Origin: Streptomyces sp. ML-6 | Lineage (GTDB): Bacteria; Actinomycetota; Actinomycetes; Streptomycetales; Streptomycetaceae | DNA: 64,000 bases | Assembly (NCBI RefSeq): GCF_030116705.1 | Contig: NZ_JAOTIK010000002.1 | Span: forward strand, 620,001-684,000 | Direction of reading: 5' to 3' | In this document: positions 1 through 64,000 of the stretch, piece by piece | Numbering within the stretch: the stretch's first letter is position 1 | Layout of the letters: the number at the start of each line of letters is the position of its first letter | Program-made: the position numbers and the translations under genes | The notes under the pieces: model-generated | What the model was told of the DNA's origin: nothing | Database searches by the model: none | What the model saw: the letters and a program-made list of their open reading frames with translations, nothing else

Positions 1-56
1 ATCTGCTGAGCTGCGGCCTGCGGGTCGAAGCGCGGCGAGCTCTCGGCGCTGCTCAT
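1..56 (-). CDS. P4-family primase/helicase, N-terminal fragment cut by window edge
   Basis: Only the first 18 codons are in the window. The ATG at 56 overlaps the stop of the upstream prim-pol gene as ATGA. The visible residues MSSAESSPRFDPQAAAQQ resemble the start of the complete primase-helicase encoded at 28347-29861, which shares the FDPQA segment and the same position directly after a prim-pol gene. By that analogy this is a replicative SF3-type helicase/primase. Almost all of the protein lies outside the window, so the assignment rests on synteny and a short match. Confidence 0.7.
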   Translation of the reverse strand, partial: MSSAESSPRFDPQAAAQQ

Positions 57-1204
57 GAACGTCCCCTGAGGTGGAGCGGGCGGGCGGACCCTACGGCGAG
101 CGCCTCGTCGACGATCGTCTCGTTCCTGGCCTGCTGCCAGGGCCTGGCGTAGTGGGCGACCCGGACGAGCCGGTCCCGGACGTCGGGCAGTTCCAGGTGG
201 CCTGCGGCGGCCAGACCACCGGCCGTGTAGGCGGCGCGGTTGAGCTTCTCTGAGAACGCGGTGCCCTCCGACGCGGCCGCGCATCCTGCGACCTCCGCGA
301 TCAACGGATCCAGGACGTGCTCGGCCGAAGCCGCTCGGCGCCCGTGTGCGGGCCGTTCCGAGCTTTTCCGGAACTCGGGGGCGGGGGACAGGTCCTGAGG
401 CTTCTGGGGCGTCACGACGTGCCCTGTACGGACCAGTTCGTCCCGGAGCCAGACGGGGAGGTCCGCAGGGATCCTGGCGGTCCCCACGGCCCGGTAGGCG
501 CCCTGGGGAACACGGGTGCTCGGGGCGACGATGTAACCGCCGTCGGCCCGTACGTCGACCTGCCAGGCGAGCGCGGCATTCCGGCCCGAGCCCGTCGAGC
601 ACCGGAAACGGGTCGAGGGGTCGGGGTTCCGGTACCAGATGTGCAGCCCTCCGGAAGGCGTACGAACCCGGAGCGTCGTGGTGTCCTCGGCCGGATCGGG
701 CGCGCCTCGGAGGGCCGCCAGCAGCGCCAGCGTGTCGTAGCCGGAGGCCAGCCCGTCGAGGCTCACCTGCTCGGGGATCGGGATGCCCGGCAGCAGCCGT
801 GACCGGTCGGCGACCGGGGCCTGGTGGGCATCGATGTCGATCACGAGCAGATCAGCGGGTCCGCAGGCCACTCCGACCCCGGCAGCGGGGGTGTCGGTCC
901 ACCACTTGTCAATGCGCTCGGGGTCGGTCGTCGCCGCGTGGAAGCCGTGGCAGGGACGTCCTGCGGGCAGGCACGGGCAGGTGGACGGCTCGTGCCGGTG
1001 GGCCCGGCAACGGGGGCAGTTGCCCGCGGGAGTCTTCCGTCCCGGAGCGAGGGGGTGGACGGGCCAGCCTTGCGCGGCGCACCAGCGCGCGACCGCGTGC
1101 GGAAGTACGGACCTGCCTGGGGCTGCACGCTCCCGTTTTTCGCCTTCGCGCGGCACGCGGACCGTCCTCGTCACATCTCGGTTGCTCGATCGTTCCCGGG
1201 CCAC
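53..1204 (-). CDS. Bifunctional DNA primase/polymerase (prim-pol), copy 1
   Basis: This is a 383-residue protein of the prim-pol (AEP-type) family, which primes and extends DNA during plasmid or integrative-element replication. Catalytic motifs are visible: the acidic DID motif in LLVIDIDAH near residue 122, the SGGLH motif near 183, and VDVRADGGYIVAP near 215. A Cys cluster around residues 63-77 (CPRC...CPC) looks like a zinc site, which the second copy at 27238 also has. The gene overlaps the helicase gene downstream by ATGA. The GTG start at 1204 has no clear ribosome binding site, and GTG codons some 10-17 residues inside are alternatives. Prim-pol initiators of this kind are known from actinomycete integrative elements, but no integrase or Tra gene adjoins it here. 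Confidence 0.85.
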   Translation of the reverse strand: MARERSSNRDVTRTVRVPREGEKRERAAPGRSVLPHAVARWCAAQGWPVHPLAPGRKTPAGNCPRCRAHRHEPSTCPCLPAGRPCHGFHAATTDPERIDKWWTDTPAAGVGVACGPADLLVIDIDAHQAPVADRSRLLPGIPIPEQVSLDGLASGYDTLALLAALRGAPDPAEDTTTLRVRTPSGGLHIWYRNPDPSTRFRCSTGSGRNAALAWQVDVRADGGYIVAPSTRVPQGAYRAVGTARIPADLPVWLRDELVRTGHVVTPQKPQDLSPAPEFRKSSERPAHGRRAASAEHVLDPLIAEVAGCAAASEGTAFSEKLNRAAYTAGGLAAAGHLELPDVRDRLVRVAHYARPWQQARNETIVDEALAVGSARPLHLRGRS

Positions 1205-1225
1205 CGGTTGTTTGGGTGACCCACT

Positions 1226-2015
1226 GTCAGGGACCGAAGGGACTGTAGTGCAGAAGAGAGTCTAGGGCCCAGCATCCGAAAAATGAGTCGCCCGGGTCCG
1301 CGTGCCGTTTCTATCAGTTTCCTTGGTCCCTTGAGTCCCTGGGGGGCAGGGACGTGTTCCTTCATGCCTGGCACCCGGGGCGGCGGGGCACTCCCCCGAT
1401 CCGCAGTCGGCCAGAGGAGCACCTGAGGAGAAGAACAACCTGCGGGGCAGGGCTCGCCGGCTGGGCACCTTCACCCTAGGACCGCAAGCCAGGGACCGGC
1501 CGTATCAAGCACGCACGACACCAGAAGGCCGGTCGGAGGGCCTGAGAGAAAGGCGGACAGGGGCGGAACAGGGGCCAGGGACCAAACGGCCAGGGGCTGA
1601 CGAAACTGGTCCCTGAGCTCGGTCCCTGCGCGTTTTTGCAGGTCAGAGCCTTTCACCACATCCAAACAGGGACTCTAGGGACTCAACTCGGCAATTATGA
1701 GCTACACCTGATGTATGTGTGACACGCGCCCGCGCGTATGAACCCCTATCTCTTGTCTACGTCATAATTGCGCTTTTCAGTCCCTACGGTCCCTGCCGGA
1801 TCGGGCTACACCGCTCTGACCTGCGAAAACATGCAGGGACTGAAGTTTTTCACCGAGGGACGCCAGACACTTCAGTCCCCCGAGTTTGGTCCCTGGCCCC
1901 TTTCGGTCCCTCGGCAGAAACCTGGTCGGGGTGCTTACGGCCTGTGCGAGGTGAAGGGACCGAACCGGGCGGGAACCCGGCCGAAGCCGGGAAGGATCTT
2001 TCAGTCCCTGCGGCC
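1226..2015. repeat. Iteron-like GGGAC/GTCCC repeat field, putative replication origin 1
   Basis: About 0.8 kb without a gene, filled with the pentamer GGGAC or its complement, often as pairs about ten bases apart. Examples are GGGACCGAAGGGACT at 1230-1244, its inverted kind at 1325-1340, GGGACTCTAGGGACT at 1669-1683 and AGTCCCTACGGTCCC at 1779-1793. Further single or paired copies run to about 2010. The paired spacing near one helical turn and the position upstream of a replication gene fit initiator-binding iterons. Function is inferred. Confidence 0.6.
1691..1771. other. A+T-richer core with inverted repeat inside origin 1
   Basis: Between the paired iterons at 1669-1683 and 1779-1793 lies the least G+C-rich stretch of the region. 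It is bounded by perfect 10-bp inverted arms, GCAATTATGA (1691-1700) and TCATAATTGC (1762-1771), and contains a short GCGC-rich centre. It looks like an unwinding element or a promoter/operator of the replication genes. Origin 2 near 26924-26984 has the same plan. Confidence 0.45.
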
Positions 2016-2096
2016 CCGGCGGGCTTCAGTCTCTGCCCGAGGGGCGGCACAGAAGGCACTGCAATCCCTGCTGGACCGCGAAGATCCACAGCCTCG

Positions 2097-2117
2097 ACCT
2101 ATTACGTCGTAATAGGT
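2097..2117. repeat. Palindromic site 1 of seven (parS-like)
   Basis: Perfect palindrome with 10-bp arms ACCTATTACG and CGTAATAGGT around one central T. It is the most distant member of a family whose core is TATTACGNCGTAATA. The other members lie at 7616, 7697, 10243, 10273, 10741 and 10778, ahead of parA. It is unlike the chromosomal Streptomyces parS (GTTTCACGTGAAAC). A partition-protein binding site is the likely role, by inference. Confidence 0.55.
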
Positions 2118-2223
2118 ACGGCGGCGAAGGAAGCACCTCTCCCCCGCCTGTCTCGACCGTCGCTCCACGAGGGCCGGAGAGAAAGACGGTCCGAACAATC
2201 AAGTACGTGGCTCTCGTAGATCT

Positions 2224-2628
2224 GTGCCTGGCATAGTGATCAACGTGATCGGACGTCTGTTCTCTCTCGTCATCGACTGCCCCGACCCCTCCGAGCTTGC
2301 GGGCTTCTACGAGAGCCTGCTGTCGCTGCCGAGAGTGGAGGAGACGACCGACTACGTAGTACTCAGAAGTACGACAGGCGCGGAGATCGTGGCCTTCCAA
2401 CGTGTCGAGGATTTCCGCCCGCCCCGCTGGCGCGACCCGGACCGCCCGGCCCAGGCGCATGTGGATGTGCTGGTCGACGACCTGGACCTCGCCGAGCCGA
2501 AGGTACTTGCACTGGGTGCCACGTTGCTCGAAGGGTCGGACAAGCCGATCGGCTATCGCGTATACGCAGACCCAGTGGGGCACCCCTTCTGCCTCGTCAC
2601 ACACGAAAGCGTGATGCTCGGCGAGTAA
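2224..2628 (+). CDS. VOC-family (glyoxalase/bleomycin-resistance fold) protein
   Basis: A 134-residue single-domain VOC protein. The start LFSLVIDCPDPSELAGFYESL is the usual first strand-helix of the fold, and the second half ends with the typical YADPVGHPFCLV strand carrying a metal-ligand-like segment. Family members include glyoxalases, dioxygenases and drug-binding proteins, and the substrate cannot be told. The GTG at 2224 is the longest start; GTG at 2236 and 2245 are possible, and the conserved domain begins only at about residue 10. It stands alone, with no operon partner. Confidence 0.75.
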   Translation: MPGIVINVIGRLFSLVIDCPDPSELAGFYESLLSLPRVEETTDYVVLRSTTGAEIVAFQRVEDFRPPRWRDPDRPAQAHVDVLVDDLDLAEPKVLALGATLLEGSDKPIGYRVYADPVGHPFCLVTHESVMLGE

Positions 2629-2652
2629 AGCCCCGCGCGCCCGGGCCGCTCC

Positions 2653-2672
2653 CCTGCTGGGCAGGCTTTTTT
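2653..2672 (+). terminator. Weak hairpin with T-run after the VOC gene
   Basis: A short stem CCTGC/GCAGG with a 3-base loop is followed by CTTTTTT, 25 bases after the stop of the VOC gene. The stem is short, so termination strength is doubtful. Confidence 0.35.
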
Positions 2673-2729
2673 CCGGCCCCGGGAGTCCTGGGACAGCTGC
2701 CTTCTGGCAGGGCTTGGCATACCGCCCGG

Positions 2730-3240
2730 ATGGGGGTACGGGCCGTGGAAGCGGCGCGGCGTTGGCTGGCTGATCAGGGCGTCAGCCAGGTACGCGAGGG
2801 GTGGATGAGCGACGAGAGGCCGGGCGAGCTTCTGACGGCCGACCAAGTGACGCATTCCTGGGTTGGTGATGTGTTCGCCGAAGACCTGGACGCAGCAGAT
2901 CAGGTGCAATTGGCTTTTTGACTGCTGGACCTCCTCGACGAGTACTGGGTCACGTGCGAGATCCGTTTCGCGAACGAGAGTGCGGAGGCCCCCTTGCCGG
3001 CCGATGTGCTGTGGGACGGCTACCGGCAGCGTTTGGAGGCGGAGCGGGATGCCGAAGCCATCACGTACTCGCTGTGGGTGGACTGGTTCGAAGACCACAC
3101 CACTTCCGCGACGGCCTTCACCGAAGTACTCGGCAATGACGCGGACACTCGCCACCTTGCAGAACTGCGTCATGTGCTCACGGCAGGGCACAAGAACCAC
3201 TACCGCAGCCCCGGCGCCTGGGGCGATGCGGTTCGCTCCT
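2730..3240 (+). pseudogene. Hypothetical protein gene interrupted by an in-frame TGA
   Basis: An open frame starting ATG at 2730 encodes 63 residues ending DQVQLAF, then TGA at 2919-2921. The same frame continues without a gap as LLDLLDEYWVTCEIRFANES and further protein-like sequence (WDGYRQRLEAERDAEAITY, then ELRHVLTAGHKNHYR) to at least 3220. The composition on both sides of the stop looks like one acidic helical protein, so this is probably a gene with a nonsense mutation. The downstream part has no stop until 3902, inside the opposite-strand SUKH gene, so the true 3' end is also lost or shifted. The family is not recognised. Confidence 0.45.
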
Positions 3241-3362
3241 GCTCCGGAGCCTTGCGGGGCAAGCCCGTCGGGATGGTGGTGGCGGCGCCCCGGCCGAAGG
3301 TGCGGAGGGTGGATGACACCGACTCCCCAGAGAACGGCGTGTCCTTGCCCGGCCCATCTTGG

Positions 3363-3899
3363 CTATTCGTTCTCGAACTCCCGGGCAGAGGTGAGTCCTT
3401 TGATGAAGAAGTGGAAGTTCGGTGTGAGGGCCAGTTCAGAGTTGTCCTCCGCATCCAGCCAGGCGACGGACGGTTCCCCGTGCCGGCCGCAGCTCCGGTA
3501 GTCGAGCCCGATCCAGTAGTGCCCGTCCCCCGAGATCAGCACCACTGCTGCGGGCAGCCCCCATTCTTCGACCAGGTACGGGCTGTCGAGCATGGACAGC
3601 ATCCGTTGACGGCGGCCGATGCCCATCACGCTGTCGAACGGGACGTGGTCAGGACTCCAGGAGGCCGGTCGACTTACGGGGAAGGCATTCCGGCTGTCGC
3701 TGACCCGGCCACCGTTCTGTGCGCGGAGCAGGTCCAACAGAGAGTCGGGGAGTGTGACGTTCAGAAGCTGCTCGGCCTCCGCGACCGCCCGGTCGGTCAG
3801 GGGCGGCTGTACTCCGTAGTCGCTGCTGGTATCCCAGAAAGAGGGCTGAAGATCCTCGAAGTGCGCCATGACCGGCATCGTAGGAGCCGGGCCCGACAT
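3363..3899 (-). CDS. SMI1/KNR4 (SUKH) family protein
   Basis: About 178 residues. The pattern LTDRAVAEAEQLLNVTLPDSLLDLLRAQNGG is the SUKH signature: a helix, then LP.s..dLlr.qNGG. It is followed by WGLPAAVVLISGDGHYWIGLDYR and PSVAWLDAED, the typical GDG..W..LDYR core. SUKH proteins in bacteria are mainly immunity proteins against polymorphic toxins. No toxin gene is seen beside it, so it would be an orphan immunity gene. Starts at 3899, 3878 (MPVMAHF) and 3869 (MAHFEDL) are all possible; none has a clear ribosome binding site. Confidence 0.75.
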   Translation of the reverse strand: MSGPAPTMPVMAHFEDLQPSFWDTSSDYGVQPPLTDRAVAEAEQLLNVTLPDSLLDLLRAQNGGRVSDSRNAFPVSRPASWSPDHVPFDSVMGIGRRQRMLSMLDSPYLVEEWGLPAAVVLISGDGHYWIGLDYRSCGRHGEPSVAWLDAEDNSELALTPNFHFFIKGLTSAREFENE

Positions 3900-3937
3900 T
3901 GATACGTGTAGCAGGTTCCGGTGGTCGTGGCTCAGGG

Positions 3938-4352
3938 GTGACTGACGTCCCCGTCCTGGACCTCGCCGCCACCGAGAGCAGCCCCGGCCTGCGTGCCGAG
4001 TTCGGTGTCGGCCCCGACACCACGGCCCAGCTCCTGGTGACCGGCGGAGGAAACCCCGACTGCCTGCGCACTGCGGCATCCTTCGTGGCGCTCTGCGGCG
4101 CCGCGCCCGTCCCCGACTCCCAGCGGCAGGACCAACTGCCCCCGCCTCCCCCGAGGCGGTGACCACAAGGCCAGCGCCGCTCTCCACCGGATTGCTCCCG
4201 TCCGCAGGTCCAGCGACGCCCGCACCTGCGACTACGCCGCCCGGCAGACCGCCGCCGGACGCACAAAGAAAGAAATCGTCCGCCTGCTCAAGCGGGCGAT
4301 CGCCCGGGAGGTCTTCCGCTACCTCACCACACTGATCACCGCCCCGGAGGCT
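3938..4352 (+). pseudogene. IS110-family transposase C-terminal remnant
   Basis: Two frames together read as the C-terminal IS116/IS110/IS902 domain. The first is LRAEFGVGPDTTAQLLVTGG followed by CLRTAASFVALCGAAPVPDS. After a frameshift near 4150 the second reads GGDHKASAALHRI and AARQTAAGRTKKEIVRLLKR, then AIAREVFRYLT. The N-terminal DEDD catalytic half is missing, so this is a dead fragment. It lies just before a second, better preserved IS110 gene, which suggests a hot spot for this IS family. Confidence 0.75.
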
Positions 4353-4598
4353 CTAATGGGGCTCGTCGGGCCGTGGGGAAGACTACGGTCCGTAGCCGCC
4401 AGTAGGTGAGCACTCGTAGCCTCCGAGCCATTGCGAGTTCTGAGGTCGGACCGTGCCCCCGCTGGTCGGCCGGGAGGCCTGACTGCTGATGGGATGGCGT
4501 GCCTGCCGGGCAGTTGGGCGTGAGCACTTGATCCGTTGGAGAGCGAGCCGTGCCTTCCGCAGGCTGCGCATCATGATGGGACGAGAGCGAAGGGGCGG

Positions 4599-5820
4599 GT
4601 GCTGGTGCTGTTCACCGGCGATGGCTGGGCCGAAGACCATCACGACATCGAGGTCCGGGACGCGACGGGCCGCAGGCTTGGTACCGCGCGGCTACCGGAG
4701 GGCGTGGAGGGCATCGCGAAGCTGCACGCCCTCGTCGCCCGCCACGGCGGCGAGGACCTGGAGCCCGGGCAGGCGGCGGTCGGGATCGAGACCGACCGCG
4801 GCCCGTGGGTGCAAGCGCTGATCGCGGCCGGTTACCGCATCTGCGCGGTCAACCCCCGTCAGGCGGCACGGTTCAAAGAACGGTACGGAACCTCAGGGGC
4901 CAAGAGCGACAAGGGCGACGCCCACGCGCTCGCGGACATGGTCCGCATCGACGGCGACCAGCTGCGGCCGGTGGCCGGGGACAGCGGCCAGGCCCAGGCG
5001 ATCAAGGTCGTCGCCCGTGCGCACCAGACTCTGATCTGGGAACGCACCCGCGCCTTCCAGCGGCTTCGCAACACGCTGCGCGAGTACTTCCCCGGCGCGC
5101 TGAACGCCTACGCGGGTCTGGCACTGACCAGCACCGACGCGCTGGAACTGCTGGTCAGGGCTCCGACGCCCGAGACTGCGGCGAAGCTGACGAAACCGCA
5201 GATCACCGCGGTCCTGGCCCGGCACCGCCGCCGCAACCGGGACCAGCGGGCCGCCGCGATCCAGGCCGGCCTGCGCGAGCCCCAGCCCGCCATTGCCGCC
5301 CCGGCTGCCGCCGCCCACGCCGCGGCGGCAACCGCGCACGCCAACCTGCTGATCGCGCTGAACGAACAGACAGCCGCGCTGGAAGAGCAGGTGAGCGCGC
5401 ATTTTCTCGCGCACCCGGACGCTGAGATCCACCTGTCGATGCCCGGCACCGGCGAGATCACCGGCGCCCGGGTGCCGGCCGAGTCCGGCGACGACCCCAC
5501 CCGCTACACCTCCGCCAAGGCCCGCAAGAACTACGCCGGCACCAGCCCGATCACCCGCGCCTCCGGCAGGACCCACGCCGTCCACGCCCGCCACGCACGC
5601 AACGACCGCCTCGCCGACGCCCTCCACAAACAGGCGACGGCCGAACCGACGAACCTGAACACCCGTCACCCCTCTCTGACCAGCTGATCAGCACCTCTCG
5701 CACAGCGGGGGAACCTCAAACCGCCTCGTCGGCATCCTCCACGGATGCCTCAAGACCCGCACCCTCTACGACGAAGCCACCGCATGGTCACACCACGCAA
5801 CCCTCCCAGCCGCAGCTTGA
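4599..5820 (+). pseudogene. IS110-family transposase gene with C-terminal deletion/frameshift
   Basis: From the GTG at 4599 (purine-rich AGCGAAGGGG just upstream) the frame encodes an IS110 DEDD transposase: VLVLFTGDGWAEDHHDIEV at the N terminus, VGIETDRGPWVQALIAAGY, RYGTSGAKSDKGDAHALADM and the C-domain start SMPGTGEITGARVPAESGDD, then YAGTSPITRASG. After ADALHKQAT the frame degenerates and stops at 5687. The expected final segment reappears in another frame as NRLVGILHGCLKTRTLYDEA ending at TGA 5818-5820. The intervening region with the conserved Ser segment is lost, so the enzyme is very likely inactive. IS110 elements lack clear terminal inverted repeats, so the ends are not defined. Confidence 0.8.
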
Positions 5821-5837
5821 CACCGCTGCGGCATGGG

Positions 5838-6071
5838 ATGTCTGACCTCCGGTCTGTGCGCCAGGCCAAGAACATCACCCTGACCACCGTCGCCGAGTAC
5901 TTCGGTGTCTGGCCGACAGTGATCTCCTGCATCGGACGAGGCACACGCCGCGACGACGGCCTCGCCCACGCTTATCGGGACTGGCTCACCGTCGCTCGAC
6001 CGCTCTCCTGGGACCGTGCTCAGTCTGTCCAGACCAGAACTGCCAGCCCACGTTGGCCGGCGGTGAGATAG
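5838..6071 (+). other. Small helix-turn-helix-like reading frame or remnant after the IS
   Basis: The frame from ATG 5838 reads MSDLRSVRQAKNITLTTVAE, YFGVWPTVISCIGRGTRRDD and then YRDWLTVA. This resembles a short XRE-like helix-turn-helix (ITLTTVAEYFGVWPTVISCI), with a recognition-helix-like segment around residues 25-40. Its last 50 bases overlap the convergent DUF1877 gene. It may be a remnant of a mobile-element protein rather than a working gene. Confidence 0.35.
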
Positions 6072-6535
6072 AAGCTCTGCAGCAGCTCGAAATGCTCGAC
6101 GAGGTACTTGCGCGGGTGTCCGTTGAACCCTCGGAATCCGCATGCTTCGGCAGCTTCCAAGTGGTCCGCAGGCAGGCAGCTGAGTACTTCGCCGATATCC
6201 AAAGCGGCCAGCCCCCGGGCCACTTCGACCACTGCTGCAGGAGCGAGAAGGGCTGGAGGGGAGCCGAAGCCGTCATAGACCTCGGGGTGGTCAAGGAACT
6301 CGATGCCGCCGCCCGGGTCTCCCGAGATGCTCCGCTGGAGGACCTGAACGCACGGCCCCTCGATGCGCATGCGCTGACAGAACCAGAGCAAGCCCCCGAT
6401 CGCCCAGTCAAGATCCACCGTGTCCTCCGCAGGCGGATCCCAGCCGGGGTTGCCGTCTGCTGACACTTCCGCGGCTGCACGGCACTGAGCCAGGTACTGC
6501 GGGGACACCCGTGCGAGTTGCTGTGTCAGCGCCAT
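6020..6535 (-). CDS. DUF1877 (YfbM-like) family protein
   Basis: The 171-residue frame starts MALTQQLARVSPQYLAQCRA, the typical DUF1877 opening. LDLDWAIGGLLWFC-like and LDHPEVYDGFGSPPALLAP segments follow, and the protein ends LQSFYLTAGQRGLAVLVW. DUF1877 proteins are small soluble proteins of unknown biochemistry, sometimes grouped with immunity proteins of contact toxins. The ATG at 6535 is preferred because the conserved domain begins there. No partner gene is adjacent. Confidence 0.75.
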   Translation of the reverse strand: MALTQQLARVSPQYLAQCRAAAEVSADGNPGWDPPAEDTVDLDWAIGGLLWFCQRMRIEGPCVQVLQRSISGDPGGGIEFLDHPEVYDGFGSPPALLAPAAVVEVARGLAALDIGEVLSCLPADHLEAAEACGFRGFNGHPRKYLVEHFELLQSFYLTAGQRGLAVLVWTD

Positions 6536-6858
6536 GCATTGAAGTATTGCGGACCGCCGACGCCCGAAACCGTGAGCTCCTGCGCATGACCGGCCTCCAG
6601 GCACACCACACCGCTTGACTGCCTCATAGGAGCATCAGTTCACCGCCTGGCCTCAGCCGGACGAGTTCGTCCCGCTTGAGCTCCAGCCGTCCTGGTCGGC
6701 AGTGGACCGAGCGCAACCGCGGCTACAGGTGCGATGGAGCCGGAGAAACCCAAAGGCGACGCGCTGCTCAGTCGGCAGCCCCTCTGGTGTGACCCGGGCG
6801 CCAGGCCTCGGCATGGACCTGCGCCGCACACACCCATGCCGAACTCAAGCAGGGGCGG

Positions 6859-7524
6859 CTACCGCTGGGTGATGATGCCAGGAAGTTCCCGTCCTGCATC
6901 ACGTTGGAGGCCGAGGCGGGTCCATGTCACCCCTGGGCGTCCGTGCAGATCCACACGCTGAGTTTCATGGACGACTTCCAGGCCGTGGCGCCGGGCGAGG
7001 CTGATGGTTTCCTCGGCGGAGACGGGAAACATACGGCGACCTGCCGGGACCGGGCCATGACGCAGGGAGAGGATGACCCGGCCTCTGCGCTCAAGCAGAC
7101 CGACCAGGCGGGCCATGGACGAGGTGCGCTGTCGTTCGTCGAGATGCATCCAGACTGCCGTCAGCAGGATCAGATCAAAGCGGCGTGTCTGTGCGGTCAG
7201 CTCGGGAAGTTCGGGAAGCGCGTCGTCGACCCACTCGATCTCATGGTCGGCATGGAGACGCCGGCCCAGCGCGCGCAGTTCGGTGGTGGGTTCGGCGGCG
7301 ACGACCCGGTGTCCCCTGGCGGCCAGGGCCGCCGCGTCGCGCCCACTGCCTGCCCCGACGTCCAGTACGGAGCTCGGCCGGGAGGGAAACAGGTGAAGCA
7401 CCTCACGGTGCACCTCGTCGAAGGTCACGTTCTCGTACTGCTCGGCAAGAGCCTCCGCCGCCTCACCGTATCCAGCCGTACTGGCCATGGCGTGCAACTG
7501 GTCGCTGTCTGTCTCGCTGTTCAT
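6859..7524 (-). CDS. Class I SAM-dependent methyltransferase
   Basis: 221 residues with a Rossmann methyltransferase core. Motif I is SVLDVGAGSGRDAAALAARG near residue 55, the acidic end of strand 2 is VVAAEPTTELRALG, and motif IV is FDLILLTAVWMHLD near 120. The loop LERRGRVILSLRHGP follows as motif VI. The substrate cannot be predicted. It is transcribed leftward, away from the palindromic sites at 7616-7724, which lie in its upstream region and could influence it. Confidence 0.85.
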   Translation of the reverse strand: MNSETDSDQLHAMASTAGYGEAAEALAEQYENVTFDEVHREVLHLFPSRPSSVLDVGAGSGRDAAALAARGHRVVAAEPTTELRALGRRLHADHEIEWVDDALPELPELTAQTRRFDLILLTAVWMHLDERQRTSSMARLVGLLERRGRVILSLRHGPVPAGRRMFPVSAEETISLARRHGLEVVHETQRVDLHGRPGVTWTRLGLQRDAGRELPGIITQR

Positions 7525-7615
7525 GGCGAGGCACCTTACGTCTGCTCCGGCAAAGGCAACGAGGGGGGTCTGATGACCGTGCCCACTGCACAGGGAACGA
7601 GGTTCTGAGGCGAGA

Positions 7616-7636
7616 ACCTATTACGGCGTAATAGGT
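7616..7636. repeat. Palindromic site 2 (parS-like)
   Basis: Arms ACCTATTACG and CGTAATAGGT around one G, identical in its arms to the sites at 2097, 7697 and 10243. It lies upstream of the methyltransferase gene. Confidence 0.6.
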
Positions 7637-7689
7637 CTGGTGACATCGACACCGGCACACCGCGACCCGGGCCCCGGGGGCTGAGACCC

Positions 7690-7724
7690 GGGCTCGACCT
7701 ATTACGGCGTAATAGGTCGAGCCC
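7690..7724. repeat. Palindromic site 3, extended 35-bp perfect palindrome
   Basis: The common 21-bp core (7697-7717) is flanked by GGGCTCG on the left and CGAGCCC on the right. This makes a perfect palindrome with 17-bp arms around one G. Site 4 at 10236-10270 shows the same extension length with a different flanking sequence, which suggests selection for a hairpin or paired binding rather than for the flank sequence itself. Confidence 0.6.
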
Positions 7725-7755
7725 GTAAAGAAGTCCGAACAACGGTCTGCACTGC

Positions 7756-8482
7756 TCATATGGTCCCGGTATCGGGGCCCGTGGCGTAGGCCAGCGGCGG
7801 CGCGATCGCCCGTACGTCCGCCTGCTCCCCCACCCACAGTCCGATGTACAACGCGGCGGTTGCTTCCAGGAGTCCGGCTCGTTCCAGCCCTCCCCCGGCC
7901 ACCGGCTCGCAGCCCGTGTCCCTGACCAGTTCGTACACCCGCGCAAGTGCTGCCTGGTCGTCCCCGCATACCGGAACGACCAGGGCTGCCCGTCGAAGAC
8001 CGGTGGGATCATCCGCCACACATCCTCGTGGCAGAGGTTGAACGCCTTGACGACATGCGCGCCCGGTGCCGTCGAAGCCAGTCGTCGGGCCGCCGAAGGG
8101 CCGTCCGCCGTCAGCAGGCAGAAACCGGGCCCGACCGGATTGGCACAGTCGAGCAGGACTTTCCCTTCCAGCGCCGACCGAAGCTCCTCGACGACAGCCA
8201 CCCCGCCTCGTACGGCAACGCGGCCAACACCACCTCGCCGAACTCGGCCGCCGCCCGCAGACTTCCGTGCCTCGCACCGTTCCCCATGCGCAGCGCGAGC
8301 CGTTGAGCCTTCTGCTCGTCCTTGCCTCCGACCAGCACTTCGTGCCCGGCCCTCCCCCAGTGCGTGGCCAGCGCGTCCGCCATGTTTCCGGTACCCAGCA
8401 CACCGATCTTCAAGGATCCGTCCCTCTCCTCAGCTGCCTCAATCGCTTTCGGAACGACACTAGAAAACTCGTCAGGCACCAT
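7756..8482 (-). pseudogene. NADPH-dependent F420 reductase-like gene with two frameshifts
   Basis: Three frames in succession give one protein of the NAD(P)-binding F420 reductase type. The Rossmann start is LKIGVLGTGNMADALATHWG, with LVGGKDEQKAQRLA, ending near VLAALPYEA. The middle is EELRSALEGKVLLDCANPVG and VVKAFNLCHEDVW. The end is RVYELVRDTGCEPVAGGGLE, then ATAALYIGLWVG. Shifts occur near 8190 and near 7985. It is divergent from an HxlR regulator, a common arrangement for these enzymes. Each shift is a single step, so either the gene is decayed or the sequence has indel errors. Confidence 0.7.
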
Positions 8483-8489
8483 TTGGTAA

Positions 8490-8930
8490 GTGACGACTGA
8501 TGCCTATCTCGCCGACTGCCGCGCCCGCCTCGCCTTCGATCTCCTCTCCAACACCTGGAACGCCGTACTGATCTGGGTCCTGCGGAACGGCCCCCAGCGG
8601 CCGGGCGAACTGCGCGAGCGCATCGGGGGCATCAGCCCCAAGGTCCTGACCGAGACGCTGCGGCGGCTGGAGTTCAACGGACTGGTCGCACGCAATGCCT
8701 ATGCCGAGGTACCGCCCCGCGCCGAGTACGAGCTGACTGCTCTGGGACGGACGTTGCTCGGCCCGATCGACGCATTTGGTGCCTGGGCCTTCGAGCACGG
8801 CGATGAGGTCATGGCCGCCCAGGAACGGAACGAGCATGCCGCGGCCTCGAGCGAACCGTCCCACTCAACCCGCTCATCCCGCGCACCCCGTTCGTCCCAC
8901 CCGCGCCTCGGCTCTCTGGGCGCGGAGTAA
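8490..8930 (+). CDS. HxlR-family winged-helix transcriptional regulator
   Basis: 146 residues. The winged-helix core runs from about residue 12 to 105, with the recognition region RPGELRERIGGISPKVLTET followed by LRRLEFNGLVARNAYAEVPP, the classic HxlR pattern. The C-terminal 40 residues are Ser/Arg-rich and probably disordered. The GTG at 8490 directly faces the divergent reductase pseudogene, so the pair probably shared one operator. These regulators usually respond to redox or electrophile stress; that is family knowledge. Confidence 0.85.
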   Translation: MTTDAYLADCRARLAFDLLSNTWNAVLIWVLRNGPQRPGELRERIGGISPKVLTETLRRLEFNGLVARNAYAEVPPRAEYELTALGRTLLGPIDAFGAWAFEHGDEVMAAQERNEHAAASSEPSHSTRSSRAPRSSHPRLGSLGAE

Positions 8931-9152
8931 CTCGGTCCTTCCGAGGCTCACTCCGCAGGAAGCTTCGGGGCAGATGAGTGTCGCCCCTCTCCTCCACTCC
9001 CCCGTCTCTGCTTTCCTGCTCGTCCAAGGGGCGCCCCTTGCGCAGGCCAGGGTTGTCGAGGAGCTCTCCCATCGTTTCGGCCAATCGATGTACCCAGTTC
9101 AGGACACGATTCACATTCTGTGAATCGATCTCCCGCAGGGCAGAATCCTCCC

Positions 9153-10001
9153 ATGGCGAAGCGCACACGAAGCTTGGTACAGCCCACAAAGCCCCTGGTC
9201 AAAGCACCTGTTCGGATCGGGCCACTGGATGCCCCGGCCATTGTCGGTGAGCTCCGCCGGATGCATGAGGAAGCAGAAGATCCGTTGGTGGAACGTATGC
9301 CTGCCGATGAGGAACTCTTCGGTGCGCTGCTCTATGCGGAGAAGCAGGCGCATGCTCTGCAGGCCCGGCCGCTCGACGTCCGAAAGGCTGCGGCAATGAA
9401 ACGGGTGCAGCTGTGGGAGTTCCTCCGGGAGCAGGCGGAGGTCCATCAATCACGAGCCATCGAGGACGCGCGGAACGCGGGAGCGCAATGGGCGCAGCTC
9501 GCCCCGGCCCTGGCAGTGGTGGCCCCGAGCGCGGCCTACAACAAGGCGAAGCGGCTGAAGGCCATTGAACTCACCGATGAGACTCCTCAAGCCCGGCCGG
9601 TACGTCGTACCCCGGAGGCCGTTCTGAGAGCCGAACGCCGACTGATTCTGGAGCAGGCTGCGGAACGCCGTGCTCAGGAGGCTGCACAGAGGCGGCACCA
9701 ACTGTTGGTGCCCGTCGCCGATCGGCTGCTGAACCAGCGCGACGGACTGGTGCCGGACGAGGACGCGGAGTACTGGTTCGAGGAAATCGAGACGGTGCTG
9801 CCCAACTGTCATACGCCGCTCCAGATGGTGAGCCTCCACCGTTACCTCCAGGCGGCCGTACGGGCTCTGAGCAAGGTGGAGCAGCGAACGGCCCGCCCTG
9901 TCTCGCTCACTGAAGAGGCGCGTCTCGCGCTGTCCGCCGCTACGGAGTTCCTGAACGAGGAACGGAGCGACGAGGTCGGTTCCCCGGCGATGGGGCGTTG
10001 A
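9153..10001 (+). CDS. Hypothetical helical protein with helix-turn-helix-like segment
   Basis: About 282 residues from ATG 9153 (a GTG at 9120 would add 11). It is mostly charged helices. Residues near 110-140, NAGAQWAQLAPALAVVAPSA followed by AYNKAKRLK, look like a helix-turn-helix of a kind seen in Streptomyces accessory proteins. The region EEIETVLPNCHTPLQMVSLH is another conserved-looking helix pair. There are no membrane segments or signal peptide. It sits just upstream of the partition region, so a role in plasmid maintenance or regulation is possible but not shown. Confidence 0.6.
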   Translation: MAKRTRSLVQPTKPLVKAPVRIGPLDAPAIVGELRRMHEEAEDPLVERMPADEELFGALLYAEKQAHALQARPLDVRKAAAMKRVQLWEFLREQAEVHQSRAIEDARNAGAQWAQLAPALAVVAPSAAYNKAKRLKAIELTDETPQARPVRRTPEAVLRAERRLILEQAAERRAQEAAQRRHQLLVPVADRLLNQRDGLVPDEDAEYWFEEIETVLPNCHTPLQMVSLHRYLQAAVRALSKVEQRTARPVSLTEEARLALSAATEFLNEERSDEVGSPAMGR

Positions 10002-10235
10002 AGACGATGGGTTGCTGAAGTCCGACTCCTTGACCTTGTGGCGGTCGGCAGTGCTTCCGGCGGGTGTTGATCTGGCGCCTGACACTTGGGGGTTCCTCGT
10101 TGTGATCTTTGGGCGCAGGCGGACGACGTGGGGGCTGGACGTGGACGTGCTCCGGGCGGGTGGTGTGGCCAGCGTCGTCAACTGTGCTGCGGCCGTCGAC
10201 AAGGAGCGGGCCGCCAGGTGGTCCCTTGTGCTGGC

Positions 10236-10270
10236 GGGCGGAACCTATTACGGCGTAATAGGTTCCGCCC
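10236..10270. repeat. Palindromic site 4, extended 35-bp perfect palindrome
   Basis: The core is 10243-10263, with arms ACCTATTACG and CGTAATAGGT around G. It is extended on each side by GGGCGGA and TCCGCCC, giving 17-bp perfect arms. It lies ten bases before site 5. Confidence 0.65.
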
Positions 10271-10272
10271 GT

Positions 10273-10289
10273 CTATTACGCCGTAATAG
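10273..10289. repeat. Palindromic site 5 (parS-like)
   Basis: CTATTACG and CGTAATAG around a central C, with 8-bp arms. Its centre is 28 bases from that of site 4, so the two could be bound cooperatively. Confidence 0.65.
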
Positions 10290-10740
10290 GTTCGGCTTGA
10301 CAGGGTGGGGGCTCGTTGGTGCCCACTCGGAGAAGGACTGCTTCCGTGCCAGGCCCCATCCGGACAGAGGGACCACGATGGAGCAGTGAGCTGAAGGACC
10401 TGCTGCTAATCCGGAAGCAGCGAGGAAGCGGTACGACGCCGATATGCGGGCAACGCGCAAGGCGTTGCGAGAGATGTTCAGGGCCGATCTGCCTGACGCG
10501 CATTTCGGCCTGGGGGTCGTCATCGTCGCGAGTGATGGACGGGCTGGGTCTAGGAGCTGGCTGCGGAGGTCGGCGACACCCCCTGCTCTGCGCGTCTTCG
10601 TACGACGGCCGAAGCGCAGCTCCGCGCGATCGTTCTTGCTGCCGCGGGGCCCGGCCGGTCCGATTCATCGTTCGGCGTTCGGCGTTCACTGTTCGTCGGG
10701 AAGGGGAGATCGGCTGGGTGGGAGGGGGATCCCTGCCTGG

Positions 10741-10757
10741 CTATTACGCCGTAATAG
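10741..10757. repeat. Palindromic site 6 (parS-like)
   Basis: CTATTACG and CGTAATAG around a central C. It lies about 125 bases before the parA start and may also act as an operator. Confidence 0.65.
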
Positions 10758-10777
10758 GGAAGGGGAGCCCGGCCGAG

Positions 10778-10794
10778 CTATTACGGCGTAATAG
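10778..10794. repeat. Palindromic site 7 (parS-like)
   Basis: CTATTACG and CGTAATAG around a central G. It is the site closest to parA, and its centre is 37 bases from that of site 6. Confidence 0.65.
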
Positions 10795-10879
10795 GGGAGC
10801 GGGTCCTGACGCCCCAACAAGTTGTGCAAACTAACGTGTCGGTGCAGCAAATGACCCAAGGCGTTAGTAAGGTAGCGTC

Positions 10880-12148
10880 ATGAGTATGCCATCCACCTCG
10901 AGCGACCGAGTGAAAGTCGTCTCCAAGCTGCCGGGATGGCTCCGGCAGAACCTCAAGGTCAGAACCGCGCAGCTAGGGATCGAGATCCAGACCGCGGTCG
11001 AGCAGGGAATCGCCGCCTGGGTCGGGCTCGCGTCGGCGACGACCGCGGTCGACACCGCGGGAGCCGAGTCCTACTCCACCTTCCTTCCTCCGGCTCAGTG
11101 GGAGGAGTTCAGGGGCATCGCCGAGGACCGTCGGGTTTCCCTCATCCAGGGGCTCGCCCAGTCCGTGCAGCTCTGGCTCGACACCAACCCGGCTCCCGAC
11201 GTGAAGCGGCCCGACATCACCCGCCGCATCGTGGTGTGCAACCAGAAGGGTGGTGTCGGCAAGACGGCCATCACGGCAGGGGTGGGGGAGGCCCTGGCCG
11301 AGGACTCCAACACCCTGCACCCTGTCCGTGTCGCCAAGGCCCTGGCCACCGCTCTGCGTGCCGGCGAGGCGGACGGTGGCACGGCGGGGGCGGGCAGTGC
11401 CGATCCGCTCGACATCGAGAAGCTTCCCGGCCTCGGACTCCGCGTCCTCCTGGTGGACTTCGACCCCCAGTGCCACCTGACCAACCAGCTGGGGGCCGCC
11501 CCTCTGGCCATGAACGGTGACAGCCTCACCAATCACATGGCGGGCGACCCGAAGGGCGACCTGCGGGATCTGATCGTTTCCGTCGACGAGGAGCATTTCG
11601 GCGGCCGGCTGCATCTGCTGCCCGCCTGCCACGACGCCTTCCTCCTCGACGTCCGGCTGTCGGCGGTGCGGGCCCGTGAGGCGGCTCTGGAGCGTGCCTT
11701 GCTGCCGCTGGAAGCCGATTACGACGTCATTCTTGTGGACTGCCCGCCCAGCCTCGGCCTCAGCATGGATGCCGCCGCGTACTACGGGCGACGTCGTGAC
11801 GGTGAGCGGCCCGGCCAGTCCGGAGCCCTCATCGTCGTCCAGGCCGAGGACAGCTCCGCCGACGCCTATGACCTGCTCACCAACCAGATCGAGGACCTTC
11901 GCGGCGACCTCGGTCTCGACATCGACTACTTGGGCATCGTGGTCAACCTGTACGACGGTCGTCGCGGATACATCGCGACCTCGTCGCTCCAGGGCTGGAT
12001 CGACATAAAGGATCCACGGGTCGTCGGCCTCATCAACGACCTCAAGGAACAGAAGGAAGCCGTGCGGATGAAGCAGCCGCTGCTGAGTTACGCGCCGACT
12101 TCGCAGCAGGCCGTAGGCATGCGTGCGCTCACCCGGGAGATCTCATGA
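10880..12148 (+). CDS. parA: ParA-family partition ATPase with N-terminal ribbon-helix-helix-like region
   Basis: 422 residues. The P-loop ATPase begins near residue 115: RRIVVCNQKGGVGKTAITAG carries the deviant Walker A KGGVGKT, LRVLLVDFDPQCHLTNQLG is the second motif, and YDVILVDCPPSLGLSMDAAA is Walker B. About 45 extra residues lie between Walker A and the DFDPQ motif. The first 105 residues contain two segments of ribbon-helix-helix pattern, VVSKLPGWLRQNLKVRTAQL and TFLPPAQWEEFRGIAEDRRV. ParA positions plasmid or chromosome centromeres by ATP-dependent nucleoid binding. The stop overlaps the parB start as ATGA. ATG 10880 has an AAGG upstream, and ATG 10886 is an alternative. Confidence 0.9.
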   Translation: MSMPSTSSDRVKVVSKLPGWLRQNLKVRTAQLGIEIQTAVEQGIAAWVGLASATTAVDTAGAESYSTFLPPAQWEEFRGIAEDRRVSLIQGLAQSVQLWLDTNPAPDVKRPDITRRIVVCNQKGGVGKTAITAGVGEALAEDSNTLHPVRVAKALATALRAGEADGGTAGAGSADPLDIEKLPGLGLRVLLVDFDPQCHLTNQLGAAPLAMNGDSLTNHMAGDPKGDLRDLIVSVDEEHFGGRLHLLPACHDAFLLDVRLSAVRAREAALERALLPLEADYDVILVDCPPSLGLSMDAAAYYGRRRDGERPGQSGALIVVQAEDSSADAYDLLTNQIEDLRGDLGLDIDYLGIVVNLYDGRRGYIATSSLQGWIDIKDPRVVGLINDLKEQKEAVRMKQPLLSYAPTSQQAVGMRALTREIS

Positions 12149-13434
12149 GCAAGGCGGATCAGCTCGGAGCCGGACGGTTCGGAGGTGGTGCCCGGCCGGT
12201 CAGCGCGCGCCGTGCTGCCATCGGTGCCGCCACCGGTGTACCGACCGAACGGGTCGCCCCGCCGACCCGGCTGCCGGTCACACGCATCAACTCCAACCCC
12301 GACAACCCGCGCACCACACTCGGAGATCTGACCGAACTTGCGGGCAGCCTCGCGGAGCACGGTCAGAAGCAGGCCATCACGGTCATGAACCGCGATGCCT
12401 ATGTCAGGGCCAACCCCGAACGCGAGCGCGACCTAGACCCTGACACGACTCATGTCGTGGTGGACGGCAGCAGCCGCCTGGCTGCTGCCCGCGAAGCCGG
12501 TCTCACCCATCTGAACGTGATGGTCGACGACGAACAGGGGAGTGACGGTGATGCCATCCTGGAGTCCGCGCTCGTCGCGAACGTCCACCGCAACGACCTG
12601 GACCCGCTGGACGAGGCGCGGGCCCTGCAGCGGCTGCTGGCCATTCATGGATCGCAGGTCAAGCTCGCCAAGCGCCTTCGTAAATCGCAGGGTTGGGTAT
12701 CGCAGCGGCTCGCCCTGCTCAATCTGACCCCCGAACTTCAGGCTGTCGTGGGAGAAGAACCCGTCGAGCTGTTGCGTACCGTCGCCAAGCAGCCGCACGA
12801 CCGCCAGGAAGCCGCGCTTGAGGAACTGAAGGCGGAACGGGCCCGCAAGGAAGAGGAACGGGCAGCGGCCGCCGCGGTCCCGGCCCCCGCGCCGGCCCCG
12901 GCACCGGCCCCCGTCCTGCCGCCGGAGGAAGCTCGGGAACCCGCAGCTCCGGAACCCGCAACTTCAGCCCCTGCGGCTTCAGACCCTGAGGCTTCAGGCC
13001 CTGTGGCTCCGGTGTCGGCATTGGTGGCGGCGGTGGTGCCGGAATCGGCCCCTGCCCCATCTCCGGTTCCAGTACCAGCCCCCGCCCAGGCAGCCGCCCC
13101 GGTCGTTCCCACCTCCACCCACTCGGCGCCAGTTCCGGCTCCTGCTTCGGCTGCGGCGGCGGCCAAGTCCGAAGCAGGGGAGGGGCTTCGCGCTTCGCAG
13201 CCCGAGAGTGTGTCGGAGCGGGGAGAGTCCTCCGTACCGGAGCCCCGGTCCGACAGCGCGTCGCCCACCGCCGAAGCGGGCTCGGGCGAGTCCACGTCTT
13301 CCGCGTCCCGGCCGCTGCCGTATGACGACGGCGCTTTCATCGCCCGGCATTTGATCCACAAGATGGGAGAGGCCGAGTTCGACCGGATGTTGGACATCCT
13401 CAACACCCATAGGCGCGAGCGGGCGACCTCGTAA
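12145..13434 (+). CDS. parB: ParB-family partition protein
   Basis: 429 residues. The N-terminal ParB/Srx domain includes LPVTRINSNPDNPRTTLGDL, the DGSSRLAAAREAG box and LVANVHRNDLDPLDEARAL. The helix-turn-helix follows (SQVKLAKRLRKSQGWVSQRL, about residues 170-190). A long Ala/Pro-rich linker (about 235-390) leads to a C-terminal helical segment FIARHLIHKMGEAEFDRMLD that may dimerise. ParB binds parS sites and stimulates ParA. Expected targets are the seven TATTACG palindromes upstream of parA. The linker is unusually long for chromosomal ParB, and the parAB unit is plasmid-like. Confidence 0.9.
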   Translation: MSKADQLGAGRFGGGARPVSARRAAIGAATGVPTERVAPPTRLPVTRINSNPDNPRTTLGDLTELAGSLAEHGQKQAITVMNRDAYVRANPERERDLDPDTTHVVVDGSSRLAAAREAGLTHLNVMVDDEQGSDGDAILESALVANVHRNDLDPLDEARALQRLLAIHGSQVKLAKRLRKSQGWVSQRLALLNLTPELQAVVGEEPVELLRTVAKQPHDRQEAALEELKAERARKEEERAAAAAVPAPAPAPAPAPVLPPEEAREPAAPEPATSAPAASDPEASGPVAPVSALVAAVVPESAPAPSPVPVPAPAQAAAPVVPTSTHSAPVPAPASAAAAAKSEAGEGLRASQPESVSERGESSVPEPRSDSASPTAEAGSGESTSSASRPLPYDDGAFIARHLIHKMGEAEFDRMLDILNTHRRERATS

Positions 13435-13467
13435 CGGAAGAAGCAGCCGACGGGCCTTGGCCGGCCC

Positions 13468-13532
13468 AGAACGTCCCACGGGGCGTATCCCGTCACCATG
13501 ATGTGTGCGGGATACGCCCCGTGGGACGTTCT
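13468..13532. terminator. Long perfect hairpin after parB
   Basis: Perfect inverted arms of 25 bp (13468-13492 and 13508-13532) around a 15-base loop, 34 bases after the parB stop. It has no T-run. A stem this strong would stop transcription from parAB, and perhaps from the other side, but it could also be a protein-binding site. Confidence 0.65.
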
Positions 13533-13861
13533 TCATGCCCTACTCGAACAGTTCGATTCTTCGCTCAGAACGATTCTCCGGGGAAAGGCCGATTGGGGGT
13601 GGCGGGCTCTTCTCGGGAAAAAGAGGCTCCTGAAGTGTCGATCGGGGGATTCGACCTCGGCTTCGCTTCCCCGTCCCGCTCGGCGCCCTCCATTAGGGTC
13701 ACCTGTTTGAATGGTGACGGCTTGCGTTATGATGAATGCATCACTGCTTTAAGGGGTGACATGTTGCATGCTCGCGCGGACGCGGAGCGTTGCGGGCAGG
13801 AACGGCTTTCCTGTCCGCATCCCTCGTGCGAGTCTGTGGGAACGACGAGGAAGGGTGATGT
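13533..13861. other. Region between parB and msrA, no convincing gene
   Basis: About 330 bases. Open frames here are short. A possible 34-codon frame from about 13762 ends at the msrA start but has no recognisable product. A lower-G+C patch near 13705-13745 may hold the msrA promoter. Confidence 0.3.
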
Positions 13862-13864
13862 GTG

Positions 13865-14377
13865 ATGAGCGGGACCGAGGAAAGGGCGCTGCTGGCCGGC
13901 GGCTGCTTCTGGGGCATGCAGGAGCTGATCCGGACGTTCCCGGGCGTCCTGACCACACGGGTGGGATACAGCGGCGGTGACGTGGAGAAGCCGACGTACC
14001 GCAACCACGGCACCCACGCCGAGGCGATAGAGATCACCTTCGACCCGACCCGGACCGACTACCGGACCGTTCTGGAGTACTTCTTCCAGATCCACGACCC
14101 CACCACGAAGAACCGGCAGGGCAACGACGTGGGGCTCAGCTACCGGTCCGCCATCTTCTACCTCGACGACGAGCAGAAGCGCGTGGCGGAGGAGACCATC
14201 GCGGACGTCGACGCATCCGGGCTGTGGCCGGGCCCCGTGGTGACCGAGGTCGTTCCGGCAGGGGCCTTCTGGGAGGCCGAGCCCGAGCACCAGGACTACC
14301 TCCAGCGCTACCCGAACGGCTACACCTGCCACTTCGTGCGCCCCGGCTGGCGGCTGCCCAGGCGCGCGCAGTCCTGA
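13865..14377 (+). CDS. msrA: Peptide methionine sulfoxide reductase MsrA
   Basis: 170 residues with the catalytic GGCFWG motif at about residues 13-18, followed by [20 protein letters not shown], the MsrA signature. [20 protein letters not shown] and a C-terminal [18 protein letters not shown] also match. It reduces methionine-S-sulfoxide in oxidised proteins in the cytosol. ATG 13865 follows GAAGGG; GTG 13862 immediately before it is an alternative. No second recycling cysteine pair is obvious in the C-terminus. It is monocistronic, with a hairpin directly after. Confidence 0.93.
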
Positions 14378-14404
14378 GCCCGGGCACGCACGGCCTTCCG
14401 AAAC

Positions 14405-14426
14405 GGGGCCGGGTCTTCCCGGCCCC
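14405..14426. terminator. Hairpin between convergent msrA and GNAT genes
   Basis: GGGGCCGGG and CCCGGCCCC with a TCTT loop, placed between two convergent stop codons. It probably serves both directions. Confidence 0.6.
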
Positions 14427-14443
14427 GGGCGGCCCGGCCGGGC

Positions 14444-14959
14444 TCAGCCCTCCGAGTCCATGAATCCCAGCCTGCGGTTCATGGCTATCGCGTTCGCGTT
14501 CGCCGGGTGGTGGAAAGTCCGCACCCTGTCTGCTCCGGACCCCCTGGCGAAGCCCATCCCGAAGGTCTTCATGGCGATCGAGATGCCCCGGCCCCGGTAG
14601 CCGGCCCGTACGCCGGTCATCTCATTGAAGACGAAATCTCCGTGGTTCGACGTCGCCGCCATGCCGATCCAGGTGTCCCCGTCCATGGCGATCACGACGC
14701 CCCGGGGGTCGTACGCGGCAGCCTCGAAGCGCAGCTCGACGTACTTCTCGAACGAGTAGAACTCACCGCGCTCCGGGATGTCGGCGGAGCATTCCTTGTT
14801 CAGTTCGTACAGCGCGCGACGGTGTTCCGGCGTGTCTCCCAGTTCGTCGAGGGTGGCCAACCGGATGCCTTCCGCGCGGCACCGGGTCACGTACTCCTCG
14901 AAGTGGGTCGCATCGAACGAGTCGATGTCCAGTTCCAGCTTCACCCAGTGATCGGCCAT
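14444..14959 (-). CDS. GNAT-family N-acetyltransferase
   Basis: 171 residues from ATG 14959, which has a strong ribosome binding site (GGAGGGGAAACAGC before ATG). The acetyl-CoA-binding motif is RAGYRGRGISIAMKTFGM near residue 125, and it is followed by a typical HHPANANAIAMNRRLGFM terminus. The substrate is unknown. Small GNATs of this type act on small molecules such as drugs or amino acids. It is convergent with msrA and upstream of nothing on its strand. Confidence 0.85.
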   Translation of the reverse strand: MADHWVKLELDIDSFDATHFEEYVTRCRAEGIRLATLDELGDTPEHRRALYELNKECSADIPERGEFYSFEKYVELRFEAAAYDPRGVVIAMDGDTWIGMAATSNHGDFVFNEMTGVRAGYRGRGISIAMKTFGMGFARGSGADRVRTFHHPANANAIAMNRRLGFMDSEG

Positions 14960-15127
14960 GCTGTTTCCCCTCCCGTGCACGACAAGCGCCGTGGAGCAAG
15001 TAAGCGCTGTGCGGCCATTGTTGTGCGGCAAGCACTGTACGGCCACTGCTGGGCGGCAAGCTCCGTACGACCGATCTCGCCCGCCCCGTCCTGCTGGCCG
15101 ACCGATGCAAAAGGAAGACCGCCGCAG

Positions 15128-16375
15128 TCAGCCGCGGAGCGCCCGCCGCGAGGTCAGGCAGAGCCCGACGAGCAGTTGGAGCGCGGCGAGCACGAGCAGG
15201 ACGACGAGCGGAACGGTCCAGGCCCCGGTGGCCGAGCGCACCAGTCCGATGCCGAAGGGGCCGGCCGAGGCCAGCAGGTAACCGGTGCTCTGGGAGAAGG
15301 TCGAGAGCGCCGCGGTCTCCTGCGGGCTCCGGCCACTGGTGCCGATGATGGCCAGGACCAGGGGGAAGGCCCCCAGCCCGAGACCGGTCAGCACGGCCCA
15401 GAGCGCGGGCAGGGCCAGCGGCGCGCCCAGCAGGCCCAGATATCCGGCCATCAGCGAGACGCCGACCACGCAGAAGGCCAGTCGCAGCCGCGGCGCGGTC
15501 CGGGTGAGCGGCATCAGGGCGAACGTGGAGGGCACTCCGACGAGCAGGGCCAGACCCAGCATGGCCCCGGCCCGGTCGGAGCTCAGCCCGTGGTCGGTCA
15601 GGACGGTCGGAAGCCATCCCATGACCGCGTAACTGCTGAGCGACTGCAGGGCGAAGAACGCGGTCACGAGCAGCCCGAACCGGGTGCGCCCGACGGCCAG
15701 GGCCGAGACAGGGGCCGCTCCGCTGTCGGCGCGCCGTGCCGAGGCCCGCCAGGAGCCCGGCCGCAGTGCCCACACCGCGAGGGCCAGCAGGGCGGGCAGG
15801 GCCCAGGCGGCCAGGCCCAGGGAGGGCTGCCCCGCGAGGTCCGCGACCGGCACCGCCACCGCTGCGGCGAGGGCCGAGCCGAGCGCCATCGCGGTCGTGT
15901 ACACCCCGGTCAGTAGTGCGACGCGGCCGGGAAAGTGTGCCTTGACCACGGCGGGCAGCAGGACGTTGCACAGGGCCAGTCCGGCCGAGCCCAGCAACGT
16001 GCCGGCCAGGAGCGCCCACGTCTGAGGGACAGCGCGGACGGCGAGTCCGGCGCAGAGCGCCGCCAGGGCCAGGAGGACGGCCGGTTCGGTCCCCATCCTG
16101 CGGGCCAGCAGGGCGCCGGTCGCGCCCACGGCCGCGAAGCACAGGGTCGGCAGGGTCGGTACGAGGGACGTGACGAGCGGGCCGAAGCCCAGTTGGTCCC
16201 GGAGCTGTTCCAGCAATGCGGAGGAACTGCTGATGGCCTGTCGCAGGTTGAAGGCGATCAGCACGATTCCGACGGCGGTCAGCCAGGCGGCCCGGGCGCG
16301 GGAGACGACAGGACGGACAGTGGCGGTGGGGGAGTGGGAACGGGAGCGAGAGTGAGAGCGGTGAGTCGGTAGCAT
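15128..16375 (-). CDS. MFS transporter, CynX/NimT type
   Basis: 415 residues and about 12 hydrophobic segments. The first helix region WLTAVGIVLIAFNLRQAISS is typical of the CynX/NimT (cyanate or 2-nitroimidazole) group, as are LVPTLPTLCFAAVGATGALL and FFALQSLSSYAVMGWLPTVL. It probably exports or imports a small organic anion or drug. It is divergent from a GntR regulator with a short shared promoter, a standard arrangement for this group. The N-terminal 25 residues are Ser/Arg/His-rich and precede the first membrane helix. Confidence 0.85.
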   Translation of the reverse strand: MLPTHRSHSRSRSHSPTATVRPVVSRARAAWLTAVGIVLIAFNLRQAISSSSALLEQLRDQLGFGPLVTSLVPTLPTLCFAAVGATGALLARRMGTEPAVLLALAALCAGLAVRAVPQTWALLAGTLLGSAGLALCNVLLPAVVKAHFPGRVALLTGVYTTAMALGSALAAAVAVPVADLAGQPSLGLAAWALPALLALAVWALRPGSWRASARRADSGAAPVSALAVGRTRFGLLVTAFFALQSLSSYAVMGWLPTVLTDHGLSSDRAGAMLGLALLVGVPSTFALMPLTRTAPRLRLAFCVVGVSLMAGYLGLLGAPLALPALWAVLTGLGLGAFPLVLAIIGTSGRSPQETAALSTFSQSTGYLLASAGPFGIGLVRSATGAWTVPLVVLLVLAALQLLVGLCLTSRRALRG

Positions 16376-16532
16376 GCCAGAAAACATAAAACGTCTGACC
16401 TTTAACGTCCAATCTTTAGCAGTAGGATCGGTGGTGAACGCCCGCATTCGTCTCCCGCGCTGCCAGGCTGGTACTCGTACTCGTGCTTGTGCTGGTTGGC
16501 CCCGTGCACGCAGCCCGTCAGGAAGGACTTCC

Positions 16533-17231
16533 GTGGCTCTCGCCTCCGCCCGTCGCTCGGTACTGGTCGACGATGTCATCCAGCGGCTGCGCGCCGAGAT
16601 CACCTCCGGGAGGTGGCCGGTGGGGCACCGCATCCCGACCGAGACGGCGCTCATCGAACAACTCGGCATCGCCCGCGGCACCCTGCGCGAGGCGACCCGA
16701 GCCCTCATCCATGCCGGGCTCCTCCAGGCGCGGCAGGGCGACGGCACCTATGTGCGGGCCACCAGCGAGCTGTCCGGCGCCATCCAGCGCCTCGACAGCG
16801 AACTGGGCGACGTGCTCGAAGTCCGCCAGGCCCTGGACGCGCAGGCCGCCCGGTTGGCCGCCGCCCGCATCCGCCCTGACGAACTCGCCCACCTCGACGA
16901 ACTGCTCGCCCGACGGGCCGCCGCCTGGCAGGACCGCGACCGCGATGCCTGGGTCGAGGCCGACTACGCCTTCCACCAGGGCGTCGCCACCGGCAGCGGG
17001 AACACCCTGCTGGACAACCTCTACACCGCTCTCGGCCCGGCCCTGCGCCGCTCGGCCTCCGCCCACTGGGACGCGGATGGATTCGACGGCGCGGACCACC
17101 GGGGACACGAGGAGCTCCTCGCCGCCCTGCGCGCGGGGGACGTCACCGGGGCCGCCCGCAGCGCCACCGCCAACATCGACGCCACCGAGGACTGGCGCGG
17201 GGCCGCACCGCCGCCTCCGGCCGCGGACTGA
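16533..17231 (+). CDS. GntR-family regulator (FadR/FCD subfamily)
   Basis: 232 residues from GTG 16533, which is preceded by AGGAAGGA; the upstream in-frame sequence is not protein-like. The winged helix at residues 10-75 (VDDVIQRLRAEITSGRWPVG, RIPTETALIEQLGIARGTLR) is followed by an all-helical FCD domain with LEVRQALDAQAARLAAARIR, YAFHQGVATGSGNTLLDNLY and a metal-site-like HRGHEELLAALRAGD. It most likely represses the divergent CynX-type transporter in response to its substrate. Confidence 0.85.
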   Translation: MALASARRSVLVDDVIQRLRAEITSGRWPVGHRIPTETALIEQLGIARGTLREATRALIHAGLLQARQGDGTYVRATSELSGAIQRLDSELGDVLEVRQALDAQAARLAAARIRPDELAHLDELLARRAAAWQDRDRDAWVEADYAFHQGVATGSGNTLLDNLYTALGPALRRSASAHWDADGFDGADHRGHEELLAALRAGDVTGAARSATANIDATEDWRGAAPPPPAAD

Positions 17232-17350
17232 GACCGAGACTGGGGTTCCGCCACCCGCCGTTACGACATCACGGATACTCACCGAGCGGGGCACACTCGC
17301 CGTCCGGAGAACCACCCGCCGTCCGGAGAACGACCCGAAGGAGCGATGGT

Positions 17351-18292
17351 ATGCGCGCACGGGGCATCAACTACGACACCGGGTTCCTCCCGGGCCAGGA
17401 CCTCTCCCGCAAGGTCTTCGACCCCGAGGCGGCCCGGCGCGACATGGCGGTGATCTCCGGCGAGCTGCACTGCGATGCCGTACGCATATCCGGCCGCGAT
17501 CCCGAACGGCTCGACATCGCCGCCCGTTGCGCGGCGGACCTCGGCCTGGAGGTGTGGTTCGCCCCGTTCCCCGTGGACCTTCCCGCCGACCGGCTGCTGC
17601 CGTTCTTCGCCGACTGCGCCCGCCGGGCCGAGGACTTACGGCTGAGCGGTGCCGAAGTGGTGTTCGTCGCGGGCTGCGAGATGAGCGCGTTCTGCGGCGG
17701 TTTCATCCCGGGGGAGACCTACGGCGACCGCCTGCGGACCATGGCCGAGGCCGACATGGAGTGGTGGAACGGCCTCGGCCCGGTGCAGGAACGGCTCAAC
17801 GACTTCCTCCTCCGGGTCGCCGAAACGGTGCGTGCCCACTTCGGCGGGCGCGTCACGTACGCCGCGGCTCCCTGGGAGTTCGTCGACTGGAGCCCGTTCG
17901 ACCTCGTCGGCGTGGACGCCTACCGCTCCACCCACAACGCCGACACCTTCCGGTCCGAACTGCGGGGACACCTCGCCCACGACAAGCCCGTGGCGGTGAC
18001 CGAGTACGGGACCTGTGCCTACCGGGGCGCGGGCGAGCGCGGCGGCTCGGCCTGGCAGGTCCCGCAGGACGCGGTACCGGACGAGGACGAGCAGGTCCGC
18101 CACCTCACCGAGATGCTGGACATCTTCGAGGAGGAGGGCGTGGACACCGCGCTCTGGTTCACCTTTGCCGGTTACAGCAGGCCGGGCGACGCGGATCTCG
18201 GTTCCTACGGTGTGGTCCGCATGCTCGACGGGACCCGCTGGGAGCCGAAGAAGGTGTTCCACGCGATGGCGGCCAGGTACCGCCGCGACTGA
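17351..18292 (+). CDS. TIM-barrel glycosidase-like protein (often labelled abortive infection protein)
   Basis: 313 residues, soluble. GINYDTGFLPG opens a conserved Streptomyces family that databases often call abortive infection proteins, although its sequence pattern is that of a barrel glycosidase. ISGRDPERLDIAARCAADLG followed by LEVWFAPFP, VFVAGCEMSAFCGGF, the VGVDAYRS segment and KPVAVTEYGTCAYRG (a Glu in a typical strand-8-like position) support this. A real phage-defence role is not shown. Codon 96 (17636-17638) is TTA, which in Streptomyces makes translation depend on bldA tRNA. It lies downstream of the GntR gene. Confidence 0.65.
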   Translation: MRARGINYDTGFLPGQDLSRKVFDPEAARRDMAVISGELHCDAVRISGRDPERLDIAARCAADLGLEVWFAPFPVDLPADRLLPFFADCARRAEDLRLSGAEVVFVAGCEMSAFCGGFIPGETYGDRLRTMAEADMEWWNGLGPVQERLNDFLLRVAETVRAHFGGRVTYAAAPWEFVDWSPFDLVGVDAYRSTHNADTFRSELRGHLAHDKPVAVTEYGTCAYRGAGERGGSAWQVPQDAVPDEDEQVRHLTEMLDIFEEEGVDTALWFTFAGYSRPGDADLGSYGVVRMLDGTRWEPKKVFHAMAARYRRD

Positions 18293-18413
18293 AGGACGGA
18301 ACGGCCCTCCCGGTCCACCGGCGCCTCCCCGTACATCGGCCACGCCGACGCCGACCGCATCAGCCATGTCGGTCACGGCAGTTCAACAGTCGCGTCAGTC
18401 ACGGCGGTCGGGC

Positions 18414-18498
18414 GTCATCAAGGACAGCTGGTCATCAAGGACAGCCAGTCATCGAGGACAGCCGGTCATCGAGGACAGCCGGTCATCGAGGACAGCCG
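18414..18498. repeat. Tandem repeat, five units of 17 bp
   Basis: The unit is GTCATCGAGGACAGCCG. The last three copies are identical and the first two carry AAGG and other changes. The array overlaps the 3' end of the pdxA-like gene (stop at 18466-18468), so the last residues of that protein derive from the repeat. Confidence 0.8.
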
Positions 18499-19458
18499 GT
18501 CGGCGTGGTGCAGGGCGGTGAGCAGGCTGGTGTGATCGGCCCTCCCGGTCCCCGCGAGGTCGAAGGCCGTGCCGTGGTCGACACCGATGCGGACGAAGGG
18601 CAGCCCGATGGTGATGTTGACGCCGCGTTCCAGCCCCAGGTACTTGACCGGGATGAGGCCCTGGTCGTGGTACTGCGCGACCACGGCGTCGAACTCCCCG
18701 GCGCGGGCCCTCATGAAGACGGTGTCGGAGGGCCAGGGCCCGCTCGCCAGGATTCCCTCGTCCCGGGCTGCCCGGATCGCCGGGGCGATGACGTCCAGGT
18801 CCTCGCGGCCGAACAGGCCGTTCTCCCCGGCGTGCGGGTTGAGCCCGGCGACCGCGATGCGCGGGGCGGGCAGACCGCCGCGTCGGAGCGTGCGGTGGGT
18901 GAGCCGGATGACGCCGAGTTCGCGTTCGGTGTCGATCGCGTCGAGCGCCGTGCGCAGGGACTGGTGGCCCGTCACCAGGACGACGCGCAGCTCGTCGTTG
19001 GCCCATCATCATCGCGTAGTCGGTGGTGCCGGACAGATCGGCCAGCAGCTCGGTGTGCCCGGGGTGGCGGGACTCCGGCCAGGCGCAGGGCCTCCTTGTT
19101 GATCGGTGCGGTCACCAGCGCCCGTACGTCGCCGTTCAGGGCGAGCCGGATGCCCTGGCGTACGTACTGGAAGGCCGCCGCGCCCGCGCGGGCGTCGAGC
19201 GTTCCCCGGGGCAGGTCGTCGGGCAGGTCGCTCCCGGCGATGACGTCCACCGTGCCGGGGGTGTGTGCCGCCCGGTCGACGGACGGGATCGGGCGGAGCG
19301 CCAGCCGGGGGCCGACGACCTCGGCGGCGCGGGCGAGAACGCCCGGGTCGCCGATGACGACGAGGGGCACGGTGCGACGCGGGTCGGCACAGGCCCTGAG
19401 GGTGATCTCGGGGCCGATTTCGCAGGGATCCGCCCATGGTGACGGCCAGCGGGGTCAT
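18466..19458 (-). pseudogene. PdxA-like 4-phospho-acid dehydrogenase gene with three +1 shifts
   Basis: The reading frame is full-length (about 330 codons) but is broken three times by single extra G or C bases. The first lies near 19430, where MTPLAVTMGG should continue DPCEIGPEITLRACADP. The second is near 19070, where LAGVPPPR should read LAGVPHPGHTELLADLSG. The third is near 19010, before NDELRVVLVTGHQSLRTALD. Beyond that, PRIAVAGLNPHAGENGLFG, DAVVAQYHDQGLIPVKYLGL and VNITIGLPFVRIGVDHGTAF are intact PdxA metal and substrate motifs. Together with the overlapping DUF1537 kinase it would oxidise a phosphorylated threonate/erythronate-like acid. It is either a recent pseudogene or carries sequencing indels. 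Confidence 0.8.
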
Positions 19459-20681
19459 ATGTGCTCCTGTCGGGGGGCGAGGGGCTGCCGGACGAGGTCG
19501 CACAGGCGCAGGAGCAGACCGTCGTCGCCGAAGCCGCCCGCCTTGATCAGTACGGGGACGCGGGGGGCTCCGAGCGGGGTGCCGCGGGCGACTCCGGGCT
19601 CGGGTTCGTCGAGCAGGTCGACGCCGGTCACGCCGAGGGACCGGAGCACGGTCGCGGCCGTCTCCCCTCCGGTGACCACGAGCGCGTCGACGAGGCCCTC
19701 CCCGGTCAGGGTCCGTACGACCGTGGCCAAGGACCGGGCGAGCGCCCGCGCGGTCGTCGGCGTACGGCGCTCATCGGGTGTCCGCAGGGTGAGGACGGGG
19801 GCCGTCAGGTCGCGCAGTGCCCGGACCGTCGCGTCCGGGTCGTCGCCGATGGTGACTCCCCGGACGTCCGCCCGGTCGTGGAGCGCGGCCAACTGCCGCC
19901 GGGTCGCCGGGTTGGCGCTGCCGACGACGATGAGCGGCCTGCGGGCCGGGACGGGTACGGGAACGGTGACCCCGGCACCGGACCGGCGGGCGCATCTGCG
20001 GGCCAGGGCCGCCGCAAGTCCCGGGGAGCCGACCCACAGCACGTCGTCGAGGTGCGGCACCGCCGCCACCAGACGGTCGAGATCGGCGTCCGAGGCGGCG
20101 GAACAGACGATCGGGCCCCCGTCACCGACCCGTGCGGGCAGGTCGGCCACCCGGTCCGGGCCGACCGCGACGGCCTCCGGGAACAACTCCGTCAGGTCCG
20201 CACACCGCACCGGGTGCGCGGGGTCGCGGGCGAAGTCGCTCTCGTGCACCGGCACCCCCCGCACGTACTGGACAGCGTCCACCGTCACCCGACCCTCCGC
20301 GGGAAAGGCCGGGGCGATGATGACGGCCCGCCGCCCCGAACCCGCCCACGCGGCCCGGACCTCCGCGGCGACATGGCCGCGCAGGGTGGAGTCCACCGTC
20401 TTGAGGAGCAGGGCGGCATCGGCGGACAGGCGCGCGGCCCGTTCCGTGCACGTGGCGGCCGCTTCCTCGGCCAGCAGACGGCTGCCGAGGTCGATCGCCC
20501 GCACGCCCGGGACGGGAGCGGTTCGCCCGCTCGGGACGTGCCGAGGCGCCCTCGGCGTGGCGGAGAGCAGGATCCGCGCCTCGTGGCCGGTACGGCGGAA
20601 CGGAGCGGCACCGTCCCCGGCGCTGGTCAGGTCATCCGCCAGGATGACGATGTCCGGCCCGGCGCCATTGCGGGATGCCAT
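19455..20681 (-). CDS. Four-carbon acid sugar kinase (DUF1537 family)
   Basis: 408 residues from ATG 20681 with GGAGAGGTGGGG just upstream. The N-domain begins DIVILADDLTSAGDGAAPFR, the typical DUF1537 opening, with LLLKTVDSTLRGHVAAEVRA and VIIAPAFPAEGRVTVDAVQY. The C-terminal nucleotide-binding domain has LIVVGSANPATRRQLAAL and VVTGGETAATVLRSLGVTGV, and ends VLIKAGGFGDDGLL. Such kinases phosphorylate D-threonate, erythronate or related acids, and a PdxA-like dehydrogenase then oxidises them. Its TGA overlaps the ATG of that dehydrogenase (ATGA), so they form an operon. The divergent LysR is the probable regulator. Confidence 0.88.
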   Translation of the reverse strand: MASRNGAGPDIVILADDLTSAGDGAAPFRRTGHEARILLSATPRAPRHVPSGRTAPVPGVRAIDLGSRLLAEEAAATCTERAARLSADAALLLKTVDSTLRGHVAAEVRAAWAGSGRRAVIIAPAFPAEGRVTVDAVQYVRGVPVHESDFARDPAHPVRCADLTELFPEAVAVGPDRVADLPARVGDGGPIVCSAASDADLDRLVAAVPHLDDVLWVGSPGLAAALARRCARRSGAGVTVPVPVPARRPLIVVGSANPATRRQLAALHDRADVRGVTIGDDPDATVRALRDLTAPVLTLRTPDERRTPTTARALARSLATVVRTLTGEGLVDALVVTGGETAATVLRSLGVTGVDLLDEPEPGVARGTPLGAPRVPVLIKAGGFGDDGLLLRLCDLVRQPLAPRQEHI

Positions 20682-20915
20682 GCCCCACCTCTCCGTCGAT
20701 CGACTCTGCCGACTCCGGCCGTTCCGTACCCCTGCGGCACTGCCGGTCTTGCCCGTCTTGTCGGACCTGCCGGCTCCGGCAGTCGTGTTGACCCTGCCAG
20801 TCCTGCCGACTCGGTCAGTCCTGCCGGATCCATCCGTGACCGGGTCAATGGTCGTGCAGCCGAATGAGCAGGACAAACGATTCGTTCTCACAGGTCGCGT
20901 GAGTAAAATTCACAG

Positions 20916-21818
20916 ATGCGGTGGTCGGTCCTTCCTCCTCTCAACACCCTGCTGCCCTTCGAGGCGACCGTCCGGCACGCGAGCGTGACCTCGGCGGCGC
21001 GGGAACTGCACGTGACGCACGGCGCGGTGAGCCGGCAGATCCAGAACCTGGAACGGGCCCTCGGGACCTCACTGTTCGAACGGCGGGCACGCGCCCTGCA
21101 CCCCACCCAGGAGGCGCGCCAACTGGCCGCCGTCGTCCGGGACGCGCTCGACCAGATCGCCGCGGCGGCCCGGCAGGGCTCCCGGCGCACTCCCGCCGGG
21201 CCGCTCACCCTCTCGTGCGAGCCCACGCTCCTGATGCGGTGGCTCATTCCCCGGCTGCCCGACCTGAACGCGAGAGTGCCGGACGCCACCGTCCATCTGT
21301 CCGCCGGGGGCGGCCCCGTCTCCTTCGAACGGGACGGCGTCGACCTCGCGATCCGCCGGGACGACTTCCCCTTCCCCGAGGAGGCCACCGGCACCCGTTT
21401 GTTCGCCGAGCGGATCGGGCCGGTCTGCCGACCCGACCTCGCGGCCCGGCTCACGGCCGCCGATGGTGTGACGGCGGCGGTCCTCCTGCACACGGGCACC
21501 CGGCCGCGGGCCTGGGACAACTGGCGGCGCATCACCGGCCTGGCGGCGGAGCCGGCCGCGCAGCAGACCCTGGAGCACTTCTACCTGACCCTCCAGGCCG
21601 CTGCGGCCGGCGTCGGGGTCGCAATCGCCCCGTACGCCGTCGTCCGCGACGACCTGGAACGGGGACAGCTCGCCGCCCCCTTCGGGTTCGTCCCCGATGG
21701 CACCAGCTACCACCTGCTCAGCCGCCGACCGCCCGAACAGGACACCCGCGTCCGCGATCTGACCTCATGGCTGCGGACGCGAACGGCCCGGCTGGAAGCC
21801 GATCCCGATCAGCCGTGA
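20916..21818 (+). CDS. LysR-family transcriptional regulator (GcvA-like)
   Basis: 300 residues. The N-terminal helix-turn-helix is LLPFEATVRHASVTSAAREL, HVTHGAVSRQIQNLERALGT and SLFERRARALHPTQEARQLA. The substrate-binding domain (about 90-300) includes PLTLSCEPTLLMRWLIPRLP and VDLAIRRDDFPFP, a GcvA-like pattern. The gene is divergent from the acid-sugar kinase operon, with about 235 bases between the starts. It probably activates that operon in the presence of the pathway acid. A strong hairpin follows the stop. Confidence 0.9.
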   Translation: MRWSVLPPLNTLLPFEATVRHASVTSAARELHVTHGAVSRQIQNLERALGTSLFERRARALHPTQEARQLAAVVRDALDQIAAAARQGSRRTPAGPLTLSCEPTLLMRWLIPRLPDLNARVPDATVHLSAGGGPVSFERDGVDLAIRRDDFPFPEEATGTRLFAERIGPVCRPDLAARLTAADGVTAAVLLHTGTRPRAWDNWRRITGLAAEPAAQQTLEHFYLTLQAAAAGVGVAIAPYAVVRDDLERGQLAAPFGFVPDGTSYHLLSRRPPEQDTRVRDLTSWLRTRTARLEADPDQP

Positions 21819-21833
21819 CCTCGACGTTCCCTG

Positions 21834-21881
21834 GCCTTCCCCCGGCCCTTCCTGGCGCGCGAGGAAGGGCCGGGGGAAGGC
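21834..21881. terminator. Strong hairpin between convergent LysR and ABC genes
   Basis: Twenty-base perfect arms (21834-21853 and 21862-21881, e.g. CCTTCCCCCGGCCC on the left) around an 8-base loop, just after the LysR stop. There is no T-run, as is common in high-G+C terminators. Confidence 0.7.
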
Positions 21882-21948
21882 TGGGAGGCACTGGAGGGGC
21901 TGGAGAGACGGATCCGCTCCCGGTGAGAAGCCGCCCCTTCCTCACCGG

Positions 21949-23844
21949 TCACCGGTCCTTGGCCAGGGCGAGCAACTCCGCGAACAGGCCGCCCGCACCG
22001 GCCAGTTCCTCGTACCCGCCCTGCTCGATCACGCGGCCGTCGCGCATGACGACGATCCGGTCGGCCAGACGCGTGTTCTCCAGCTGGTGCGTGACGACGA
22101 CGGTCATGCGCTCGGCGGCGATGCGCCTGATCTCCAGGAAGATCTGGTGCTCCCCGCGGGGGTCCATCTGCGAGGTCGGTTCGTCGAGGATCAGCAGCGG
22201 CGTTCGCCGGTACAGCGCCCGGCCGCACACCAGCCGCTGCCACTGGCCGCCGGACAGCTCGACCCCGCCGAACAGTTCGCGTGCCAGGAGCGTGTCGAGC
22301 CGGTGGGGCAGCTTCTCGATCGCGTCCCGCATCCCGACGGCGTCGACGGCTTCCCACACCGGCACGTCGTCGAACGTCCGGGGCTGGCCGAGGGTGATGT
22401 TCTCCCTGGCGCGCAGGGGCCAGCAGGCGAAGTTCTGCGGGACGAGCGCGGTGCGCTTCCACACGGACTCGGGATCGGCCTCGGCGAGGTCGGTGCCGTC
22501 CCACAGGACGCGTCCCTCGTCGGCGAGCAGGATGCCGGTGAGGAGCCTGGCCAGGGTGGACTTGCCCGAGCCGTTCTCGCCGACGACGGCCAGGATCTCG
22601 CCGCGGCGCAGGGTGAGCGAGACGCCGTCGACGGCGGGTGCCTCCTTGCCGGGGTAGCGGTACACGACTTCGTCGAGCCGGATCTCGTCGACGCGGTCGG
22701 GGACGGTGAGTCCGCCGCGCTTCGGGGCGCGCTCGGCGGCCAGGTCGAGGAAGGACCGCATGTCGGCGAGGTACAGGGAGGTGTGGAACATCGCCGCGCC
22801 GTGCAGGACGAACTGCGAGAGGGCGGCCAGCGTCGTCTGGACGGCGATCACCGCGGTGGCGGCCACCGGAAGGGCGACGCGGCCGGTGCCGGCCAGCCAG
22901 GCGAGGGCGGCCCAGGTGCCCAGCAGGAACACGCCGCCCAGGGCGCTGCTCGCCAGGACGATGCGGAGCATCCGGGGCGCGGCGGTGAGGGTCCGCCGGT
23001 CGATGCGGTCGGACAGGGAGCGGTACCAGTGGACGAGGTAGCCGGTCATCCCGTTGGCGCGGACCTCGTCGCCGTGCCGGGAGTGGGTGGCCCACCAGCG
23101 CATCATGCCGCGGACGCTGCGGTCGCCCACGTTGGCGTAGTGGATCTCGTAGTCGACCCGTGCACAGAGCACGGCACCGACGCCGGCCGGTACGACGGCG
23201 AGCAGGAGCAACGGGAGCATCGTCCAGTGCAGCGCCGTGACGACTCCGCTCGCGGCGACCATACGGATCAGCGCGGCCATGAACCGCTGGGCGTCCTGCA
23301 CCATCATCCGGGTGCGGATGACGCCGACTTCGGCGGCCTCCTGACGGTCTGCGAACCCGTCCTCGCCGTACGCGGATGCCTCGACGCGGCAGACCGCGGA
23401 GACCAGCGCGACATCGGCCTCGGTCAGCAGCAGGGGCGCGATGCGCCCGTCGGCGTACGCGGCCAGGGCAGCACTGGTCCGGCTGACGGCCGCCGCGGTC
23501 GTTACCACGATCAGGGCGGGGAGCGCGGCGTGCAGGCGTTCGGACACGGTGCCGGTGCCGAGGACGTGCGTCATGGCCCGCGCGGTGGACACGAGGACGA
23601 CGGCGGCGGCGACGCCGGTGAGGAGCTGGCAGGCCAGGAGCAGGACGACGCCGGTCCTGTCGACGGCCCAGGCCATGCGGGCGGTGCGCCCGAGCACGGA
23701 GGGCAGCCGATGGCACATGGCCCCGAAACTCACGTCCGCCAGCGGGTTCTTGCCCTGCTCGCCCCCGTAGGTGATGGAGGCGGGCGGCGGTGGGGGAGGG
23801 GTCTTCACGTTCTCGGTCGAGGTGTCGGTCACGGTCACCCGCAT
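21949..23844 (-). CDS. ABC exporter, fused membrane and ATPase domains
   Basis: 631 residues. The membrane domain spans about residues 60-350 with six predicted helices (for example GVVLLLACQLLTGVAAAVVL). The ATPase domain spans about 385-631: Walker A VVGENGSGKST, signature ELSGGQWQRLVCGRALY, Walker B PLLILDEPTSQMD and the switch VVTHQ. It is a type-I half-exporter that must dimerise. The substrate is unknown; drug or peptide export is the usual role. The start is ATG 23844, or GTG 23838, which is better placed behind GGAGGG. It stands alone, with no second half-transporter beside it. Confidence 0.9.
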   Translation of the reverse strand: MRVTVTDTSTENVKTPPPPPPASITYGGEQGKNPLADVSFGAMCHRLPSVLGRTARMAWAVDRTGVVLLLACQLLTGVAAAVVLVSTARAMTHVLGTGTVSERLHAALPALIVVTTAAAVSRTSAALAAYADGRIAPLLLTEADVALVSAVCRVEASAYGEDGFADRQEAAEVGVIRTRMMVQDAQRFMAALIRMVAASGVVTALHWTMLPLLLLAVVPAGVGAVLCARVDYEIHYANVGDRSVRGMMRWWATHSRHGDEVRANGMTGYLVHWYRSLSDRIDRRTLTAAPRMLRIVLASSALGGVFLLGTWAALAWLAGTGRVALPVAATAVIAVQTTLAALSQFVLHGAAMFHTSLYLADMRSFLDLAAERAPKRGGLTVPDRVDEIRLDEVVYRYPGKEAPAVDGVSLTLRRGEILAVVGENGSGKSTLARLLTGILLADEGRVLWDGTDLAEADPESVWKRTALVPQNFACWPLRARENITLGQPRTFDDVPVWEAVDAVGMRDAIEKLPHRLDTLLARELFGGVELSGGQWQRLVCGRALYRRTPLLILDEPTSQMDPRGEHQIFLEIRRIAAERMTVVVTHQLENTRLADRIVVMRDGRVIEQGGYEELAGAGGLFAELLALAKDR

Positions 23845-24280
23845 CCCTCCAAGGGGTCGATGCCGCACCTGGACGGTCCGGCAGTGCACGGCTCAACGAC
23901 GCGACAGAGGAATCGAACACGCTCGATTTCGGACTCGTTGGAGCCCTTGAATCCCCTGGGCTCGAACGTGCAATCGCCGTACTGGAGCCGTCGTACGACA
24001 CCGCCGGGTGGCCGAAACGCCGAACGCGAGACGCATGTGACGTACGGGGTTGGCCTGCCGGCTTGGCGTACCCGGCCCCGGGGCCTGGCATGCGGCGCCG
24101 ACGTTCGGCCCGGTGGACGAGGTGCCGGCGTCTGCGCGATCGGAGCGACCGAAGCGACCGAAGCGACTCTGGAACCGGAATATCGAAAGCCGGATCGCGA
24201 GCGGTGGCATTGACCGCGATCCGGCTTGCGGGGCCTCTTGCAAACCTCTTGCCGGGCCCGGCCGCGGAACTCCGCGACTT

Positions 24281-24925
24281 TCAGGTGAAGGCGATGGCCG
24301 CCCCGGTCGCGACGGAGAGTTTCGCGGCTGCGAGGAGTTGCAGGCAGTCATGGGATTCGATGCCGTAGCGCTGCCATCCCTCGGCGGCCGGTTCCTCGGC
24401 GTCGGCGGCGTCGACGACCTCTTCGGAGTCCGGATCGAGGTCTTCGGGAAGGCCGAGGGCCTCCGCGATCCGACGGACTTCCGCCAGCAGCCGCACCGAG
24501 GAGCCGAGGTGGCCGCCCAGTACCTTCTCGTCGACGATGACGGGGGCGAAGTCCACGGGCACGTAGTAGCCCTCGCAGTCCGAATGATGGATCAGATGGT
24601 CGAACGGTCCGGGAGGATCACCGGGGAGCGACTGGTAGACCTCGATCAGGAGCGGATCGTCGGTTGCCCGTTGGCTCCCGTCCAGCGGCTCGGGCAGCCG
24701 TCCGTGCGCCTCGAGGTGCACGGCGAGTCGACGCACGGCGTGCAGGCCCGAGTAGCCCCACATCTCGAAATCCGTGCCCCGCGCCTCGGCCGGCCCTGGC
24801 CCGGTCCACGGTTGCGCTCCCGCCCGCTCCAGCAGTTCCCCGATCACGGCGAGGTCGGCGCTGGCCGTCCCGGTGCAGTCGTTCTCGGCGTGGGCGGGCA
24901 CACCGACGATCATGTTCAAACCCAT
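24281..24925 (-). CDS. Conserved hypothetical actinobacterial protein
   Basis: 214 acidic, soluble residues beginning MGLNMIVGVPAHAENDCTGT. Notable segments are DFEMWGYSGLHAVRRLAVHL, FDHLIHHSDCEGYYVPVDFA with Cys and paired His, and LGSSVRLLAEVRRIAEALGL. The protein seems well formed and is probably real, since codon use fits its neighbours. The family function is unknown to me. No partner gene is close. Confidence 0.7.
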   Translation of the reverse strand: MGLNMIVGVPAHAENDCTGTASADLAVIGELLERAGAQPWTGPGPAEARGTDFEMWGYSGLHAVRRLAVHLEAHGRLPEPLDGSQRATDDPLLIEVYQSLPGDPPGPFDHLIHHSDCEGYYVPVDFAPVIVDEKVLGGHLGSSVRLLAEVRRIAEALGLPEDLDPDSEEVVDAADAEEPAAEGWQRYGIESHDCLQLLAAAKLSVATGAAIAFT

Positions 24926-25037
24926 GCCTCGATTCTGTCAGCCCCGATCGAACAGACCTCCAGTACGGACCTCCAATACGGACTTTCCATACGGGCTTCC
25001 AATTGCGAGAGTTCCGGGTCCGGCCGTCACGCGCCGG

Positions 25038-25697
25038 TCACTTGCCCAACTCCGCGGCCAGGGCGGCGCGGCGGGCGAACACCGCTTCCTTGGCCCCGGC
25101 CATCTCCCGGAGGGCGGTCTTCCGTTCCCGCTGGGCGAGCCGGTCCAGGTAGAGGTGGCCGTGGAGGTGGTCCGTCTCGTGCTGGAGGCACCGGGCGAAG
25201 TAGCCCCGGCCCTCGATCACCAGTGGGTTGCCGTCCTTGTCCCGGCCCCGGACGACGGCGCGGTCGAGGCGGGGCACCACGCGGTAGGGGCCGGGGACCG
25301 ACAGGCATCCCTCGGACTCCTCGACCAGTACGCGGTGTTCGGCCGCCACCTCGTCCAGGACGGGGTTGGCGATGTGCCCGACGTGCCGCACGCCCCACTC
25401 GTCCGTGATGTCCCAGACGAACAGCTGCAGGTCCACGTCGATCTGGTTGGCCGCCAGCCCCGCGCCCTCCGCCGCCCGGTTCGTGGCGAACATGTCGTCG
25501 ATCAGCCGTGACAACTCGGGCGTGCCGAAGCCGGTGACCTCCTGGCACCGTCGGCCGAGGATCTCCTCGCCGACGACGGTGATGCGGCGCACCGCTCCCC
25601 GTTCCACCTCCGGTGCGAGCCGTGGATACGAATCGACGGGCTCGCCCTGCACCCGCACCCGACGGTCCTGCGGGGTGTCACCGAACCGAACAGCCAT
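25038..25697 (-). CDS. def: Peptide deformylase
   Basis: 219 residues. All three motifs are intact: GAGLAANQI near residue 80, EGCLSVPG near 128 (metal Cys) and QHETDHLHG near 170 (two His metal ligands and catalytic Glu). It removes the formyl group from nascent proteins and acts at the ribosome. Streptomyces usually have several def genes. This one is divergent from an ArsR-like regulator with a palindromic operator between, so it is probably regulated separately rather than housekeeping. An extra deformylase can protect against deformylase inhibitors; that is a possibility only. Confidence 0.93.
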   Translation of the reverse strand: MAVRFGDTPQDRRVRVQGEPVDSYPRLAPEVERGAVRRITVVGEEILGRRCQEVTGFGTPELSRLIDDMFATNRAAEGAGLAANQIDVDLQLFVWDITDEWGVRHVGHIANPVLDEVAAEHRVLVEESEGCLSVPGPYRVVPRLDRAVVRGRDKDGNPLVIEGRGYFARCLQHETDHLHGHLYLDRLAQRERKTALREMAGAKEAVFARRAALAAELGK

Positions 25698-25776
25698 GGA
25701 GCATCAACGCCTTCCGTACGCGCCCGGGCCGGCCGGAGAAGCACCGTGGCCGACCGCGGTTCAGCTTGACCGAATG

Positions 25777-25803
25777 CTTTGCAAAGTAGCACTCTTTGCA
25801 AAA
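25777..25803. promoter_or_regulatory. Tandem CTTTGCAAAG operator in the def/ArsR promoter
   Basis: The perfect 10-bp palindrome CTTTGCAAAG (25777-25786) is followed 17 bases later, centre to centre, by CTTTGCAAAA (25794-25803). The second copy touches the regulator start codon. It is the likely binding site of the adjacent winged-helix protein, controlling both divergent genes. Confidence 0.6.
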
Positions 25804-26420
25804 TGAGTGAGGAGAACCGTAGACCCGCGCCCACGGACCCGTCCCCGCGCCCCACCCGGCACACGCTCCCGGACCATCCGGTGCGCATCGCCCTGCTGGA
25901 CCTGCTGGCCGAGGTCGGTACCGTCACGTCCACCCGGGCCGCCGCCCGCCTCGGTCTCAGTTCGGGGCTCTGCTCCTTCCACCTGCGCCAGCTCGCCCGG
26001 CACGGGCTGATCGAGGAGGTGCCGCACAAGGACGGGCGGACCCGGCCCTGGCGGCTGCGCTGGGAGGACTCCCAGCCGTCCGAGGGGGAGACGCCGGAGG
26101 AGTTCGACGTACTCGCGCGCGGGCTGGAGGACGAGAGCTACCAGCACTGGCTGGCCCACCGGGACCTGGCACCGGCCGAGTGGCGGCACGACGAGTCCTT
26201 CAGTGCCGTGGTCCACCTCACCCCGGAGGAGATGGCCGAACTCGCCGCCTCCATCCGCCTCCTGCTGGCCGGCTACCACGAACGGGACCGCCACCCCGCC
26301 GCCCGCCCGCCCGGCACCATGGCCGTGGCTGCGGTCACCCGGCTGTTCCCCCTGCTGAACGAGCAGGAGCGGCCCGGCGCCGGCGGCAGCGGTGACGGCG
26401 GCGCAGCGGACGAATCATGA
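25803..26420 (+). CDS. ArsR-type winged-helix regulator
   Basis: 205 residues. The winged helix at about 25-90, VRIALLDLLAEVGTVTSTRA, ARLGLSSGLCSFHLRQLARH and GLIEEVPHKDG, is of the ArsR/SmtB pattern without its metal-binding cysteines (one Cys in the recognition helix). The rest is helical, with HLTPEEMAELAASIRLLL resembling the effector helix of related Streptomyces regulators. ATG 25803 is chosen because the operator overlaps it and the conserved domain follows. It is expected to repress itself and the divergent deformylase gene. Confidence 0.85.
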   Translation: MSEENRRPAPTDPSPRPTRHTLPDHPVRIALLDLLAEVGTVTSTRAAARLGLSSGLCSFHLRQLARHGLIEEVPHKDGRTRPWRLRWEDSQPSEGETPEEFDVLARGLEDESYQHWLAHRDLAPAEWRHDESFSAVVHLTPEEMAELAASIRLLLAGYHERDRHPAARPPGTMAVAAVTRLFPLLNEQERPGAGGSGDGGAADES

Positions 26421-26690
26421 GCGGGCCCGGCCGCATTCGCCCCGAGGCCCTCGCGCACGCCTGGAGGCCGGCCGGCCCGCTCCGATCGTCCGGACGGACG
26501 GAGGGCAACCACCTGGTGGGCGGTGGGGCCTCGGGCCCGACGGCCGCAGGGGCTGCCTCTCTCTTCCTGCCAGGGGCGGGGCGGAGGGCTTCAGCTCTGC
26601 ATCGCTCGGCGAACCGGGGTCATCACCAAGACCATCTCGATGGACGCATCGGTGAGGTGAACCCCCTGGTGCGGCGGGGCAGCGACCGGA
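26421..26690. other. Region before origin 2, no gene seen
   Basis: About 270 bases with high G+C and no supported gene. Short open frames on both strands lack ribosome binding sites and family features. Confidence 0.3.
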
Positions 26691-26695
26691 GCTAC

Positions 26696-27222
26696 CCAAG
26701 CGACTGAAGCGACTCTGAACCCGGAATTCCGAATTCCTGCGGAAGAGGCCGCGCGGGGGCGGGCTTCGGTCGCTGGGTTCGGTCGCTGGATCGCTGAGTC
26801 GCTGGGGGTCATCGGGGCAGCGACTGAAGTCGAGCGACCGAAGAACTTCTCGGTCGCTTCCAGAGTTTTTTCAAAAGCCCAGGTCAGAGCAGGTTTTCAG
26901 GGGCCATAGCGACTGGAGCGACTGAAGTATCGGGTATATGAGGACATTCGCGCGTGCGCGTGTGCGTCATATATACGGGCCTTGAGTCGCTTCAGTCGCT
27001 GTTTGGGGTTTTGTAAGTCTCTGACCTGGGCTTTTTCTCAGCTACTGAGAAAGCGACCGAAGCGTTCCGAGTCGCTGGTGCGTCGATGCTTCAGTCGCTG
27101 ATGACCGTTTCGTCGGCCGGATGCGCTTCTCGCCGACACGATGAAGCGGTTTCTCGCCCAGAGCCCCCCTCGGTAACCCGGGCTTCGATAATCTATGTTC
27201 GTCGTTGAGTCGCTTTGGTCGC
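26696..27222. repeat. Iteron-like GCGAC/GTCGC repeat field, putative replication origin 2
   Basis: A gene-free region with many GCGAC pentamers in pairs about ten bases apart: GCGACTGAAGCGACT at 26700-26714, GCGACTGGAGCGACT at 26909-26923, the exact inverse AGTCGCTTCAGTCGC at 26985-26999, and further copies near 26820, 26855, 27050, 27080, 27088 and 27204. It precedes the second prim-pol gene directly. The repeat differs from that of origin 1 by a single base in each half (GCGAC against GGGAC) and keeps the same spacing. Confidence 0.65.
26924..26984. other. A+T-richer core of origin 2
   Basis: The core between the inverted iteron pairs contains TATATGA (26935-26941) and TCATATA (26968-26974 region) as inverted arms around a GCGCGTGCGCG-type centre. 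The plan matches the core of origin 1: outer iterons, inner A+T arms and a central GCGC-rich piece. Confidence 0.45.
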
Positions 27223-27237
27223 TGATGGGGGGTGCGC

Positions 27238-28350
27238 ATGGCGCATGAGCTGGACGTTTCACCCAGCGACCGGGAGCGACCCGGGTCTCCGCCGGTAGTC
27301 GCTCCGCGCAGCGTGGATCTTGCCAGGTGGTGTGCCAGCCGTGGCTGGCCGGTCCATCCCTTGACACCGGGCCGCAAGACCCCGACGGCGAACTGCGACA
27401 GGTGTCGGCAGCCCGGCCACACCCACAAGGGGTGCGCCTGCATCCAGGCCGGTCGCTGGTGCCACGGCTTCCACGCCGCCACCCTGGACTTCGCCCGCAT
27501 CGAGCAGTGGTGGTTCAACCACCCCGGCCTCGGGGTCGGCGTCGCCTGCGGCCCCGCCCACCTGGTGGTCATCGACATCGACGCGCACCGGCAGCAGCCC
27601 CCGGACCGGGACCGCCTGCTGCCGGGCATCCCGATTCCCCGCAGCGTGGACCTGGGCGGCCTGGCCAACGGATTCCACACCCTGGGCGTGCTGGCCGCCC
27701 TGCGGGGCGCCGTCAGCCCGGCGGACGACGAAACGACCTTGCGTGTACGCACGCCGTCCGGAGGCCTTCACGTGTGGTACCGCGCCCATGGCAGCCACCG
27801 CTGGCAGTGCTCCGCGGGTTCGAGCAGCACCCGCGCCCTGGCCTGGCAGGTCGATGTCCGGGCCCACGGCGGGTACATCGTCGCGCCCGGCACCACCACG
27901 GCCGCGGGCACCTACACGGCCATCGGCCCGGCACGCGAACCGGCGGCCCTCCCCGACTGGCTGGCCCGCGAGCTCGCCCGTACCGGGCACCTCCCACCCG
28001 CTCACGTCCCCGCACCGCGTCCCGTGCCCCCCAGGGCCCGGCAGGCGGTGCTGGCGGCCGGTGGCGGCCGGGACGCGGCGGGCCGGGCCCTGGCGAAGGT
28101 CCTCGGGGAGGTCGCCGCCTGTGCGAGCGTCCCCGAGGGGGCGGCCTTCTCCGCGAAGCTGAACCGGGCCGCGTACACCGTCGGGGGACTGGTCGCGAGC
28201 GGCCACCTCTCGGCGGACGCCGCGGAGCAGGCACTGCGGGACGCCGCCGAACAGGCCCGCCCCGGCCAGGAGCGACGCTACGGCGCCATCATCCGCAGCG
28301 GTCTGAACGCGGGCCTGCTGCGCCCACTGTCCCCGGGAGGCCGCGCGTGA
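27238..28350 (+). CDS. Bifunctional DNA primase/polymerase (prim-pol), copy 2
   Basis: 370 residues from ATG 27238, behind a GGGGGG ribosome binding site (GTG 27232 is an alternative). Catalytic motifs are HLVVIDIDAH (DID), SGGLHVWY and VDVRAHGGYIVAP. A zinc-like Cys cluster, NCDRCRQPGH then CAC, lies near residue 50. It is clearly paralogous to the gene at 53-1204 over its whole length, sharing for example WPVHPL.PGRKTP, RLLPGIPIP and AFS.KLNRAAYT. It primes and copies DNA at the adjacent iteron origin, by family inference. It overlaps the helicase gene by GTGA. Confidence 0.9.
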   Translation: MAHELDVSPSDRERPGSPPVVAPRSVDLARWCASRGWPVHPLTPGRKTPTANCDRCRQPGHTHKGCACIQAGRWCHGFHAATLDFARIEQWWFNHPGLGVGVACGPAHLVVIDIDAHRQQPPDRDRLLPGIPIPRSVDLGGLANGFHTLGVLAALRGAVSPADDETTLRVRTPSGGLHVWYRAHGSHRWQCSAGSSSTRALAWQVDVRAHGGYIVAPGTTTAAGTYTAIGPAREPAALPDWLARELARTGHLPPAHVPAPRPVPPRARQAVLAAGGGRDAAGRALAKVLGEVAACASVPEGAAFSAKLNRAAYTVGGLVASGHLSADAAEQALRDAAEQARPGQERRYGAIIRSGLNAGLLRPLSPGGRA

Positions 28351-29861
28351 TCTCCCGGGACGACAACGCACTCTTCGACCCGCAGGCCGTCGCCGCGCAG
28401 ATCCTCGCGCAGGTCCCCACGCCCCTGCCCGCGCAGGGCGGCGATCCCGGCCCGGGCCAGTCCCCGGACGGCGAGGCCACCGCGGCGGGCCTGCTGCCCG
28501 ACACCCTCACCGACCGGGGCAACGCCAAACTGTTCGTCAAGCTGTACGCCAACGACTACCGGCACGTCCCCGGACTCGGCTGGTACCGCTGGGACAGCAC
28601 CCGATGGCAGATCGACGAGGACGACACGGTGATCTGGGCCGCCGGGGACCTGGCCGAGAGCATCGCCTCCGCGGACCCGCGCGGCGTGTTCACCGGCGCG
28701 GCGCTCCAGCGGCACCGCAGCCGCGCGCTGAGCACCAGCGGCATGAACGCGATGCTCACCCAGGCCAAGTCCGCCCCCGGCATGGTGCTCAACGCGGCGC
28801 GGCTGGACGCCGACCCGTACGCGCTGTGCACGCCCTCGGGGATCGTCGACCTGCACACGGGGCTCATCAGGAAGCCCGACCCGAACAAGGACTTCCACTC
28901 CCGCTCCACCAGCGCGGCCCCGCAGGCCGTGGCCACCCCGCGCTGGCACCGGTTCCTCACCGACACGTTCGGTGCGGATGCCGACGGCGAGGAGATGGTC
29001 GACTTCCTGCACCTGCTGCTCGGCTACTCCATCACGGGGGACGTGGGCGGGCAGGTCATGCCCTTTCTGTTCGGTTCCGGCAAGAACGGCAAGTCGGTAC
29101 TGCTGGACGTCCTGATGAAGCTGCTCGGCGACTACGCGGACGCCGCCCCGCCCGGCTTCCTGATGTCCCGCCCCTACGAGGGGCACCCCACCGACCTGGC
29201 CGAACTGCACGGCCGCAGGGTCATCGTGTGCAGCGAGGTCAAGCCCGGCGACAAGTTCGACGAGGCCCGGGTCAAGCTCCTCACCGGCGGCGACCGCATC
29301 AAGGCCCGCCGCATGCGGCAGGACTTCTTCAGCTTCGAGCCCACCCACAAGCTGTGGCTGCTGGGCAACCACCGCCCGGAGGTCGGCACCGGCGGCTTCG
29401 CGTTCTGGCGCCGCATGCGGCTCATCCCGTTCGAACGCGTGGTCTCCGACGACCGCAAGATCGACAACCTGGCGGACATCCTGGTCACCGAGGAAGGCCC
29501 GGGAATCCTCAACTGGCTCATCGAGGGCGCCCGTCGCTACCTGGCCGGGGAGAAGGTCCTCACCGGCCCCGAACGGGTCCGCATCGCCACGACCGCCTAC
29601 GCCGAGACCGAGGACCACACCGGCCGCTTCATCAGCGAATCCTGCCGGGTCGACCCCGAGCTGAGGGCGGAACAAGCAGCGCTCTACGCGGCGTACAAGT
29701 CCTGGTGTCACAATGAGGGTGCCCCGGCCGTTTCGTCGCGAGCCTTCGCGGCCAGGGTCCGCGAGACGGTTGGACTGGCGTCGCCCAAGGAAATGATCCT
29801 GTCCAACCAGCGGAAGTACTACCCGGGCATTGGACTGCTCGCTGATCAGGAGACAACATGA
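28347..29861 (+). CDS. P4-family primase C-terminal/SF3 helicase protein
   Basis: 504 residues from GTG 28347, overlapping the prim-pol stop (GTGA). The helicase core lies near residues 200-420: Walker A FLFGSGKNGKSVLLDVLMKL, Walker B-like RRVIVCSEVKPGD, HKLWLLGNHRPEV as motif C with the sensor Asn, and FWRRMRLIPFERVV with arginine-finger residues. This is the D5/P4-type helicase that loads and unwinds at plasmid or phage origins, here working with the separate prim-pol protein. The left-edge copy at 1-56 has the same gene order. The stop overlaps the next start as ATGA. Confidence 0.9.
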   Translation: MISRDDNALFDPQAVAAQILAQVPTPLPAQGGDPGPGQSPDGEATAAGLLPDTLTDRGNAKLFVKLYANDYRHVPGLGWYRWDSTRWQIDEDDTVIWAAGDLAESIASADPRGVFTGAALQRHRSRALSTSGMNAMLTQAKSAPGMVLNAARLDADPYALCTPSGIVDLHTGLIRKPDPNKDFHSRSTSAAPQAVATPRWHRFLTDTFGADADGEEMVDFLHLLLGYSITGDVGGQVMPFLFGSGKNGKSVLLDVLMKLLGDYADAAPPGFLMSRPYEGHPTDLAELHGRRVIVCSEVKPGDKFDEARVKLLTGGDRIKARRMRQDFFSFEPTHKLWLLGNHRPEVGTGGFAFWRRMRLIPFERVVSDDRKIDNLADILVTEEGPGILNWLIEGARRYLAGEKVLTGPERVRIATTAYAETEDHTGRFISESCRVDPELRAEQAALYAAYKSWCHNEGAPAVSSRAFAARVRETVGLASPKEMILSNQRKYYPGIGLLADQETT

Positions 29862-30259
29862 GCGCCCTCATCGCAGAGGACGAGATCAATCATGAAGTCG
29901 ACCTCGTCTGGCTGGAGGACATCGCCGACCTCGACTACGTACGACAGAGCCTCGACCGGCTGCCGACCCGCCGGGGCAAGCCCGCCTACCACCGCGACGG
30001 TCGCATGGTCGGGTACACCCTGCTCGGTCCCAAGGCGAAGGCGTCGCGCTCGTCCGGTACGTTCCGTCGCCGGGTCTTCTGGCTGCTTCCGCACGACCGC
30101 GACAGCGAACCGGAGGGCCTGTACGCCATCGGGGCCCCCGCGGAGGCGGTGGACCCGCGCACGCTGGAGCCGGGCCGCAAGGGCCGCAAGACCGCCCGCT
30201 CCGAGGGCGGCCCGCCGTCCCCGGCGATGCAGGAAATGGGCATAACCCTCCCGCTGTAG
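29858..30259 (+). CDS. Small protein translationally coupled to the replication helicase
   Basis: 133 residues. ATG 29858 overlaps the helicase stop as ATGA, so all three genes form one tightly coupled replication operon. The sequence is basic and soluble: VDLVWLEDIADLDYVRQSLD, LPTRRGKPAYHRDGRMVGYT and FRRRVFWLLPH. The C-terminal 50 residues are Arg/Lys/Pro-rich. No family is recognised. A DNA-binding accessory or regulator of the replication cassette is a fair guess from context only. Confidence 0.7.
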   Translation: MSALIAEDEINHEVDLVWLEDIADLDYVRQSLDRLPTRRGKPAYHRDGRMVGYTLLGPKAKASRSSGTFRRRVFWLLPHDRDSEPEGLYAIGAPAEAVDPRTLEPGRKGRKTARSEGGPPSPAMQEMGITLPL

Positions 30260-30331
30260 CCCCCGCGCGTCCCCCGTACGCCGACCACGGGCGCTCCACG
30301 GCCCCTCAGGTGAGGGAGCCTCAGCCGGCGT

Positions 30332-30664
30332 TCAGGGGGCGGTCGGTGAGGGGCCGCCGAGCGACTGGCCGACCAGGACGGGCCGTCGCAGGTCCAGCCG
30401 GCTCAGCCGGTCGAGGACCGCGACGACGTCGGCGACGTACGGGGCGCGCGAGCGGTCGTGGGGGCGCCGCTCGCTGCCGCCGTGGCCGCGCTGGTCGACC
30501 GCGACGACCCGGTGCCGGGAGCGCAGGCGCCGGGCGATCGGGTCCCATTTGCCCGAGTGCCCGGCCAGCCCGTGCAGCAGGACGACGGGCGTTCCCGTCC
30601 CGCCCCAGTCGCGACAGGAGATGCGTACGTGGTCGCGCACGACGGTGCGTTCGGACCAGGTCAT
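30332..30664 (-). pseudogene. Truncated alpha/beta-hydrolase
   Basis: The 110-residue frame starts MTWSERTVVRDHVRISCRDW and has the oxyanion motif VVLLHGLAGHSGKWDPIAR, VVAVDQRGHGGSE and the nucleophile elbow PVLVGQSLGG. It then runs only six residues further (PSPTAP) before the stop. Normal members have about 250 residues, with the acid and His of the triad in the missing half. It is therefore a 3'-truncated relic. It is co-directional with and downstream of the TetR gene, so it may once have been that regulator's target. Confidence 0.75.
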
Positions 30665-30707
30665 GTGACTCCTTCGAGAACGGGTTGTCGGACGGGGGAC
30701 GGCGGGG

Positions 30708-31328
30708 TCAGCGGTAGGCGGCCAGGAAGGCCCGGACGCCGGCGGCGGCGTAGTGGTCCAGCTCGGCCTCGGTGTGCTGGGGACTGCCGTGGAACATGGC
30801 CTTGTTCACGGGGATCCACAGCAGCAGGCCGGAGAAGTGGTGGGCGGCCAGGAGCGGTTCGTCGATCCGGAGCAGTCCGCGGTCGGCGAGTTGCTGGAGG
30901 GTGGTGGCCAGGGTGGCCAGGACCCGCTCGAAGCCCTGCTCGTACCAGTTGGCGCCCAGTTCGGGGAAGGCGTCCGCGTTGGCGATGACCAGGCGCCGCA
31001 GCTGGAGGACCTGGGGCTGGGTGAGCGTGGTCAGGAGTCGGCGGGCCAGACGGGTCAGGTTCTCCTCCAGCGTGTCGGCGTCGGCCGGGATGGCGGCCAC
31101 CGTGTCGATCACGCCGTCGATGCGGTCGGTGGTGGCCAGAACGATCTCGGCGAACAGCTTCTCCTTGTCGGAGAAGTGCTTGTACACGGTCTGTTTGGAC
31201 ACCGCGGCCAGCTTCGCGATGTCGTCCATGCTGGTGCCGGAGTAGCCCTTGCTCAGGAACGCGCTGGTCGCCGCCTCCATGATCGCCCGGCGCTTGAGCG
31301 CCGACCGGCCCTGCTCGCTCGTTTCCAT
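30708..31328 (-). CDS. TetR/AcrR-family regulator
   Basis: 206 residues from ATG 31328, behind GGGAGGCGGC. The DNA-binding domain (residues 12-58) contains AIMEAATSAFLSKGYSGTSM, DDIAKLAAVSKQTVYKHFSD and KEKLFAEIVL. The C-terminal half is of the type found in drug-efflux repressors. Three 15-bp operator repeats lie directly upstream (31348-31418), so it is autoregulated. The adjacent truncated hydrolase and the rightward DUF4287 gene are within reach of the same operators. Confidence 0.9.
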   Translation of the reverse strand: METSEQGRSALKRRAIMEAATSAFLSKGYSGTSMDDIAKLAAVSKQTVYKHFSDKEKLFAEIVLATTDRIDGVIDTVAAIPADADTLEENLTRLARRLLTTLTQPQVLQLRRLVIANADAFPELGANWYEQGFERVLATLATTLQQLADRGLLRIDEPLLAAHHFSGLLLWIPVNKAMFHGSPQHTEAELDHYAAAGVRAFLAAYR

Positions 31329-31347
31329 GCCGCCTCCCGATTTTCGG

Positions 31348-31418
31348 TACTGGACAGTCCAGTTCTTGCATGGGTACTGTACCGTCCAGTTCCGCAGCAG
31401 TACTGAACCGTCCAGTTC
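31348..31418. promoter_or_regulatory. Three operator repeats of the TetR gene
   Basis: Three 18-bp copies (31348-31365, 31375-31392, 31401-31418) of TACTGNACNGTCCAGTTC. The first holds a perfect palindrome ACTGGAC-A-GTCCAGT. The other two vary only in the left half. Spacings of 27 and 26 bases put them on one face of the helix, typical of cooperative TetR binding. Confidence 0.75.
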
Positions 31419-31557
31419 CAATGCTGGCTCTCGTCGCGGAAGACATCACACGGCCCGGACCATCGGTGCCCCGGTCACCGGGTCCGCCCCGCGCGCTGCC
31501 CCTCCGGCAGGGCGACGGGCAACACAAGATCACTGGCACGAACGGATGGGATTCGAC

Positions 31558-31770
31558 ATGACCGAAGCAGTCAAGGGCCCCGCCAGCTACTTCCCCTCGA
31601 TCGAGAAGAAGTACGGCCGCCCGATCGCCGAGTGGAAGGACCTGATCCGCTCCTCGCCCCTGGCCAAGCACATGGAGCTCGTCTCCTGGCTCAAGACCGA
31701 GCACGGCCTGGGCCACGGCCACGCCAACGCGCTCGTCGCGCACACCCTCGCGGAGGACAGCGGAAAGTGA
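31558..31770 (+). CDS. DUF4287 domain-containing small protein
   Basis: 70 residues, MTEAVKGPASYFPSIEKKYG then PIAEWKDLIRSS and KHMELVSWLKTEHGLGHGHA, the full DUF4287 pattern (a helical domain of unknown function). An ATG at 31546 would add four residues. It is divergent from the TetR gene and may share the operators at 31348-31418. Confidence 0.8.
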   Translation: MTEAVKGPASYFPSIEKKYGRPIAEWKDLIRSSPLAKHMELVSWLKTEHGLGHGHANALVAHTLAEDSGK

Positions 31771-31906
31771 ACCGCGCCCGGGCCCGTTCCTGCGGCGCGC
31801 CTGCTTCTGCGGACGGGGCCCGCGCATGGTCGGCCCGGACGGCTCGGCCACGCCCCGCGATCAGGTGGCAGGGGCACCGACCGTGCGGCGCGACGTCACG
31901 CGGGGG

Positions 31907-33208
31907 TCAGCCCCCCGGGGGTGGCAGGGCGCCCCGCCCGCCCGGCGGGTCCATCTCGCGCCATTCCGGCCGCAGTCCCGCCAGGTTCGTGGTGAGGAAG
32001 TACGCGGTTCCGCAGACGAGCAGCACCGGCACGAGTCCGACCGCGGTCACCGCTGCTCCGGCGAGCAGTCCGCCGAGGGGGATCCCGGCCCAGGACAGCG
32101 AGTCGCCGAGCGCGTTGACCCGGCCTCGCATCCGGCGCGGCACCCGTTCGAAGAGGACGGCCCCCAGCACCGGGTTGATGAAACCGGCGCCGAACCCGCT
32201 GACGGCGAAGACGGCCAGTACCGCCCCCAGCGGGGCGTCGAAGGCGAGGACCAGGAACCTCGGCGCCCCCGCCAGCAGGAATCCGACGAGCACGATCGTC
32301 CTGCGCCGCAGCCGGTGCGCGGCCATCGCGGCGATGAGGCTCCCGGCGACCGCCGCGGCTCCCAGCGCACTGCCCGTCAGGCCGATCGCGCTCGGCCCGT
32401 TGCCGGACTCCTTGGCCCAGACGGGAACGAGGACCGTGGAGATCGCCGCGTCCAGCAGGTTGGTGATCCCCACCATGACGATGAGGGTGAGCAGCAACGG
32501 TTCGCCCCGCAGGAAGGTGAAGCCCTCGCCGAAGCGTTGCCAGTAGCCCGGTTCCTTCCCGCCGTTCCCCGACGGGTCCTCCGCGGTCCCGTGACCCATG
32601 CCGTGGGGCAGCGCCAGTGCGATGACCACCGAGCCGAGGGCGAAGCAGCCCGCGTTGATGACGAGCCCCGCCATGGGGCCGAGCAGCGCCACCAGGGAGC
32701 CGCCGGCCGCCGGGCCGACGGTGGAGGCGAGCCGCTCGATCACGCCGGACAGGCCGGTGGCCCGTTCCAGCGGCACCCTGCTGCGCTCCGCGGCTTCCGG
32801 GACCATGACCTCCTTGGCCAGATCGCCCGGTCCCCGGGCCGCGCCGATCGCCGCGACCAGGACCAGCAGGAGCGGGAAGGACAGCAGGTCCAGGGCGTGG
32901 AGCAGGGGAACGGCGGCAGCAGCGACGGCGCTCGCCAGGTCGGTGGTCCAGGAGACGGACCGGGGACCGATCCGGTCCACGAGCGGCCCGGTGAACGCCT
33001 TGACCACCACGTAGGGCGTCATCTCGCAGAAGGCGACCAGCCCGGTCATGGTGGCGCTGCCGGTCGTGACGAGCACGAACCAGGGCAGCGCCACCACGGA
33101 GATCCGGGTACCGGTCAGCGACACGGCCATGGCCGTCAGTACCCCGCCCAGTGGCCTTGAGGACCGTCTGCCGGATATCTCGTCGACGCCCGGGGCGTCC
33201 GTCGTCAT
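31907..33208 (-). CDS. MFS transporter, drug-efflux type
   Basis: 433 residues, about 12 membrane helices, with the MFS motif-A-like loop LVDRIGPRSVSWTTDL. The second half includes FINPVLGAVLFERVPRRMRG, a typical enterobactin-exporter/macrolide-pump-like segment. Its ATG overlaps the stop of the upstream ArsR gene as ATGA, so the two are one operon. It is probably an efflux pump controlled by that regulator. The substrate is unknown. A similar pair occurs at 47744-49638. Confidence 0.88.
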   Translation of the reverse strand: MTTDAPGVDEISGRRSSRPLGGVLTAMAVSLTGTRISVVALPWFVLVTTGSATMTGLVAFCEMTPYVVVKAFTGPLVDRIGPRSVSWTTDLASAVAAAAVPLLHALDLLSFPLLLVLVAAIGAARGPGDLAKEVMVPEAAERSRVPLERATGLSGVIERLASTVGPAAGGSLVALLGPMAGLVINAGCFALGSVVIALALPHGMGHGTAEDPSGNGGKEPGYWQRFGEGFTFLRGEPLLLTLIVMVGITNLLDAAISTVLVPVWAKESGNGPSAIGLTGSALGAAAVAGSLIAAMAAHRLRRRTIVLVGFLLAGAPRFLVLAFDAPLGAVLAVFAVSGFGAGFINPVLGAVLFERVPRRMRGRVNALGDSLSWAGIPLGGLLAGAAVTAVGLVPVLLVCGTAYFLTTNLAGLRPEWREMDPPGGRGALPPPGG

Positions 33209-33882
33209 GGCGTCTCCGCCCCGTCGGAGGAACCCGTCCCGGGAGCGGGTTCCTCCGACGGGGCGGACGTGTCCAGCTCGGGCAGGATGTGCGTGATGAC
33301 GCCGATGCGCTCGGCTCCCTCGGGGGCGGTCGCCGCCGTCTCCGGCGTGTCCCACCGGTAACGGGCGAGCACGTCCCACAACTCCTGGCGCAGGGCGATG
33401 GTCTCCTCGGGCGTGAGCCGCAGGGCCCAGTCGCTCATGTCGAAGGTGCCCTGCCACGCCCGGGGCATCGTCTGCAGCTCGTTCAGAGCCTGCTGGGCGC
33501 GAAGGGTGTAGGTGGCGGAGACGGACTGCAGATACGCCAGCGCGGCCTCGGGTTCCTGTTCGGCCAGATCCCGGTCGCTGAGCTCCGTCGTCCGGTGCAC
33601 CGAACGCCACCAGCGCTCGCGCGCGTTGCCGCGCTCCGTGTCCTCCTCGACGAAGCCGGCCGCGCCGAGCTGGCGCAGGTGGTAACTGGCCGTCCCGGAA
33701 TTCACGCCCAGCCGCTCCGCCAGGCGGGTGGCTGTGGACGGGCCGTACTTCCGCAGGTGTCCGACCAACTGCACGCGTACCGGGTGGGCCAGGGCACGCA
33801 GCCCCTTGGCGTCCAGAACGACCGAGTTCTCTTCGACGGCCGGGGTGTCCGGCCTCTTCGCCGCATCTGTCATGCCACCCAC
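33205..33882 (-). CDS. ArsR-type regulator of the adjoining MFS pump
   Basis: 225 residues. The winged helix is LRALAHPVRVQLVGHLRKYG, TATRLAERLGVNSGTASYHL and RQLGAAGFVEEDTERGNARE. The C-terminal region has WALRLTPEETIALRQELWDV, the effector-like helix of a Streptomyces family that pairs with MFS pumps. The start is ATG 33882, or ATG 33873 (MTDAAK). There are no metal-binding cysteines. The intergenic region carries palindromes (33891-33935). It heads the operon with the transporter. Confidence 0.88.
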   Translation of the reverse strand: MGGMTDAAKRPDTPAVEENSVVLDAKGLRALAHPVRVQLVGHLRKYGPSTATRLAERLGVNSGTASYHLRQLGAAGFVEEDTERGNARERWWRSVHRTTELSDRDLAEQEPEAALAYLQSVSATYTLRAQQALNELQTMPRAWQGTFDMSDWALRLTPEETIALRQELWDVLARYRWDTPETAATAPEGAERIGVITHILPELDTSAPSEEPAPGTGSSDGAETP

Positions 33883-33890
33883 CCTAGACC

Positions 33891-33935
33891 GCGAAGAGTT
33901 CTTCGCAAAGAGTTATTCGCGAAGAACTCTTTGCG
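33891..33935. promoter_or_regulatory. Palindromic operator of the ArsR/MFS operon
   Basis: GCGAAGA and TCTTCGC around GT (33891-33906) is followed by CGCAAAGAGTT and AACTCTTTGCG (33904-33914 and 33925-33935). The two overlapping palindromes directly upstream of the regulator start suggest autoregulation. They may also affect the divergent MBL-fold gene. Confidence 0.7.
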
Positions 33936-34020
33936 GTTTTCTGCACTCCTGTTCCGGCCGGGCCGCTTCCGGTGCGCGATCCGGCTCGGTGCTCCTCATG
34001 GGCATGGCAGGATCGCGGCC

Positions 34021-34881
34021 ATGCCCCTCAACGTTCCCCGCCTCCGGATCGGCTCGGCCGAGATCATCGCCCTCGCCGACGGCGAGGGCCCGTTCTTCTC
34101 ACCGCGCGCCGACGCCTTCCCCGGCGCGACGGCCGCCCAGTGGGCCGAGGCCGACCGCTACGACCCCGGCGCGGTCGATGCGGAGGGGCGCTGGTGGCTC
34201 CGGTTCCGCGCGTACGCGATCCGCGGCGACAAGGGCATCACCATCGTGGACGCCGGGATCGGTCCGGCGGACGGCCCGGCCGCCGCGTGGGCGCCCGTGC
34301 CCGGTGTGCTCCCCGAGTCGCTCGCCGCCGTGGGCATCGACCCGGCCGAGGTCGACACCGTGGTGCTCACGCACCTGCACACCGACCACGTCGGGTGGGC
34401 GGTCGTGACCGAGGCGGCCGTACCGTCGGCGGGTGGCGGCGCGGTGGCCGGCGACGGTACGGCCGGGGGCCGTCGTCCTTATTTCCCGAATGCCGAATAC
34501 CTGTTCCAGCGAGCCGAGTTCGACGCCCTCGACGCGCTCAACCCGCAGCTTCGCGAGACCCTCACCGACCCGCTCGCGGCCGCCGGCCGGCTCCGGCTCC
34601 TCGACGGGGACACCCCGCTGCGCACCGGGCGGGCGATCGCCACGCCCGGCCATACGCCCGGACACCAGAGCGTGCTGGTCGCCGAGGGGCGCGAGTCGGT
34701 GCTCGTCACCGGCGACCTCCTGGTGCACGCGCTCCAACTGCTCCACCCCGCACTCGCCTACGCGCACGAGACCGACCCCGAGGCGGCCGGACGCTCGAGG
34801 CGGCGCATGCTCGACCACGGAACCGGCACCACCCTGCACCTGGCGACACCGCACTTGACGGAGCCGTTCCTTCGGGCGTGA
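34021..34881 (+). CDS. MBL-fold metallohydrolase
   Basis: 286 residues. The metal-binding motif is VVLTHLHTDHVGW (HxHxDH), near residue 117. The second His is in IATPGHTPGHQSVLV and the bridging Asp in VLVTGDLLVHALQLLHPA. There is no signal peptide. It belongs to the large glyoxalase II/lactonase group, and some relatives hydrolyse N-acyl homoserine lactones or other lactones. It is divergent from the ArsR/MFS operon. The substrate cannot be fixed from sequence. Confidence 0.88.
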   Translation: MPLNVPRLRIGSAEIIALADGEGPFFSPRADAFPGATAAQWAEADRYDPGAVDAEGRWWLRFRAYAIRGDKGITIVDAGIGPADGPAAAWAPVPGVLPESLAAVGIDPAEVDTVVLTHLHTDHVGWAVVTEAAVPSAGGGAVAGDGTAGGRRPYFPNAEYLFQRAEFDALDALNPQLRETLTDPLAAAGRLRLLDGDTPLRTGRAIATPGHTPGHQSVLVAEGRESVLVTGDLLVHALQLLHPALAYAHETDPEAAGRSRRRMLDHGTGTTLHLATPHLTEPFLRA

Positions 34882-34986
34882 TCGCGGCAGCGGCGCGAGG
34901 CGGGCGCAGGGGCGGGGGCACAGGCAGAGGCGAACCGGACAGGCCGGGCGGGCGCCGCAGCACCGATCCGGTGACCTTCCGGCCCT

Positions 34987-35361
34987 TCAGGTCCCCTTCG
35001 GGGCGGCGTCGAGCCGGCTGACGATCCGCCGGAGCTGCCGGGCGTTCCGGGGCGACATGGCCTGGATCACGGTGTCGAGGAGGGCCCGGGCCTCGAAGGG
35101 GTCGCCGCAGCAGTACCAGTGCGTGTCGCCCTGTTCGTGGTCGTCCCACAGTTGGCGTTCGGAGCGGTGCGCGTAGTCCTTCCACCGGCGTACGGCCGCG
35201 CCGACGTCTCCCGGCCGCAGGTAGTTGCGGGAGTGTTCGAGGCGGAAGATCTCGGACAGCGCACGCGAGGACAGGCCGTCGATGGCGGGCGCGGGCCCTG
35301 TTTCCGCTGTCCGGCGACGGGCGGTGTCGGCCCGGAGGCGCCCTGGACGGTTACGCGGCAT
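34987..35361 (-). CDS. Hypothetical small protein with CC and Trp-rich motif
   Basis: 124 residues from ATG 35361. The N-terminus is Arg-rich (MPRNRPGRLRADTARRRTAE). The middle, GDVGAAVRRWKDYAHRSERQ and WDDHEQGDTHWYCCGDPFEA, is distinctive. The end, VIQAMSPRNARQLRRIVSRL, is helical. It looks like a real conserved protein, but I do not recognise a family. Confidence 0.55.
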   Translation of the reverse strand: MPRNRPGRLRADTARRRTAETGPAPAIDGLSSRALSEIFRLEHSRNYLRPGDVGAAVRRWKDYAHRSERQLWDDHEQGDTHWYCCGDPFEARALLDTVIQAMSPRNARQLRRIVSRLDAAPKGT

Positions 35362-35517
35362 GGACCTTTCGGTTCGTCTGCATGCGGTACATCGTGCCAC
35401 GGCTCCGCGTCCCGCTGCTCTCCTCGAGGAGGTGGCCGGTGTGCGCGACCGGTGCCGGCCCCGTCGTCTGTGGTGGGCGTGTGCGCCGGCCTGGCCGGCC
35501 GGACCGGATGTGGTCGG

Positions 35518-35754
35518 TCAGCGTCTGACGATCCGGTCGAGGACGGTGGCGATGGCGGACTTGAACGCGTCGCGGTGGTGGAGGGGCTGTGCGGGCAGTT
35601 CGCTGGTGGGGCGGAGGACGGTGTGGGGCGCGCCGTCCCGGACCAGTGGATCGGGATCCGCCAGCGCGCGGGACAGCTCGCGGACGAGGTCGTCCATGGG
35701 CCGGTCGGCGGGCACGGCACAGTCGGCGGCCTCTACGCTCTTCCAGTCGATCAT
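35518..35754 (-). pseudogene. DUF2785-like gene, shortened
   Basis: 78 residues from ATG 35754. It opens MIDWKSVEAADCAVPADRPM then DDLVRELSRALADPDPLVRD, the usual start of DUF2785 proteins (about 270 residues). It continues LRPTSELPAQPLHHRDAFKS and ends VLDRIVRR. The long middle part of the family is missing, which indicates an internal deletion. I call it a probable relic. Confidence 0.5.
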
Positions 35755-35965
35755 GACGGGCAGAATAGGTCCTTGCCATTGCCGCACACCTGCGAATTAT
35801 GTCCAGGCACCCACCTCGATCCGTCAATTCCCCGGCCGGGACCGACAGTTCCGGCATCTGCGTCACGCTGCCCGCCGAAGCCGGACAGCGTGACGCGCAG
35901 CGGCTCGGTCCAGCGCACCATCGCCGCTGGTCCGCGACCAGCCGAAGCCGGACCGCTGGTCACGC

Positions 35966-36010
35966 GGCGGTCTACTGGCGGACCCTCGTAATCAACTGTC
36001 GCCAGTTCCC
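35966..36010. repeat. 45-bp direct repeat, copy A (att-like)
   Basis: Starts GGCGGTCTACTGG and ends CGCCAGTTCCC. It matches copy B at 38329-38373 at 37 of 45 positions without gaps. It overlaps the 3' end of an integrase remnant, the usual location of an attachment site. Confidence 0.55.
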
Positions 36011-36130
36011 GGAGGAACCCAACCTGCCGGTGACCGTGTGTGATCCCCGACGGCGTATCGGCTCCAGGTCCCGCCGGTCTCGTTGAGCCGGCGGGTGGTG
36101 TTTTTTGTCGTGGTGGCCGAGAGCGTTCGG
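35992..36130 (-). pseudogene. Tyrosine recombinase C-terminal remnant
   Basis: Two frames give ALGHHDK and then LNETGGTWSRYAVGDHTRSP, matching the intact tail of the broken recombinase at 38947-39932 (ALGYHDK, RETGGTWSRYAPGDHTRTP). About four extra bases after HDK shift the frame. Only the last 40 or so codons remain. Confidence 0.7.
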
Positions 36131-36206
36131 GATGGTCCGGTCGTCGTTGCCTGCCCGGTAGGGGTGGGAACCGAATACGCAGGAAATGGGCCGCCGCCGG
36201 AACCGG

Positions 36207-36926
36207 CTACGCGCTCCGGGGCGGGATCCAGGTGTCGATGACCTCGGCGGCAAGGGCGGCGCCGAGGCTGTTCTGATGGATGTGGTCGGTCGTGAGCACG
36301 AGACCCCGGCGCCGCGAGATCGTGTCGAGGCTGCGGCGCAGCAAGGTGCGCCGGACGAGGACGCTGACGCTCGCTGTGGGCGGCGGGTCCCGGTAGGGGA
36401 TCGGCGGTGGGTCCGCCTGGCGTAGTTCCTCGGTCTGGCGTTCGTGGAGCGGGAGGTAGGTCACCTTGGTGGTGGTGGCGACCTCGGCGATCATGCGGCT
36501 GTACGTCTGTGATGCCCGTGCCGCGGTTCCGTCGAGTTGTTGGCCGAGGACCGGGAGGGACAGCAGGGCGATCGTTGCGTCGGTCTGCGTTTGCAGCCGT
36601 TCGACGACGGCTCCCAGGCACTGCTGGAACCAGCCGGCCGACGGGCGCTCGGGGAGCTGTTTGCGCTTCATGGCCCGCTCGACGGGGTAGCCGGCGAGGC
36701 TCGCTCGGGCGTCGTTGGTCCCGATCAGGACGGTGACCACGTCGGGTGGGTCCGCGACGACGGCATCGAGGCGCTGTGAGAGGTTGTGGGCGAAGTCGCC
36801 GTTGACGCCGAAGCGGGCGAGCCGTACGTCGCCGGGAGGTCGGCGTCGTTCGAGAAGGTCCAGGTAGTCGACGCTGAGTTGTGCGCGGGTGAGGCTGTCG
36901 CCAAGGCATGCGACACGGGTCGTCAC
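36207..36926 (-). CDS. SGNH/GDSL-type hydrolase
   Basis: 239 residues from GTG 36926, which overlaps the stop of the upstream cupin gene (GTGA). Block I is VACLGDSLTRAQ (GDS with nucleophile Ser), block III is VLIGTNDARASLAGYPV (GTND), and the final block DHIHQNSLGAALAAEVIDTW supplies the catalytic Asp and His (DxxH). It is an esterase or lipase-like enzyme and appears cytosolic, as no signal peptide is seen. It is co-transcribed with the cupin gene. Confidence 0.85.
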   Translation of the reverse strand: MTTRVACLGDSLTRAQLSVDYLDLLERRRPPGDVRLARFGVNGDFAHNLSQRLDAVVADPPDVVTVLIGTNDARASLAGYPVERAMKRKQLPERPSAGWFQQCLGAVVERLQTQTDATIALLSLPVLGQQLDGTAARASQTYSRMIAEVATTTKVTYLPLHERQTEELRQADPPPIPYRDPPPTASVSVLVRRTLLRRSLDTISRRRGLVLTTDHIHQNSLGAALAAEVIDTWIPPRSA

Positions 36927-37390
36927 GGTGTTCGCGGGCCGGACGTGCCGACGTGCTCGGTCGGGCGGGCTTCGGTCCGGGGACGGTGGTCGGTGCCGAG
37001 GCCGGCGGTGATGGTCAGGATGGACGCCGGTCCCGCCATGTCGACCGCGTGCCATGTCCCGGCCGGGTTGACGGTGGCCTCGCCCGGCCCGAGCACAACC
37101 CGGTCGGGCACTCCGTCCACATCGCGGGTGACCGTCACCGACCCGCTGAGGCAGACGACCAGTTCGTCGCCGGCGGGGTGGCGCTCCCAATGGTCGCCGA
37201 GGCCGTCGCCGTCGAAGATCGTCACCATCCGGCCCTCGGCGCCGTCCGCCGCGACCGCGGCGCTGTAGGCCTGGAGCACCTCCGGGTCCCAGGCGAAGCC
37301 CTCGACGGGGTTCGCTCTCGACCCCAGCCCGAGGTGCACGGGGGTGGTCCGCAGGTCGATGGCGTTGGATTCGTGATTGACGAGTCTCAT
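36923..37390 (-). CDS. Cupin-domain protein
   Basis: 155 residues from ATG 37390. The cupin core is GDGLGDHWERHPAGDELVVC and LSGSVTVT, with LGPGEATVNPAGTWHAVDM; the histidines and Glu of the two cupin motifs are present (H.ER...DE and WH). The function may be a metal-dependent sensor or a small enzyme. It overlaps the SGNH hydrolase gene downstream, and both follow the AraC gene on the same strand. Confidence 0.82.
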   Translation of the reverse strand: MRLVNHESNAIDLRTTPVHLGLGSRANPVEGFAWDPEVLQAYSAAVAADGAEGRMVTIFDGDGLGDHWERHPAGDELVVCLSGSVTVTRDVDGVPDRVVLGPGEATVNPAGTWHAVDMAGPASILTITAGLGTDHRPRTEARPTEHVGTSGPRTP

Positions 37391-37473
37391 GCCGACGATC
37401 GTCACAGGACAGCAACAGGGTGGTCTTGAAGGAAAGGGAACGGAAGCCGACGCGATGGGCGGCCGGTCGGCGA

Positions 37474-38310
37474 CTACCCAGCCCCGAGCAGGACTTCGCC
37501 GCGACGCCATACTGTCGGCGATCGGCCCGTGAACTCGCTCCAGTCCCGGACGAGATGGGCTTGGTCGGCGTAGCCGGAGACGGTCGCCACATCGGCCCAC
37601 GGAAGCGGGGCGTGCAGGGTGGCCAGTTCGTGGGCGTGCTCGAAGCGCAAAACCCGGGCGAAGGTCTTCGGCGACAGGCCCACCTCACCGCGAAACCGCT
37701 CGGTGAGGTACCGACGGCTCCAGCCCAGTTCTGCGGCGACCCTCCCCACCTGGACGCGGCCCCGCGCGGCCAAGAGACGGCGCCAGGCCTCGGCCACCTC
37801 GGGGCGCACCCGGGACACGGGGTCGCCGCCGGCGCCGCGGCCGACGGCTCGCAGGAGCAACTCGTCCAGCGCGATGAACCGCGCGGCCCATGTCGTTGCC
37901 GCGCGGAGCCGCTCGACCAGTTCGACGCCGAGCGCTCCGAGAAGCTCGTCGAGGGGGACCAGTCGGTGGGCGAGATCAGCGGCGGGCATGCCGTAAACGG
38001 CCCGGGCCCCGAGCGGTGTCAGCGACACCCGCACGCCTTCCTGGCGTCCGTCGTGGTGGATCGCGACGGACCGGCGCATCAGACCGCCGGCCACGCTGTC
38101 GAATCGGGTGACCGGTGACCCGTCGTCGACGCCCGCCGCCACCTCCAAAGGGCCGGACAGACTGATCACCGCAGTGAGCACGCGGCCCGGCGGACCGCAG
38201 TGCACCCCCGCCGGGAACCCACGAAGATCGAAACCGACGTACGAGCCGACGTACCGCCGCAAGGCGGGCGCCGGACGTGCACAGATCCTGGTGGCCGTAT
38301 GGTCTTCCAC
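37474..38310 (-). CDS. AraC-family transcriptional regulator
   Basis: 278 residues from GTG 38310. The C-terminal DNA-binding region (about 190-270) has two helix-turn-helices: VGRVAAELGWSRRYLTERFR, then ADVATVSGYADQAHLVRDWS followed by EFTGRSPTVWR. The N-terminal ligand-binding part starts RYVGSYVGFDLRGFPAGVHC, a type seen in many Streptomyces regulators without a known ligand. It probably controls the cupin/SGNH genes that follow 80 bases later. Confidence 0.88.
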   Translation of the reverse strand: MEDHTATRICARPAPALRRYVGSYVGFDLRGFPAGVHCGPPGRVLTAVISLSGPLEVAAGVDDGSPVTRFDSVAGGLMRRSVAIHHDGRQEGVRVSLTPLGARAVYGMPAADLAHRLVPLDELLGALGVELVERLRAATTWAARFIALDELLLRAVGRGAGGDPVSRVRPEVAEAWRRLLAARGRVQVGRVAAELGWSRRYLTERFRGEVGLSPKTFARVLRFEHAHELATLHAPLPWADVATVSGYADQAHLVRDWSEFTGRSPTVWRRGEVLLGAG

Positions 38311-38328
38311 CCTCGCAGTGTACGAACC

Positions 38329-38373
38329 GGCGGTCTACTGGTGGGCTCGCCTATTCAACCGCCGCCAGTTCCC
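38329..38373. repeat. 45-bp direct repeat, copy B (att-like)
   Basis: Starts GGCGGTCTACTGG and ends CGCCAGTTCCC, in the same orientation as copy A at 35966. It lies just upstream of the AraC gene. The two copies bracket 2.3 kb with an integrase remnant, SGNH, cupin and AraC genes. Confidence 0.55.
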
Positions 38374-38462
38374 CGTCCTCGGATGGTGTTCTTGACGGAC
38401 AGCGACCGGGGAGCTCGGAAAAGTGTTGTCCCGCAGCGGGGCGGGACTGGTAGGAAGTGAAG

Positions 38463-38939
38463 ATGATCGGTGAAGCGATTGGCCCCATGGACCACTTGCT
38501 CGCGGAGCGAGCCTGCGAACGTCTGATCGTCGACTTCGTCCACCGTCTCGATCTTGGAGACCCTGGTTCGGTAGCTGATCTGTTCACCGCCAACGGGGTC
38601 TGGGAGTGGCCCTACGGTGGCCGTCGTATCGAGGGCCGGGAAGCGTTGCGCGCATACTTCGGCTCTCGGCCGGCGGACCGGTTGTCGCGTCGCATGATGA
38701 CGAACATCCTCGTCACCGTGGGTTCCGCAACGACAGCGACCGCGACCTCATACCTGGCGACTTACCGTGTCGACGGTTACGTTGACGGGATGCTTCCGCC
38801 GCGGCTCCCTGCCAACGTCGGCCACTACGAGGACACATTTCAGAAGGTCGACGGCGAGTGGCTCCTCGCCACCCGAGCCGTGTTCCTGCCCTTTGGCGGC
38901 GATACGGAGCGTCTGCCCACCTCGCCTCGTGACTCATGA
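38463..38939 (+). CDS. SnoaL/NTF2-like protein
   Basis: 158 residues from ATG 38463, which has AGGAAG upstream. It shows the NTF2 pattern: ACERLIVDFVHRLDLGDPGS, VADLFTANGVWEWPYGGRRI, EGREALRAYFGSRP, and a final strand GHYEDTFQKVDGEWLLATRA. Family members are small cyclases, isomerases or dehydratases, and many have no known role. It lies alone between the AraC gene and the broken recombinase. Confidence 0.82.
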   Translation: MIGEAIGPMDHLLAERACERLIVDFVHRLDLGDPGSVADLFTANGVWEWPYGGRRIEGREALRAYFGSRPADRLSRRMMTNILVTVGSATTATATSYLATYRVDGYVDGMLPPRLPANVGHYEDTFQKVDGEWLLATRAVFLPFGGDTERLPTSPRDS

Positions 38940-38946
38940 GAACGGA

Positions 38947-39932
38947 CTATCGCGGGGGCGGGGTCCAACCTTTTGGTGTCCGTGTGTGGTCACCGGGGGC
39001 GTATCGGCTCCATGTCCCGCCGGTCTCCCTGAGGAGGCGGCTGGCGGTTTTGTCGTGGTAGCCGAGAGCGTCCGCGACGACGGGGGCGGGCAGTTCGAGG
39101 AGTTGCTGGCGGATGGCGGCGCCGCGGGCGGCGACGGCCGGGACTCCGACCTCGTGCAGGAGCGCGGACAGGTGGTCGGGGCGGGCCGGCTGGCCGGTCC
39201 GGCGGCCCGGGAAGATCCAGCGGGATGCGGGGTTGGTGGCGGTGTTCATGTTGTCGCGGTTCGCGATGTGCTCCAGCAGCAGGTCAGCGACCGGTGCGGG
39301 AACGGGCGAGGCCGGCTCCCCGAGGCGTAGGCGGTCTTGAACAGGGTCGCGTCGCGGAAGGCGGGCAGCCAGCCCTTGCGGCCGAAGGCCCGGATGCGGG
39401 CGACCTCGTCGTCGCAGTGCGCGAAGAACGCATGCAGTTCGGCTTTGGTGAACGCGCGCTTCTTCGCGTCCGCCTCGTTGTCCTGAACGTGCACCGCGGT
39501 GTTCCACTCGTGCACCACCTGCACCGGGTGGGTGCCGAACCGCTCTTCGCAGGTGGTTGACCACTCGTGGAGCGGATCGGTGACGAAGTGGCAGAACGCC
39601 CGCACGGCCTCGGAGTGCGAGCGGATCGCGGAGCGCTTCAGGCCCCGCAGCGAGCGCAGGTCCCCGAGCCACTCGTCGACCATCGCCGGCGTCCAGAGCC
39701 AGGGGCAGGTGTTTACGTGGGCGGCGAACGCCTTCACCGTGTTCTCCCGGCCCTCCACGGTCGTGCGGGCAAGATTCCGGGCCAGCTGCTGGTTTGCGAA
39801 TCCGGTCAGCATTGCTGTGAAGACCTGTTCCTCCAGCCGCAGCAGCGCGACCCCCGCGACCAGGTGCAGCCTCGCCGTCCCCGGTATCGACTCGTTGAAC
39901 CCCACCGCTTCACCACTCTCCGTGACTCGCAT
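38947..39932 (-). pseudogene. Chimeric, broken tyrosine recombinase
   Basis: The N-terminal frame (39932 to about 39320) has the SAM-like core-binding domain of a phage-type integrase: QLARNLARTTVEGRENTVKA, VDEWLGDLRSLRGLKRSAIR and RAFTKAELHAFFAHCDDEVA, up to FRDATLFKTAYA. There the usual YGLRR catalytic segment should follow. Instead a different recombinase C-terminus joins out of frame: LRLGEPASPVPAPVADLLLE, HIANRDNMNTATNPASRWIF and VVADALGYHDKTASRLLRET. The catalytic Arg region is absent. It looks like a recombination joint between two recombinase genes and is not functional. Confidence 0.75.
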
Positions 39933-40442
39933 CAGAGGCGAGAAAACCGCGTCCTGTGCGAGTCGTCCACAGAGGCCCAGTTCAGCCCTCCGTACGAGTC
40001 GCAGTCGAGCCCGGCGGCCGGATATCGTCCCCGCCAGAGATCGCGCTCAACTTCGCAGGACCGCAACGCGATTGCCTCTCCTTCCGGGCAGATTCGCCGA
40101 CTGACGCGAGTTCGCATCCGATGCAATTGGCGGCGGTTGGCACACCGGCACAGCGGGTGGCGCTGAGAACGATCGGGGTCCCGGTGCCGGCCCGGCGGGT
40201 GTCGGAGGCACGGAAGGTCGCGGAAGAGCGGCTGCACGGCACGGTCGCGGGGCCGCGAGGCCAGCGGACCCGGGGCTTGCCGGGGACCTGGTGGTGATGC
40301 TGGAGACGCCGGAGGGCTCGCGGTTCTCGGAGCTGGAGCGGCTGCGCCGGCCGTCGGCGCTCTGCGCCCGCTGCGTGACGCGGATGCCCCAGAACTGGAC
40401 GAAGACGGCGGCGGGCAGGGGGAGGATCAGGAGCCGGTCGGA
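39933..40442. other. Gene-free or decayed region
   Basis: About 510 bases. Protein-like pieces on the minus strand (for example around 40040-40200, with Cys/Arg-rich segments) could be more recombinase debris, but no frame is long or recognisable enough to call. Confidence 0.3.
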
Positions 40443-41168
40443 TCAATCCGTGAGGGGCAGGCACTCGGCGAGCAGGGCGAGGATGTCCTGCCAGGCTCGC
40501 TGTGCGTGCCGTGGGTGGTGGCCGACGCCGGGAGGCGCGGGGTGGTCGACCGGGGGGTGGTGGAAGGCGTGAAGGGCTCCTCCGTAGACCACGAGGCGCC
40601 AGTCGACACCCGCGGCCTGCATCTCTGCGGTGAACGCCTCCCGTTGCGCGGGCGGCATGATCGGGTCTTCCGATCCGACGCCGGCCCATACCGGGCAGCG
40701 GATGCGTGCCGCCTCGCCCGGTCGGCCCGTGGTCAGTGCGTTGACTGTCCCGATCGCGCGCAGGTCGGCGCCATCGCGACCGAGTTCCAGTGCGACTGCG
40801 CCCCCGGTGCCGTAGCCGATGGCGGCGGTCCGGTCGGGGTCGGCCCGTGATTCGGCACGCAGCACGTTGAGCGCGGCGTGACCGATTTCTCGCATGCGAT
40901 CGGGATCGGCGAGCAGCGGCAGGCAGCGGGCCAGCATCTCCTCCGGGTCTTCCAAATAGCGTCCGCCGTGGAGGTCGAAGGCCAGTGCCACGTACCCCAG
41001 TTCAGCCAGAGCCTCGGCCCGTCGGCGTTCGACATCGCTGAGCCCCATCCCCTCGGGCCCGATCAGGACTGCGGGCCGGCGCTCGGCACCGGCCGGGAGC
41101 GCGAGGTATCCCCTCATCGTCAGGTTGTCGGCCGGGTATTCGACCGTGCGGGTGGTGATTGTCGCCAT
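40443..41168 (-). CDS. Dienelactone hydrolase family protein with altered nucleophile
   Basis: 241 residues. The overall pattern is that of dienelactone hydrolases: LTMRGYLALPAGAERRPAVL, IGPEGMGLSDVERRRAEALA, LGYVALAFDLHGGRY, and a terminal VVYGGALHAFHHP (catalytic His). The elbow that normally reads GYCFGG is GYGTGG here, so the nucleophilic Cys is Gly. The enzyme may be inactive or use another mechanism. The start is ATG 41168. It is isolated from the other genes. Confidence 0.8.
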   Translation of the reverse strand: MATITTRTVEYPADNLTMRGYLALPAGAERRPAVLIGPEGMGLSDVERRRAEALAELGYVALAFDLHGGRYLEDPEEMLARCLPLLADPDRMREIGHAALNVLRAESRADPDRTAAIGYGTGGAVALELGRDGADLRAIGTVNALTTGRPGEAARIRCPVWAGVGSEDPIMPPAQREAFTAEMQAAGVDWRLVVYGGALHAFHHPPVDHPAPPGVGHHPRHAQRAWQDILALLAECLPLTD

Positions 41169-41627
41169 GCGACCGGACGGTAATGATCGCTGCGTCCGCT
41201 CGGGGTGGTGTTCACCGATGGCAGACAGCAGTCCGTCCCGGCTGCATCACTCGGACGTTTCGGCCGCCTGTCGCCGAACGATCGAATGGCGACAGGTCCG
41301 GCCGGCGTCCAATGAACCCGGTGATTCCGGGGTTTGGCGGTGAATCGGATCCCATGAGAGGGCGTGGAGTCCGATCTTCCTTGGTCCGTGATCGCTCGAG
41401 CGTGGGACTGATCCCCGCTTCCTTGCGACCAGGCTCCTGGGGCCCTGACCGTACGCAATCCCTGTCTCCTGGCGAACGCGAACGGTCACTGACTGCCGCG
41501 TCTCCCCGGCGTCAGAACTGGCGGCCCTTGAACGCGCGAGCTCGCCACTCCCGAGGCCGGTGCTGCAGGGGAGTGCGGCGATGTCATGCCTGCCGCCGGG
41601 TGGCGCCATTCATGCCCTTCGAGTGGT

Positions 41628-41638
41628 GCCATCATGGC
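41628..41638. promoter_or_regulatory. GCCATCATGGC inverted repeat
   Basis: An 11-bp inverted repeat followed by GCC. It is the same element as at 41774-41784, 146 bases away. Confidence 0.45.
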
Positions 41639-41773
41639 GCCTTCCTGGTGTCGCGGCGAGTCATTTCGTCGTTGCTGTGACACTGAGGCGCAGTGATTCG
41701 GGGAAGAAATGCCAGGTCGAGGCCTTGTGTGCCAAAAAAGTGGCGTTGCGGCTCGCTGTGGCGCCATTGATGT

Positions 41774-41784
41774 GCCATGATGGC
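41774..41784. promoter_or_regulatory. GCCATGATGGC inverted repeat at the start codon
   Basis: It ends three bases before ATG 41788, in the place of a ribosome binding site. No purine-rich sequence is present, so the transcript may be leaderless and the element an operator overlapping the promoter start. Confidence 0.5.
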
Positions 41785-41787
41785 GTC

Positions 41788-42318
41788 ATGGACCTCACGC
41801 CCTACGTCGACAACCTTCGGCAAGAACTGGCCGTCGCCGCGGAAGCCGGCGGCGACGACGCCCGCGCCCTCGCCGAGCGGCTCACCGCCCCCCTGGAATC
41901 GGCCGCCCGACTGACCCTTCTCAACGCACTGTCCGCCGCCATGGGCGAGGTCACCCGGGAGCTGGCGCCGGGCTCGGTCGACGTACGGCTGCGCGGCCTC
42001 GACCCGGAGTTCGTGGTGACGGCGCCGCCGGCGCCCGAGCCGTTCCGGGAGGTACGGGAACCGGCCGAGCCCCTCGCCGCACCCGTGCTGCCCCCGCCGC
42101 CCGCGGAGGCCGACGACGGCACCATGGCGCGGATCAACTTCCGCCTCCCCGCCCACCTCAAGGCCCGTGCCGAGAGTGCCGCGGCGGCGGAGGGGCTGTC
42201 GGTCAACGCCTGGCTGGTACGGGCCGTCTCCGTCGCCCTCGACGGCGGGGGGCGCACGAGCCCGCCGGGCCACGGCAAGGAGTCGGGCGGCCGGGGCTTC
42301 ACCGGCTGGGTCCGCTGA
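41788..42318 (+). CDS. HicB-like/ribbon-helix-helix domain protein
   Basis: 176 residues from ATG 41788. The C-terminal part MARINFRLPAHLKARAESAA and EGLSVNAWLVRAVSVALDGG is a ribbon-helix-helix DNA-binding domain of the HicB/Arc type. The N-terminal half is helical (LRQELAVAAEAGGDDARALA), with a Pro-rich linker in between. No HicA toxin gene adjoins it. It heads a co-directional set with DUF4097 and DrrAB-like genes, which is a recurrent Streptomyces arrangement. It probably binds the GCCATNATGGC elements upstream and regulates the set. Confidence 0.75.
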   Translation: MDLTPYVDNLRQELAVAAEAGGDDARALAERLTAPLESAARLTLLNALSAAMGEVTRELAPGSVDVRLRGLDPEFVVTAPPAPEPFREVREPAEPLAAPVLPPPPAEADDGTMARINFRLPAHLKARAESAAAAEGLSVNAWLVRAVSVALDGGGRTSPPGHGKESGGRGFTGWVR

Positions 42319-42336
42319 GACCGTCCCGCAATACCC

Positions 42337-42387
42337 GGTCCTCGAACCGCCGTCCACCGGACGATCCATAACGGTGGTTCGAGGACC
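42337..42387. terminator. Hairpin after the HicB-like gene
   Basis: 17-base arms (42337-42353 and 42371-42387) with one wobble pair and a 17-base loop. It may attenuate between the regulator and the DUF4097 gene. Confidence 0.55.
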
Positions 42388-42485
42388 CGACCCGATTTCA
42401 CCGGCGGACCGTTGACCCGCCGACGTCATTCATCACCCGCCCCACCAGCGGGAACACCCACGCGAGCCAAGAGGACGGAACAGCC

Positions 42486-43376
42486 ATGCCTTCTTTCGAG
42501 ACCCCCGAGCCGATCTCCGCCACCCTCGAACTGGAGGCCGGTACCGCCCGCATCACCGCGGGCAAGCGTACCGACACGGTCGTGGAGGTGCTGCCGCGCG
42601 ACGGCTCCGACAACAACGACGTACGCGCCGTGCAGCAGACCCAGGTCACCTGCTCGGGCGGCCGGCTCACGATCAGGACACTCAAGAAGCGGACCCTGTT
42701 CGGCAAGCCCGGCTCCATCGAGGTCAGCATCGAACTGCCCGCGGGGTCGGACATCCGGGGCAGGTCGAGCATGGGCAGCTTCTTCTGCGAGGGCGGCTTC
42801 GGGGAGGTCGTGCTCAAGACCTCGCTCGGCGACATCCAGGTCGACGAGGCGGCCGGCGCCGACCTCAGGACCGACCACGGCGACATCCGCCTGGCCCACT
42901 CGGCCGGGGACGCAGAAGTCGTCGGCGGGGGCCGGATCGAGATCGGCACGGTCACCGGCACCGCGACCGTCAAGAACAGCAACGGTGCCACCCGGATCGG
43001 CGAGGTCACCGGCAACCTGAAGACCAACGCGGCCAACGGCGACATCTCCGTCGGCGTGGCACACGGCGCCGTCGGCGCCAAGTCCGCCAACGGCCGGATC
43101 GAGATCGACGTCGCCCACGCCGGGGTCGAGGCGATGTGCTCCAACGGTGGCATCCGCGTCGGCGACGTCATCCGAGGCCGGACCGATCTGCGTGCCTCCG
43201 TCGGCAACCTCGAAGTGGGCATCCACCAGGGCACCGCCGCCTGGCTCGACCTGAACACCAAGTACGGCAGGGTGCGCAACCTGCTCGAATCCTCCGCGGG
43301 CCCCGCGGACTCCGACGAGACCGCCGAGGTGTACGCCCGGACCGCGACCGGCGACATCGTCGTCCGCCGCGCCTGA
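42486..43376 (+). CDS. DUF4097 family beta-strand repeat protein
   Basis: 296 residues. It contains repeated short strands of the pattern GDIQVDEAAG, GDIRLAHSAGDAEVVGGG, IEIGTVTGTATVKNSNGATR and NGDISVGVAHGAVGAKSANG, which is the DUF4097 beta-solenoid. It has no signal peptide or anchor and is therefore probably cytosolic, unlike adhesin-labelled relatives. The gene precedes the DrrAB-like transporter by 86 bases, and such proteins often accompany this ABC-2 type, suggesting a shared role. Confidence 0.85.
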   Translation: MPSFETPEPISATLELEAGTARITAGKRTDTVVEVLPRDGSDNNDVRAVQQTQVTCSGGRLTIRTLKKRTLFGKPGSIEVSIELPAGSDIRGRSSMGSFFCEGGFGEVVLKTSLGDIQVDEAAGADLRTDHGDIRLAHSAGDAEVVGGGRIEIGTVTGTATVKNSNGATRIGEVTGNLKTNAANGDISVGVAHGAVGAKSANGRIEIDVAHAGVEAMCSNGGIRVGDVIRGRTDLRASVGNLEVGIHQGTAAWLDLNTKYGRVRNLLESSAGPADSDETAEVYARTATGDIVVRRA

Positions 43377-43461
43377 CCCGCGGCCGACCCGCGCATTCGC
43401 AAGCCCGTCAACCCGTCAACCCGTCAGCCTGTCAACTCTCCATCTCCGAAGGGAAAACGGC

Positions 43462-44477
<1,016 letters not shown>

Positions 44478-44478
<1 letters not shown>

Positions 44479-45269
44479 TGGCCACCATGTCCTACGCCGT
44501 CCGGGACTCCAGGACGATGCTGCGGCGCAACCTCAAGAAGGCTCTGCGCTACCCGTCCTTGATGCTCACCGTCGTCATCATGCCCCTCATGATGCTGCTG
44601 CTGTTCAACTACGTCTTCGGCAGGGCCCTGGGCACCGGCATCAGCGACCTGCCCACCGGCGGTGGCGAATACATCGACTACATCGCCCCCGGCATCATCC
44701 TGATGGCCGCCACCTCCGGCGCCCTGACCACCGCGATCAGCATCTGCATCGACAAGACCGAAGGCATCGTCAACCGCTTCCGCACGATGCCGATCTCCCG
44801 GGCCTCGTTCCTGACCGGCCATGTCGTCGCCGGGGTGATCCAGACGATGACCAGCGTCGCGCTCGTCATCGGCACCGCCCTCCTGATGGGTTTCCGCCCC
44901 GATGCCACCACCCTCGAATGGGCCGCAGCCCTGGGGCTGCTCACCCTGCTCACCCTGGCCCTCACCTGGATCTCCGCGGGCATCGGCCTGATCGCCAGGA
45001 ACGCCGAGACCGCCAGCAACATCCCGATGCCGCTGACGTTCATGCCGTTCATCGGCAGCGCCATCGTGCCGCCGGAGTCCATGCCCACCGGCCTGCGCTG
45101 GTTCGCCGAGTACCAGCCCTTCACGCCGATCATCGAGACCCTGCGCGGGCTGTGGCTCGGCACCGAAATCGGCTCCAGCGCGACCATCGGCCTCGCCTGG
45201 TGCGTGGGGCTCTCCCTGGTCGGCTATCTGTGGGCGCGCCGCACCTTCAGGGCCGGCGCCAAGCGGTAA
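44478..45269 (+). CDS. DrrB-type ABC-2 transporter permease
   Basis: 263 residues from ATG 44478, coupled to the ATPase gene by TGATG. Six membrane segments are visible, for example [40 protein letters not shown] and the C-terminal [19 protein letters not shown]. The conserved ABC-2 signature [20 protein letters not shown] is present. It forms the membrane channel of a DrrAB-like exporter. Confidence 0.92.
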
Positions 45270-45390
45270 CCACCGTTTCTTCCCGGGGGACTTCACCGAT
45301 CCGAACCACCTGTACCCGTACTCCGTATCCCGCCCACCGCCCACCGCCCACCGCACTCCGCATACCGTCCGACGAGCCCGGGAGGACCCC

Positions 45391-46617
45391 ATGCCGTACG
45401 ACCCGACGCCCCCCGACGCCACCGCGCAGGAGCCGCCCACCCTTCCCACCGACCGGCGCACCGGCTGCCCCTTCGATCCGCCGGCCGGACTCACCGCGCT
45501 GAGCGACGAGCCCGTGCGCCGCATGCACTACGCCGACGGACACCTGGGCTGGCTGGTCACCGGGCACGCCGCGGCCCGGGCGGTCCTCGCCGACCCGCGC
45601 TTCAGTTCACGCTACGAATTCATGCACATGCCGGTGCCGGTGGAAGGCGTGCCGGGGGAGTTACCGCCGGCACCGGTCGGCGACATCATCGGCCTCGACG
45701 CCCCCGAGCACACCCGCTACCGGCGCCTGCTCACCGGCCGGTTCACCGTCCGTCGCATGCGTCAACTCACCCGGCACGTCGAGCAGTTCACCGCCGAATG
45801 CCTGGACGCGATGGAGCAGGCCGGGCCCACGGCCGACCTGGTGGCAGCGTTCGCGCAACCCGTGCCCGCGCTCATGATCTGCGAGCTGCTCGGCGTGCCG
45901 TACACCGACCGGGAGCGCTTCCGGGGCCAGGTGGCGACGATCTTCGACCAGGCGGTTGACGCGGAGGCCAGGGCCGGGGCCTACACGGAACTCATCCAGT
46001 ACCTGGACGAACTGGTCCTCGCCAAACGCGCCGAGCCCACCGACGACCTGCTCAGCGAGCTGACCACCTCCGACCTCACCGACGAGGAACTGGCCGGGAT
46101 CGGCGGGATGCTGCTCGCCGCCGGGCTCGACACCACCGCGAACATGCTCGGCCTCGGCACCTTCGCCCTGCTGAGCAACCCCGACCAACTGGCGGCCCTG
46201 CGCGCCGACCCCGAACTCGCCGGGCAGGCCGTGGAGGAGCTGCTGCGCTACCTCAGCGTGGCCGACCCGCTGGTGCGTTCGGCGCTCGAGGACGTCGAGG
46301 TGGAGGGCCGGCTCATCAGGGCGGGCGAGTCGGTGACCGTCTCCGTGCAGGCCGGCAACCGCGATCCGCACAAGTTTTTCGACCCCGACCGGCTCGACAT
46401 CCACCGCCGGGCCACCGGGCACCTGGCCTTCGGCCACGGCATTCACCAATGCCTGGGCCAGCAGCTCGCCCGCGTCGAGATGACCGTCGCGTTCCCGGCA
46501 CTCCTCGCCCGCTTCCCGGGGCTGCGCCTGGCCGTGCCGCCGCAGGAGGTGCCGCTGCGGGACCGTGCCAACATCTACGGAGTAATCCGTCTGCCCGTCA
46601 CCTGGGACGAGGAGTGA
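45391..46617 (+). CDS. Cytochrome P450
   Basis: 408 residues. The I-helix is [20 protein letters not shown] lies in [20 protein letters not shown], and the haem loop is [20 protein letters not shown] with its Cys ligand near residue 355. It is a class I bacterial P450 (CYP105/107-like pattern) that takes electrons from the ferredoxin encoded four bases downstream. The substrate is unknown. Codon 91 (45661-45663) is TTA, pointing to bldA-dependent translation. The 121-base gap after DrrB may hold its own promoter. Confidence 0.93.
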
Positions 46618-46621
46618 CCCC

Positions 46622-46855
46622 ATGAGCGACTCACGAGAACCACTGCGTATCGACGTCGACCGAGACCGCTGCGTAGGAGCCGGCATGTGCGCCCTGACCG
46701 CTCCTGCGGTCTTCGACCAGGACGACGAGGAGGGCCTGGTGGTGCTCCTGCACCCCGTGCCGGAAGCCGGACACCGGGCCGCCGCCCGGATGGCCGTCGG
46801 CCTCTGCCCCGCCGGAGCCATCACCCTCGACTCCCCGGAATCCACGGCCCCGTAG
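46622..46855 (+). CDS. 3Fe-4S-type ferredoxin
   Basis: 77 residues. The ligands are in DRCVGAGMCALTAPAVFDQD, which has a Cys-x5-Cys spacing with no Cys at the middle position, and in GLCPAGAITL. This is the short ferredoxin class that serves P450s. It starts four bases after the P450 stop and is clearly its redox partner. Its reductase would be encoded elsewhere. Confidence 0.93.
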   Translation: MSDSREPLRIDVDRDRCVGAGMCALTAPAVFDQDDEEGLVVLLHPVPEAGHRAAARMAVGLCPAGAITLDSPESTAP

Positions 46856-46875
46856 CGGCCCCGCCCGGACCGAGA

Positions 46876-46902
46876 CCCCCCGCACCGCACGCCGGTGGGG
46901 GG
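46876..46902 (+). terminator. Hairpin after the P450/ferredoxin operon
   Basis: CCCCCC (46876-46881) pairs with GGGGGG (46897-46902), with additional GAG/CTC pairing outside, 20 bases after the ferredoxin stop. Confidence 0.6.
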
Positions 46903-47019
46903 CTCTCGTGTGCCTCGCACGACTGGGTGCCTCGTGTGTTTCGGGTACCTCGGATACCTCGGGTGTTTCGTGGGTACGGGGCCGACCGCCCCAGGAGCGG
47001 GCCGTGCCCCGTCCGCCGG

Positions 47020-47499
47020 TCAGTCCGACAGGGCAGCGAACATGCCGGGCTCGTAGGAACCCCCGAAGTTGTGCACGATCACGTTCATCCGGGTGGCCGC
47101 GTTGATCAGGGCGATCAGACAGACCAGCGCACCGACCTGGTCGTCGTCGTAGTGCTTGCGCACCTCGGCCCAGGTCTCGTCGGCCACCCCGCGGTCGCCG
47201 AGCCGGGTGCCCTCCTCCGCGAGTGCCAGCGCGGCCCGTTCGGCCTTGGTGAAGACGGTGCTGTGGCGCCAGACGGCGACCAGGTTGAGCCGGAGCGCGG
47301 TCTCACCGGCGGCCGCAGCCTCCTTGGTGTGGGCGTCCACGCAGAAACCGCAGCCGTTGATCTGCCCGACCCGCAACTCCACCAGTTCCTGAAGGGACTT
47401 GGGCAAAGTCGACTGCTCCAGGGGCAGGGCGGCGTTGTAGAAACGCTTGGCGATTTTCGCGGCGGTCGGGCTGTCGAACAGGTTGAAACGGGGTTCCAT
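47020..47499 (-). CDS. AhpD-like carboxymuconolactone decarboxylase family protein
   Basis: 159 residues from ATG 47499, which has GAGGACGAAG upstream. The redox motif is NGCGFCVDAHTKEAAAAGE (CxxC followed by xxxH), the proton-relay core of AhpD-type alkylhydroperoxidases. FYNAALPLEQSTLPKSLQEL precedes it. It probably reduces peroxides or acts as an AhpD-like disulfide enzyme. It is monocistronic. Confidence 0.87.
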   Translation of the reverse strand: MEPRFNLFDSPTAAKIAKRFYNAALPLEQSTLPKSLQELVELRVGQINGCGFCVDAHTKEAAAAGETALRLNLVAVWRHSTVFTKAERAALALAEEGTRLGDRGVADETWAEVRKHYDDDQVGALVCLIALINAATRMNVIVHNFGGSYEPGMFAALSD

Positions 47500-47743
47500 G
47501 ACTTCGTCCTCACTCGTGGTCTCGCGTGCTGTCGCACCGTACGGACACAAGACGCCTGCGCCCCGGCCCGTGTGACGGCATGCCGATGTGATGTGTTCGA
47601 CCGTCCGCAGGTGTCACAAATCGGCGGGGACCGGTGTCCGGGGCGCCTTCCGGCCGTGCCCGAGCCCGTACGCGTACGGGCTCGGGCACGGCCGGACGAG
47701 TACGGGCGGTTCCGGCTGCGAGCGGGTCCGGGCAGGAGCCGGT

Positions 47744-48985
47744 TCAGACGCCCGCGCCCTGGAGTTCGGCGCGCCGCAGGGCCGGGGCCGCGGCGGCCAA
47801 CGCGCCCGCCAGCAGGCTGATCGCACCGCATCCGGCGAAGAAGGCGGCCGCTCCCCAGAGTTGGGCGGTGATGCCCGCCACGGGGAAGAGGGCGGGGGCC
47901 AGACCCAGGGTGCACAGGGTGGTGAGGGAGGTGACCCGGCCCAGGTACCGGGGGTCCGTCTCCGCCTGGACCAGGGCGCCGGTGAGCGTCACCGTGGTGC
48001 CGCCGGCCAGGCCGATCAGCACGGTGAGGGCGACGGCGGACCACAGGGTCGGCGCCCGGCCCAGGGCGGCCGTGGCCACTGCGGTGACCAGCAGCGCGAC
48101 GACGATGCCCCGCCCGGCGCGGGCGACACGCGGGAGAACGGTGAACCACAGGGCCGCGGCCCCCGCCCCGACGCTGAAGGCGCTCGCCATCCACCCCGTG
48201 CCGGAGGCGCCCCAGCCCCGTTCGTCCGCCAGCAGCACCAGTCCCAGGGCCACCGGGCCGCTGAAGCACATCTCGCTCAGCCCGATCACCCCCGCCAGCG
48301 GGGCGAGCAGCCGGTGGCGGCGTACGTAGCGCAGCCCGGCGCCCAACTCCTGCCGGGTCGTGAGACGTTCGGGGGCGGTCGGAGCCGGGAGGGGGGTGAT
48401 GCGAACGGCGAGAAGCAGGACGAGCGATGCGGCGAAGAGGACCCCCGCGGCGGCGAAGGCGCCCCCGGCCCCACCGGCGGCCAGCACGACGCCGCCCACT
48501 GCGGGGCCGAGGGAGTTGCTCAGCCGGACCGACAGCCCCCGCATGCCCTGGAGGCGGGCGAGTTGGTCCCGGGTCGTGATGCGGGGCGGGAACGCGCCCA
48601 CGGCGGGCATGAACACCGCGTCCACCACGCCGAAGACCAGGGCGAGCGGAACCAGCAGCCACAGCCCCGGCGCCGCCGACACCAGCACGGCGGCCGACAC
48701 CAGGATGACCAGACAGCGGGTGGCGTCACTGGCCACGGCGACCCGCCGAGGACCGAACCGGTCGGCCACCACGCCCCCGACGAGCATGAACACCGCCCGG
48801 GGGAGGGCCCCGACCGCGACCACCAGGCCCGCCTGCGACGGACCGACGGTGCGGGTCGCGGTCCAGGACAGCGCCAGGAAGTAGATCACGTCGCCGGTGA
48901 CCGACGCAGTGTACGCGGCGAGCCAGCGCAACACGTTGCCGTCCCGGTGCGCGGGCCGGGGCAGGGTCGTGGCGGGCCCGGTCAT
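47744..48985 (-). CDS. MFS transporter, second ArsR-coupled pump
   Basis: 413 residues with about 12 membrane helices. FGPRRVAVASDATRCLVILV holds the motif-A-type loop, and LQGMRGLSVRLSNSLGPAVG the mid-protein region. Its ATG at 48985 overlaps the ArsR stop as ATGA. The arrangement and general sequence type repeat those of the pump at 31907-33208, though the two proteins are not close copies. It is probably a drug or metabolite exporter. Confidence 0.88.
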   Translation of the reverse strand: MTGPATTLPRPAHRDGNVLRWLAAYTASVTGDVIYFLALSWTATRTVGPSQAGLVVAVGALPRAVFMLVGGVVADRFGPRRVAVASDATRCLVILVSAAVLVSAAPGLWLLVPLALVFGVVDAVFMPAVGAFPPRITTRDQLARLQGMRGLSVRLSNSLGPAVGGVVLAAGGAGGAFAAAGVLFAASLVLLLAVRITPLPAPTAPERLTTRQELGAGLRYVRRHRLLAPLAGVIGLSEMCFSGPVALGLVLLADERGWGASGTGWMASAFSVGAGAAALWFTVLPRVARAGRGIVVALLVTAVATAALGRAPTLWSAVALTVLIGLAGGTTVTLTGALVQAETDPRYLGRVTSLTTLCTLGLAPALFPVAGITAQLWGAAAFFAGCGAISLLAGALAAAAPALRRAELQGAGV

Positions 48986-49638
48986 GAACCGGCGGACCGC
49001 GGCGGTACCGTGCCCGGCACCGGGAACGCCTGCACCTGCACCGCCACCGGTACGAGTTCCTCGGCGCCCCGGTCCGCAACCTGCCGGTACCGGGAGACCA
49101 CCGCGAAGACCTCGTCGCGCATCCGGGCGACGTCCTTCGGGGCCAGCCGCAGGACGAAGTCCCCGAACGTGCTGACCTCGAACCACTCCTCGGGCAGCGA
49201 CGGCACCTCCTGCGCCGCCGCCCGCAGCCGCTCCGTGCAGGCGAGGGCCACGGCGTGCGCGTAGGCGCGCCCGGCCTCCTGTTGTTCCGGAGCTGCGGAC
49301 GCCGGATCGTGGACGGACTGGCGGTGGGCGGCCCTCCACCACCGCTCACGCCCGGTGCCGCGCCCCGGTTCCTCCACGACGAGCCCGCCCGCCGCCAGCC
49401 GGCGCAGGTGATAGCTCGCGGCCCCGGGATTGATGCCGAGCTCACCGGCCACCTTGGTCGCGGTCGACGGGCCGCCCCGACGCAGCAGCGCGAGCACGTT
49501 GATACGCAGGGGGTGGGCCAGCACCCGCAGAGCGGCGGTGTCCAACTCGATGTCCGAGTCCGCCGGGGCATGGTCGGGCGGCTCGGCGGATGAAACAGCG
49601 GGGGAAGCGGTGGGGGAAGTGTCGGGGGAAGCGGTCAT
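48982..49638 (-). CDS. ArsR-type regulator of the second MFS pump
   Basis: 218 residues from ATG 49638 (TTG 49647 is possible). The winged helix is LRVLAHPLRINVLALLRRGG, TATKVAGELGINPGAASYHL and RRLAAGGLVVEEPGRGTGRE. It ends in the same FVLRLAPKDVARMRDEVFAV helix type as the regulator at 33205. It heads the operon with the pump and has its own palindrome just upstream. Confidence 0.88.
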   Translation of the reverse strand: MTASPDTSPTASPAVSSAEPPDHAPADSDIELDTAALRVLAHPLRINVLALLRRGGPSTATKVAGELGINPGAASYHLRRLAAGGLVVEEPGRGTGRERWWRAAHRQSVHDPASAAPEQQEAGRAYAHAVALACTERLRAAAQEVPSLPEEWFEVSTFGDFVLRLAPKDVARMRDEVFAVVSRYRQVADRGAEELVPVAVQVQAFPVPGTVPPRSAGS

Positions 49639-49656
49639 GCGCGCCAAGATAGACCT

Positions 49657-49684
49657 ACAACACTTCTTTCGAAAGAGTTGTTGT
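49657..49684. promoter_or_regulatory. Operator palindrome of the second ArsR gene
   Basis: ACAACACTTCTTTC (49657-49670) pairs with GAAAGAGTTGTTGT (49671-49684) at 12 of 14 positions. It lies about 20 bases upstream of the regulator start. The inner CTTTC/GAAAG resembles the operator of the first ArsR pair (AAAGAG). Confidence 0.65.
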
Positions 49685-49719
49685 GAACGATCCTGGCCGA
49701 GCTCTCAACAGGGTTCCTT

Positions 49720-49751
49720 CCCCCATCTAATCAAATTTGATTAGATGGGGG
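49720..49751. promoter_or_regulatory. 32-bp perfect palindrome before the VOC gene
   Basis: Left arm CCCCCATCTAATCAAA (49720-49735) and right arm TTTGATTAGATGGGGG (49736-49751) are perfectly complementary with no spacer. The right arm ends one base before the ATG at 49753 and includes the GGGGG that would act as ribosome binding site. Binding here would block both transcription and translation start. Confidence 0.75.
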
Positions 49752-49752
49752 C

Positions 49753-50466
49753 ATGAGCGAGAAGATGATTCCGATCCTGCCGTGCCGGACCCTTCGGCCC
49801 GTCCTCGACTTCTACACCGCCCTCGGTTTCGGGACGACCTTCCAGCAGCGGAGCCCCAACCCCTACGCGGTTGTGCAACGCGACGGCATCGAGCTCCACT
49901 TCTTCGGGATGAAGCAGTACGACCCGGCCGGTTCGTACAGCACGTGCCTCATCGCGACCGAGGACGTCGACGGTTTGCACGAGGAGTTCCGGGCCGGCCT
50001 CAAGGCCGCGTGCGGGAGGGTGCCGGTCCGGGGGCTGCCGCGCCTCGGGCCGCTGAAGGACATGTCCTACGGTGTGCGGCAGTTCCTCATGACCGACCCG
50101 GGCGGCAACTGCATCCGCGTGGTCCGGCGGACGAGCGAGAACCTGCACCATCGGCCCGCGCCCGAGGGGACTTTCGCCCGGGCCCTGCACCACGCGTCCC
50201 TCTTCGCGGACTCGAGGGAGGACCTGGCGGGTGCCGCGCGGGTCATCGACCGCGCGCTGAGGGTCGAGGACGAGGAGCCGACGCGCGTGCAGCTCCTCCG
50301 GCTCCTCGTGCTGCGCGCGGATGTCGCCGGGCGCCTCGGCGACGAGGAGGTGGCGGCGTCCGCGCTCGTCCGGGCCTCGGGTATCCGCCTCCTCGCCGAG
50401 GAACGGGACGCGGCCCGGGACGCCCTCATGCGTCTGGAGGAACTGCGCGCCGCGGTCCGGCCGTGA
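49753..50466 (+). CDS. VOC-family bleomycin-resistance-like protein with helical C-terminal extension
   Basis: 237 residues. Residues 1-125 are a VOC domain (IPILPCRTLRPVLDFYTALG, YAVVQRDGIELHFFGMKQYD, FLMTDPGGNCIRVVRR), the antibiotic-sequestering type. Residues 140-235 form a helical, TPR-like extension (LADVAGRLGDEEVAASALVR type sequence) that single-domain members lack. ATG 49753 is fixed by the palindrome whose GGGGG arm directly precedes it. It may give resistance to a bleomycin-like or other metabolite. Confidence 0.82.
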   Translation: MSEKMIPILPCRTLRPVLDFYTALGFGTTFQQRSPNPYAVVQRDGIELHFFGMKQYDPAGSYSTCLIATEDVDGLHEEFRAGLKAACGRVPVRGLPRLGPLKDMSYGVRQFLMTDPGGNCIRVVRRTSENLHHRPAPEGTFARALHHASLFADSREDLAGAARVIDRALRVEDEEPTRVQLLRLLVLRADVAGRLGDEEVAASALVRASGIRLLAEERDAARDALMRLEELRAAVRP

Positions 50467-51053
50467 ACCGACCGCCTGCCGAAGCCCGTTGAGGCGGAGG
50501 GCCGCCCCCTCCGGCCGGCCCGTGCCGAACTGATCTGTGCCGGCCTGTGCTGTGCCGGTCTGCGCCCTGTTGATCTGTGATCCGCTGATCTGGGCTGGCC
50601 CGTCCTGTGCCGGCCTGTGCCGCGCCGTGCTTCGCCGGAGGGAATGGCCCCGTCCCGAGGGGAGGGGTACGCCCGCGCGCGGCGCGGCGCGGGCTGCGGA
50701 CCGGGGTGTCGGGCCGCGCTGAGACGGGAGAGGATCTTGTGTTCGAGTCCGTTTTCACCTGTGAAAACAAACTGTTGTGTTGTTTTCTCCTGTGCGTCGA
50801 TGGCTCGTGATCAGGCATATGCCCCGTTCATGCTCACCTTCTGATGGGTGTTCGGGCACCTTCGGTGAGGTCGTGGCCCGAAGTCGGGGTGCTTTCATTG
50901 CAAAGAACCGTCCAGCCGGTATATTTATCGACCGGAGAGGAGCCGTGCTCCGAAAGGTCCGAAGGAACGAGGCTCTCTTCTGCGTTTCCGTATGTGGTCC
51001 GTTGACGACCAGGAGCGTGGGGACGTTCCGGGCGGAAAAGGGGGAGGCCCAGG
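50467..51053. other. Promoter region of the FAD monooxygenase
   Basis: About 590 bases without a gene. The left half contains imperfect CTGTGCCGGCCTGTGC-type low-complexity repeats (50530-50625). The right half, of lower G+C, has the hairpin GTTTTCAC/GTGAAAAC near 50753-50770 and CCGGT/ACCGG arms near 50918-50937. These may regulate the monooxygenase, and the second resembles a degenerate ARE. Confidence 0.4.
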
Positions 51054-52679
51054 ATGGCAGGCCGAATGCACGCACAGGTGATGGTGGTCGGAGGAGGCCC
51101 GGTCGGCATGCTCGTCGCGGCCGAACTGGCCGCGCAGGGGGTCGACACCCTGGTCCTCGAGGCGGAGGCCGCCATTTCGGAACGGCCCAGGGCCACCACG
51201 CTCCACGCACGGGCGGTGCAGTGCCTGGCCAGGCGCGGGTACTTCTTCGCGCCGGAGCCGCGCCCCGCGGGCGGCGCGGCCGCCATGCCCTTCCACTTCG
51301 CGGGCATCCCGGGCCTGTCCATCACCGCCCCGGAGGCGGAACCCGTCCCGATCCTGAAGGCCCCCCAGGCAGAACTGGAACGGCTCTTCGAGAGCAGGGC
51401 GCGGGCCAACGGCGTCCGGGTGCTGCGCGAGCACCGGGTGACGGACATGTCGCAGGACCGGGGCGGCGTGCGGGTCACCGCACAGGGCCCGCAGGGGTGC
51501 CGCTCGTTCACCGTCGCGTACGTGGTGGGGGCGGACGGGGCCCGCAGCACGGTCCGCGAGAAGGCGGGGATCGCCTCCGACGTCGGCCTGCCGACCATGT
51601 CCGCGCTGACGGGCCTGGTCCGCCTCCCCGACCCGCAGGCCGCCCCGGTGGGCTGGCACCGGACGCCCAGGGGCTGGCTCATCGTCAAGGAAGGTCCCGA
51701 GGGACGCACCCTGATCCACACGCTCACCGAAGGGGATGCCTCGGACGATCGTCATCTTCCGCTCACCCTGGCCGAGTTGAGCGAGAAGGCGGCATGGGTC
51801 GCCGGGCACGACATCGAGATGACCGACCCCCGCTGGCTCGGCCGGTTCAGCGACTACACCCGGCTGGCCAGGACCTACCGCGCGGGACGGTTCTTCCTGG
51901 CCGGGGATGCCGCGCACGTGCACTTCCCGATCGGCGGCCAGGGCCTGAGCACGGGGGTGCTGGACGCCCTCGACCTCAGCTGGAAACTCGGCCTCGTGGC
52001 ACGGGGCGCCGCGGGCGACGGGCTGCTCGACACCTACGGCCCGGAACGCCGGCCCGCCGCCCGGCGGGTCATCGACAACACCCGTGCCCAGGTCGCGCTG
52101 ATGCGCCCCGGCACCGAGACCGACTCCTTGCGGGCGCTGCTCGCCGGACTCCTGGAGTCGGGCCGCGGCAATGATTTCCTGAGCGCGATGATCAGTGCCC
52201 AGGACACCGTCCTCCCGTCGAGCCCCCGCCGCCGCTACCGCTCGCTGCGGGAAGGCACCTTCCTCGACAACGTCGAACTGGCCACGACCCGGGGCGCGTC
52301 GGACGTGATCGGGCTGTTGGGGAGGAGCGGCAAACCGCTTCTGCTGCTCCTCGGCGAGGGCGGCAGGCGCTGCGCGGACACGGCGCGCGCCTGGGCCCGC
52401 GTCCTGCACGTGGCGCACTGCGCACCGACGGACGCCCTGCCGTACGACGCCCTGCTCGTACGCCCCGACGGGTACATCGCCTGGGCCTCGGACGGCGGTG
52501 AACCACTGGCCGATGCCCTGGTGTCGCTGCTCGGCACGGAGGCGGGGACGGAGACGGAGACGGAGACGGGAGCGGAGGGAACCGCGGAGAAAGCAACGGG
52601 GACGGCGGTGGACGCGGATCCCTGCCCGGGGGCGTCTTCCGCACCGGCCCGGGTACCCGCCGCGACCGGCCGCCGCTGA
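51054..52679 (+). CDS. FAD-dependent aromatic monooxygenase
   Basis: 541 residues from ATG 51054, preceded by GGGGGAGG. The FAD-binding GGGPVGMLVAAELAAQG is at residues 12-28, the DG motif VVGADGARSTVREKAG near 160, and the GD motif FFLAGDAAHVHFPIGGQGLS near 283. This is the PgaE/RdmE-like class that hydroxylates aromatic polyketides or inactivates antibiotics. After about residue 490 comes a low-complexity TETETETG-type tail of some 50 residues. It is close to the GBL/PKS cluster, so it could be a tailoring enzyme. Confidence 0.9.
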   Translation: MAGRMHAQVMVVGGGPVGMLVAAELAAQGVDTLVLEAEAAISERPRATTLHARAVQCLARRGYFFAPEPRPAGGAAAMPFHFAGIPGLSITAPEAEPVPILKAPQAELERLFESRARANGVRVLREHRVTDMSQDRGGVRVTAQGPQGCRSFTVAYVVGADGARSTVREKAGIASDVGLPTMSALTGLVRLPDPQAAPVGWHRTPRGWLIVKEGPEGRTLIHTLTEGDASDDRHLPLTLAELSEKAAWVAGHDIEMTDPRWLGRFSDYTRLARTYRAGRFFLAGDAAHVHFPIGGQGLSTGVLDALDLSWKLGLVARGAAGDGLLDTYGPERRPAARRVIDNTRAQVALMRPGTETDSLRALLAGLLESGRGNDFLSAMISAQDTVLPSSPRRRYRSLREGTFLDNVELATTRGASDVIGLLGRSGKPLLLLLGEGGRRCADTARAWARVLHVAHCAPTDALPYDALLVRPDGYIAWASDGGEPLADALVSLLGTEAGTETETETGAEGTAEKATGTAVDADPCPGASSAPARVPAATGRR

Positions 52680-52772
52680 CGCCCCGAGTCCCGCAGGGGC
52701 ACCCCGAGGCCCCGGCCCCATCGACGTGATGTGCACCACTCCCGGGATGCTTCGGGCCGGGCGTGCACGATC

Positions 52773-53483
52773 ATGACCGGAATGGACGCTCGCTTTCTCG
52801 GCATCACCGAGCTGACCGAGACCCCCTCCGTGGCGGTCGTGGTCGACGTCATGCGCGCTTGCACCGTTGCCGCCTGGGCCTTTGCCCGGGGGGCGGAAAA
52901 GATCGTGCTCGCCGAGTCGTTGGACGAGGCCCTGGCGCTCAAGGCCCGCCACCCGGACTGGGTGGCGCTCAAGGACGGCCCGCCCGCGCCCGGGTTCGAC
53001 GCCGTCAACTCGCCGGGGCTGCTGCGGTCCGTCGACCTCGGCGGGCGGACCGTCGTGCAGAAGACCACGGCGGGGACGGTCGGCGCCCTCGCGGTCAAGG
53101 AGGCGTCGCTGGTGCTGTGCGCCGGCTTCGTGGTGGCGGAGGCGACCGCCCGGCTCCTGCGGGCACATGGGGGCAACGACGTCACGTACGTGGTCACCGG
53201 GGAGGACGGACGGGCCGAGGAGGATCTGGCGTGCGCCCAGTACATCGCCCGGAGGGCCGCCGGGGCCGAGGCGGAGGCCGCCGGGTTCCTCCGCCGTGCC
53301 GCCGGGTCGCGTGCCGCCACCGAACTCACCGAAGGGGTGCGTCAGGGAGCCCATCCCGATGACGTCGCACTCTGCCTCGAACTCGACCGGTTCCCCTTCG
53401 CCATGGTGGCGGAACCGGAGGGCCCCCTCATGGTTCTCCGCTCGTGCGCCGTCCCTCCGACGACCAACGACGCCGCCACCTGA
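52773..53483 (+). CDS. 2-phosphosulfolactate phosphatase (ComB) family protein
   Basis: 236 residues from ATG 52773. The family core is [59 protein letters not shown], and a terminal [18 protein letters not shown]. True ComB enzymes act in coenzyme M synthesis in methanogens; actinobacterial relatives have an unproven role, probably as a magnesium-dependent phosphatase. It is not clearly linked to its neighbours. Confidence 0.85.
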
Positions 53484-53515
53484 CAAGTGGGCGCCCGGCC
53501 TTGATACTTGGGGGC

Positions 53516-53836
53516 ATGCAGTTCATCGCCCTCATGACCCTGCCAGGGCTGGTCATCGTGCTGACTCTGCTGGCCTTCGTCGACCAGCTGCTGCTGCGCG
53601 CGGGCCGGGCCGGAGTGCTGCCGTGGCGGAACGGCGCACGTCAGGGGCAGATATCGGCGACCGGGTTCGAGCAACTGCACGCGAGCCTCTCGCCGGGCAA
53701 GCAGAACGAGCTGAAGGAGCGGCAGTCGGCCCTGGTCATGCCGGACAACGAGGACGACGGCGCTCCGCCGCACAGGACGACGGTGGACCTGACCGCGGGA
53801 ACGGCCGTCGTAAGGTTGCCGCGCCCCGGGCAGTAG
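53516..53836 (+). CDS. Small membrane-anchored protein (DUF6191-like)
   Basis: 106 residues from ATG 53516. One N-terminal membrane helix, LPGLVIVLTLLAFVDQLLL (residues 9-27), is followed by a basic PWRNGARQGQISATGFEQLH and a polar tail with LSPGKQNELKERQSALVMPD. It is a common small Streptomyces protein of unknown function. It is convergent with the first GBL receptor gene. Confidence 0.75.
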   Translation: MQFIALMTLPGLVIVLTLLAFVDQLLLRAGRAGVLPWRNGARQGQISATGFEQLHASLSPGKQNELKERQSALVMPDNEDDGAPPHRTTVDLTAGTAVVRLPRPGQ

Positions 53837-54096
53837 GCCCGGCGCCCGATCAGCCTCTGCATTGATCGCCGGGCAGCACGCACGTGGGGGCGACGACTCC
53901 CGTGGCAGGACCGCCCCCGTGTGCTTTTGCCGCTGCACTCCGACGAATCCGGGTGGGCAGTTCCCGGGCCGGCGTGAGGGGAGGCCCAGGGTCCGTCCGG
54001 CCCCGGGCCTCCGGTCGGGCCCCGCCGCCCCCGACCGACCGCCGCTGGCCGGTCGGCTCAGGCGGCCAGCTGCCGGGCGGCTCCGGCGGCCGATCC

Positions 54097-54152
54097 TGGC
54101 CGACCAGCGCTGGTCGACCAGTCCTGGCCGACCACTCCTGGTCGACCGTCTC
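54097..54152. repeat. Four 14-bp direct repeats, TGGYCGACCA core
   Basis: Copies begin at 54097, 54111, 54125 and 54139, exactly 14 bases apart, with core TGGCCGACCA or TGGTCGACCA; the second is a perfect palindrome. They lie between two convergent genes. They may form hairpins that end transcription or may be a slippage array. Confidence 0.65.
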
Positions 54153-54180
54153 TGAATCGACCGGTTCTGGTCGGTCGGTC

Positions 54181-54849
54181 CTAACCGACCGGGACGCCGA
54201 CCTTCTCGTCGAGCGATTCGGTCAGCTCGGTGAAGACCGTCATGCCCCGTGCCCGGGAGAGGTCCACCGACGCGAGCACGGACGCCAGCACCACATTGGG
54301 CAGCAGATGGCGGAGCAGGGAACAGACCCGGTCGTCCAGGTCCCGGTAGTTGCTGAGTGCCTGCGACATCGCCTGGACGCCGGCGAAACTGCCCACCAGC
54401 ACGTCCGAGGTCTCGTGGGGCACGATGTGGGGGAGGAGTTCCCCCTGGGCCTGCGCCTTCTCCAGGAGCTCCCGCATGACCTGGCCCCAGTTCAGGAAGG
54501 GGGCGCTGCGGTCGAGGTCCTGCGCCTGTTGGTCCAGGGACAGCCTGACACCGGCGCGGACCATGGGGTCCGTCTGCAACCGGTGGGCGTGCAGCATGAT
54601 GACGTCCACGATCTCCTGCGTCTTGCAGGCCCGATCGGGGACGGCCAGTCGCTGGTCCTGCTCGCTGAGCACCCCCTGGGCCAGCTCTTCCTTGGACTGG
54701 AAGTGGAAGTACAGGGCCCCCTTCGTCACTCCCGCCTCGGCGAGTATCTCGGTGATCGTGGCCGCCTGGTAACCGTGCAGCTCGAACACCTTGGCCGCTG
54801 CAGACAGGATCGTCTGACGTGTACGGATGGCTCGATCCTGCTTCGCCAC
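54181..54849 (-). CDS. GBL-receptor-type TetR regulator 1
   Basis: 222 residues from GTG 54849, which sits after AAGGAGG; the longer start at 54864 overlaps that site. The DNA-binding domain is typical of ArpA/ScbR receptors: QDRAIRTRQTILSAAAKVFE, TITEILAEAGVTKGALYFHF and QSKEELAQGV. The ligand domain keeps a Trp in FLNWGQVMRELLEKAQAQGE, at about the position of the ligand-contacting Trp of ArpA. It should repress until a butyrolactone binds. An ARE-like site lies about 55 bases upstream. It is divergent from the reductase gene. Confidence 0.9.
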   Translation of the reverse strand: MAKQDRAIRTRQTILSAAAKVFELHGYQAATITEILAEAGVTKGALYFHFQSKEELAQGVLSEQDQRLAVPDRACKTQEIVDVIMLHAHRLQTDPMVRAGVRLSLDQQAQDLDRSAPFLNWGQVMRELLEKAQAQGELLPHIVPHETSDVLVGSFAGVQAMSQALSNYRDLDDRVCSLLRHLLPNVVLASVLASVDLSRARGMTVFTELTESLDEKVGVPVG

Positions 54850-54903
54850 TCTCGCCTCCTTCACCTACGTGGTCGATGTATCTGAGTTCCGCCGTACCTC
54901 ATG

Positions 54904-54925
54904 AAAAAAACCGGCTAGTTTGTAT
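54904..54925. promoter_or_regulatory. ARE-like operator upstream of receptor 1
   Basis: On the minus strand it reads ATACAAACTAGCCGGTTTTT, with the ACAAAC....CGGTTT layout of autoregulatory elements bound by GBL receptors. It is placed to control receptor 1, and perhaps the divergent NmrA-like reductase gene. Confidence 0.75.
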
Positions 54926-55065
54926 CTTACAGTGATCGGCGCCCACAGCGAATGGGGGAACGGCATGATCGAGACGGATGACGGGGCCGACCGAACCTGG
55001 AACCGCGGCGTCGGGGGCCACCTTCCGCGCCGCGTCGGAAGGCCGGGACGAGGAACGGGGGAGCG

Positions 55066-55923
55066 ATGATTCTGGTGACGGGTGCGACCGGAACGGTCGG
55101 CAGGGAAGTGGTCCGTTCCTTCCCGGCGGGCGCGCCGCTGCGCCTCATGACCAGGAACCCCGCGCAGGTCACGGGAGTTCGGCCCGGGGCGGAGGTCGTG
55201 GCCGGGGACTACGCCGATCCCGGCTCGCTGGCCCGGGTGCTGCGAGGGGTGCGCGGTGCCTTCCTCGTCACGAACCGGGTCGGCGGTGACGACGACGCGG
55301 TCTTCCTCCGGGCCGCGCGGACGGCGGGCGTGCGCCATGTGGTGAAACTCTCTGCGGCTGCGGTCGCGGACGAGCGAGCGGACGACTTGATCACGTGCTG
55401 GCAGCGCACCAACGAGGACCTCCTGCGGGGGTCCGGGATGGACTGGACCCTGCTGCGGCCCCGTTCGTTCATGTCCAACTGCCTGTCATGGGCGGGGTCG
55501 ATCCGCTCCGAACGGGTGGTACGGGCGCTGTACGGAACCTCGGTGAACGCGTGTGTCGACCCGCGCGATATCGCGGAGGTGGCGGTGTGCGCACTCACCG
55601 ACAAGGGGCACTGCGGCGCGGTCCACACCCTGACCGGGCCGGAGGCGATCAGCGCGGTGGAGCAGACGGACCGCCTCGCACGGGCGCTCGGGGTGCCGTT
55701 GCGCTTCGAGGAACTGGAGCCGGAACAGGCGCGGGCCGCACTGCTGCGCCGGTACCCGGAGGAGCTGGCGGATGCGCTGCTCGGCAGCGCGCGGCGGCAG
55801 CGCGACGGGGCCAAGGCGGCGGTGGGAGGCGGGGTCGCCGAGGTGACGGGCCGGCCGGCCAGGAGGTTCGACGAGTGGGCCGGGGACCACGTGACCGCCT
55901 TCGCCCCCGGGACGTCCTCATGA
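55066..55923 (+). CDS. NmrA-like NAD(P)-binding reductase
   Basis: 285 residues. The Rossmann motif is MILVTGATGTVGREVVRSFP at the N-terminus, followed by FLVTNRVGGDDDAVFLRAAR, VRHVVKLSAAAVADERADDL and the NmrA-type WTLLRPRSFMSNCLSWAGSI. Neighbouring GBL genes often include such a reductase for side-chain or ring reduction of the signal, so a role in butyrolactone maturation is plausible. Transcription diverges from receptor 1. The product may instead serve the polyketide. Confidence 0.85.
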   Translation: MILVTGATGTVGREVVRSFPAGAPLRLMTRNPAQVTGVRPGAEVVAGDYADPGSLARVLRGVRGAFLVTNRVGGDDDAVFLRAARTAGVRHVVKLSAAAVADERADDLITCWQRTNEDLLRGSGMDWTLLRPRSFMSNCLSWAGSIRSERVVRALYGTSVNACVDPRDIAEVAVCALTDKGHCGAVHTLTGPEAISAVEQTDRLARALGVPLRFEELEPEQARAALLRRYPEELADALLGSARRQRDGAKAAVGGGVAEVTGRPARRFDEWAGDHVTAFAPGTSS

Positions 55924-55948
55924 GGGCGATGGCGGTCACGTGACCGGT

Positions 55949-56947
55949 TCAGCCTTTGTGCGACAGAGCCTTCACGGTGGAGGTGAACACCAGCTCCCCG
56001 TCCTGGTGGCCGGTCACCAGGACCGACTGCTCGCCGCCGACCGCGTCGGGCAGGGGCTGCGCCTGGATCATGCAGGGCGTGTCCAGTTCGGCGTACCGGT
56101 GGAACTCGCTCGCGATGTCCACGGGGAGCACCGCGGAACCCTCGCAGATCGCTGCCGCCGCCTGTCGGGCGGCTTCGAGGAGCACCATGCCGGGGACGTG
56201 GTCCACCGGGTGGTCGAAGAGCACGTGGTGCCGGGTGTCGGCCCTGAGCTGCCAGCGGTTGGTCTCGCCGACGGGGGAGAGCACCACGTCGATGGGTGAC
56301 ATGCGGCCGACGCTCTGGGGCGAGGCGGGGGCCGTGAGGGCGAGCCGGGGCGGGCCCTCGGGGGTGCCGCGGTCGCCGCGCAGCCTCCGGTACACCGCCG
56401 GGGTGGTGCAGGTGTAGGAGGCGCTCCCGGTCACGGCCGGCCGGCCGTCGCGGTGGACCACCGCCTCGTAGCGCAGCCCGGTCAGCGCGCCACCGCGCTG
56501 CTTGACCTCGGTGCAGGTGATGTCGATGTCGAGCGAGGCGGGCGTGTCACCGATGAGCATCTGATCCGGCTCGACCGTGTACTGGAGGTCCCACATCAGG
56601 AAGTGGTGGCCGAGGGGGACACCGAACTCCGCGTGTGCGAGCAGCGAACCCACCTGACGGATCGTCTCCGCCGCCAGCAGCGGGTCGTGATGGGCGCCGA
56701 TGGGGCTGAAGAAGCTGTGGCCGCGGGGCCACTGGGCCGTCACCTTGAAGTGGGTGTCGTCCTCGCGCTTCCAGTCGGTGAGCATGACTTCGGCGACGGC
56801 GGCCCGGTGGACGAACTCCTTGGGAACGGTGGTCGTCAGCGACGGGAAGCGGAACAGCGGAGGTGCGATCGGCGCGGCCGCCGGGCTGTCCCGTACGGGT
56901 GCCTCGTGCGTGACCGGTCCGGCAGGCTGGATCGTTGTCGCAGTCAT
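55949..56947 (-). CDS. AfsA-family gamma-butyrolactone signal synthase
   Basis: 332 residues, the usual size for AfsA/ScbA. It has two hot-dog-like halves. The first contains TTTVPKEFVHRAAVAEVMLT, HFKVTAQWPRGHSFFSPIGA, LLAAETIRQVGSLLAHAEFG and VPLGHHFLMWDL. The second contains VGRMSPIDVVLSPV, LFDHPVDHVPGMVLLEAARQ and the closing CMIQAQPLPD. The enzyme joins a beta-ketoacyl chain to a glycerol-type C3 unit, the first step of butyrolactone (or related butenolide/furan) signals. An ARE-like site lies 58 bases upstream of the start. It is convergent with the reductase gene. Confidence 0.93.
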   Translation of the reverse strand: MTATTIQPAGPVTHEAPVRDSPAAAPIAPPLFRFPSLTTTVPKEFVHRAAVAEVMLTDWKREDDTHFKVTAQWPRGHSFFSPIGAHHDPLLAAETIRQVGSLLAHAEFGVPLGHHFLMWDLQYTVEPDQMLIGDTPASLDIDITCTEVKQRGGALTGLRYEAVVHRDGRPAVTGSASYTCTTPAVYRRLRGDRGTPEGPPRLALTAPASPQSVGRMSPIDVVLSPVGETNRWQLRADTRHHVLFDHPVDHVPGMVLLEAARQAAAAICEGSAVLPVDIASEFHRYAELDTPCMIQAQPLPDAVGGEQSVLVTGHQDGELVFTSTVKALSHKG

Positions 56948-57004
56948 CTATCCCCCAAAACCACGGTGACGAGAACTCGTTGAGCCCCTCGCGGGACACC
57001 AAAG

Positions 57005-57027
57005 ATACATACCACCCGGTTTAATTT
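57005..57027. promoter_or_regulatory. ARE-like operator upstream of the afsA homologue
   Basis: The plus strand reads ATACATACCACCCGGTTTAA, a good match to the ACATAC....CGGTTT pattern. It lies in the afsA promoter, so a receptor would repress signal synthesis. Confidence 0.75.
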
Positions 57028-57439
57028 CCAGCCTTCCGTCACGTCCGCCGGAACCAAAACCGCAAGATCTATTTTCCCTCGGAGTGCCCCTCCGTCCGCC
57101 CGTGAGCGGGCGCGTCGAGTGGATCTCGACCGGATTTCGACCCTGCTGCTCCACGGTGTCCTGACGGCTGAGGGGGTCTTCGTGAGTGGATTTCACCGTG
57201 GGGCGACCGAGCTGGTTCGGGTGGAGCGAGGTGCTCCGAATCAGGATGAAGTGGACGCCCTGACCAAGGCTTTGCTCTCCGTACTCGTCAGAAACCGGGA
57301 CAGAGCGCGTGCGCGCGGGGGTGATCCGGGGTCTCGGCCCGGCGCCTGGGGGCGGTGGGAGCGGGCGCCGTACCGGGCTCCGCACAGCTGGCGATAGCTG
57401 TCACGTGCGGAGATGCTGCAAAGAGGGTCACCCGCGAGC
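57028..57439. other. Intergenic region between afsA and pccB
   Basis: About 410 bases. A short plus-strand frame (57119-57397, starting MDLDRISTLLLHGVLTAEGV) is open but has no recognisable family, and its end runs into low-complexity sequence. I do not call it a gene. The divergent promoters of afsA and pccB must lie here. Confidence 0.35.
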
Positions 57440-57464
57440 AGAAAACCGCGCAACTGGTTTGTTA
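57440..57464. promoter_or_regulatory. ARE-like element upstream of pccB
   Basis: AAAACCGCGCAACTGGTTTG holds AAACC/GGTTT inverted arms with the composition of an ARE but longer spacing than the sites at 54904 and 57005. It lies 45 bases before the chosen start codon. Confidence 0.5.
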
Positions 57465-57508
57465 TTCTGGGGCCGATGCCGGAAGGCGATGTGGAGAGGG
57501 GCTGGGGC

Positions 57509-59095
57509 ATGCCGGTGAGTACAGCTGCCGGGCCGGGCGAGCCGACCGACACCCGTGGCCGGGTGGCCGAGCTGCTGGCGCTGCGTGAGCAGGCCCGTCG
57601 TGGACCGAGTGACCGGGCGACCGAGGCGCAGCATGCGAAGGGGAAGCTGACGGCGCGTGAGCGGATCGGTCTGCTGCTGGATGAGGGTTCGTTCCGTGAG
57701 GTCGAGCAGTTGCGGCGGCACCGGGCGTCGGGTTTCGGCCTGGAGGAGAAGAAGCCGTACACCGACGGGGTGGTCACCGGGTGGGGGACGGTGGAGGGGC
57801 GTACGGTCTTCGTGTACGCGCATGATTTCCGGATCTTCGGGGGTGCGCTGGGGGAGGCGCACGCGACGAAGATCCATAAGATCATGGACATGGCGATCGC
57901 GGCGGGTGCGCCGCTGGTGTCGCTGAACGACGGGGCCGGGGCCCGCATCCAGGAGGGTGTCTCGGCGCTGGCCGGCTACGGCGGGATCTTCCAGCGCAAC
58001 ACGAGGGCCTCGGGCGTGATCCCGCAGATCAGCGTGATGCTCGGCCCGTGCGCCGGCGGCGCCGCCTACAGCCCCGCGCTGACGGACTTCGTGTTCATGG
58101 TCCGCGACACCTCGCAGATGTTCATCACCGGCCCGGACGTCGTCAAGGCCGTCACCGGCGAGGAGATCACCCAGAACGGCCTGGGCGGCGCCGACGTCCA
58201 CGCCGAGACCTCCGGCGTGGCGCACTTCGCCTACGACGACGAGGAGACCTGCATCGCCGAGGTCCGCTACCTCCTGGGCCTGCTCCCCTCCAACAACCGC
58301 GAGAACCCGCCCGCCGCCCCCGGCACCGACCCCGCCGACCGGCGCGGCGACACCCTCCTGGACCTGGTCCCGGCCGACGGCAACCGCCCCTACGACATGC
58401 ACAAGGTCATCGAGGAGATCGTCGACGACGGCGACCACCTCGAGGTCCACGAACGCTGGGCCCGCAACATCGTGTGCGCCCTGGCCCGGATGGACGGCCA
58501 GGTCGTGGGGATCGTGGCCAACCAGCCGCAGTCCCTGGCCGGGGTCCTGGACATCGAGGCGTCCGAGAAGGCCGCCCGCTTCGTCCAGATGTGCGACGCG
58601 TTCAACATCCCCATCATCACTCTTTTGGACGTACCCGGCTTCCTGCCCGGCGTGGACCAGGAGCACGGTGGAATCATCCGGCACGGGGCGAAGCTGCTGT
58701 ACGCGTACTGCAACGCCACCGTGCCGAGGATCTCGCTGATCCTGCGCAAGGCGTACGGCGGTGCGTACATCGTGATGGACAGCCAGTCCATCGGTGCGGA
58801 CCTGACGTACGCCTGGCCGACCAACGAGATCGCGGTGATGGGCGCGGAGGGTGCGGCGAACGTCATCTTCCGTCGGCAGATCGCCGACGCCGAGGACCCC
58901 GAGGCCATGCGCCGGCGCATGGTCAAGGAGTACAGGGCCGAGCTGATGCACCCCTACTACGCGGCCGAACGCGGCCTGGTCGACGACGTCATCGACCCCG
59001 CCGAGACCCGCGAGGTCCTGATCGCCTCACTCGCCATGCTCCGCAACAAGCACGCCGACCTGCCCTCCCGTAAACACGGCAATCCGCCCCAGTAA
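57509..59095 (+). CDS. pccB: Acyl-CoA carboxylase carboxyltransferase subunit (PccB-like)
   Basis: 528 residues from ATG 57509, matching the usual PccB length; ATG 57476 would place the start almost on the ARE-like site. Motifs include HAKGKLTARERIGLLLDEGS, VSLNDGAGARIQEGVSALAG, CAGGAAYSPALTDFVFMVRD, and RKAYGGAYIVMDSQSIGADL for the biotin-carboxyl transfer site. It carboxylates propionyl-CoA or a related acyl-CoA with a biotinylated alpha subunit encoded elsewhere, and so supplies (2S)-methylmalonyl-CoA or a similar extender unit. Its place inside a PKS cluster with an ARE suggests extender supply on signal. Confidence 0.92.
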   Translation: MPVSTAAGPGEPTDTRGRVAELLALREQARRGPSDRATEAQHAKGKLTARERIGLLLDEGSFREVEQLRRHRASGFGLEEKKPYTDGVVTGWGTVEGRTVFVYAHDFRIFGGALGEAHATKIHKIMDMAIAAGAPLVSLNDGAGARIQEGVSALAGYGGIFQRNTRASGVIPQISVMLGPCAGGAAYSPALTDFVFMVRDTSQMFITGPDVVKAVTGEEITQNGLGGADVHAETSGVAHFAYDDEETCIAEVRYLLGLLPSNNRENPPAAPGTDPADRRGDTLLDLVPADGNRPYDMHKVIEEIVDDGDHLEVHERWARNIVCALARMDGQVVGIVANQPQSLAGVLDIEASEKAARFVQMCDAFNIPIITLLDVPGFLPGVDQEHGGIIRHGAKLLYAYCNATVPRISLILRKAYGGAYIVMDSQSIGADLTYAWPTNEIAVMGAEGAANVIFRRQIADAEDPEAMRRRMVKEYRAELMHPYYAAERGLVDDVIDPAETREVLIASLAMLRNKHADLPSRKHGNPPQ

Positions 59096-59172
59096 GTCAT
59101 GAACGACGGGGCGCGGCGGGACCGGCCCCGATCGGGGGTCGTGCTGCCGGTCCCGTAGCCAGGAGACATTTG

Positions 59173-59832
59173 ATGGTCAAGCAGGACCGTGCGGCCCGCA
59201 CACGTCAGTCGTTGATCCGTGCAGCCGCCGAAGTGTTCGCGCGGGAGGGCTTCGCGCCCGCCTCGCTCACCGCGATCAGCCGCGGGGCCGGGGTGAGCAA
59301 CGGCGCGTTGCACTTCCACTTCGAGAGCAAGAAGTCGCTGGCCCGGGCCGTGGAGGAAGAAGCGGTGCAGGTCGTGCGCGGCATCATCGGGAAGGCGCTC
59401 GATGGCGGGGGAGGGGGTCTGCGGACGCTCATGGACACCACGCGCGAGCTGATGGGCCGACTGGGCGACGACATCGTCGTCCGGGCCGGTTTCGAGCTGG
59501 GCGGCGACCCGGCCCGGGGGGAGGAGTCCCTGCTGAGGAGTGAGTGGCAGCAGTGGGTCGAGGACATGCTGCGGCACGCCGAGGACGGGGGCGAGCTGGC
59601 CGAAGGGGTGTCACCGGGCGATGCCCTGCCCGCCATCATGGCGGCGACCGTGGGCTTCGAGGTGCTCGGCGCCGAGGACAAGGCGTGGCTGTCCGAGGAG
59701 GCGATCGACGGGTTCTGGGAGCTGGTGCTGCCCGGCCTGGCGGGCGGGCGGGAACAGCCGGTGCCGGTCGGGCCGCCCTCGACGGGAGCCTCCGGCCATC
59801 GGGTCGTACGGCCCGCACGGCCAACAGACTGA
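59173..59832 (+). CDS. GBL-receptor-type TetR regulator 2
   Basis: 219 residues from ATG 59173, behind AGGAGA. The DNA-binding domain is QDRAARTRQSLIRAAAEVFA, LTAISRGAGVSNGALHFHFE and SKKSLARAVEE, the receptor type (GALHFHF in place of GALYFHF). A Trp is kept at RSEWQQWVEDMLRHAEDGGE. It may be a true receptor or a pseudo-receptor that senses the antibiotic. No ARE is seen directly upstream. A terminator follows. Confidence 0.88.
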   Translation: MVKQDRAARTRQSLIRAAAEVFAREGFAPASLTAISRGAGVSNGALHFHFESKKSLARAVEEEAVQVVRGIIGKALDGGGGGLRTLMDTTRELMGRLGDDIVVRAGFELGGDPARGEESLLRSEWQQWVEDMLRHAEDGGELAEGVSPGDALPAIMAATVGFEVLGAEDKAWLSEEAIDGFWELVLPGLAGGREQPVPVGPPSTGASGHRVVRPARPTD

Positions 59833-59875
59833 TCATGCTGTTTTGAGGGTTCGCCGCGAGTGACCCCTACTCGAC

Positions 59876-59906
59876 ACCCCTCCTCGCCCACCGGGCGCGG
59901 AGGGGT
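59876..59906 (+). terminator. Rho-independent terminator after receptor 2
   Basis: ACCCCTCC (59876-59883) pairs with GGAGGGGT (59899-59906), with an inner GCCC/GGGC pairing, followed by TGTTCTTTC. It is a canonical shape 44 bases after the stop. Confidence 0.75.
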
Positions 59907-59987
59907 TGTTCTTTCTGCCGTCTCATCAAAGTGCCAGGTGGGATGGGTTGTTGAGTGTCAGGGGCGAGTTAAAAGAAACAGCGCGTT

Positions 59988-60022
59988 CGGTTTGATATTG
60001 ACAAACCGTACGTCCTGTTTTT
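59988..60022. promoter_or_regulatory. ARE-like elements upstream of the SARP gene
   Basis: CGGTTTG (59988-59994) and CAAACCG (60002-60008) form perfect inverted arms. The second arm also starts ACAAACCGTACGTCCTGTTT (60001-60020), which has the ARE layout. The cluster lies 52-86 bases before the SARP start, so receptor control of the activator is likely. Confidence 0.65.
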
Positions 60023-60073
60023 TACTCGAGGTACTTCGGAGCTCATGATTCATGCACGAACAGGGGAGACGGC

Positions 60074-60910
60074 GTGGATATCGATGTACTGGGCGCGTTG
60101 GCCGTCCGTGAGAACGGGCTCTCGGTGACGCCGACGGCGCCGAAGCCGCGGCAGGTCCTGGCCCTGCTGGCTCTGCACGCCGATCGGGTCGTGCCCGTGG
60201 CCACGCTGATCGAGGAGCTCTGGGGCGACCGGCCGCCGCGCAGTGCCCGTACGACCCTGCAGACGTACGTGCTGCAGCTGCGGGACCTGATCGCGGTCGC
60301 GTTGCGGGAGGACCCGGAGGGGACCGGGCCCCGTTCCGCCAAGGACGTGCTCGTCACCACCCCCGGCGGCTATCTGCTCAACACCTCCGGCGGCACCAGC
60401 GACGTCCGCGAGTTCGAGCGGCTGGCGGGGCTGGGGTACCGGGCGATGGACGCCGGTGACTTCCCGGGCGCGGCACGGCAGTTGGGCGACGCGCTCGCGC
60501 TGTGGACCGGCGCCGCGCTGGCCGACGTGCAGACCGGGATGCAGCTGGAGATGGAGACCCGGCGGCTGGACGAGACCCGGCTCTGCGCGCTCGATCAGCG
60601 CATCGAGGCCGATCTGCGGCTGGGCCGGCACCGGGAACTGCTGGGCGAGCTGACCATGCTGGTCAGCCGTTACCGCACGCACGAGAATCTGCACGGCCAG
60701 TTCATGCTGGCGCTGCACCGCTCCGGGCGCCGCAGCGAGGCGCTCGACGTCTACCAGCGACTGCGCTCCGTCCTGGTGAGGGAGTTGGGGTTCGAGCCGT
60801 CCGCCGGGCTGCGGCGGTTGCAGCGGTCGATCCTGATGTCCGGCCCGGAGTCCGCCCTCGACCCGGCCGCCGCCGGCGGGGGGCGCGAGCGCCTCAGCCG
60901 GGTCGGCTGA
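60074..60910 (+). CDS. SARP-family pathway activator
   Basis: 278 residues from GTG 60074, preceded by GGAGAC. The OmpR-type winged helix is at about 1-95: DIDVLGALAVRENGLSVTPT, PKPRQVLALLALHADRVVPV, TLIEELWGDRPPRSARTTLQ and TYVLQLRD. The bacterial transcriptional activator domain follows, with EFERLAGLGYRAMDAGDFPG, LHGQFMLALHRSGRRSEALD, VYQRLRSVLVRELGFEPSAG and LRRLQRSIL. There is no ATPase domain, so it is of the small ActII-ORF4/RedD class. It should bind heptameric repeats at the PKS promoters and turn the cluster on when receptors release the ARE upstream. Confidence 0.93.
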   Translation: MDIDVLGALAVRENGLSVTPTAPKPRQVLALLALHADRVVPVATLIEELWGDRPPRSARTTLQTYVLQLRDLIAVALREDPEGTGPRSAKDVLVTTPGGYLLNTSGGTSDVREFERLAGLGYRAMDAGDFPGAARQLGDALALWTGAALADVQTGMQLEMETRRLDETRLCALDQRIEADLRLGRHRELLGELTMLVSRYRTHENLHGQFMLALHRSGRRSEALDVYQRLRSVLVRELGFEPSAGLRRLQRSILMSGPESALDPAAAGGGRERLSRVG

Positions 60911-60927
60911 GGGGGAGGGGGACGAAG

Positions 60928-61770
60928 ATGCAGGCCAGATCGCAGCGGACCCGCCAGAGGCTGGTGCGTGCGGGCGCGGAGATGTTCAACCGGAACGGCT
61001 ACGCCAACGCGACGCTGGGACAGATCGCCGGGGCCGCCGGGATGACGAAGGGGGCGCTGTACTTCCACTTCGCCTCCAAGGACGGACTCGCCGACGCGGT
61101 GCAGGAGCGGGGCCGCGACATGCTGCAGGACTTCATCCGGGAGCACCGGGAGGCGGGCGTACCGCCGGTGCAGGTGCTCATCGACATGACGCACTGGCTG
61201 GCGCGGACGTTCCACGACGACCCGGTGATCCGGGCCAGCTTCCGGATCACCAACGAGTGCACCGGCCGGCAGCCGCCCGTCACCGACTTCCACCAGGCGT
61301 GGATCACCGAGGTGTTGCGGCTCCTCGGCCAGGCCCGGGCGGAGGGCGCGTTGCAGGACCGCGAGGCGGTGGACGGGCCCGAGACGCTGCTGTCCGCGAC
61401 GGTGTGCGGCATCGGGGTACTGGCCGGCACCGGCATGCCGTACCCGCAACTCGGTGACCGGGTAGCGGCGTTGTGGAAACCGTTGCTGTCGGCGCTCGTA
61501 CCCTCCGGGGACGCGGCGCGCTACCGCACCCACCCGCCGGCCACCGCGGGGAACCCCCGGCCGCAGGCCGTCGCCGAAAGCCCCCGCGCTCAGATTTCTC
61601 GCACCCAGGTTTCCCAGGCGCCGGTTTCCCACGCGGACGCCCACCGGCCGGTGGCCGCTGCCGGTGCCCACACCCCCGTGCCCGCGACGGGCGCCCCCGC
61701 GCCGGTCGGCGGTGCGAACGGAGAGCCGGCTCTCCCCGCCGGGAGTCCGGCCGGGGACCGGGCCGCCTGA
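60928..61770 (+). CDS. GBL-receptor-type TetR regulator 3 with long C-terminal tail
   Basis: 280 residues from ATG 60928 (GGGAGGGGGACGAAG before it), 17 bases after the SARP stop and so co-transcribed with it. The DNA-binding domain is RSQRTRQRLVRAGAEMFNRN, ATLGQIAGAAGMTKGALYFH and FASKDGLADAVQ. A Trp is kept in TDFHQAWITEVLRLLGQARA. From about residue 195 it has an unusual 85-residue Ala/Pro/Val-rich tail with repeated short units (QISRTQVSQAPVSHADA and similar). It is likely a receptor or pseudo-receptor that limits the SARP response. Confidence 0.87.
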   Translation: MQARSQRTRQRLVRAGAEMFNRNGYANATLGQIAGAAGMTKGALYFHFASKDGLADAVQERGRDMLQDFIREHREAGVPPVQVLIDMTHWLARTFHDDPVIRASFRITNECTGRQPPVTDFHQAWITEVLRLLGQARAEGALQDREAVDGPETLLSATVCGIGVLAGTGMPYPQLGDRVAALWKPLLSALVPSGDAARYRTHPPATAGNPRPQAVAESPRAQISRTQVSQAPVSHADAHRPVAAAGAHTPVPATGAPAPVGGANGEPALPAGSPAGDRAA

Positions 61771-61954
61771 GCGGCGCCGGGACGCCGTGCACGATGACAC
61801 GGCTCGCTCGTACGGAGTAGTCGCGGGGAGCGCTCCCTCCCGGGGACCAGCCCGCGGCCGCACATTTCAGCACGGACGGCGATAGCCGCCGGTCGGACGC
61901 GCCTTCGATACTTCCTTCGTCGGCCAGCCGGGACGGACACTTTGGAGCCCATCC

Positions 61955-62923
61955 ATGCCCCATGAACGTCAGAATTCCCTCCGGGCGGATGTCATCGCAC
62001 CGCCGCCCGACGCGATGCCCGAGGGCGTGGTGACCGAGGCAGTGGTGACCGAGGTCGTGGTGCTCCTCGCCGACGTACTGAGACTGAAGCCGGAGAAGAT
62101 CGATCCCGAGCAGACGTTCCGTTCGCTGGGCCTCGACTCGCTGCTGACCGTGGAGTTCGTCGCCACGGTGAACGCCCGGTACGGCACGGCCGTCAGGGCG
62201 GCCGCCCTGCTCGACCATCCGACTCCACTGGCCTTCACCCGGCACGTGGTGGGTGAGCTGGGGGCACGGGATTCCGCGACCGGGGCGGTGCCGTCGTCCG
62301 GTGCCGGTGCCGGTGCCGGGGCCCCGGTCGCGGCCCGGGGTCGGGGCTGGGGTCGGGGCTGGGGCCCAGTGCCCGCAGGGCCGGTGGCGGGGACCGCGGC
62401 GCCGGCGCCGGTCGGGCCGGTGCCGGAAACCGCGTCCGTGTCCGTGGCCGCCCCGCCGTCCGGCGGTCCGCTGCCCGTGACCGTTTCCTCGCCGGTCGGA
62501 GCGCGGGAGATCCTCGACCATCTGCGCGAGGAACTCGCCCGCATCCTGTGCTGCGACCCGTGGGACATCGACCCCGCGGCCGCGTTCAACCTCCTCGGCG
62601 TGGACTCCATCGTCGGCGCCCAGTTCATGGAGGTCATCAACGGCACGTACGGCATGGAGGAGCGGCCGGTCGCGCTCTACGAGCACCCCAGTCTCGCCGC
62701 GATGGCCGCGCACATCGCCCTCGCCACCACGGGGACGCCGACGCCGGTGGTCGCGCCGATGCCGATGGCCGGGGCGATGCCGATGGCCGGGGCGACGCCC
62801 GCACCGGTGGCGGAGTCGGTCGCGGAGGCCGAGGACCCGGGGCTGCGGGCGTTGCTCGACGCGGTGCGCGACGACCGGCTCTCCGTCGACGAGGCGCTCA
62901 CTCTGCTGCCCAGGCGGGCGTGA
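61955..62923 (+). CDS. Stand-alone tandem acyl carrier protein
   Basis: 322 residues. The first ACP lies at about 25-100, with its phosphopantetheine site LGLDSLLTVEFVATVN (Ser 62). The second is at about 183-255, with LLGVDSIVGAQFMEVIN (Ser 218). A Gly/Ala/Pro/Val-rich linker of about 75 residues joins them. The C-terminus LRALLDAVRDDRLSVDEALT resembles a helical docking element, and the next PKS starts with a similar one (ILTRFKAGTLERDRAVRLLA). It probably carries the starter or an early intermediate for the PKS encoded 14 bases downstream. The two ACPs are not close copies. Confidence 0.88.
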   Translation: MPHERQNSLRADVIAPPPDAMPEGVVTEAVVTEVVVLLADVLRLKPEKIDPEQTFRSLGLDSLLTVEFVATVNARYGTAVRAAALLDHPTPLAFTRHVVGELGARDSATGAVPSSGAGAGAGAPVAARGRGWGRGWGPVPAGPVAGTAAPAPVGPVPETASVSVAAPPSGGPLPVTVSSPVGAREILDHLREELARILCCDPWDIDPAAAFNLLGVDSIVGAQFMEVINGTYGMEERPVALYEHPSLAAMAAHIALATTGTPTPVVAPMPMAGAMPMAGATPAPVAESVAEAEDPGLRALLDAVRDDRLSVDEALTLLPRRA

Positions 62924-62937
62924 ACGGGCGGAAGGCA

Positions 62938-64000
62938 ATGGACGAACGAGAAATACTCACCCGCTTCAAGGCCGGAACCCTGGAACGGGACCGGGCCGTG
63001 CGACTGCTGGCCGGGCTGAAGGCGGTACCCGGCCCACCCCCGGAGCCGGTCCTGCCGACGGCCCCGGACACGGCGGCCTCGGGGACCACGGGTCCGGTGC
63101 CACCCGGGCCCACGAACCCGGTGACGCACGGGACCACGGGCCCGGTGACGTCGAAGGCGCCGGTCGCGGTGGCGCCGGAGGCCCACGACCGGGTGTCCTC
63201 GCCGGTCCCCGGCCCGGTACGGCCACGGGCACAGACGCCGGGACAAGGACCCGTGCCGGTACCAGTACCGGCACCGTTCTCTCCGGCGGACCCGTCGGCG
63301 GCCCTTCCGCAGGGCCTGCCGCAGGCCCGCCGGACCGATGGGGGCACGGACGTCGAGGACCGGTTCGCCGTCGTCGGGATCGCCGGTCGCTATCCGCTCG
63401 CCCCCGACCTGCGCACCTACTGGCAGAACCTGCGCGAAGGGCGGGACACCTCGTCGGGCGCGCCGCTCGGCCGCCCCGGTGCGTCGCTGCTGAGCGCGGG
63501 AGAGTGCGGGCACTTCCTGGACGGAGCCGCCGATTTCGACGCGGACTTCTTCGGGCTGACCGACCGGCGGGCGAGGCTGATCGACCCCCAGGAGCGGCTC
63601 TTCCTCGAAACCGTCTGGGAGGCGCTGGAGGACGCCGGCTGCACCGGCACCCGGCTCGACGCCCTGACCGGTCCGGGCGGAACGCCGCGCGGCCTCGGGG
63701 TGTTCGTCGGGGTCAGCGCCGCCGACTACTCGCTGGTGGCCGCCGAGGCATGGGCGCGCGGCGGGCGGGAGATGCCCGAGAGCGGGCACTGGAGCGTGGC
63801 GGGCCGGCTCTCCGGCCTGCTGGGACTGAGCGGACCGGCGCAGGCCGTCGACACCGGGGAGTCCTCCGCCCTCGTGGCGGTGCACCTCGCCGTCGGCGCA
63901 CTGCGGCGCGGGGAGTGCGCGGCGGCGGTGGCCGGTGGGGTCGAACTGCTGCTGCACCCCTCGCGCGGCCGGCAGGGGGCGGGGGAGGGCGTGGGCGCCG
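62938..64000 (+). CDS. Modular PKS, N-terminal part with Cys-less ketosynthase (cut by window edge)
   Basis: ATG 62938; 354 codons are visible. Residues 1-25 are a docking-like helix pair. Residues 28-135 form a Pro/Val/Thr-rich linker. A ketosynthase starts at about 142 (DRFAVVGIAGRYPLAPDLRT), with FDADFFGLTDRRARLIDPQE, LFLETVWEALEDAG and VFVGVSAADYS. The pattern is close to trans-AT PKS ketosynthases. At the active site, normally DTACSSSLVA, it reads VDTGESSALVAVHLAVGALR: Cys is replaced by Glu (codon GAG at 63859-63861). This ketosynthase cannot condense in the normal way and may load, decarboxylate or only pass the chain. Later domains lie outside the window. Confidence 0.9.
   Translation, partial: MDEREILTRFKAGTLERDRAVRLLAGLKAVPGPPPEPVLPTAPDTAASGTTGPVPPGPTNPVTHGTTGPVTSKAPVAVAPEAHDRVSSPVPGPVRPRAQTPGQGPVPVPVPAPFSPADPSAALPQGLPQARRTDGGTDVEDRFAVVGIAGRYPLAPDLRTYWQNLREGRDTSSGAPLGRPGASLLSAGECGHFLDGAADFDADFFGLTDRRARLIDPQERLFLETVWEALEDAGCTGTRLDALTGPGGTPRGLGVFVGVSAADYSLVAAEAWARGGREMPESGHWSVAGRLSGLLGLSGPAQAVDTGESSALVAVHLAVGALRRGECAAAVAGGVELLLHPSRGRQGAGEGVGA

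Follow-up and report, generated by a model that had tools for sequence, protein, structure and literature searches.

Two Prim-Pol/helicase cassettes with iteron fields one base apart on a single Streptomyces contig: probable twin SCP1-like origins

The window is a 64,000-nt stretch of contig NZ_JAOTIK010000002.1 (C2) of Streptomyces sp. ML-6. Two cassettes, each composed of a Prim-Pol, a D5/P4-family helicase and a DUF6009 gene, are found on this contig 26 kb apart (Table 1). The two prim-pol/helicase pairs proposed in an earlier note on this DNA were confirmed, with the copy-1 helicase located just left of the window and DUF6009 recognized as a third gene; its description of two related replicons was abandoned because both cassettes are on one contig. 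Inside the window, cassette 1 is represented by its Prim-Pol gene and ∼50 bases of its helicase gene only. Cassette 2 consists of three overlapping genes in the order Prim-Pol, helicase and DUF6009. The two Prim-Pols are 55% identical, and the cassette-1 helicase and DUF6009 protein are 60 and 58% identical to their cassette-2 counterparts, respectively. Both Prim-Pols passed PF09250 (130 and 122.5 bits vs. a cut-off of 22.8), and the cassette-2 helicase passed TIGR01613 (282.7 vs. 108.7 bits) and D5_N (PF08706; 120.9 vs. 22.4 bits); a single further D5_N match occurs in the genome at E <= 0.001. Within the 994.9 kb of C2, the cassettes lie near 621 and 647 kb. ParA-like (10880-12148) and ParB-like (12145-13434) genes lie 9.7 kb from the cassette-1 Prim-Pol gene. 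No inverted terminal repeats were seen when the two ends (18-20 kb each) of contigs C2 and C5 were compared.

Table 1. Features of the two cassettes and their iteron fields (window positions, or positions in locus L009 for genes left of the window).
Feature	Position	Strand	Remarks
Cassette-1 DUF6009	near L009:11921-12274	-	left of window in genome
Cassette-1 helicase	L009:12483-14051	-	left of window in genome
Prim-Pol gene, cassette 1	53..1204	-	383 aa; PF09250 E 1.4e-37
Iteron field 1, AGGGACY code	1229..2010	.	four 9-bp tandem pairs
Core of origin 1 (putative)	1668..1796	.	convergent iteron pairs flanking 95-bp stretch
Displaced iteron cluster	24145..24176	+	like distal edge of field 2
Iteron field 2, AGCGACY code	26681..27281	.	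four 9-bp tandem pairs
Core of origin 2 (putative)	26908..27001	.	convergent iteron pairs flanking 61-bp stretch
Prim-Pol gene, cassette 2	27232..28350	+	372 aa; PF09250 E 2.9e-35
D5/P4-family helicase, cassette 2, proposed initiator	28347..29861	+	504 aa; D5_N, DUF5906, TIGR01613
Predicted winged-helix domain of cassette-2 helicase, proposed iteron reader	29616..29837	+	residues 424-497
DUF6009 gene, third of cassette 2	29858..30259	+	PF19472 E 4.9e-63

The tandem pairs lie at 1230(+), 1326(-), 1669(+) and 1780(-) in field 1 and at 26700(+), 26909(+), 26986(-) and 27209(-) in field 2, the last sites of which fall within the start of the cassette-2 Prim-Pol gene. The repeat unit is A-G[G/C]GAC-Y-GAA with a 9-bp period (the two types as sites: AGGGACTGA and AGCGACTGA). 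The one-base difference claimed in the earlier note was therefore found as AGGGACY vs. AGCGACY; the repeats are paired as it stated, but the unit is longer than its pentamer, and of the common layout the convergent core and the 9-bp pairs are shared, whereas the outer pairs are arranged differently in the two fields. On both strands, positions 1200-2220 contain 20 GGGAC and 2 GCGAC, and positions 26600-27300 contain 20 GCGAC and no GGGAC. The suggested comparison with a shuffled background (1000 dinucleotide-preserving shuffles) gave a clear excess: GGGAC in 1205-2220 was counted 20 times vs. 5.2 ± 2.1 (maximum 16), and GCGAC in 26600-27231 18 times vs. 2.9 ± 1.6 (maximum 8), with four 9-bp pairs in each interval vs. 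0.013 for GGGAC and 0.001 for GCGAC in the shuffles. Excess short direct repeats beside rep genes, by which iteron-type replicons are recognized, are thus present. Putative core 1 has CAATTATGA / TCATAATTG arms and an alternating CG-rich tract, and putative core 2 has TATATGA / TCATATATA arms and the alternating tract CGCGCGTGCGCGTGTGCGT. Rfam reported nothing above gathering scores in 1-31000. A GCGACCGAA triplet at 24145-24168, outside field 2, is similar to that field's distal edge. Two further lone 9-bp GCGAC pairs, at 4906 and 39847, occur elsewhere in the window.

After removal of duplicates by Prim-Pol sequence (200 to 185), one of four codes was detected upstream in 165 of the 185 distinct homologues; the earlier note had proposed such a comparison of upstream regions. 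The other 20 were untyped, 9 of them being distant; the distant Prim-Pols (about 40% identical) are without these fields. Two distant Prim-Pols of another family carry GGACAAC-type repeats instead. A DUF6009 frame follows in 164 of the 185 cassettes, and several of the others are cut by a contig end. The 219 distinct typed cassettes comprise 139 AGCGAC, 72 AGGGAC, 7 CGGGAC and 1 AGGGGC; eight loci with titles other than Streptomyces (L061, L069, L073, L074, L076, L078, L086 and L088) are all AGCGAC. The code tracks both the Prim-Pol tree (184 of 185 sequences; L219 was left out, as its automatic translation ran into a stop before the annotated start) and a helicase tree built without the C-terminus. 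On these trees the C vs. G-like base changed once and the code three times in all, C-to-G first and two changes later; judging from them, the main C/G switch is ancient and clade-fixed, and repeated co-evolution for this base was ruled out. Iteron code and initiator type went together without exception among 235 helicases compared (untyped cassettes left out). The co-evolution of initiator and iteron put forward in the earlier note stands as far as this association goes, but since the C/G switch occurred once and is fixed by clade, the association reflects mostly shared ancestry.

Among the convergent gaps of a field, the one whose alternating run was longest was taken as the core; the 219-cassette count required this run to be at least 9. 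Convergent sites around an alternating purine-pyrimidine tract were present in 206 of the 219 typed cassettes (70/72 AGGGAC and 128/139 AGCGAC fields), and both flanking sites were paired in 186 of the 219. The choice of core favors alternation, and random windows are therefore a lenient control; convergent tandem pairs were found in 158/165 when alternation was not used as a criterion. Core spacing varies in steps of ∼11 bp (best period 11.2-11.4 bp), a periodicity that is only suggestive because the null merely blurs the modes. A further iteron set in the gap that separates the helicase from the DUF6009 gene was ruled out, as two or more GGGACY were seen in 1 of 44 such gaps of AGGGAC cassettes. 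The fields lie upstream of the Prim-Pol gene and not directly downstream of the helicase gene, where SaPI/Cch2-type iterons are located.

Whenever a contig from the genus and family searches carried two typed cassettes, their codes were mixed (23/23), and typed pairs on different contigs differed in code in 9/9 cases; the second contigs of G242 and G147 were left out of the pair sample, the G168 copies are fragments, and the second copies of G289, G350 and G446 are distant. The mixed-code rule is broken by 2 of the 12 named plasmids that have more than one cassette: NZ_CP137525.1 contains two AGCGAC cassettes (Prim-Pols 75% identical), and NZ_CP109331.1 contains each cassette twice in an apparent inverted duplication. 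The 17 plasmid records are a non-random set, picked among the best hits and the records showing three or four places. A single full cassette is present on several complete plasmid records (W01, W06 and W11). Partner lineages appear mostly reassorted (Mantel r 0.149, 82/5000 permutations as high) in 38 hand-picked pairs of one AGCGAC-type and one G-like copy per replicon, third copies being left out and one AGCGAC-type member being untyped by its field. Simple co-inheritance of the pairs is accordingly weak though not absent.

We compared the cassette proteins column by column, leaving out untyped cassettes. At least 14 helicase columns are split perfectly by code (99 vs. 52 sequences), including 460, 473, 474, 485 and 488 in the winged helix, and many perfect columns lie outside this domain as well. 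No column of Prim-Pol or DUF6009 splits perfectly by code. The predicted winged-helix fold matches a DNA-bound domain; over residues 263-355 the model of the helicase is of low quality. The P4 alpha protein was absent among the matches listed in the fold comparison. Enrichment in the linker and winged helix is modest (11/100 vs. 17/380, p 0.017); in the CGGGAC clade (7 sequences), where wing positions 486, 488 and 491 are changed too, it is 8/77 vs. 22/403 (p 0.089). Positions 488 (Q/S) and 491 (Y/H) vary inside one code with the iteron unchanged; the code is therefore not determined by these two positions alone. The association of residues and code is confounded by ancestry because the C/G switch is a single event.

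SCP1-like central replicons (rep1/rep2) of Streptomyces linear plasmids consist, in the available parts of their descriptions, of helicase/primase-type rep genes, iterons and parAB (PMC13152386, PMC5331497). From the evidence above we infer that the contig probably carries two complete SCP1-like iteron origins on one large replicon, each read by its helicase and each with its own code. The D5-family helicase of each cassette would be the initiator, its C-terminal winged helix binding its own A-G[N]GAC-Y-GAA iterons. Convergent paired sites would load two helicase rings face to face across the alternating AT/CG core, which would open and then be primed by Prim-Pol. One iteron base, matched by residues of the wing and recognition helix, would be the cassette's own code, and each initiator would act on its own origin and be titrated by it, with no cross-talk. 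A wider version is offered tentatively: the single-base codes may be incompatibility groups, one cassette per code being stable and two of the same code rare; large plasmids may be lasting two-origin composites of combined codes; a few wing residues may read the code; and the two iteron pairs may keep a constant helical phase on either side of an alternating tract that could form Z-DNA.

The codes could instead be inherited drift, with both initiators still recognizing both fields and the cassettes backing each other up. The single C/G switch, the one-base distance between the two words, the two named plasmids with two cassettes of one code and the undepleted AGGGAC words in AGCGAC fields (48 vs. 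45.6 expected) are all consistent with that. However, GCGAC is depleted in AGGGAC fields (82 vs. 124 expected, the only clear depletion) and GGGAC is slightly less frequent in AGCGAC fields (227 vs. 262.5 expected), code and type match in all 235 helicases, the genus and family searches contain no typed pair with a shared code, and the third code arose together with further wing changes; we consider drift unlikely. It is also quite unlikely that the reader is another cassette protein, either Prim-Pol through its Cys/His-rich stretch or DUF6009, and that the helicase columns only travel along. Prim-Pol and DUF6009 do split nearly completely by type (JS of the best columns, 0.94 and 0.92), DUF6009 is encoded in most cassettes, and the part of the pWTY27 report available describes a hypothetical protein, RepA, that binds the iteron beside a predicted prim-pol, RepB (PMC3583192). 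Against this, neither protein has a perfect column, DUF6009 has a largely beta prediction and matched nothing in the PDB at E <= 0.001, and the helicase has a predicted winged helix and a precedent in Cch2.

Large linear plasmids fuse, and one cassette might be a silent relic of such a fusion, the other being the sole working origin; the complete plasmid records with a single full cassette indicate that one can suffice. This is doubtful here, where both cassettes have open genes and intact cores, and the two-code state recurs on the 23 contigs mentioned above. The tandem pair directly 5' of each Prim-Pol gene (1230 and 27209) would suit fields that serve mainly as operators for autoregulation and copy control, with replication starting elsewhere, yet the conserved core with its alternating tract and AT arms and the stepwise spacing fit an origin better and make that role very improbable.

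If two helicase-read origins are present, the four initiator/iteron codes form a natural series with neighbors one base apart and ∼200 sequences on both sides, which makes two old questions open to direct test: how an initiator can acquire a new target and stay functional, and what decides whether plasmids can live together in a cell. The series suggests that a simple one-letter rule could keep two start systems from interfering in one cell. Large Streptomyces plasmids often carry antibiotic gene clusters, and the codes offer a typing scheme for these plasmids and possibly two-plasmid vector systems.

The earlier note knew of no described origin with this plan. The general kind is already known from the SaPI5 primase-helicase (Rep) and SCCmec Cch2: in the portion of the Cch2 report available, the C-terminal domain of this D5/Primase_Cterm helicase binds five-base direct repeats (AAGTG iteron; PMC7581432), and the general plan had thus been described before. 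The literature searched contained neither the exact paired A-G[N]GAC arrangement nor the codes or the core, and no report of two SCP1-like cassettes with different single-base iteron codes was found in it; the one-base codes and the dual arrangement look new. The Cch2 origin is downstream of its gene with three iterons, unlike the fields upstream of Prim-Pol here, and that portion of its description contains no convergent paired core or two-code pair. SaPI5 Rep has fused primase and helicase domains and a downstream origin. SCP1-like replicons, likened by description only, are alike in having helicase/primase-type rep genes and iterons on large linear plasmids. In the Streptomyces plasmid pWTY27 (repA/repB), also compared by its partial description only, inverted iterons are bound in two blocks, and the repeat (GTGGGAAC) is unlike the iterons here (PMC3583192). 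The Prim-Pol/RepPP modules of actinomycete ICEs, in the text available, have a PF09250 Prim-Pol adjoining a replication gene, one ICE with Pox_D5/D5_N, but belong to integrative elements, and the word iteron is absent from the main text (PMC3218068). Among actinophages, relatives of the helicase are encoded in 1066 phage records, none of them reaching 60% identity and the best being about 44% identical.

The two-code cassette system is real and orderly; it represents a known kind of origin, of which this variant is new. Most secure are the four codes, the fixed link between code and helicase, and the core that the fields have in common; least secure are the putative function as an origin and the non-interference proposed by the earlier note.

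In ML-6, cassette 1 (AGGGAC code) and cassette 2 (AGCGAC code), the code being the hexamer repeated in the upstream field, lie on contig C2 (994,925 bp; the genome is 9.1 Mb and its largest contig 7.78 Mb). C2 is presumably a plasmid; a comparison of its end stretches showed no inverted terminal repeat. The helicase and DUF6009 genes of cassette 1 are situated left of the window, and their products are 60 and 58% identical to their cassette 2 counterparts. Genome-wide, D5_N gave two matches (E ≤ 0.001), both of them the cassette helicases. Six further Prim-Pol matches were seen on contigs C1 and C5, none paired with D5_N. The palindrome TATTACGNCGTAATA occurs in seven exact copies between origin 1 and parAB (0 in 100 shuffles). 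These palindromes are likely the parS sites of this plasmid family; the same sequence was present in 42 of 342 loci examined (some loci overlap), with a maximum of 8 per locus.

Features of the two cassettes and the region between them (window coordinates)
Feature	Position	Strand or location
Cassette 1 Prim-Pol	53-1204	leftward (-)
Cassette 2 Prim-Pol	27232-28350	rightward (+)
Cassette 2 helicase	28347-29861	rightward (+)
Cassette 2 DUF6009	29858-30259	rightward (+)
ParA-like and ParB-like genes	10880-13434	between the two cassettes
TATTACGNCGTAATA copy 1	2100-2114	
TATTACGNCGTAATA copy 2	7619-7633	
TATTACGNCGTAATA copy 3	7700-7714	
TATTACGNCGTAATA copy 4	10246-10260	
TATTACGNCGTAATA copy 5	10274-10288	
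TATTACGNCGTAATA copy 6	10742-10756	
TATTACGNCGTAATA copy 7	10779-10793	

Word counts and shuffles bore out the proposal that both iteron fields exceed chance. Across relatives, the consensus was A-GCGAC-Y-GAA (2177 GCGAC sites) or A-GGGAC-Y-GAA (1036 GGGAC sites), with identical flanks around the switched base. The top same-strand spacing was 9 bp, counted 471 and 225 times, respectively (next spacing, 75 and 33). A degenerate pair pattern was not enriched in the 9.1-Mb genome (23 matches vs. 52 for the reversed control); 10 of the 23 fall within the two cassette regions. Three GCGACCGAA-like units at 24145-24176, together with their flanks, look like the distal edge of field 2, which lies 2.5 kb further on at about 26687-26733; this cluster may have arisen by a small duplication or may be a titration site that has been displaced.

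Relatives of the cassette 1 and cassette 2 Prim-Pols were detected by tblastn (E ≤ 1e-5) in 357 plasmid records (335 Streptomyces) and 353 plasmid records (332 Streptomyces), respectively. A first set of 200 cassettes, 185 of them distinct, was pooled from a contig search (best 80 of 140 confirmed loci), a genus-wide search at E ≤ 1e-40 that matched 82 of 295 genomes, and selected plasmids. Typed by the upstream hexamer, a comparison of the kind that the earlier note had proposed, 165 of the 185 fell into four codes: 107 AGCGAC, 52 AGGGAC, 5 CGGGAC and 1 AGGGGC. The 20 untyped cassettes include 9 distant Prim-Pols, 1 short upstream stretch and several others with 2 to 5 AGCGAC words. A family-wide search at E ≤ 1e-60, positive in 90 of 394 genomes, and a search of 17 plasmid records contributed further loci (101 rows, some cassettes occurring more than once) and brought the number of distinct typed cassettes to 219 (139 AGCGAC, 72 AGGGAC, 7 CGGGAC, 1 AGGGGC). 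A class-wide search matched 14 of 394 genomes and yielded one extra AGCGAC cassette, outside the family. AGGGGC is a fourth code with a single example (locus L154); this cassette sits on a very long branch, and its genome also has an AGCGAC cassette on another contig. Two loci with distant Prim-Pols of another family (L337 and L338, 37-39% identical) each have 11 GGACAA-type repeats upstream (both strands), possibly a further iteron system.

On the Prim-Pol tree (FastTree, 184 of 185 rows), the AGGGAC, CGGGAC and AGGGGC cassettes form one 60-row clade (SH-like 95), including 3 untyped, nested among AGCGAC lineages. The typed codes require 3 changes in all, and C vs. G-like 1; a helicase tree built without the C-terminal part (235 rows) gave identical counts. 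Since C vs. G-like needs a single change on both trees, the main switch is single and old. On the helicase tree, AGCGAC and CGGGAC are each confined to one side of a branch with support 100. AGCGAC is probably the older code, judging from a rooted tree with long branches. The helicase/DUF6009 junction is a 4-base overlap in the AGCGAC values shown and mostly a 90-202-base gap in AGGGAC cassettes.

The genus and family searches returned 24 contigs with two or more matches. Both copies were typed in 23, and all 23 pair AGCGAC with a G-like code (probability 1e-6 by random matching of equal numbers, a calculation that ignores ancestry); the 24th (G179:C3) holds one AGGGAC and two untyped copies. 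Where typed copies lie on separate contigs, the codes differ in 9 of 9 further genomes (a few genomes left out); in 3 more genomes with copies on separate contigs, a copy is untyped. Prim-Pol distances of AGCGAC-type and G-like partners are weakly correlated (38 pairs, r 0.149; 82 of 5000 permutations as high), which suggests that most partners have been swapped. Two or more full matches were found in 12 of the 17 selected plasmid records, and the mixed-code rule was broken in 2: NZ_CP137525.1 has two AGCGAC copies (Prim-Pols 75% identical) plus one AGGGAC, and in NZ_CP109331.1 both cassettes are doubled in inverted orientation. NZ_CP108366.1 carries AGGGAC, CGGGAC and a copy of AGCGAC type that has just 5 words; NZ_CP109476.1 carries AGGGAC, AGCGAC and one untyped copy. 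In locus L228, genes for an FAD monooxygenase, a ScbR-type regulator and an oxidoreductase separate tandem AGCGAC and AGGGAC cassettes. Similar genes in L227 lie between a helicase-DUF6009 pair and its AGGGAC cassette, but that record has a single Prim-Pol match.

A conserved core sits between convergent iteron sites. Convergent tandem pairs 20-160 bp apart, counted without selection for alternation, were present in 103/107 AGCGAC, 51/52 AGGGAC, 4/5 CGGGAC and 0/1 AGGGGC cassettes. The consensus core ends read cAAGgTccgGgTATATG and GtGtGCGcGTGtGCGTcATAtATAG.ga.CTTc for AGCGAC, and cAA.ttcccaaTTatgA and GcTcATAATtgggaatTTg for AGGGAC. A core whose alternating purine-pyrimidine run reaches 9 or more occurs in 128/139 AGCGAC, 70/72 AGGGAC, 7/7 CGGGAC and 1/1 AGGGGC cassettes. 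For the three main codes, the median length of the longest run was 19 to 20.5, vs. 6 in random windows, a lenient control given that cores were chosen by alternating run. Inner-site spacings fall into groups of 53-65, 68-75 and 83-84 (AGCGAC) and of 90-98, 103-107, 118-121 and 130 (AGGGAC); short/long changes on the tree number 5 and 6, respectively. The arms hold fixed offsets from both ends, which places the extra length in the alternating tract between them. The best shared spacing period was 11.2-11.4 bp (107 representatives); a step of one helical turn is the simplest reading of this result, which is no more than suggestive.

Streptomyces linear plasmids are described as commonly replicating from a central replicon made up of helicase plus iteron, and the same paper terms other large replicons SCP1-like (PMC13152386). 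Other papers describe pWTY27 (PMC3583192), a megaplasmid with a central primase/helicase-type origin (PMC5331497), ICEs carrying Prim-Pol modules (PMC3218068), binding of direct repeats by the Cch2 C-terminal domain and binding of SaPI Rep as two hexamers (PMC7581432). For this family, the literature searched, mostly at the level of titles and abstracts, showed no description of iteron codes that differ by a single base or of cassettes in pairs; this absence is not proof, because subscription literature is thinly covered. A helicase relative (best about 44% identical) is also encoded in 1066 phage records, many of them from Mycobacterium, Microbacterium and Gordonia phages.
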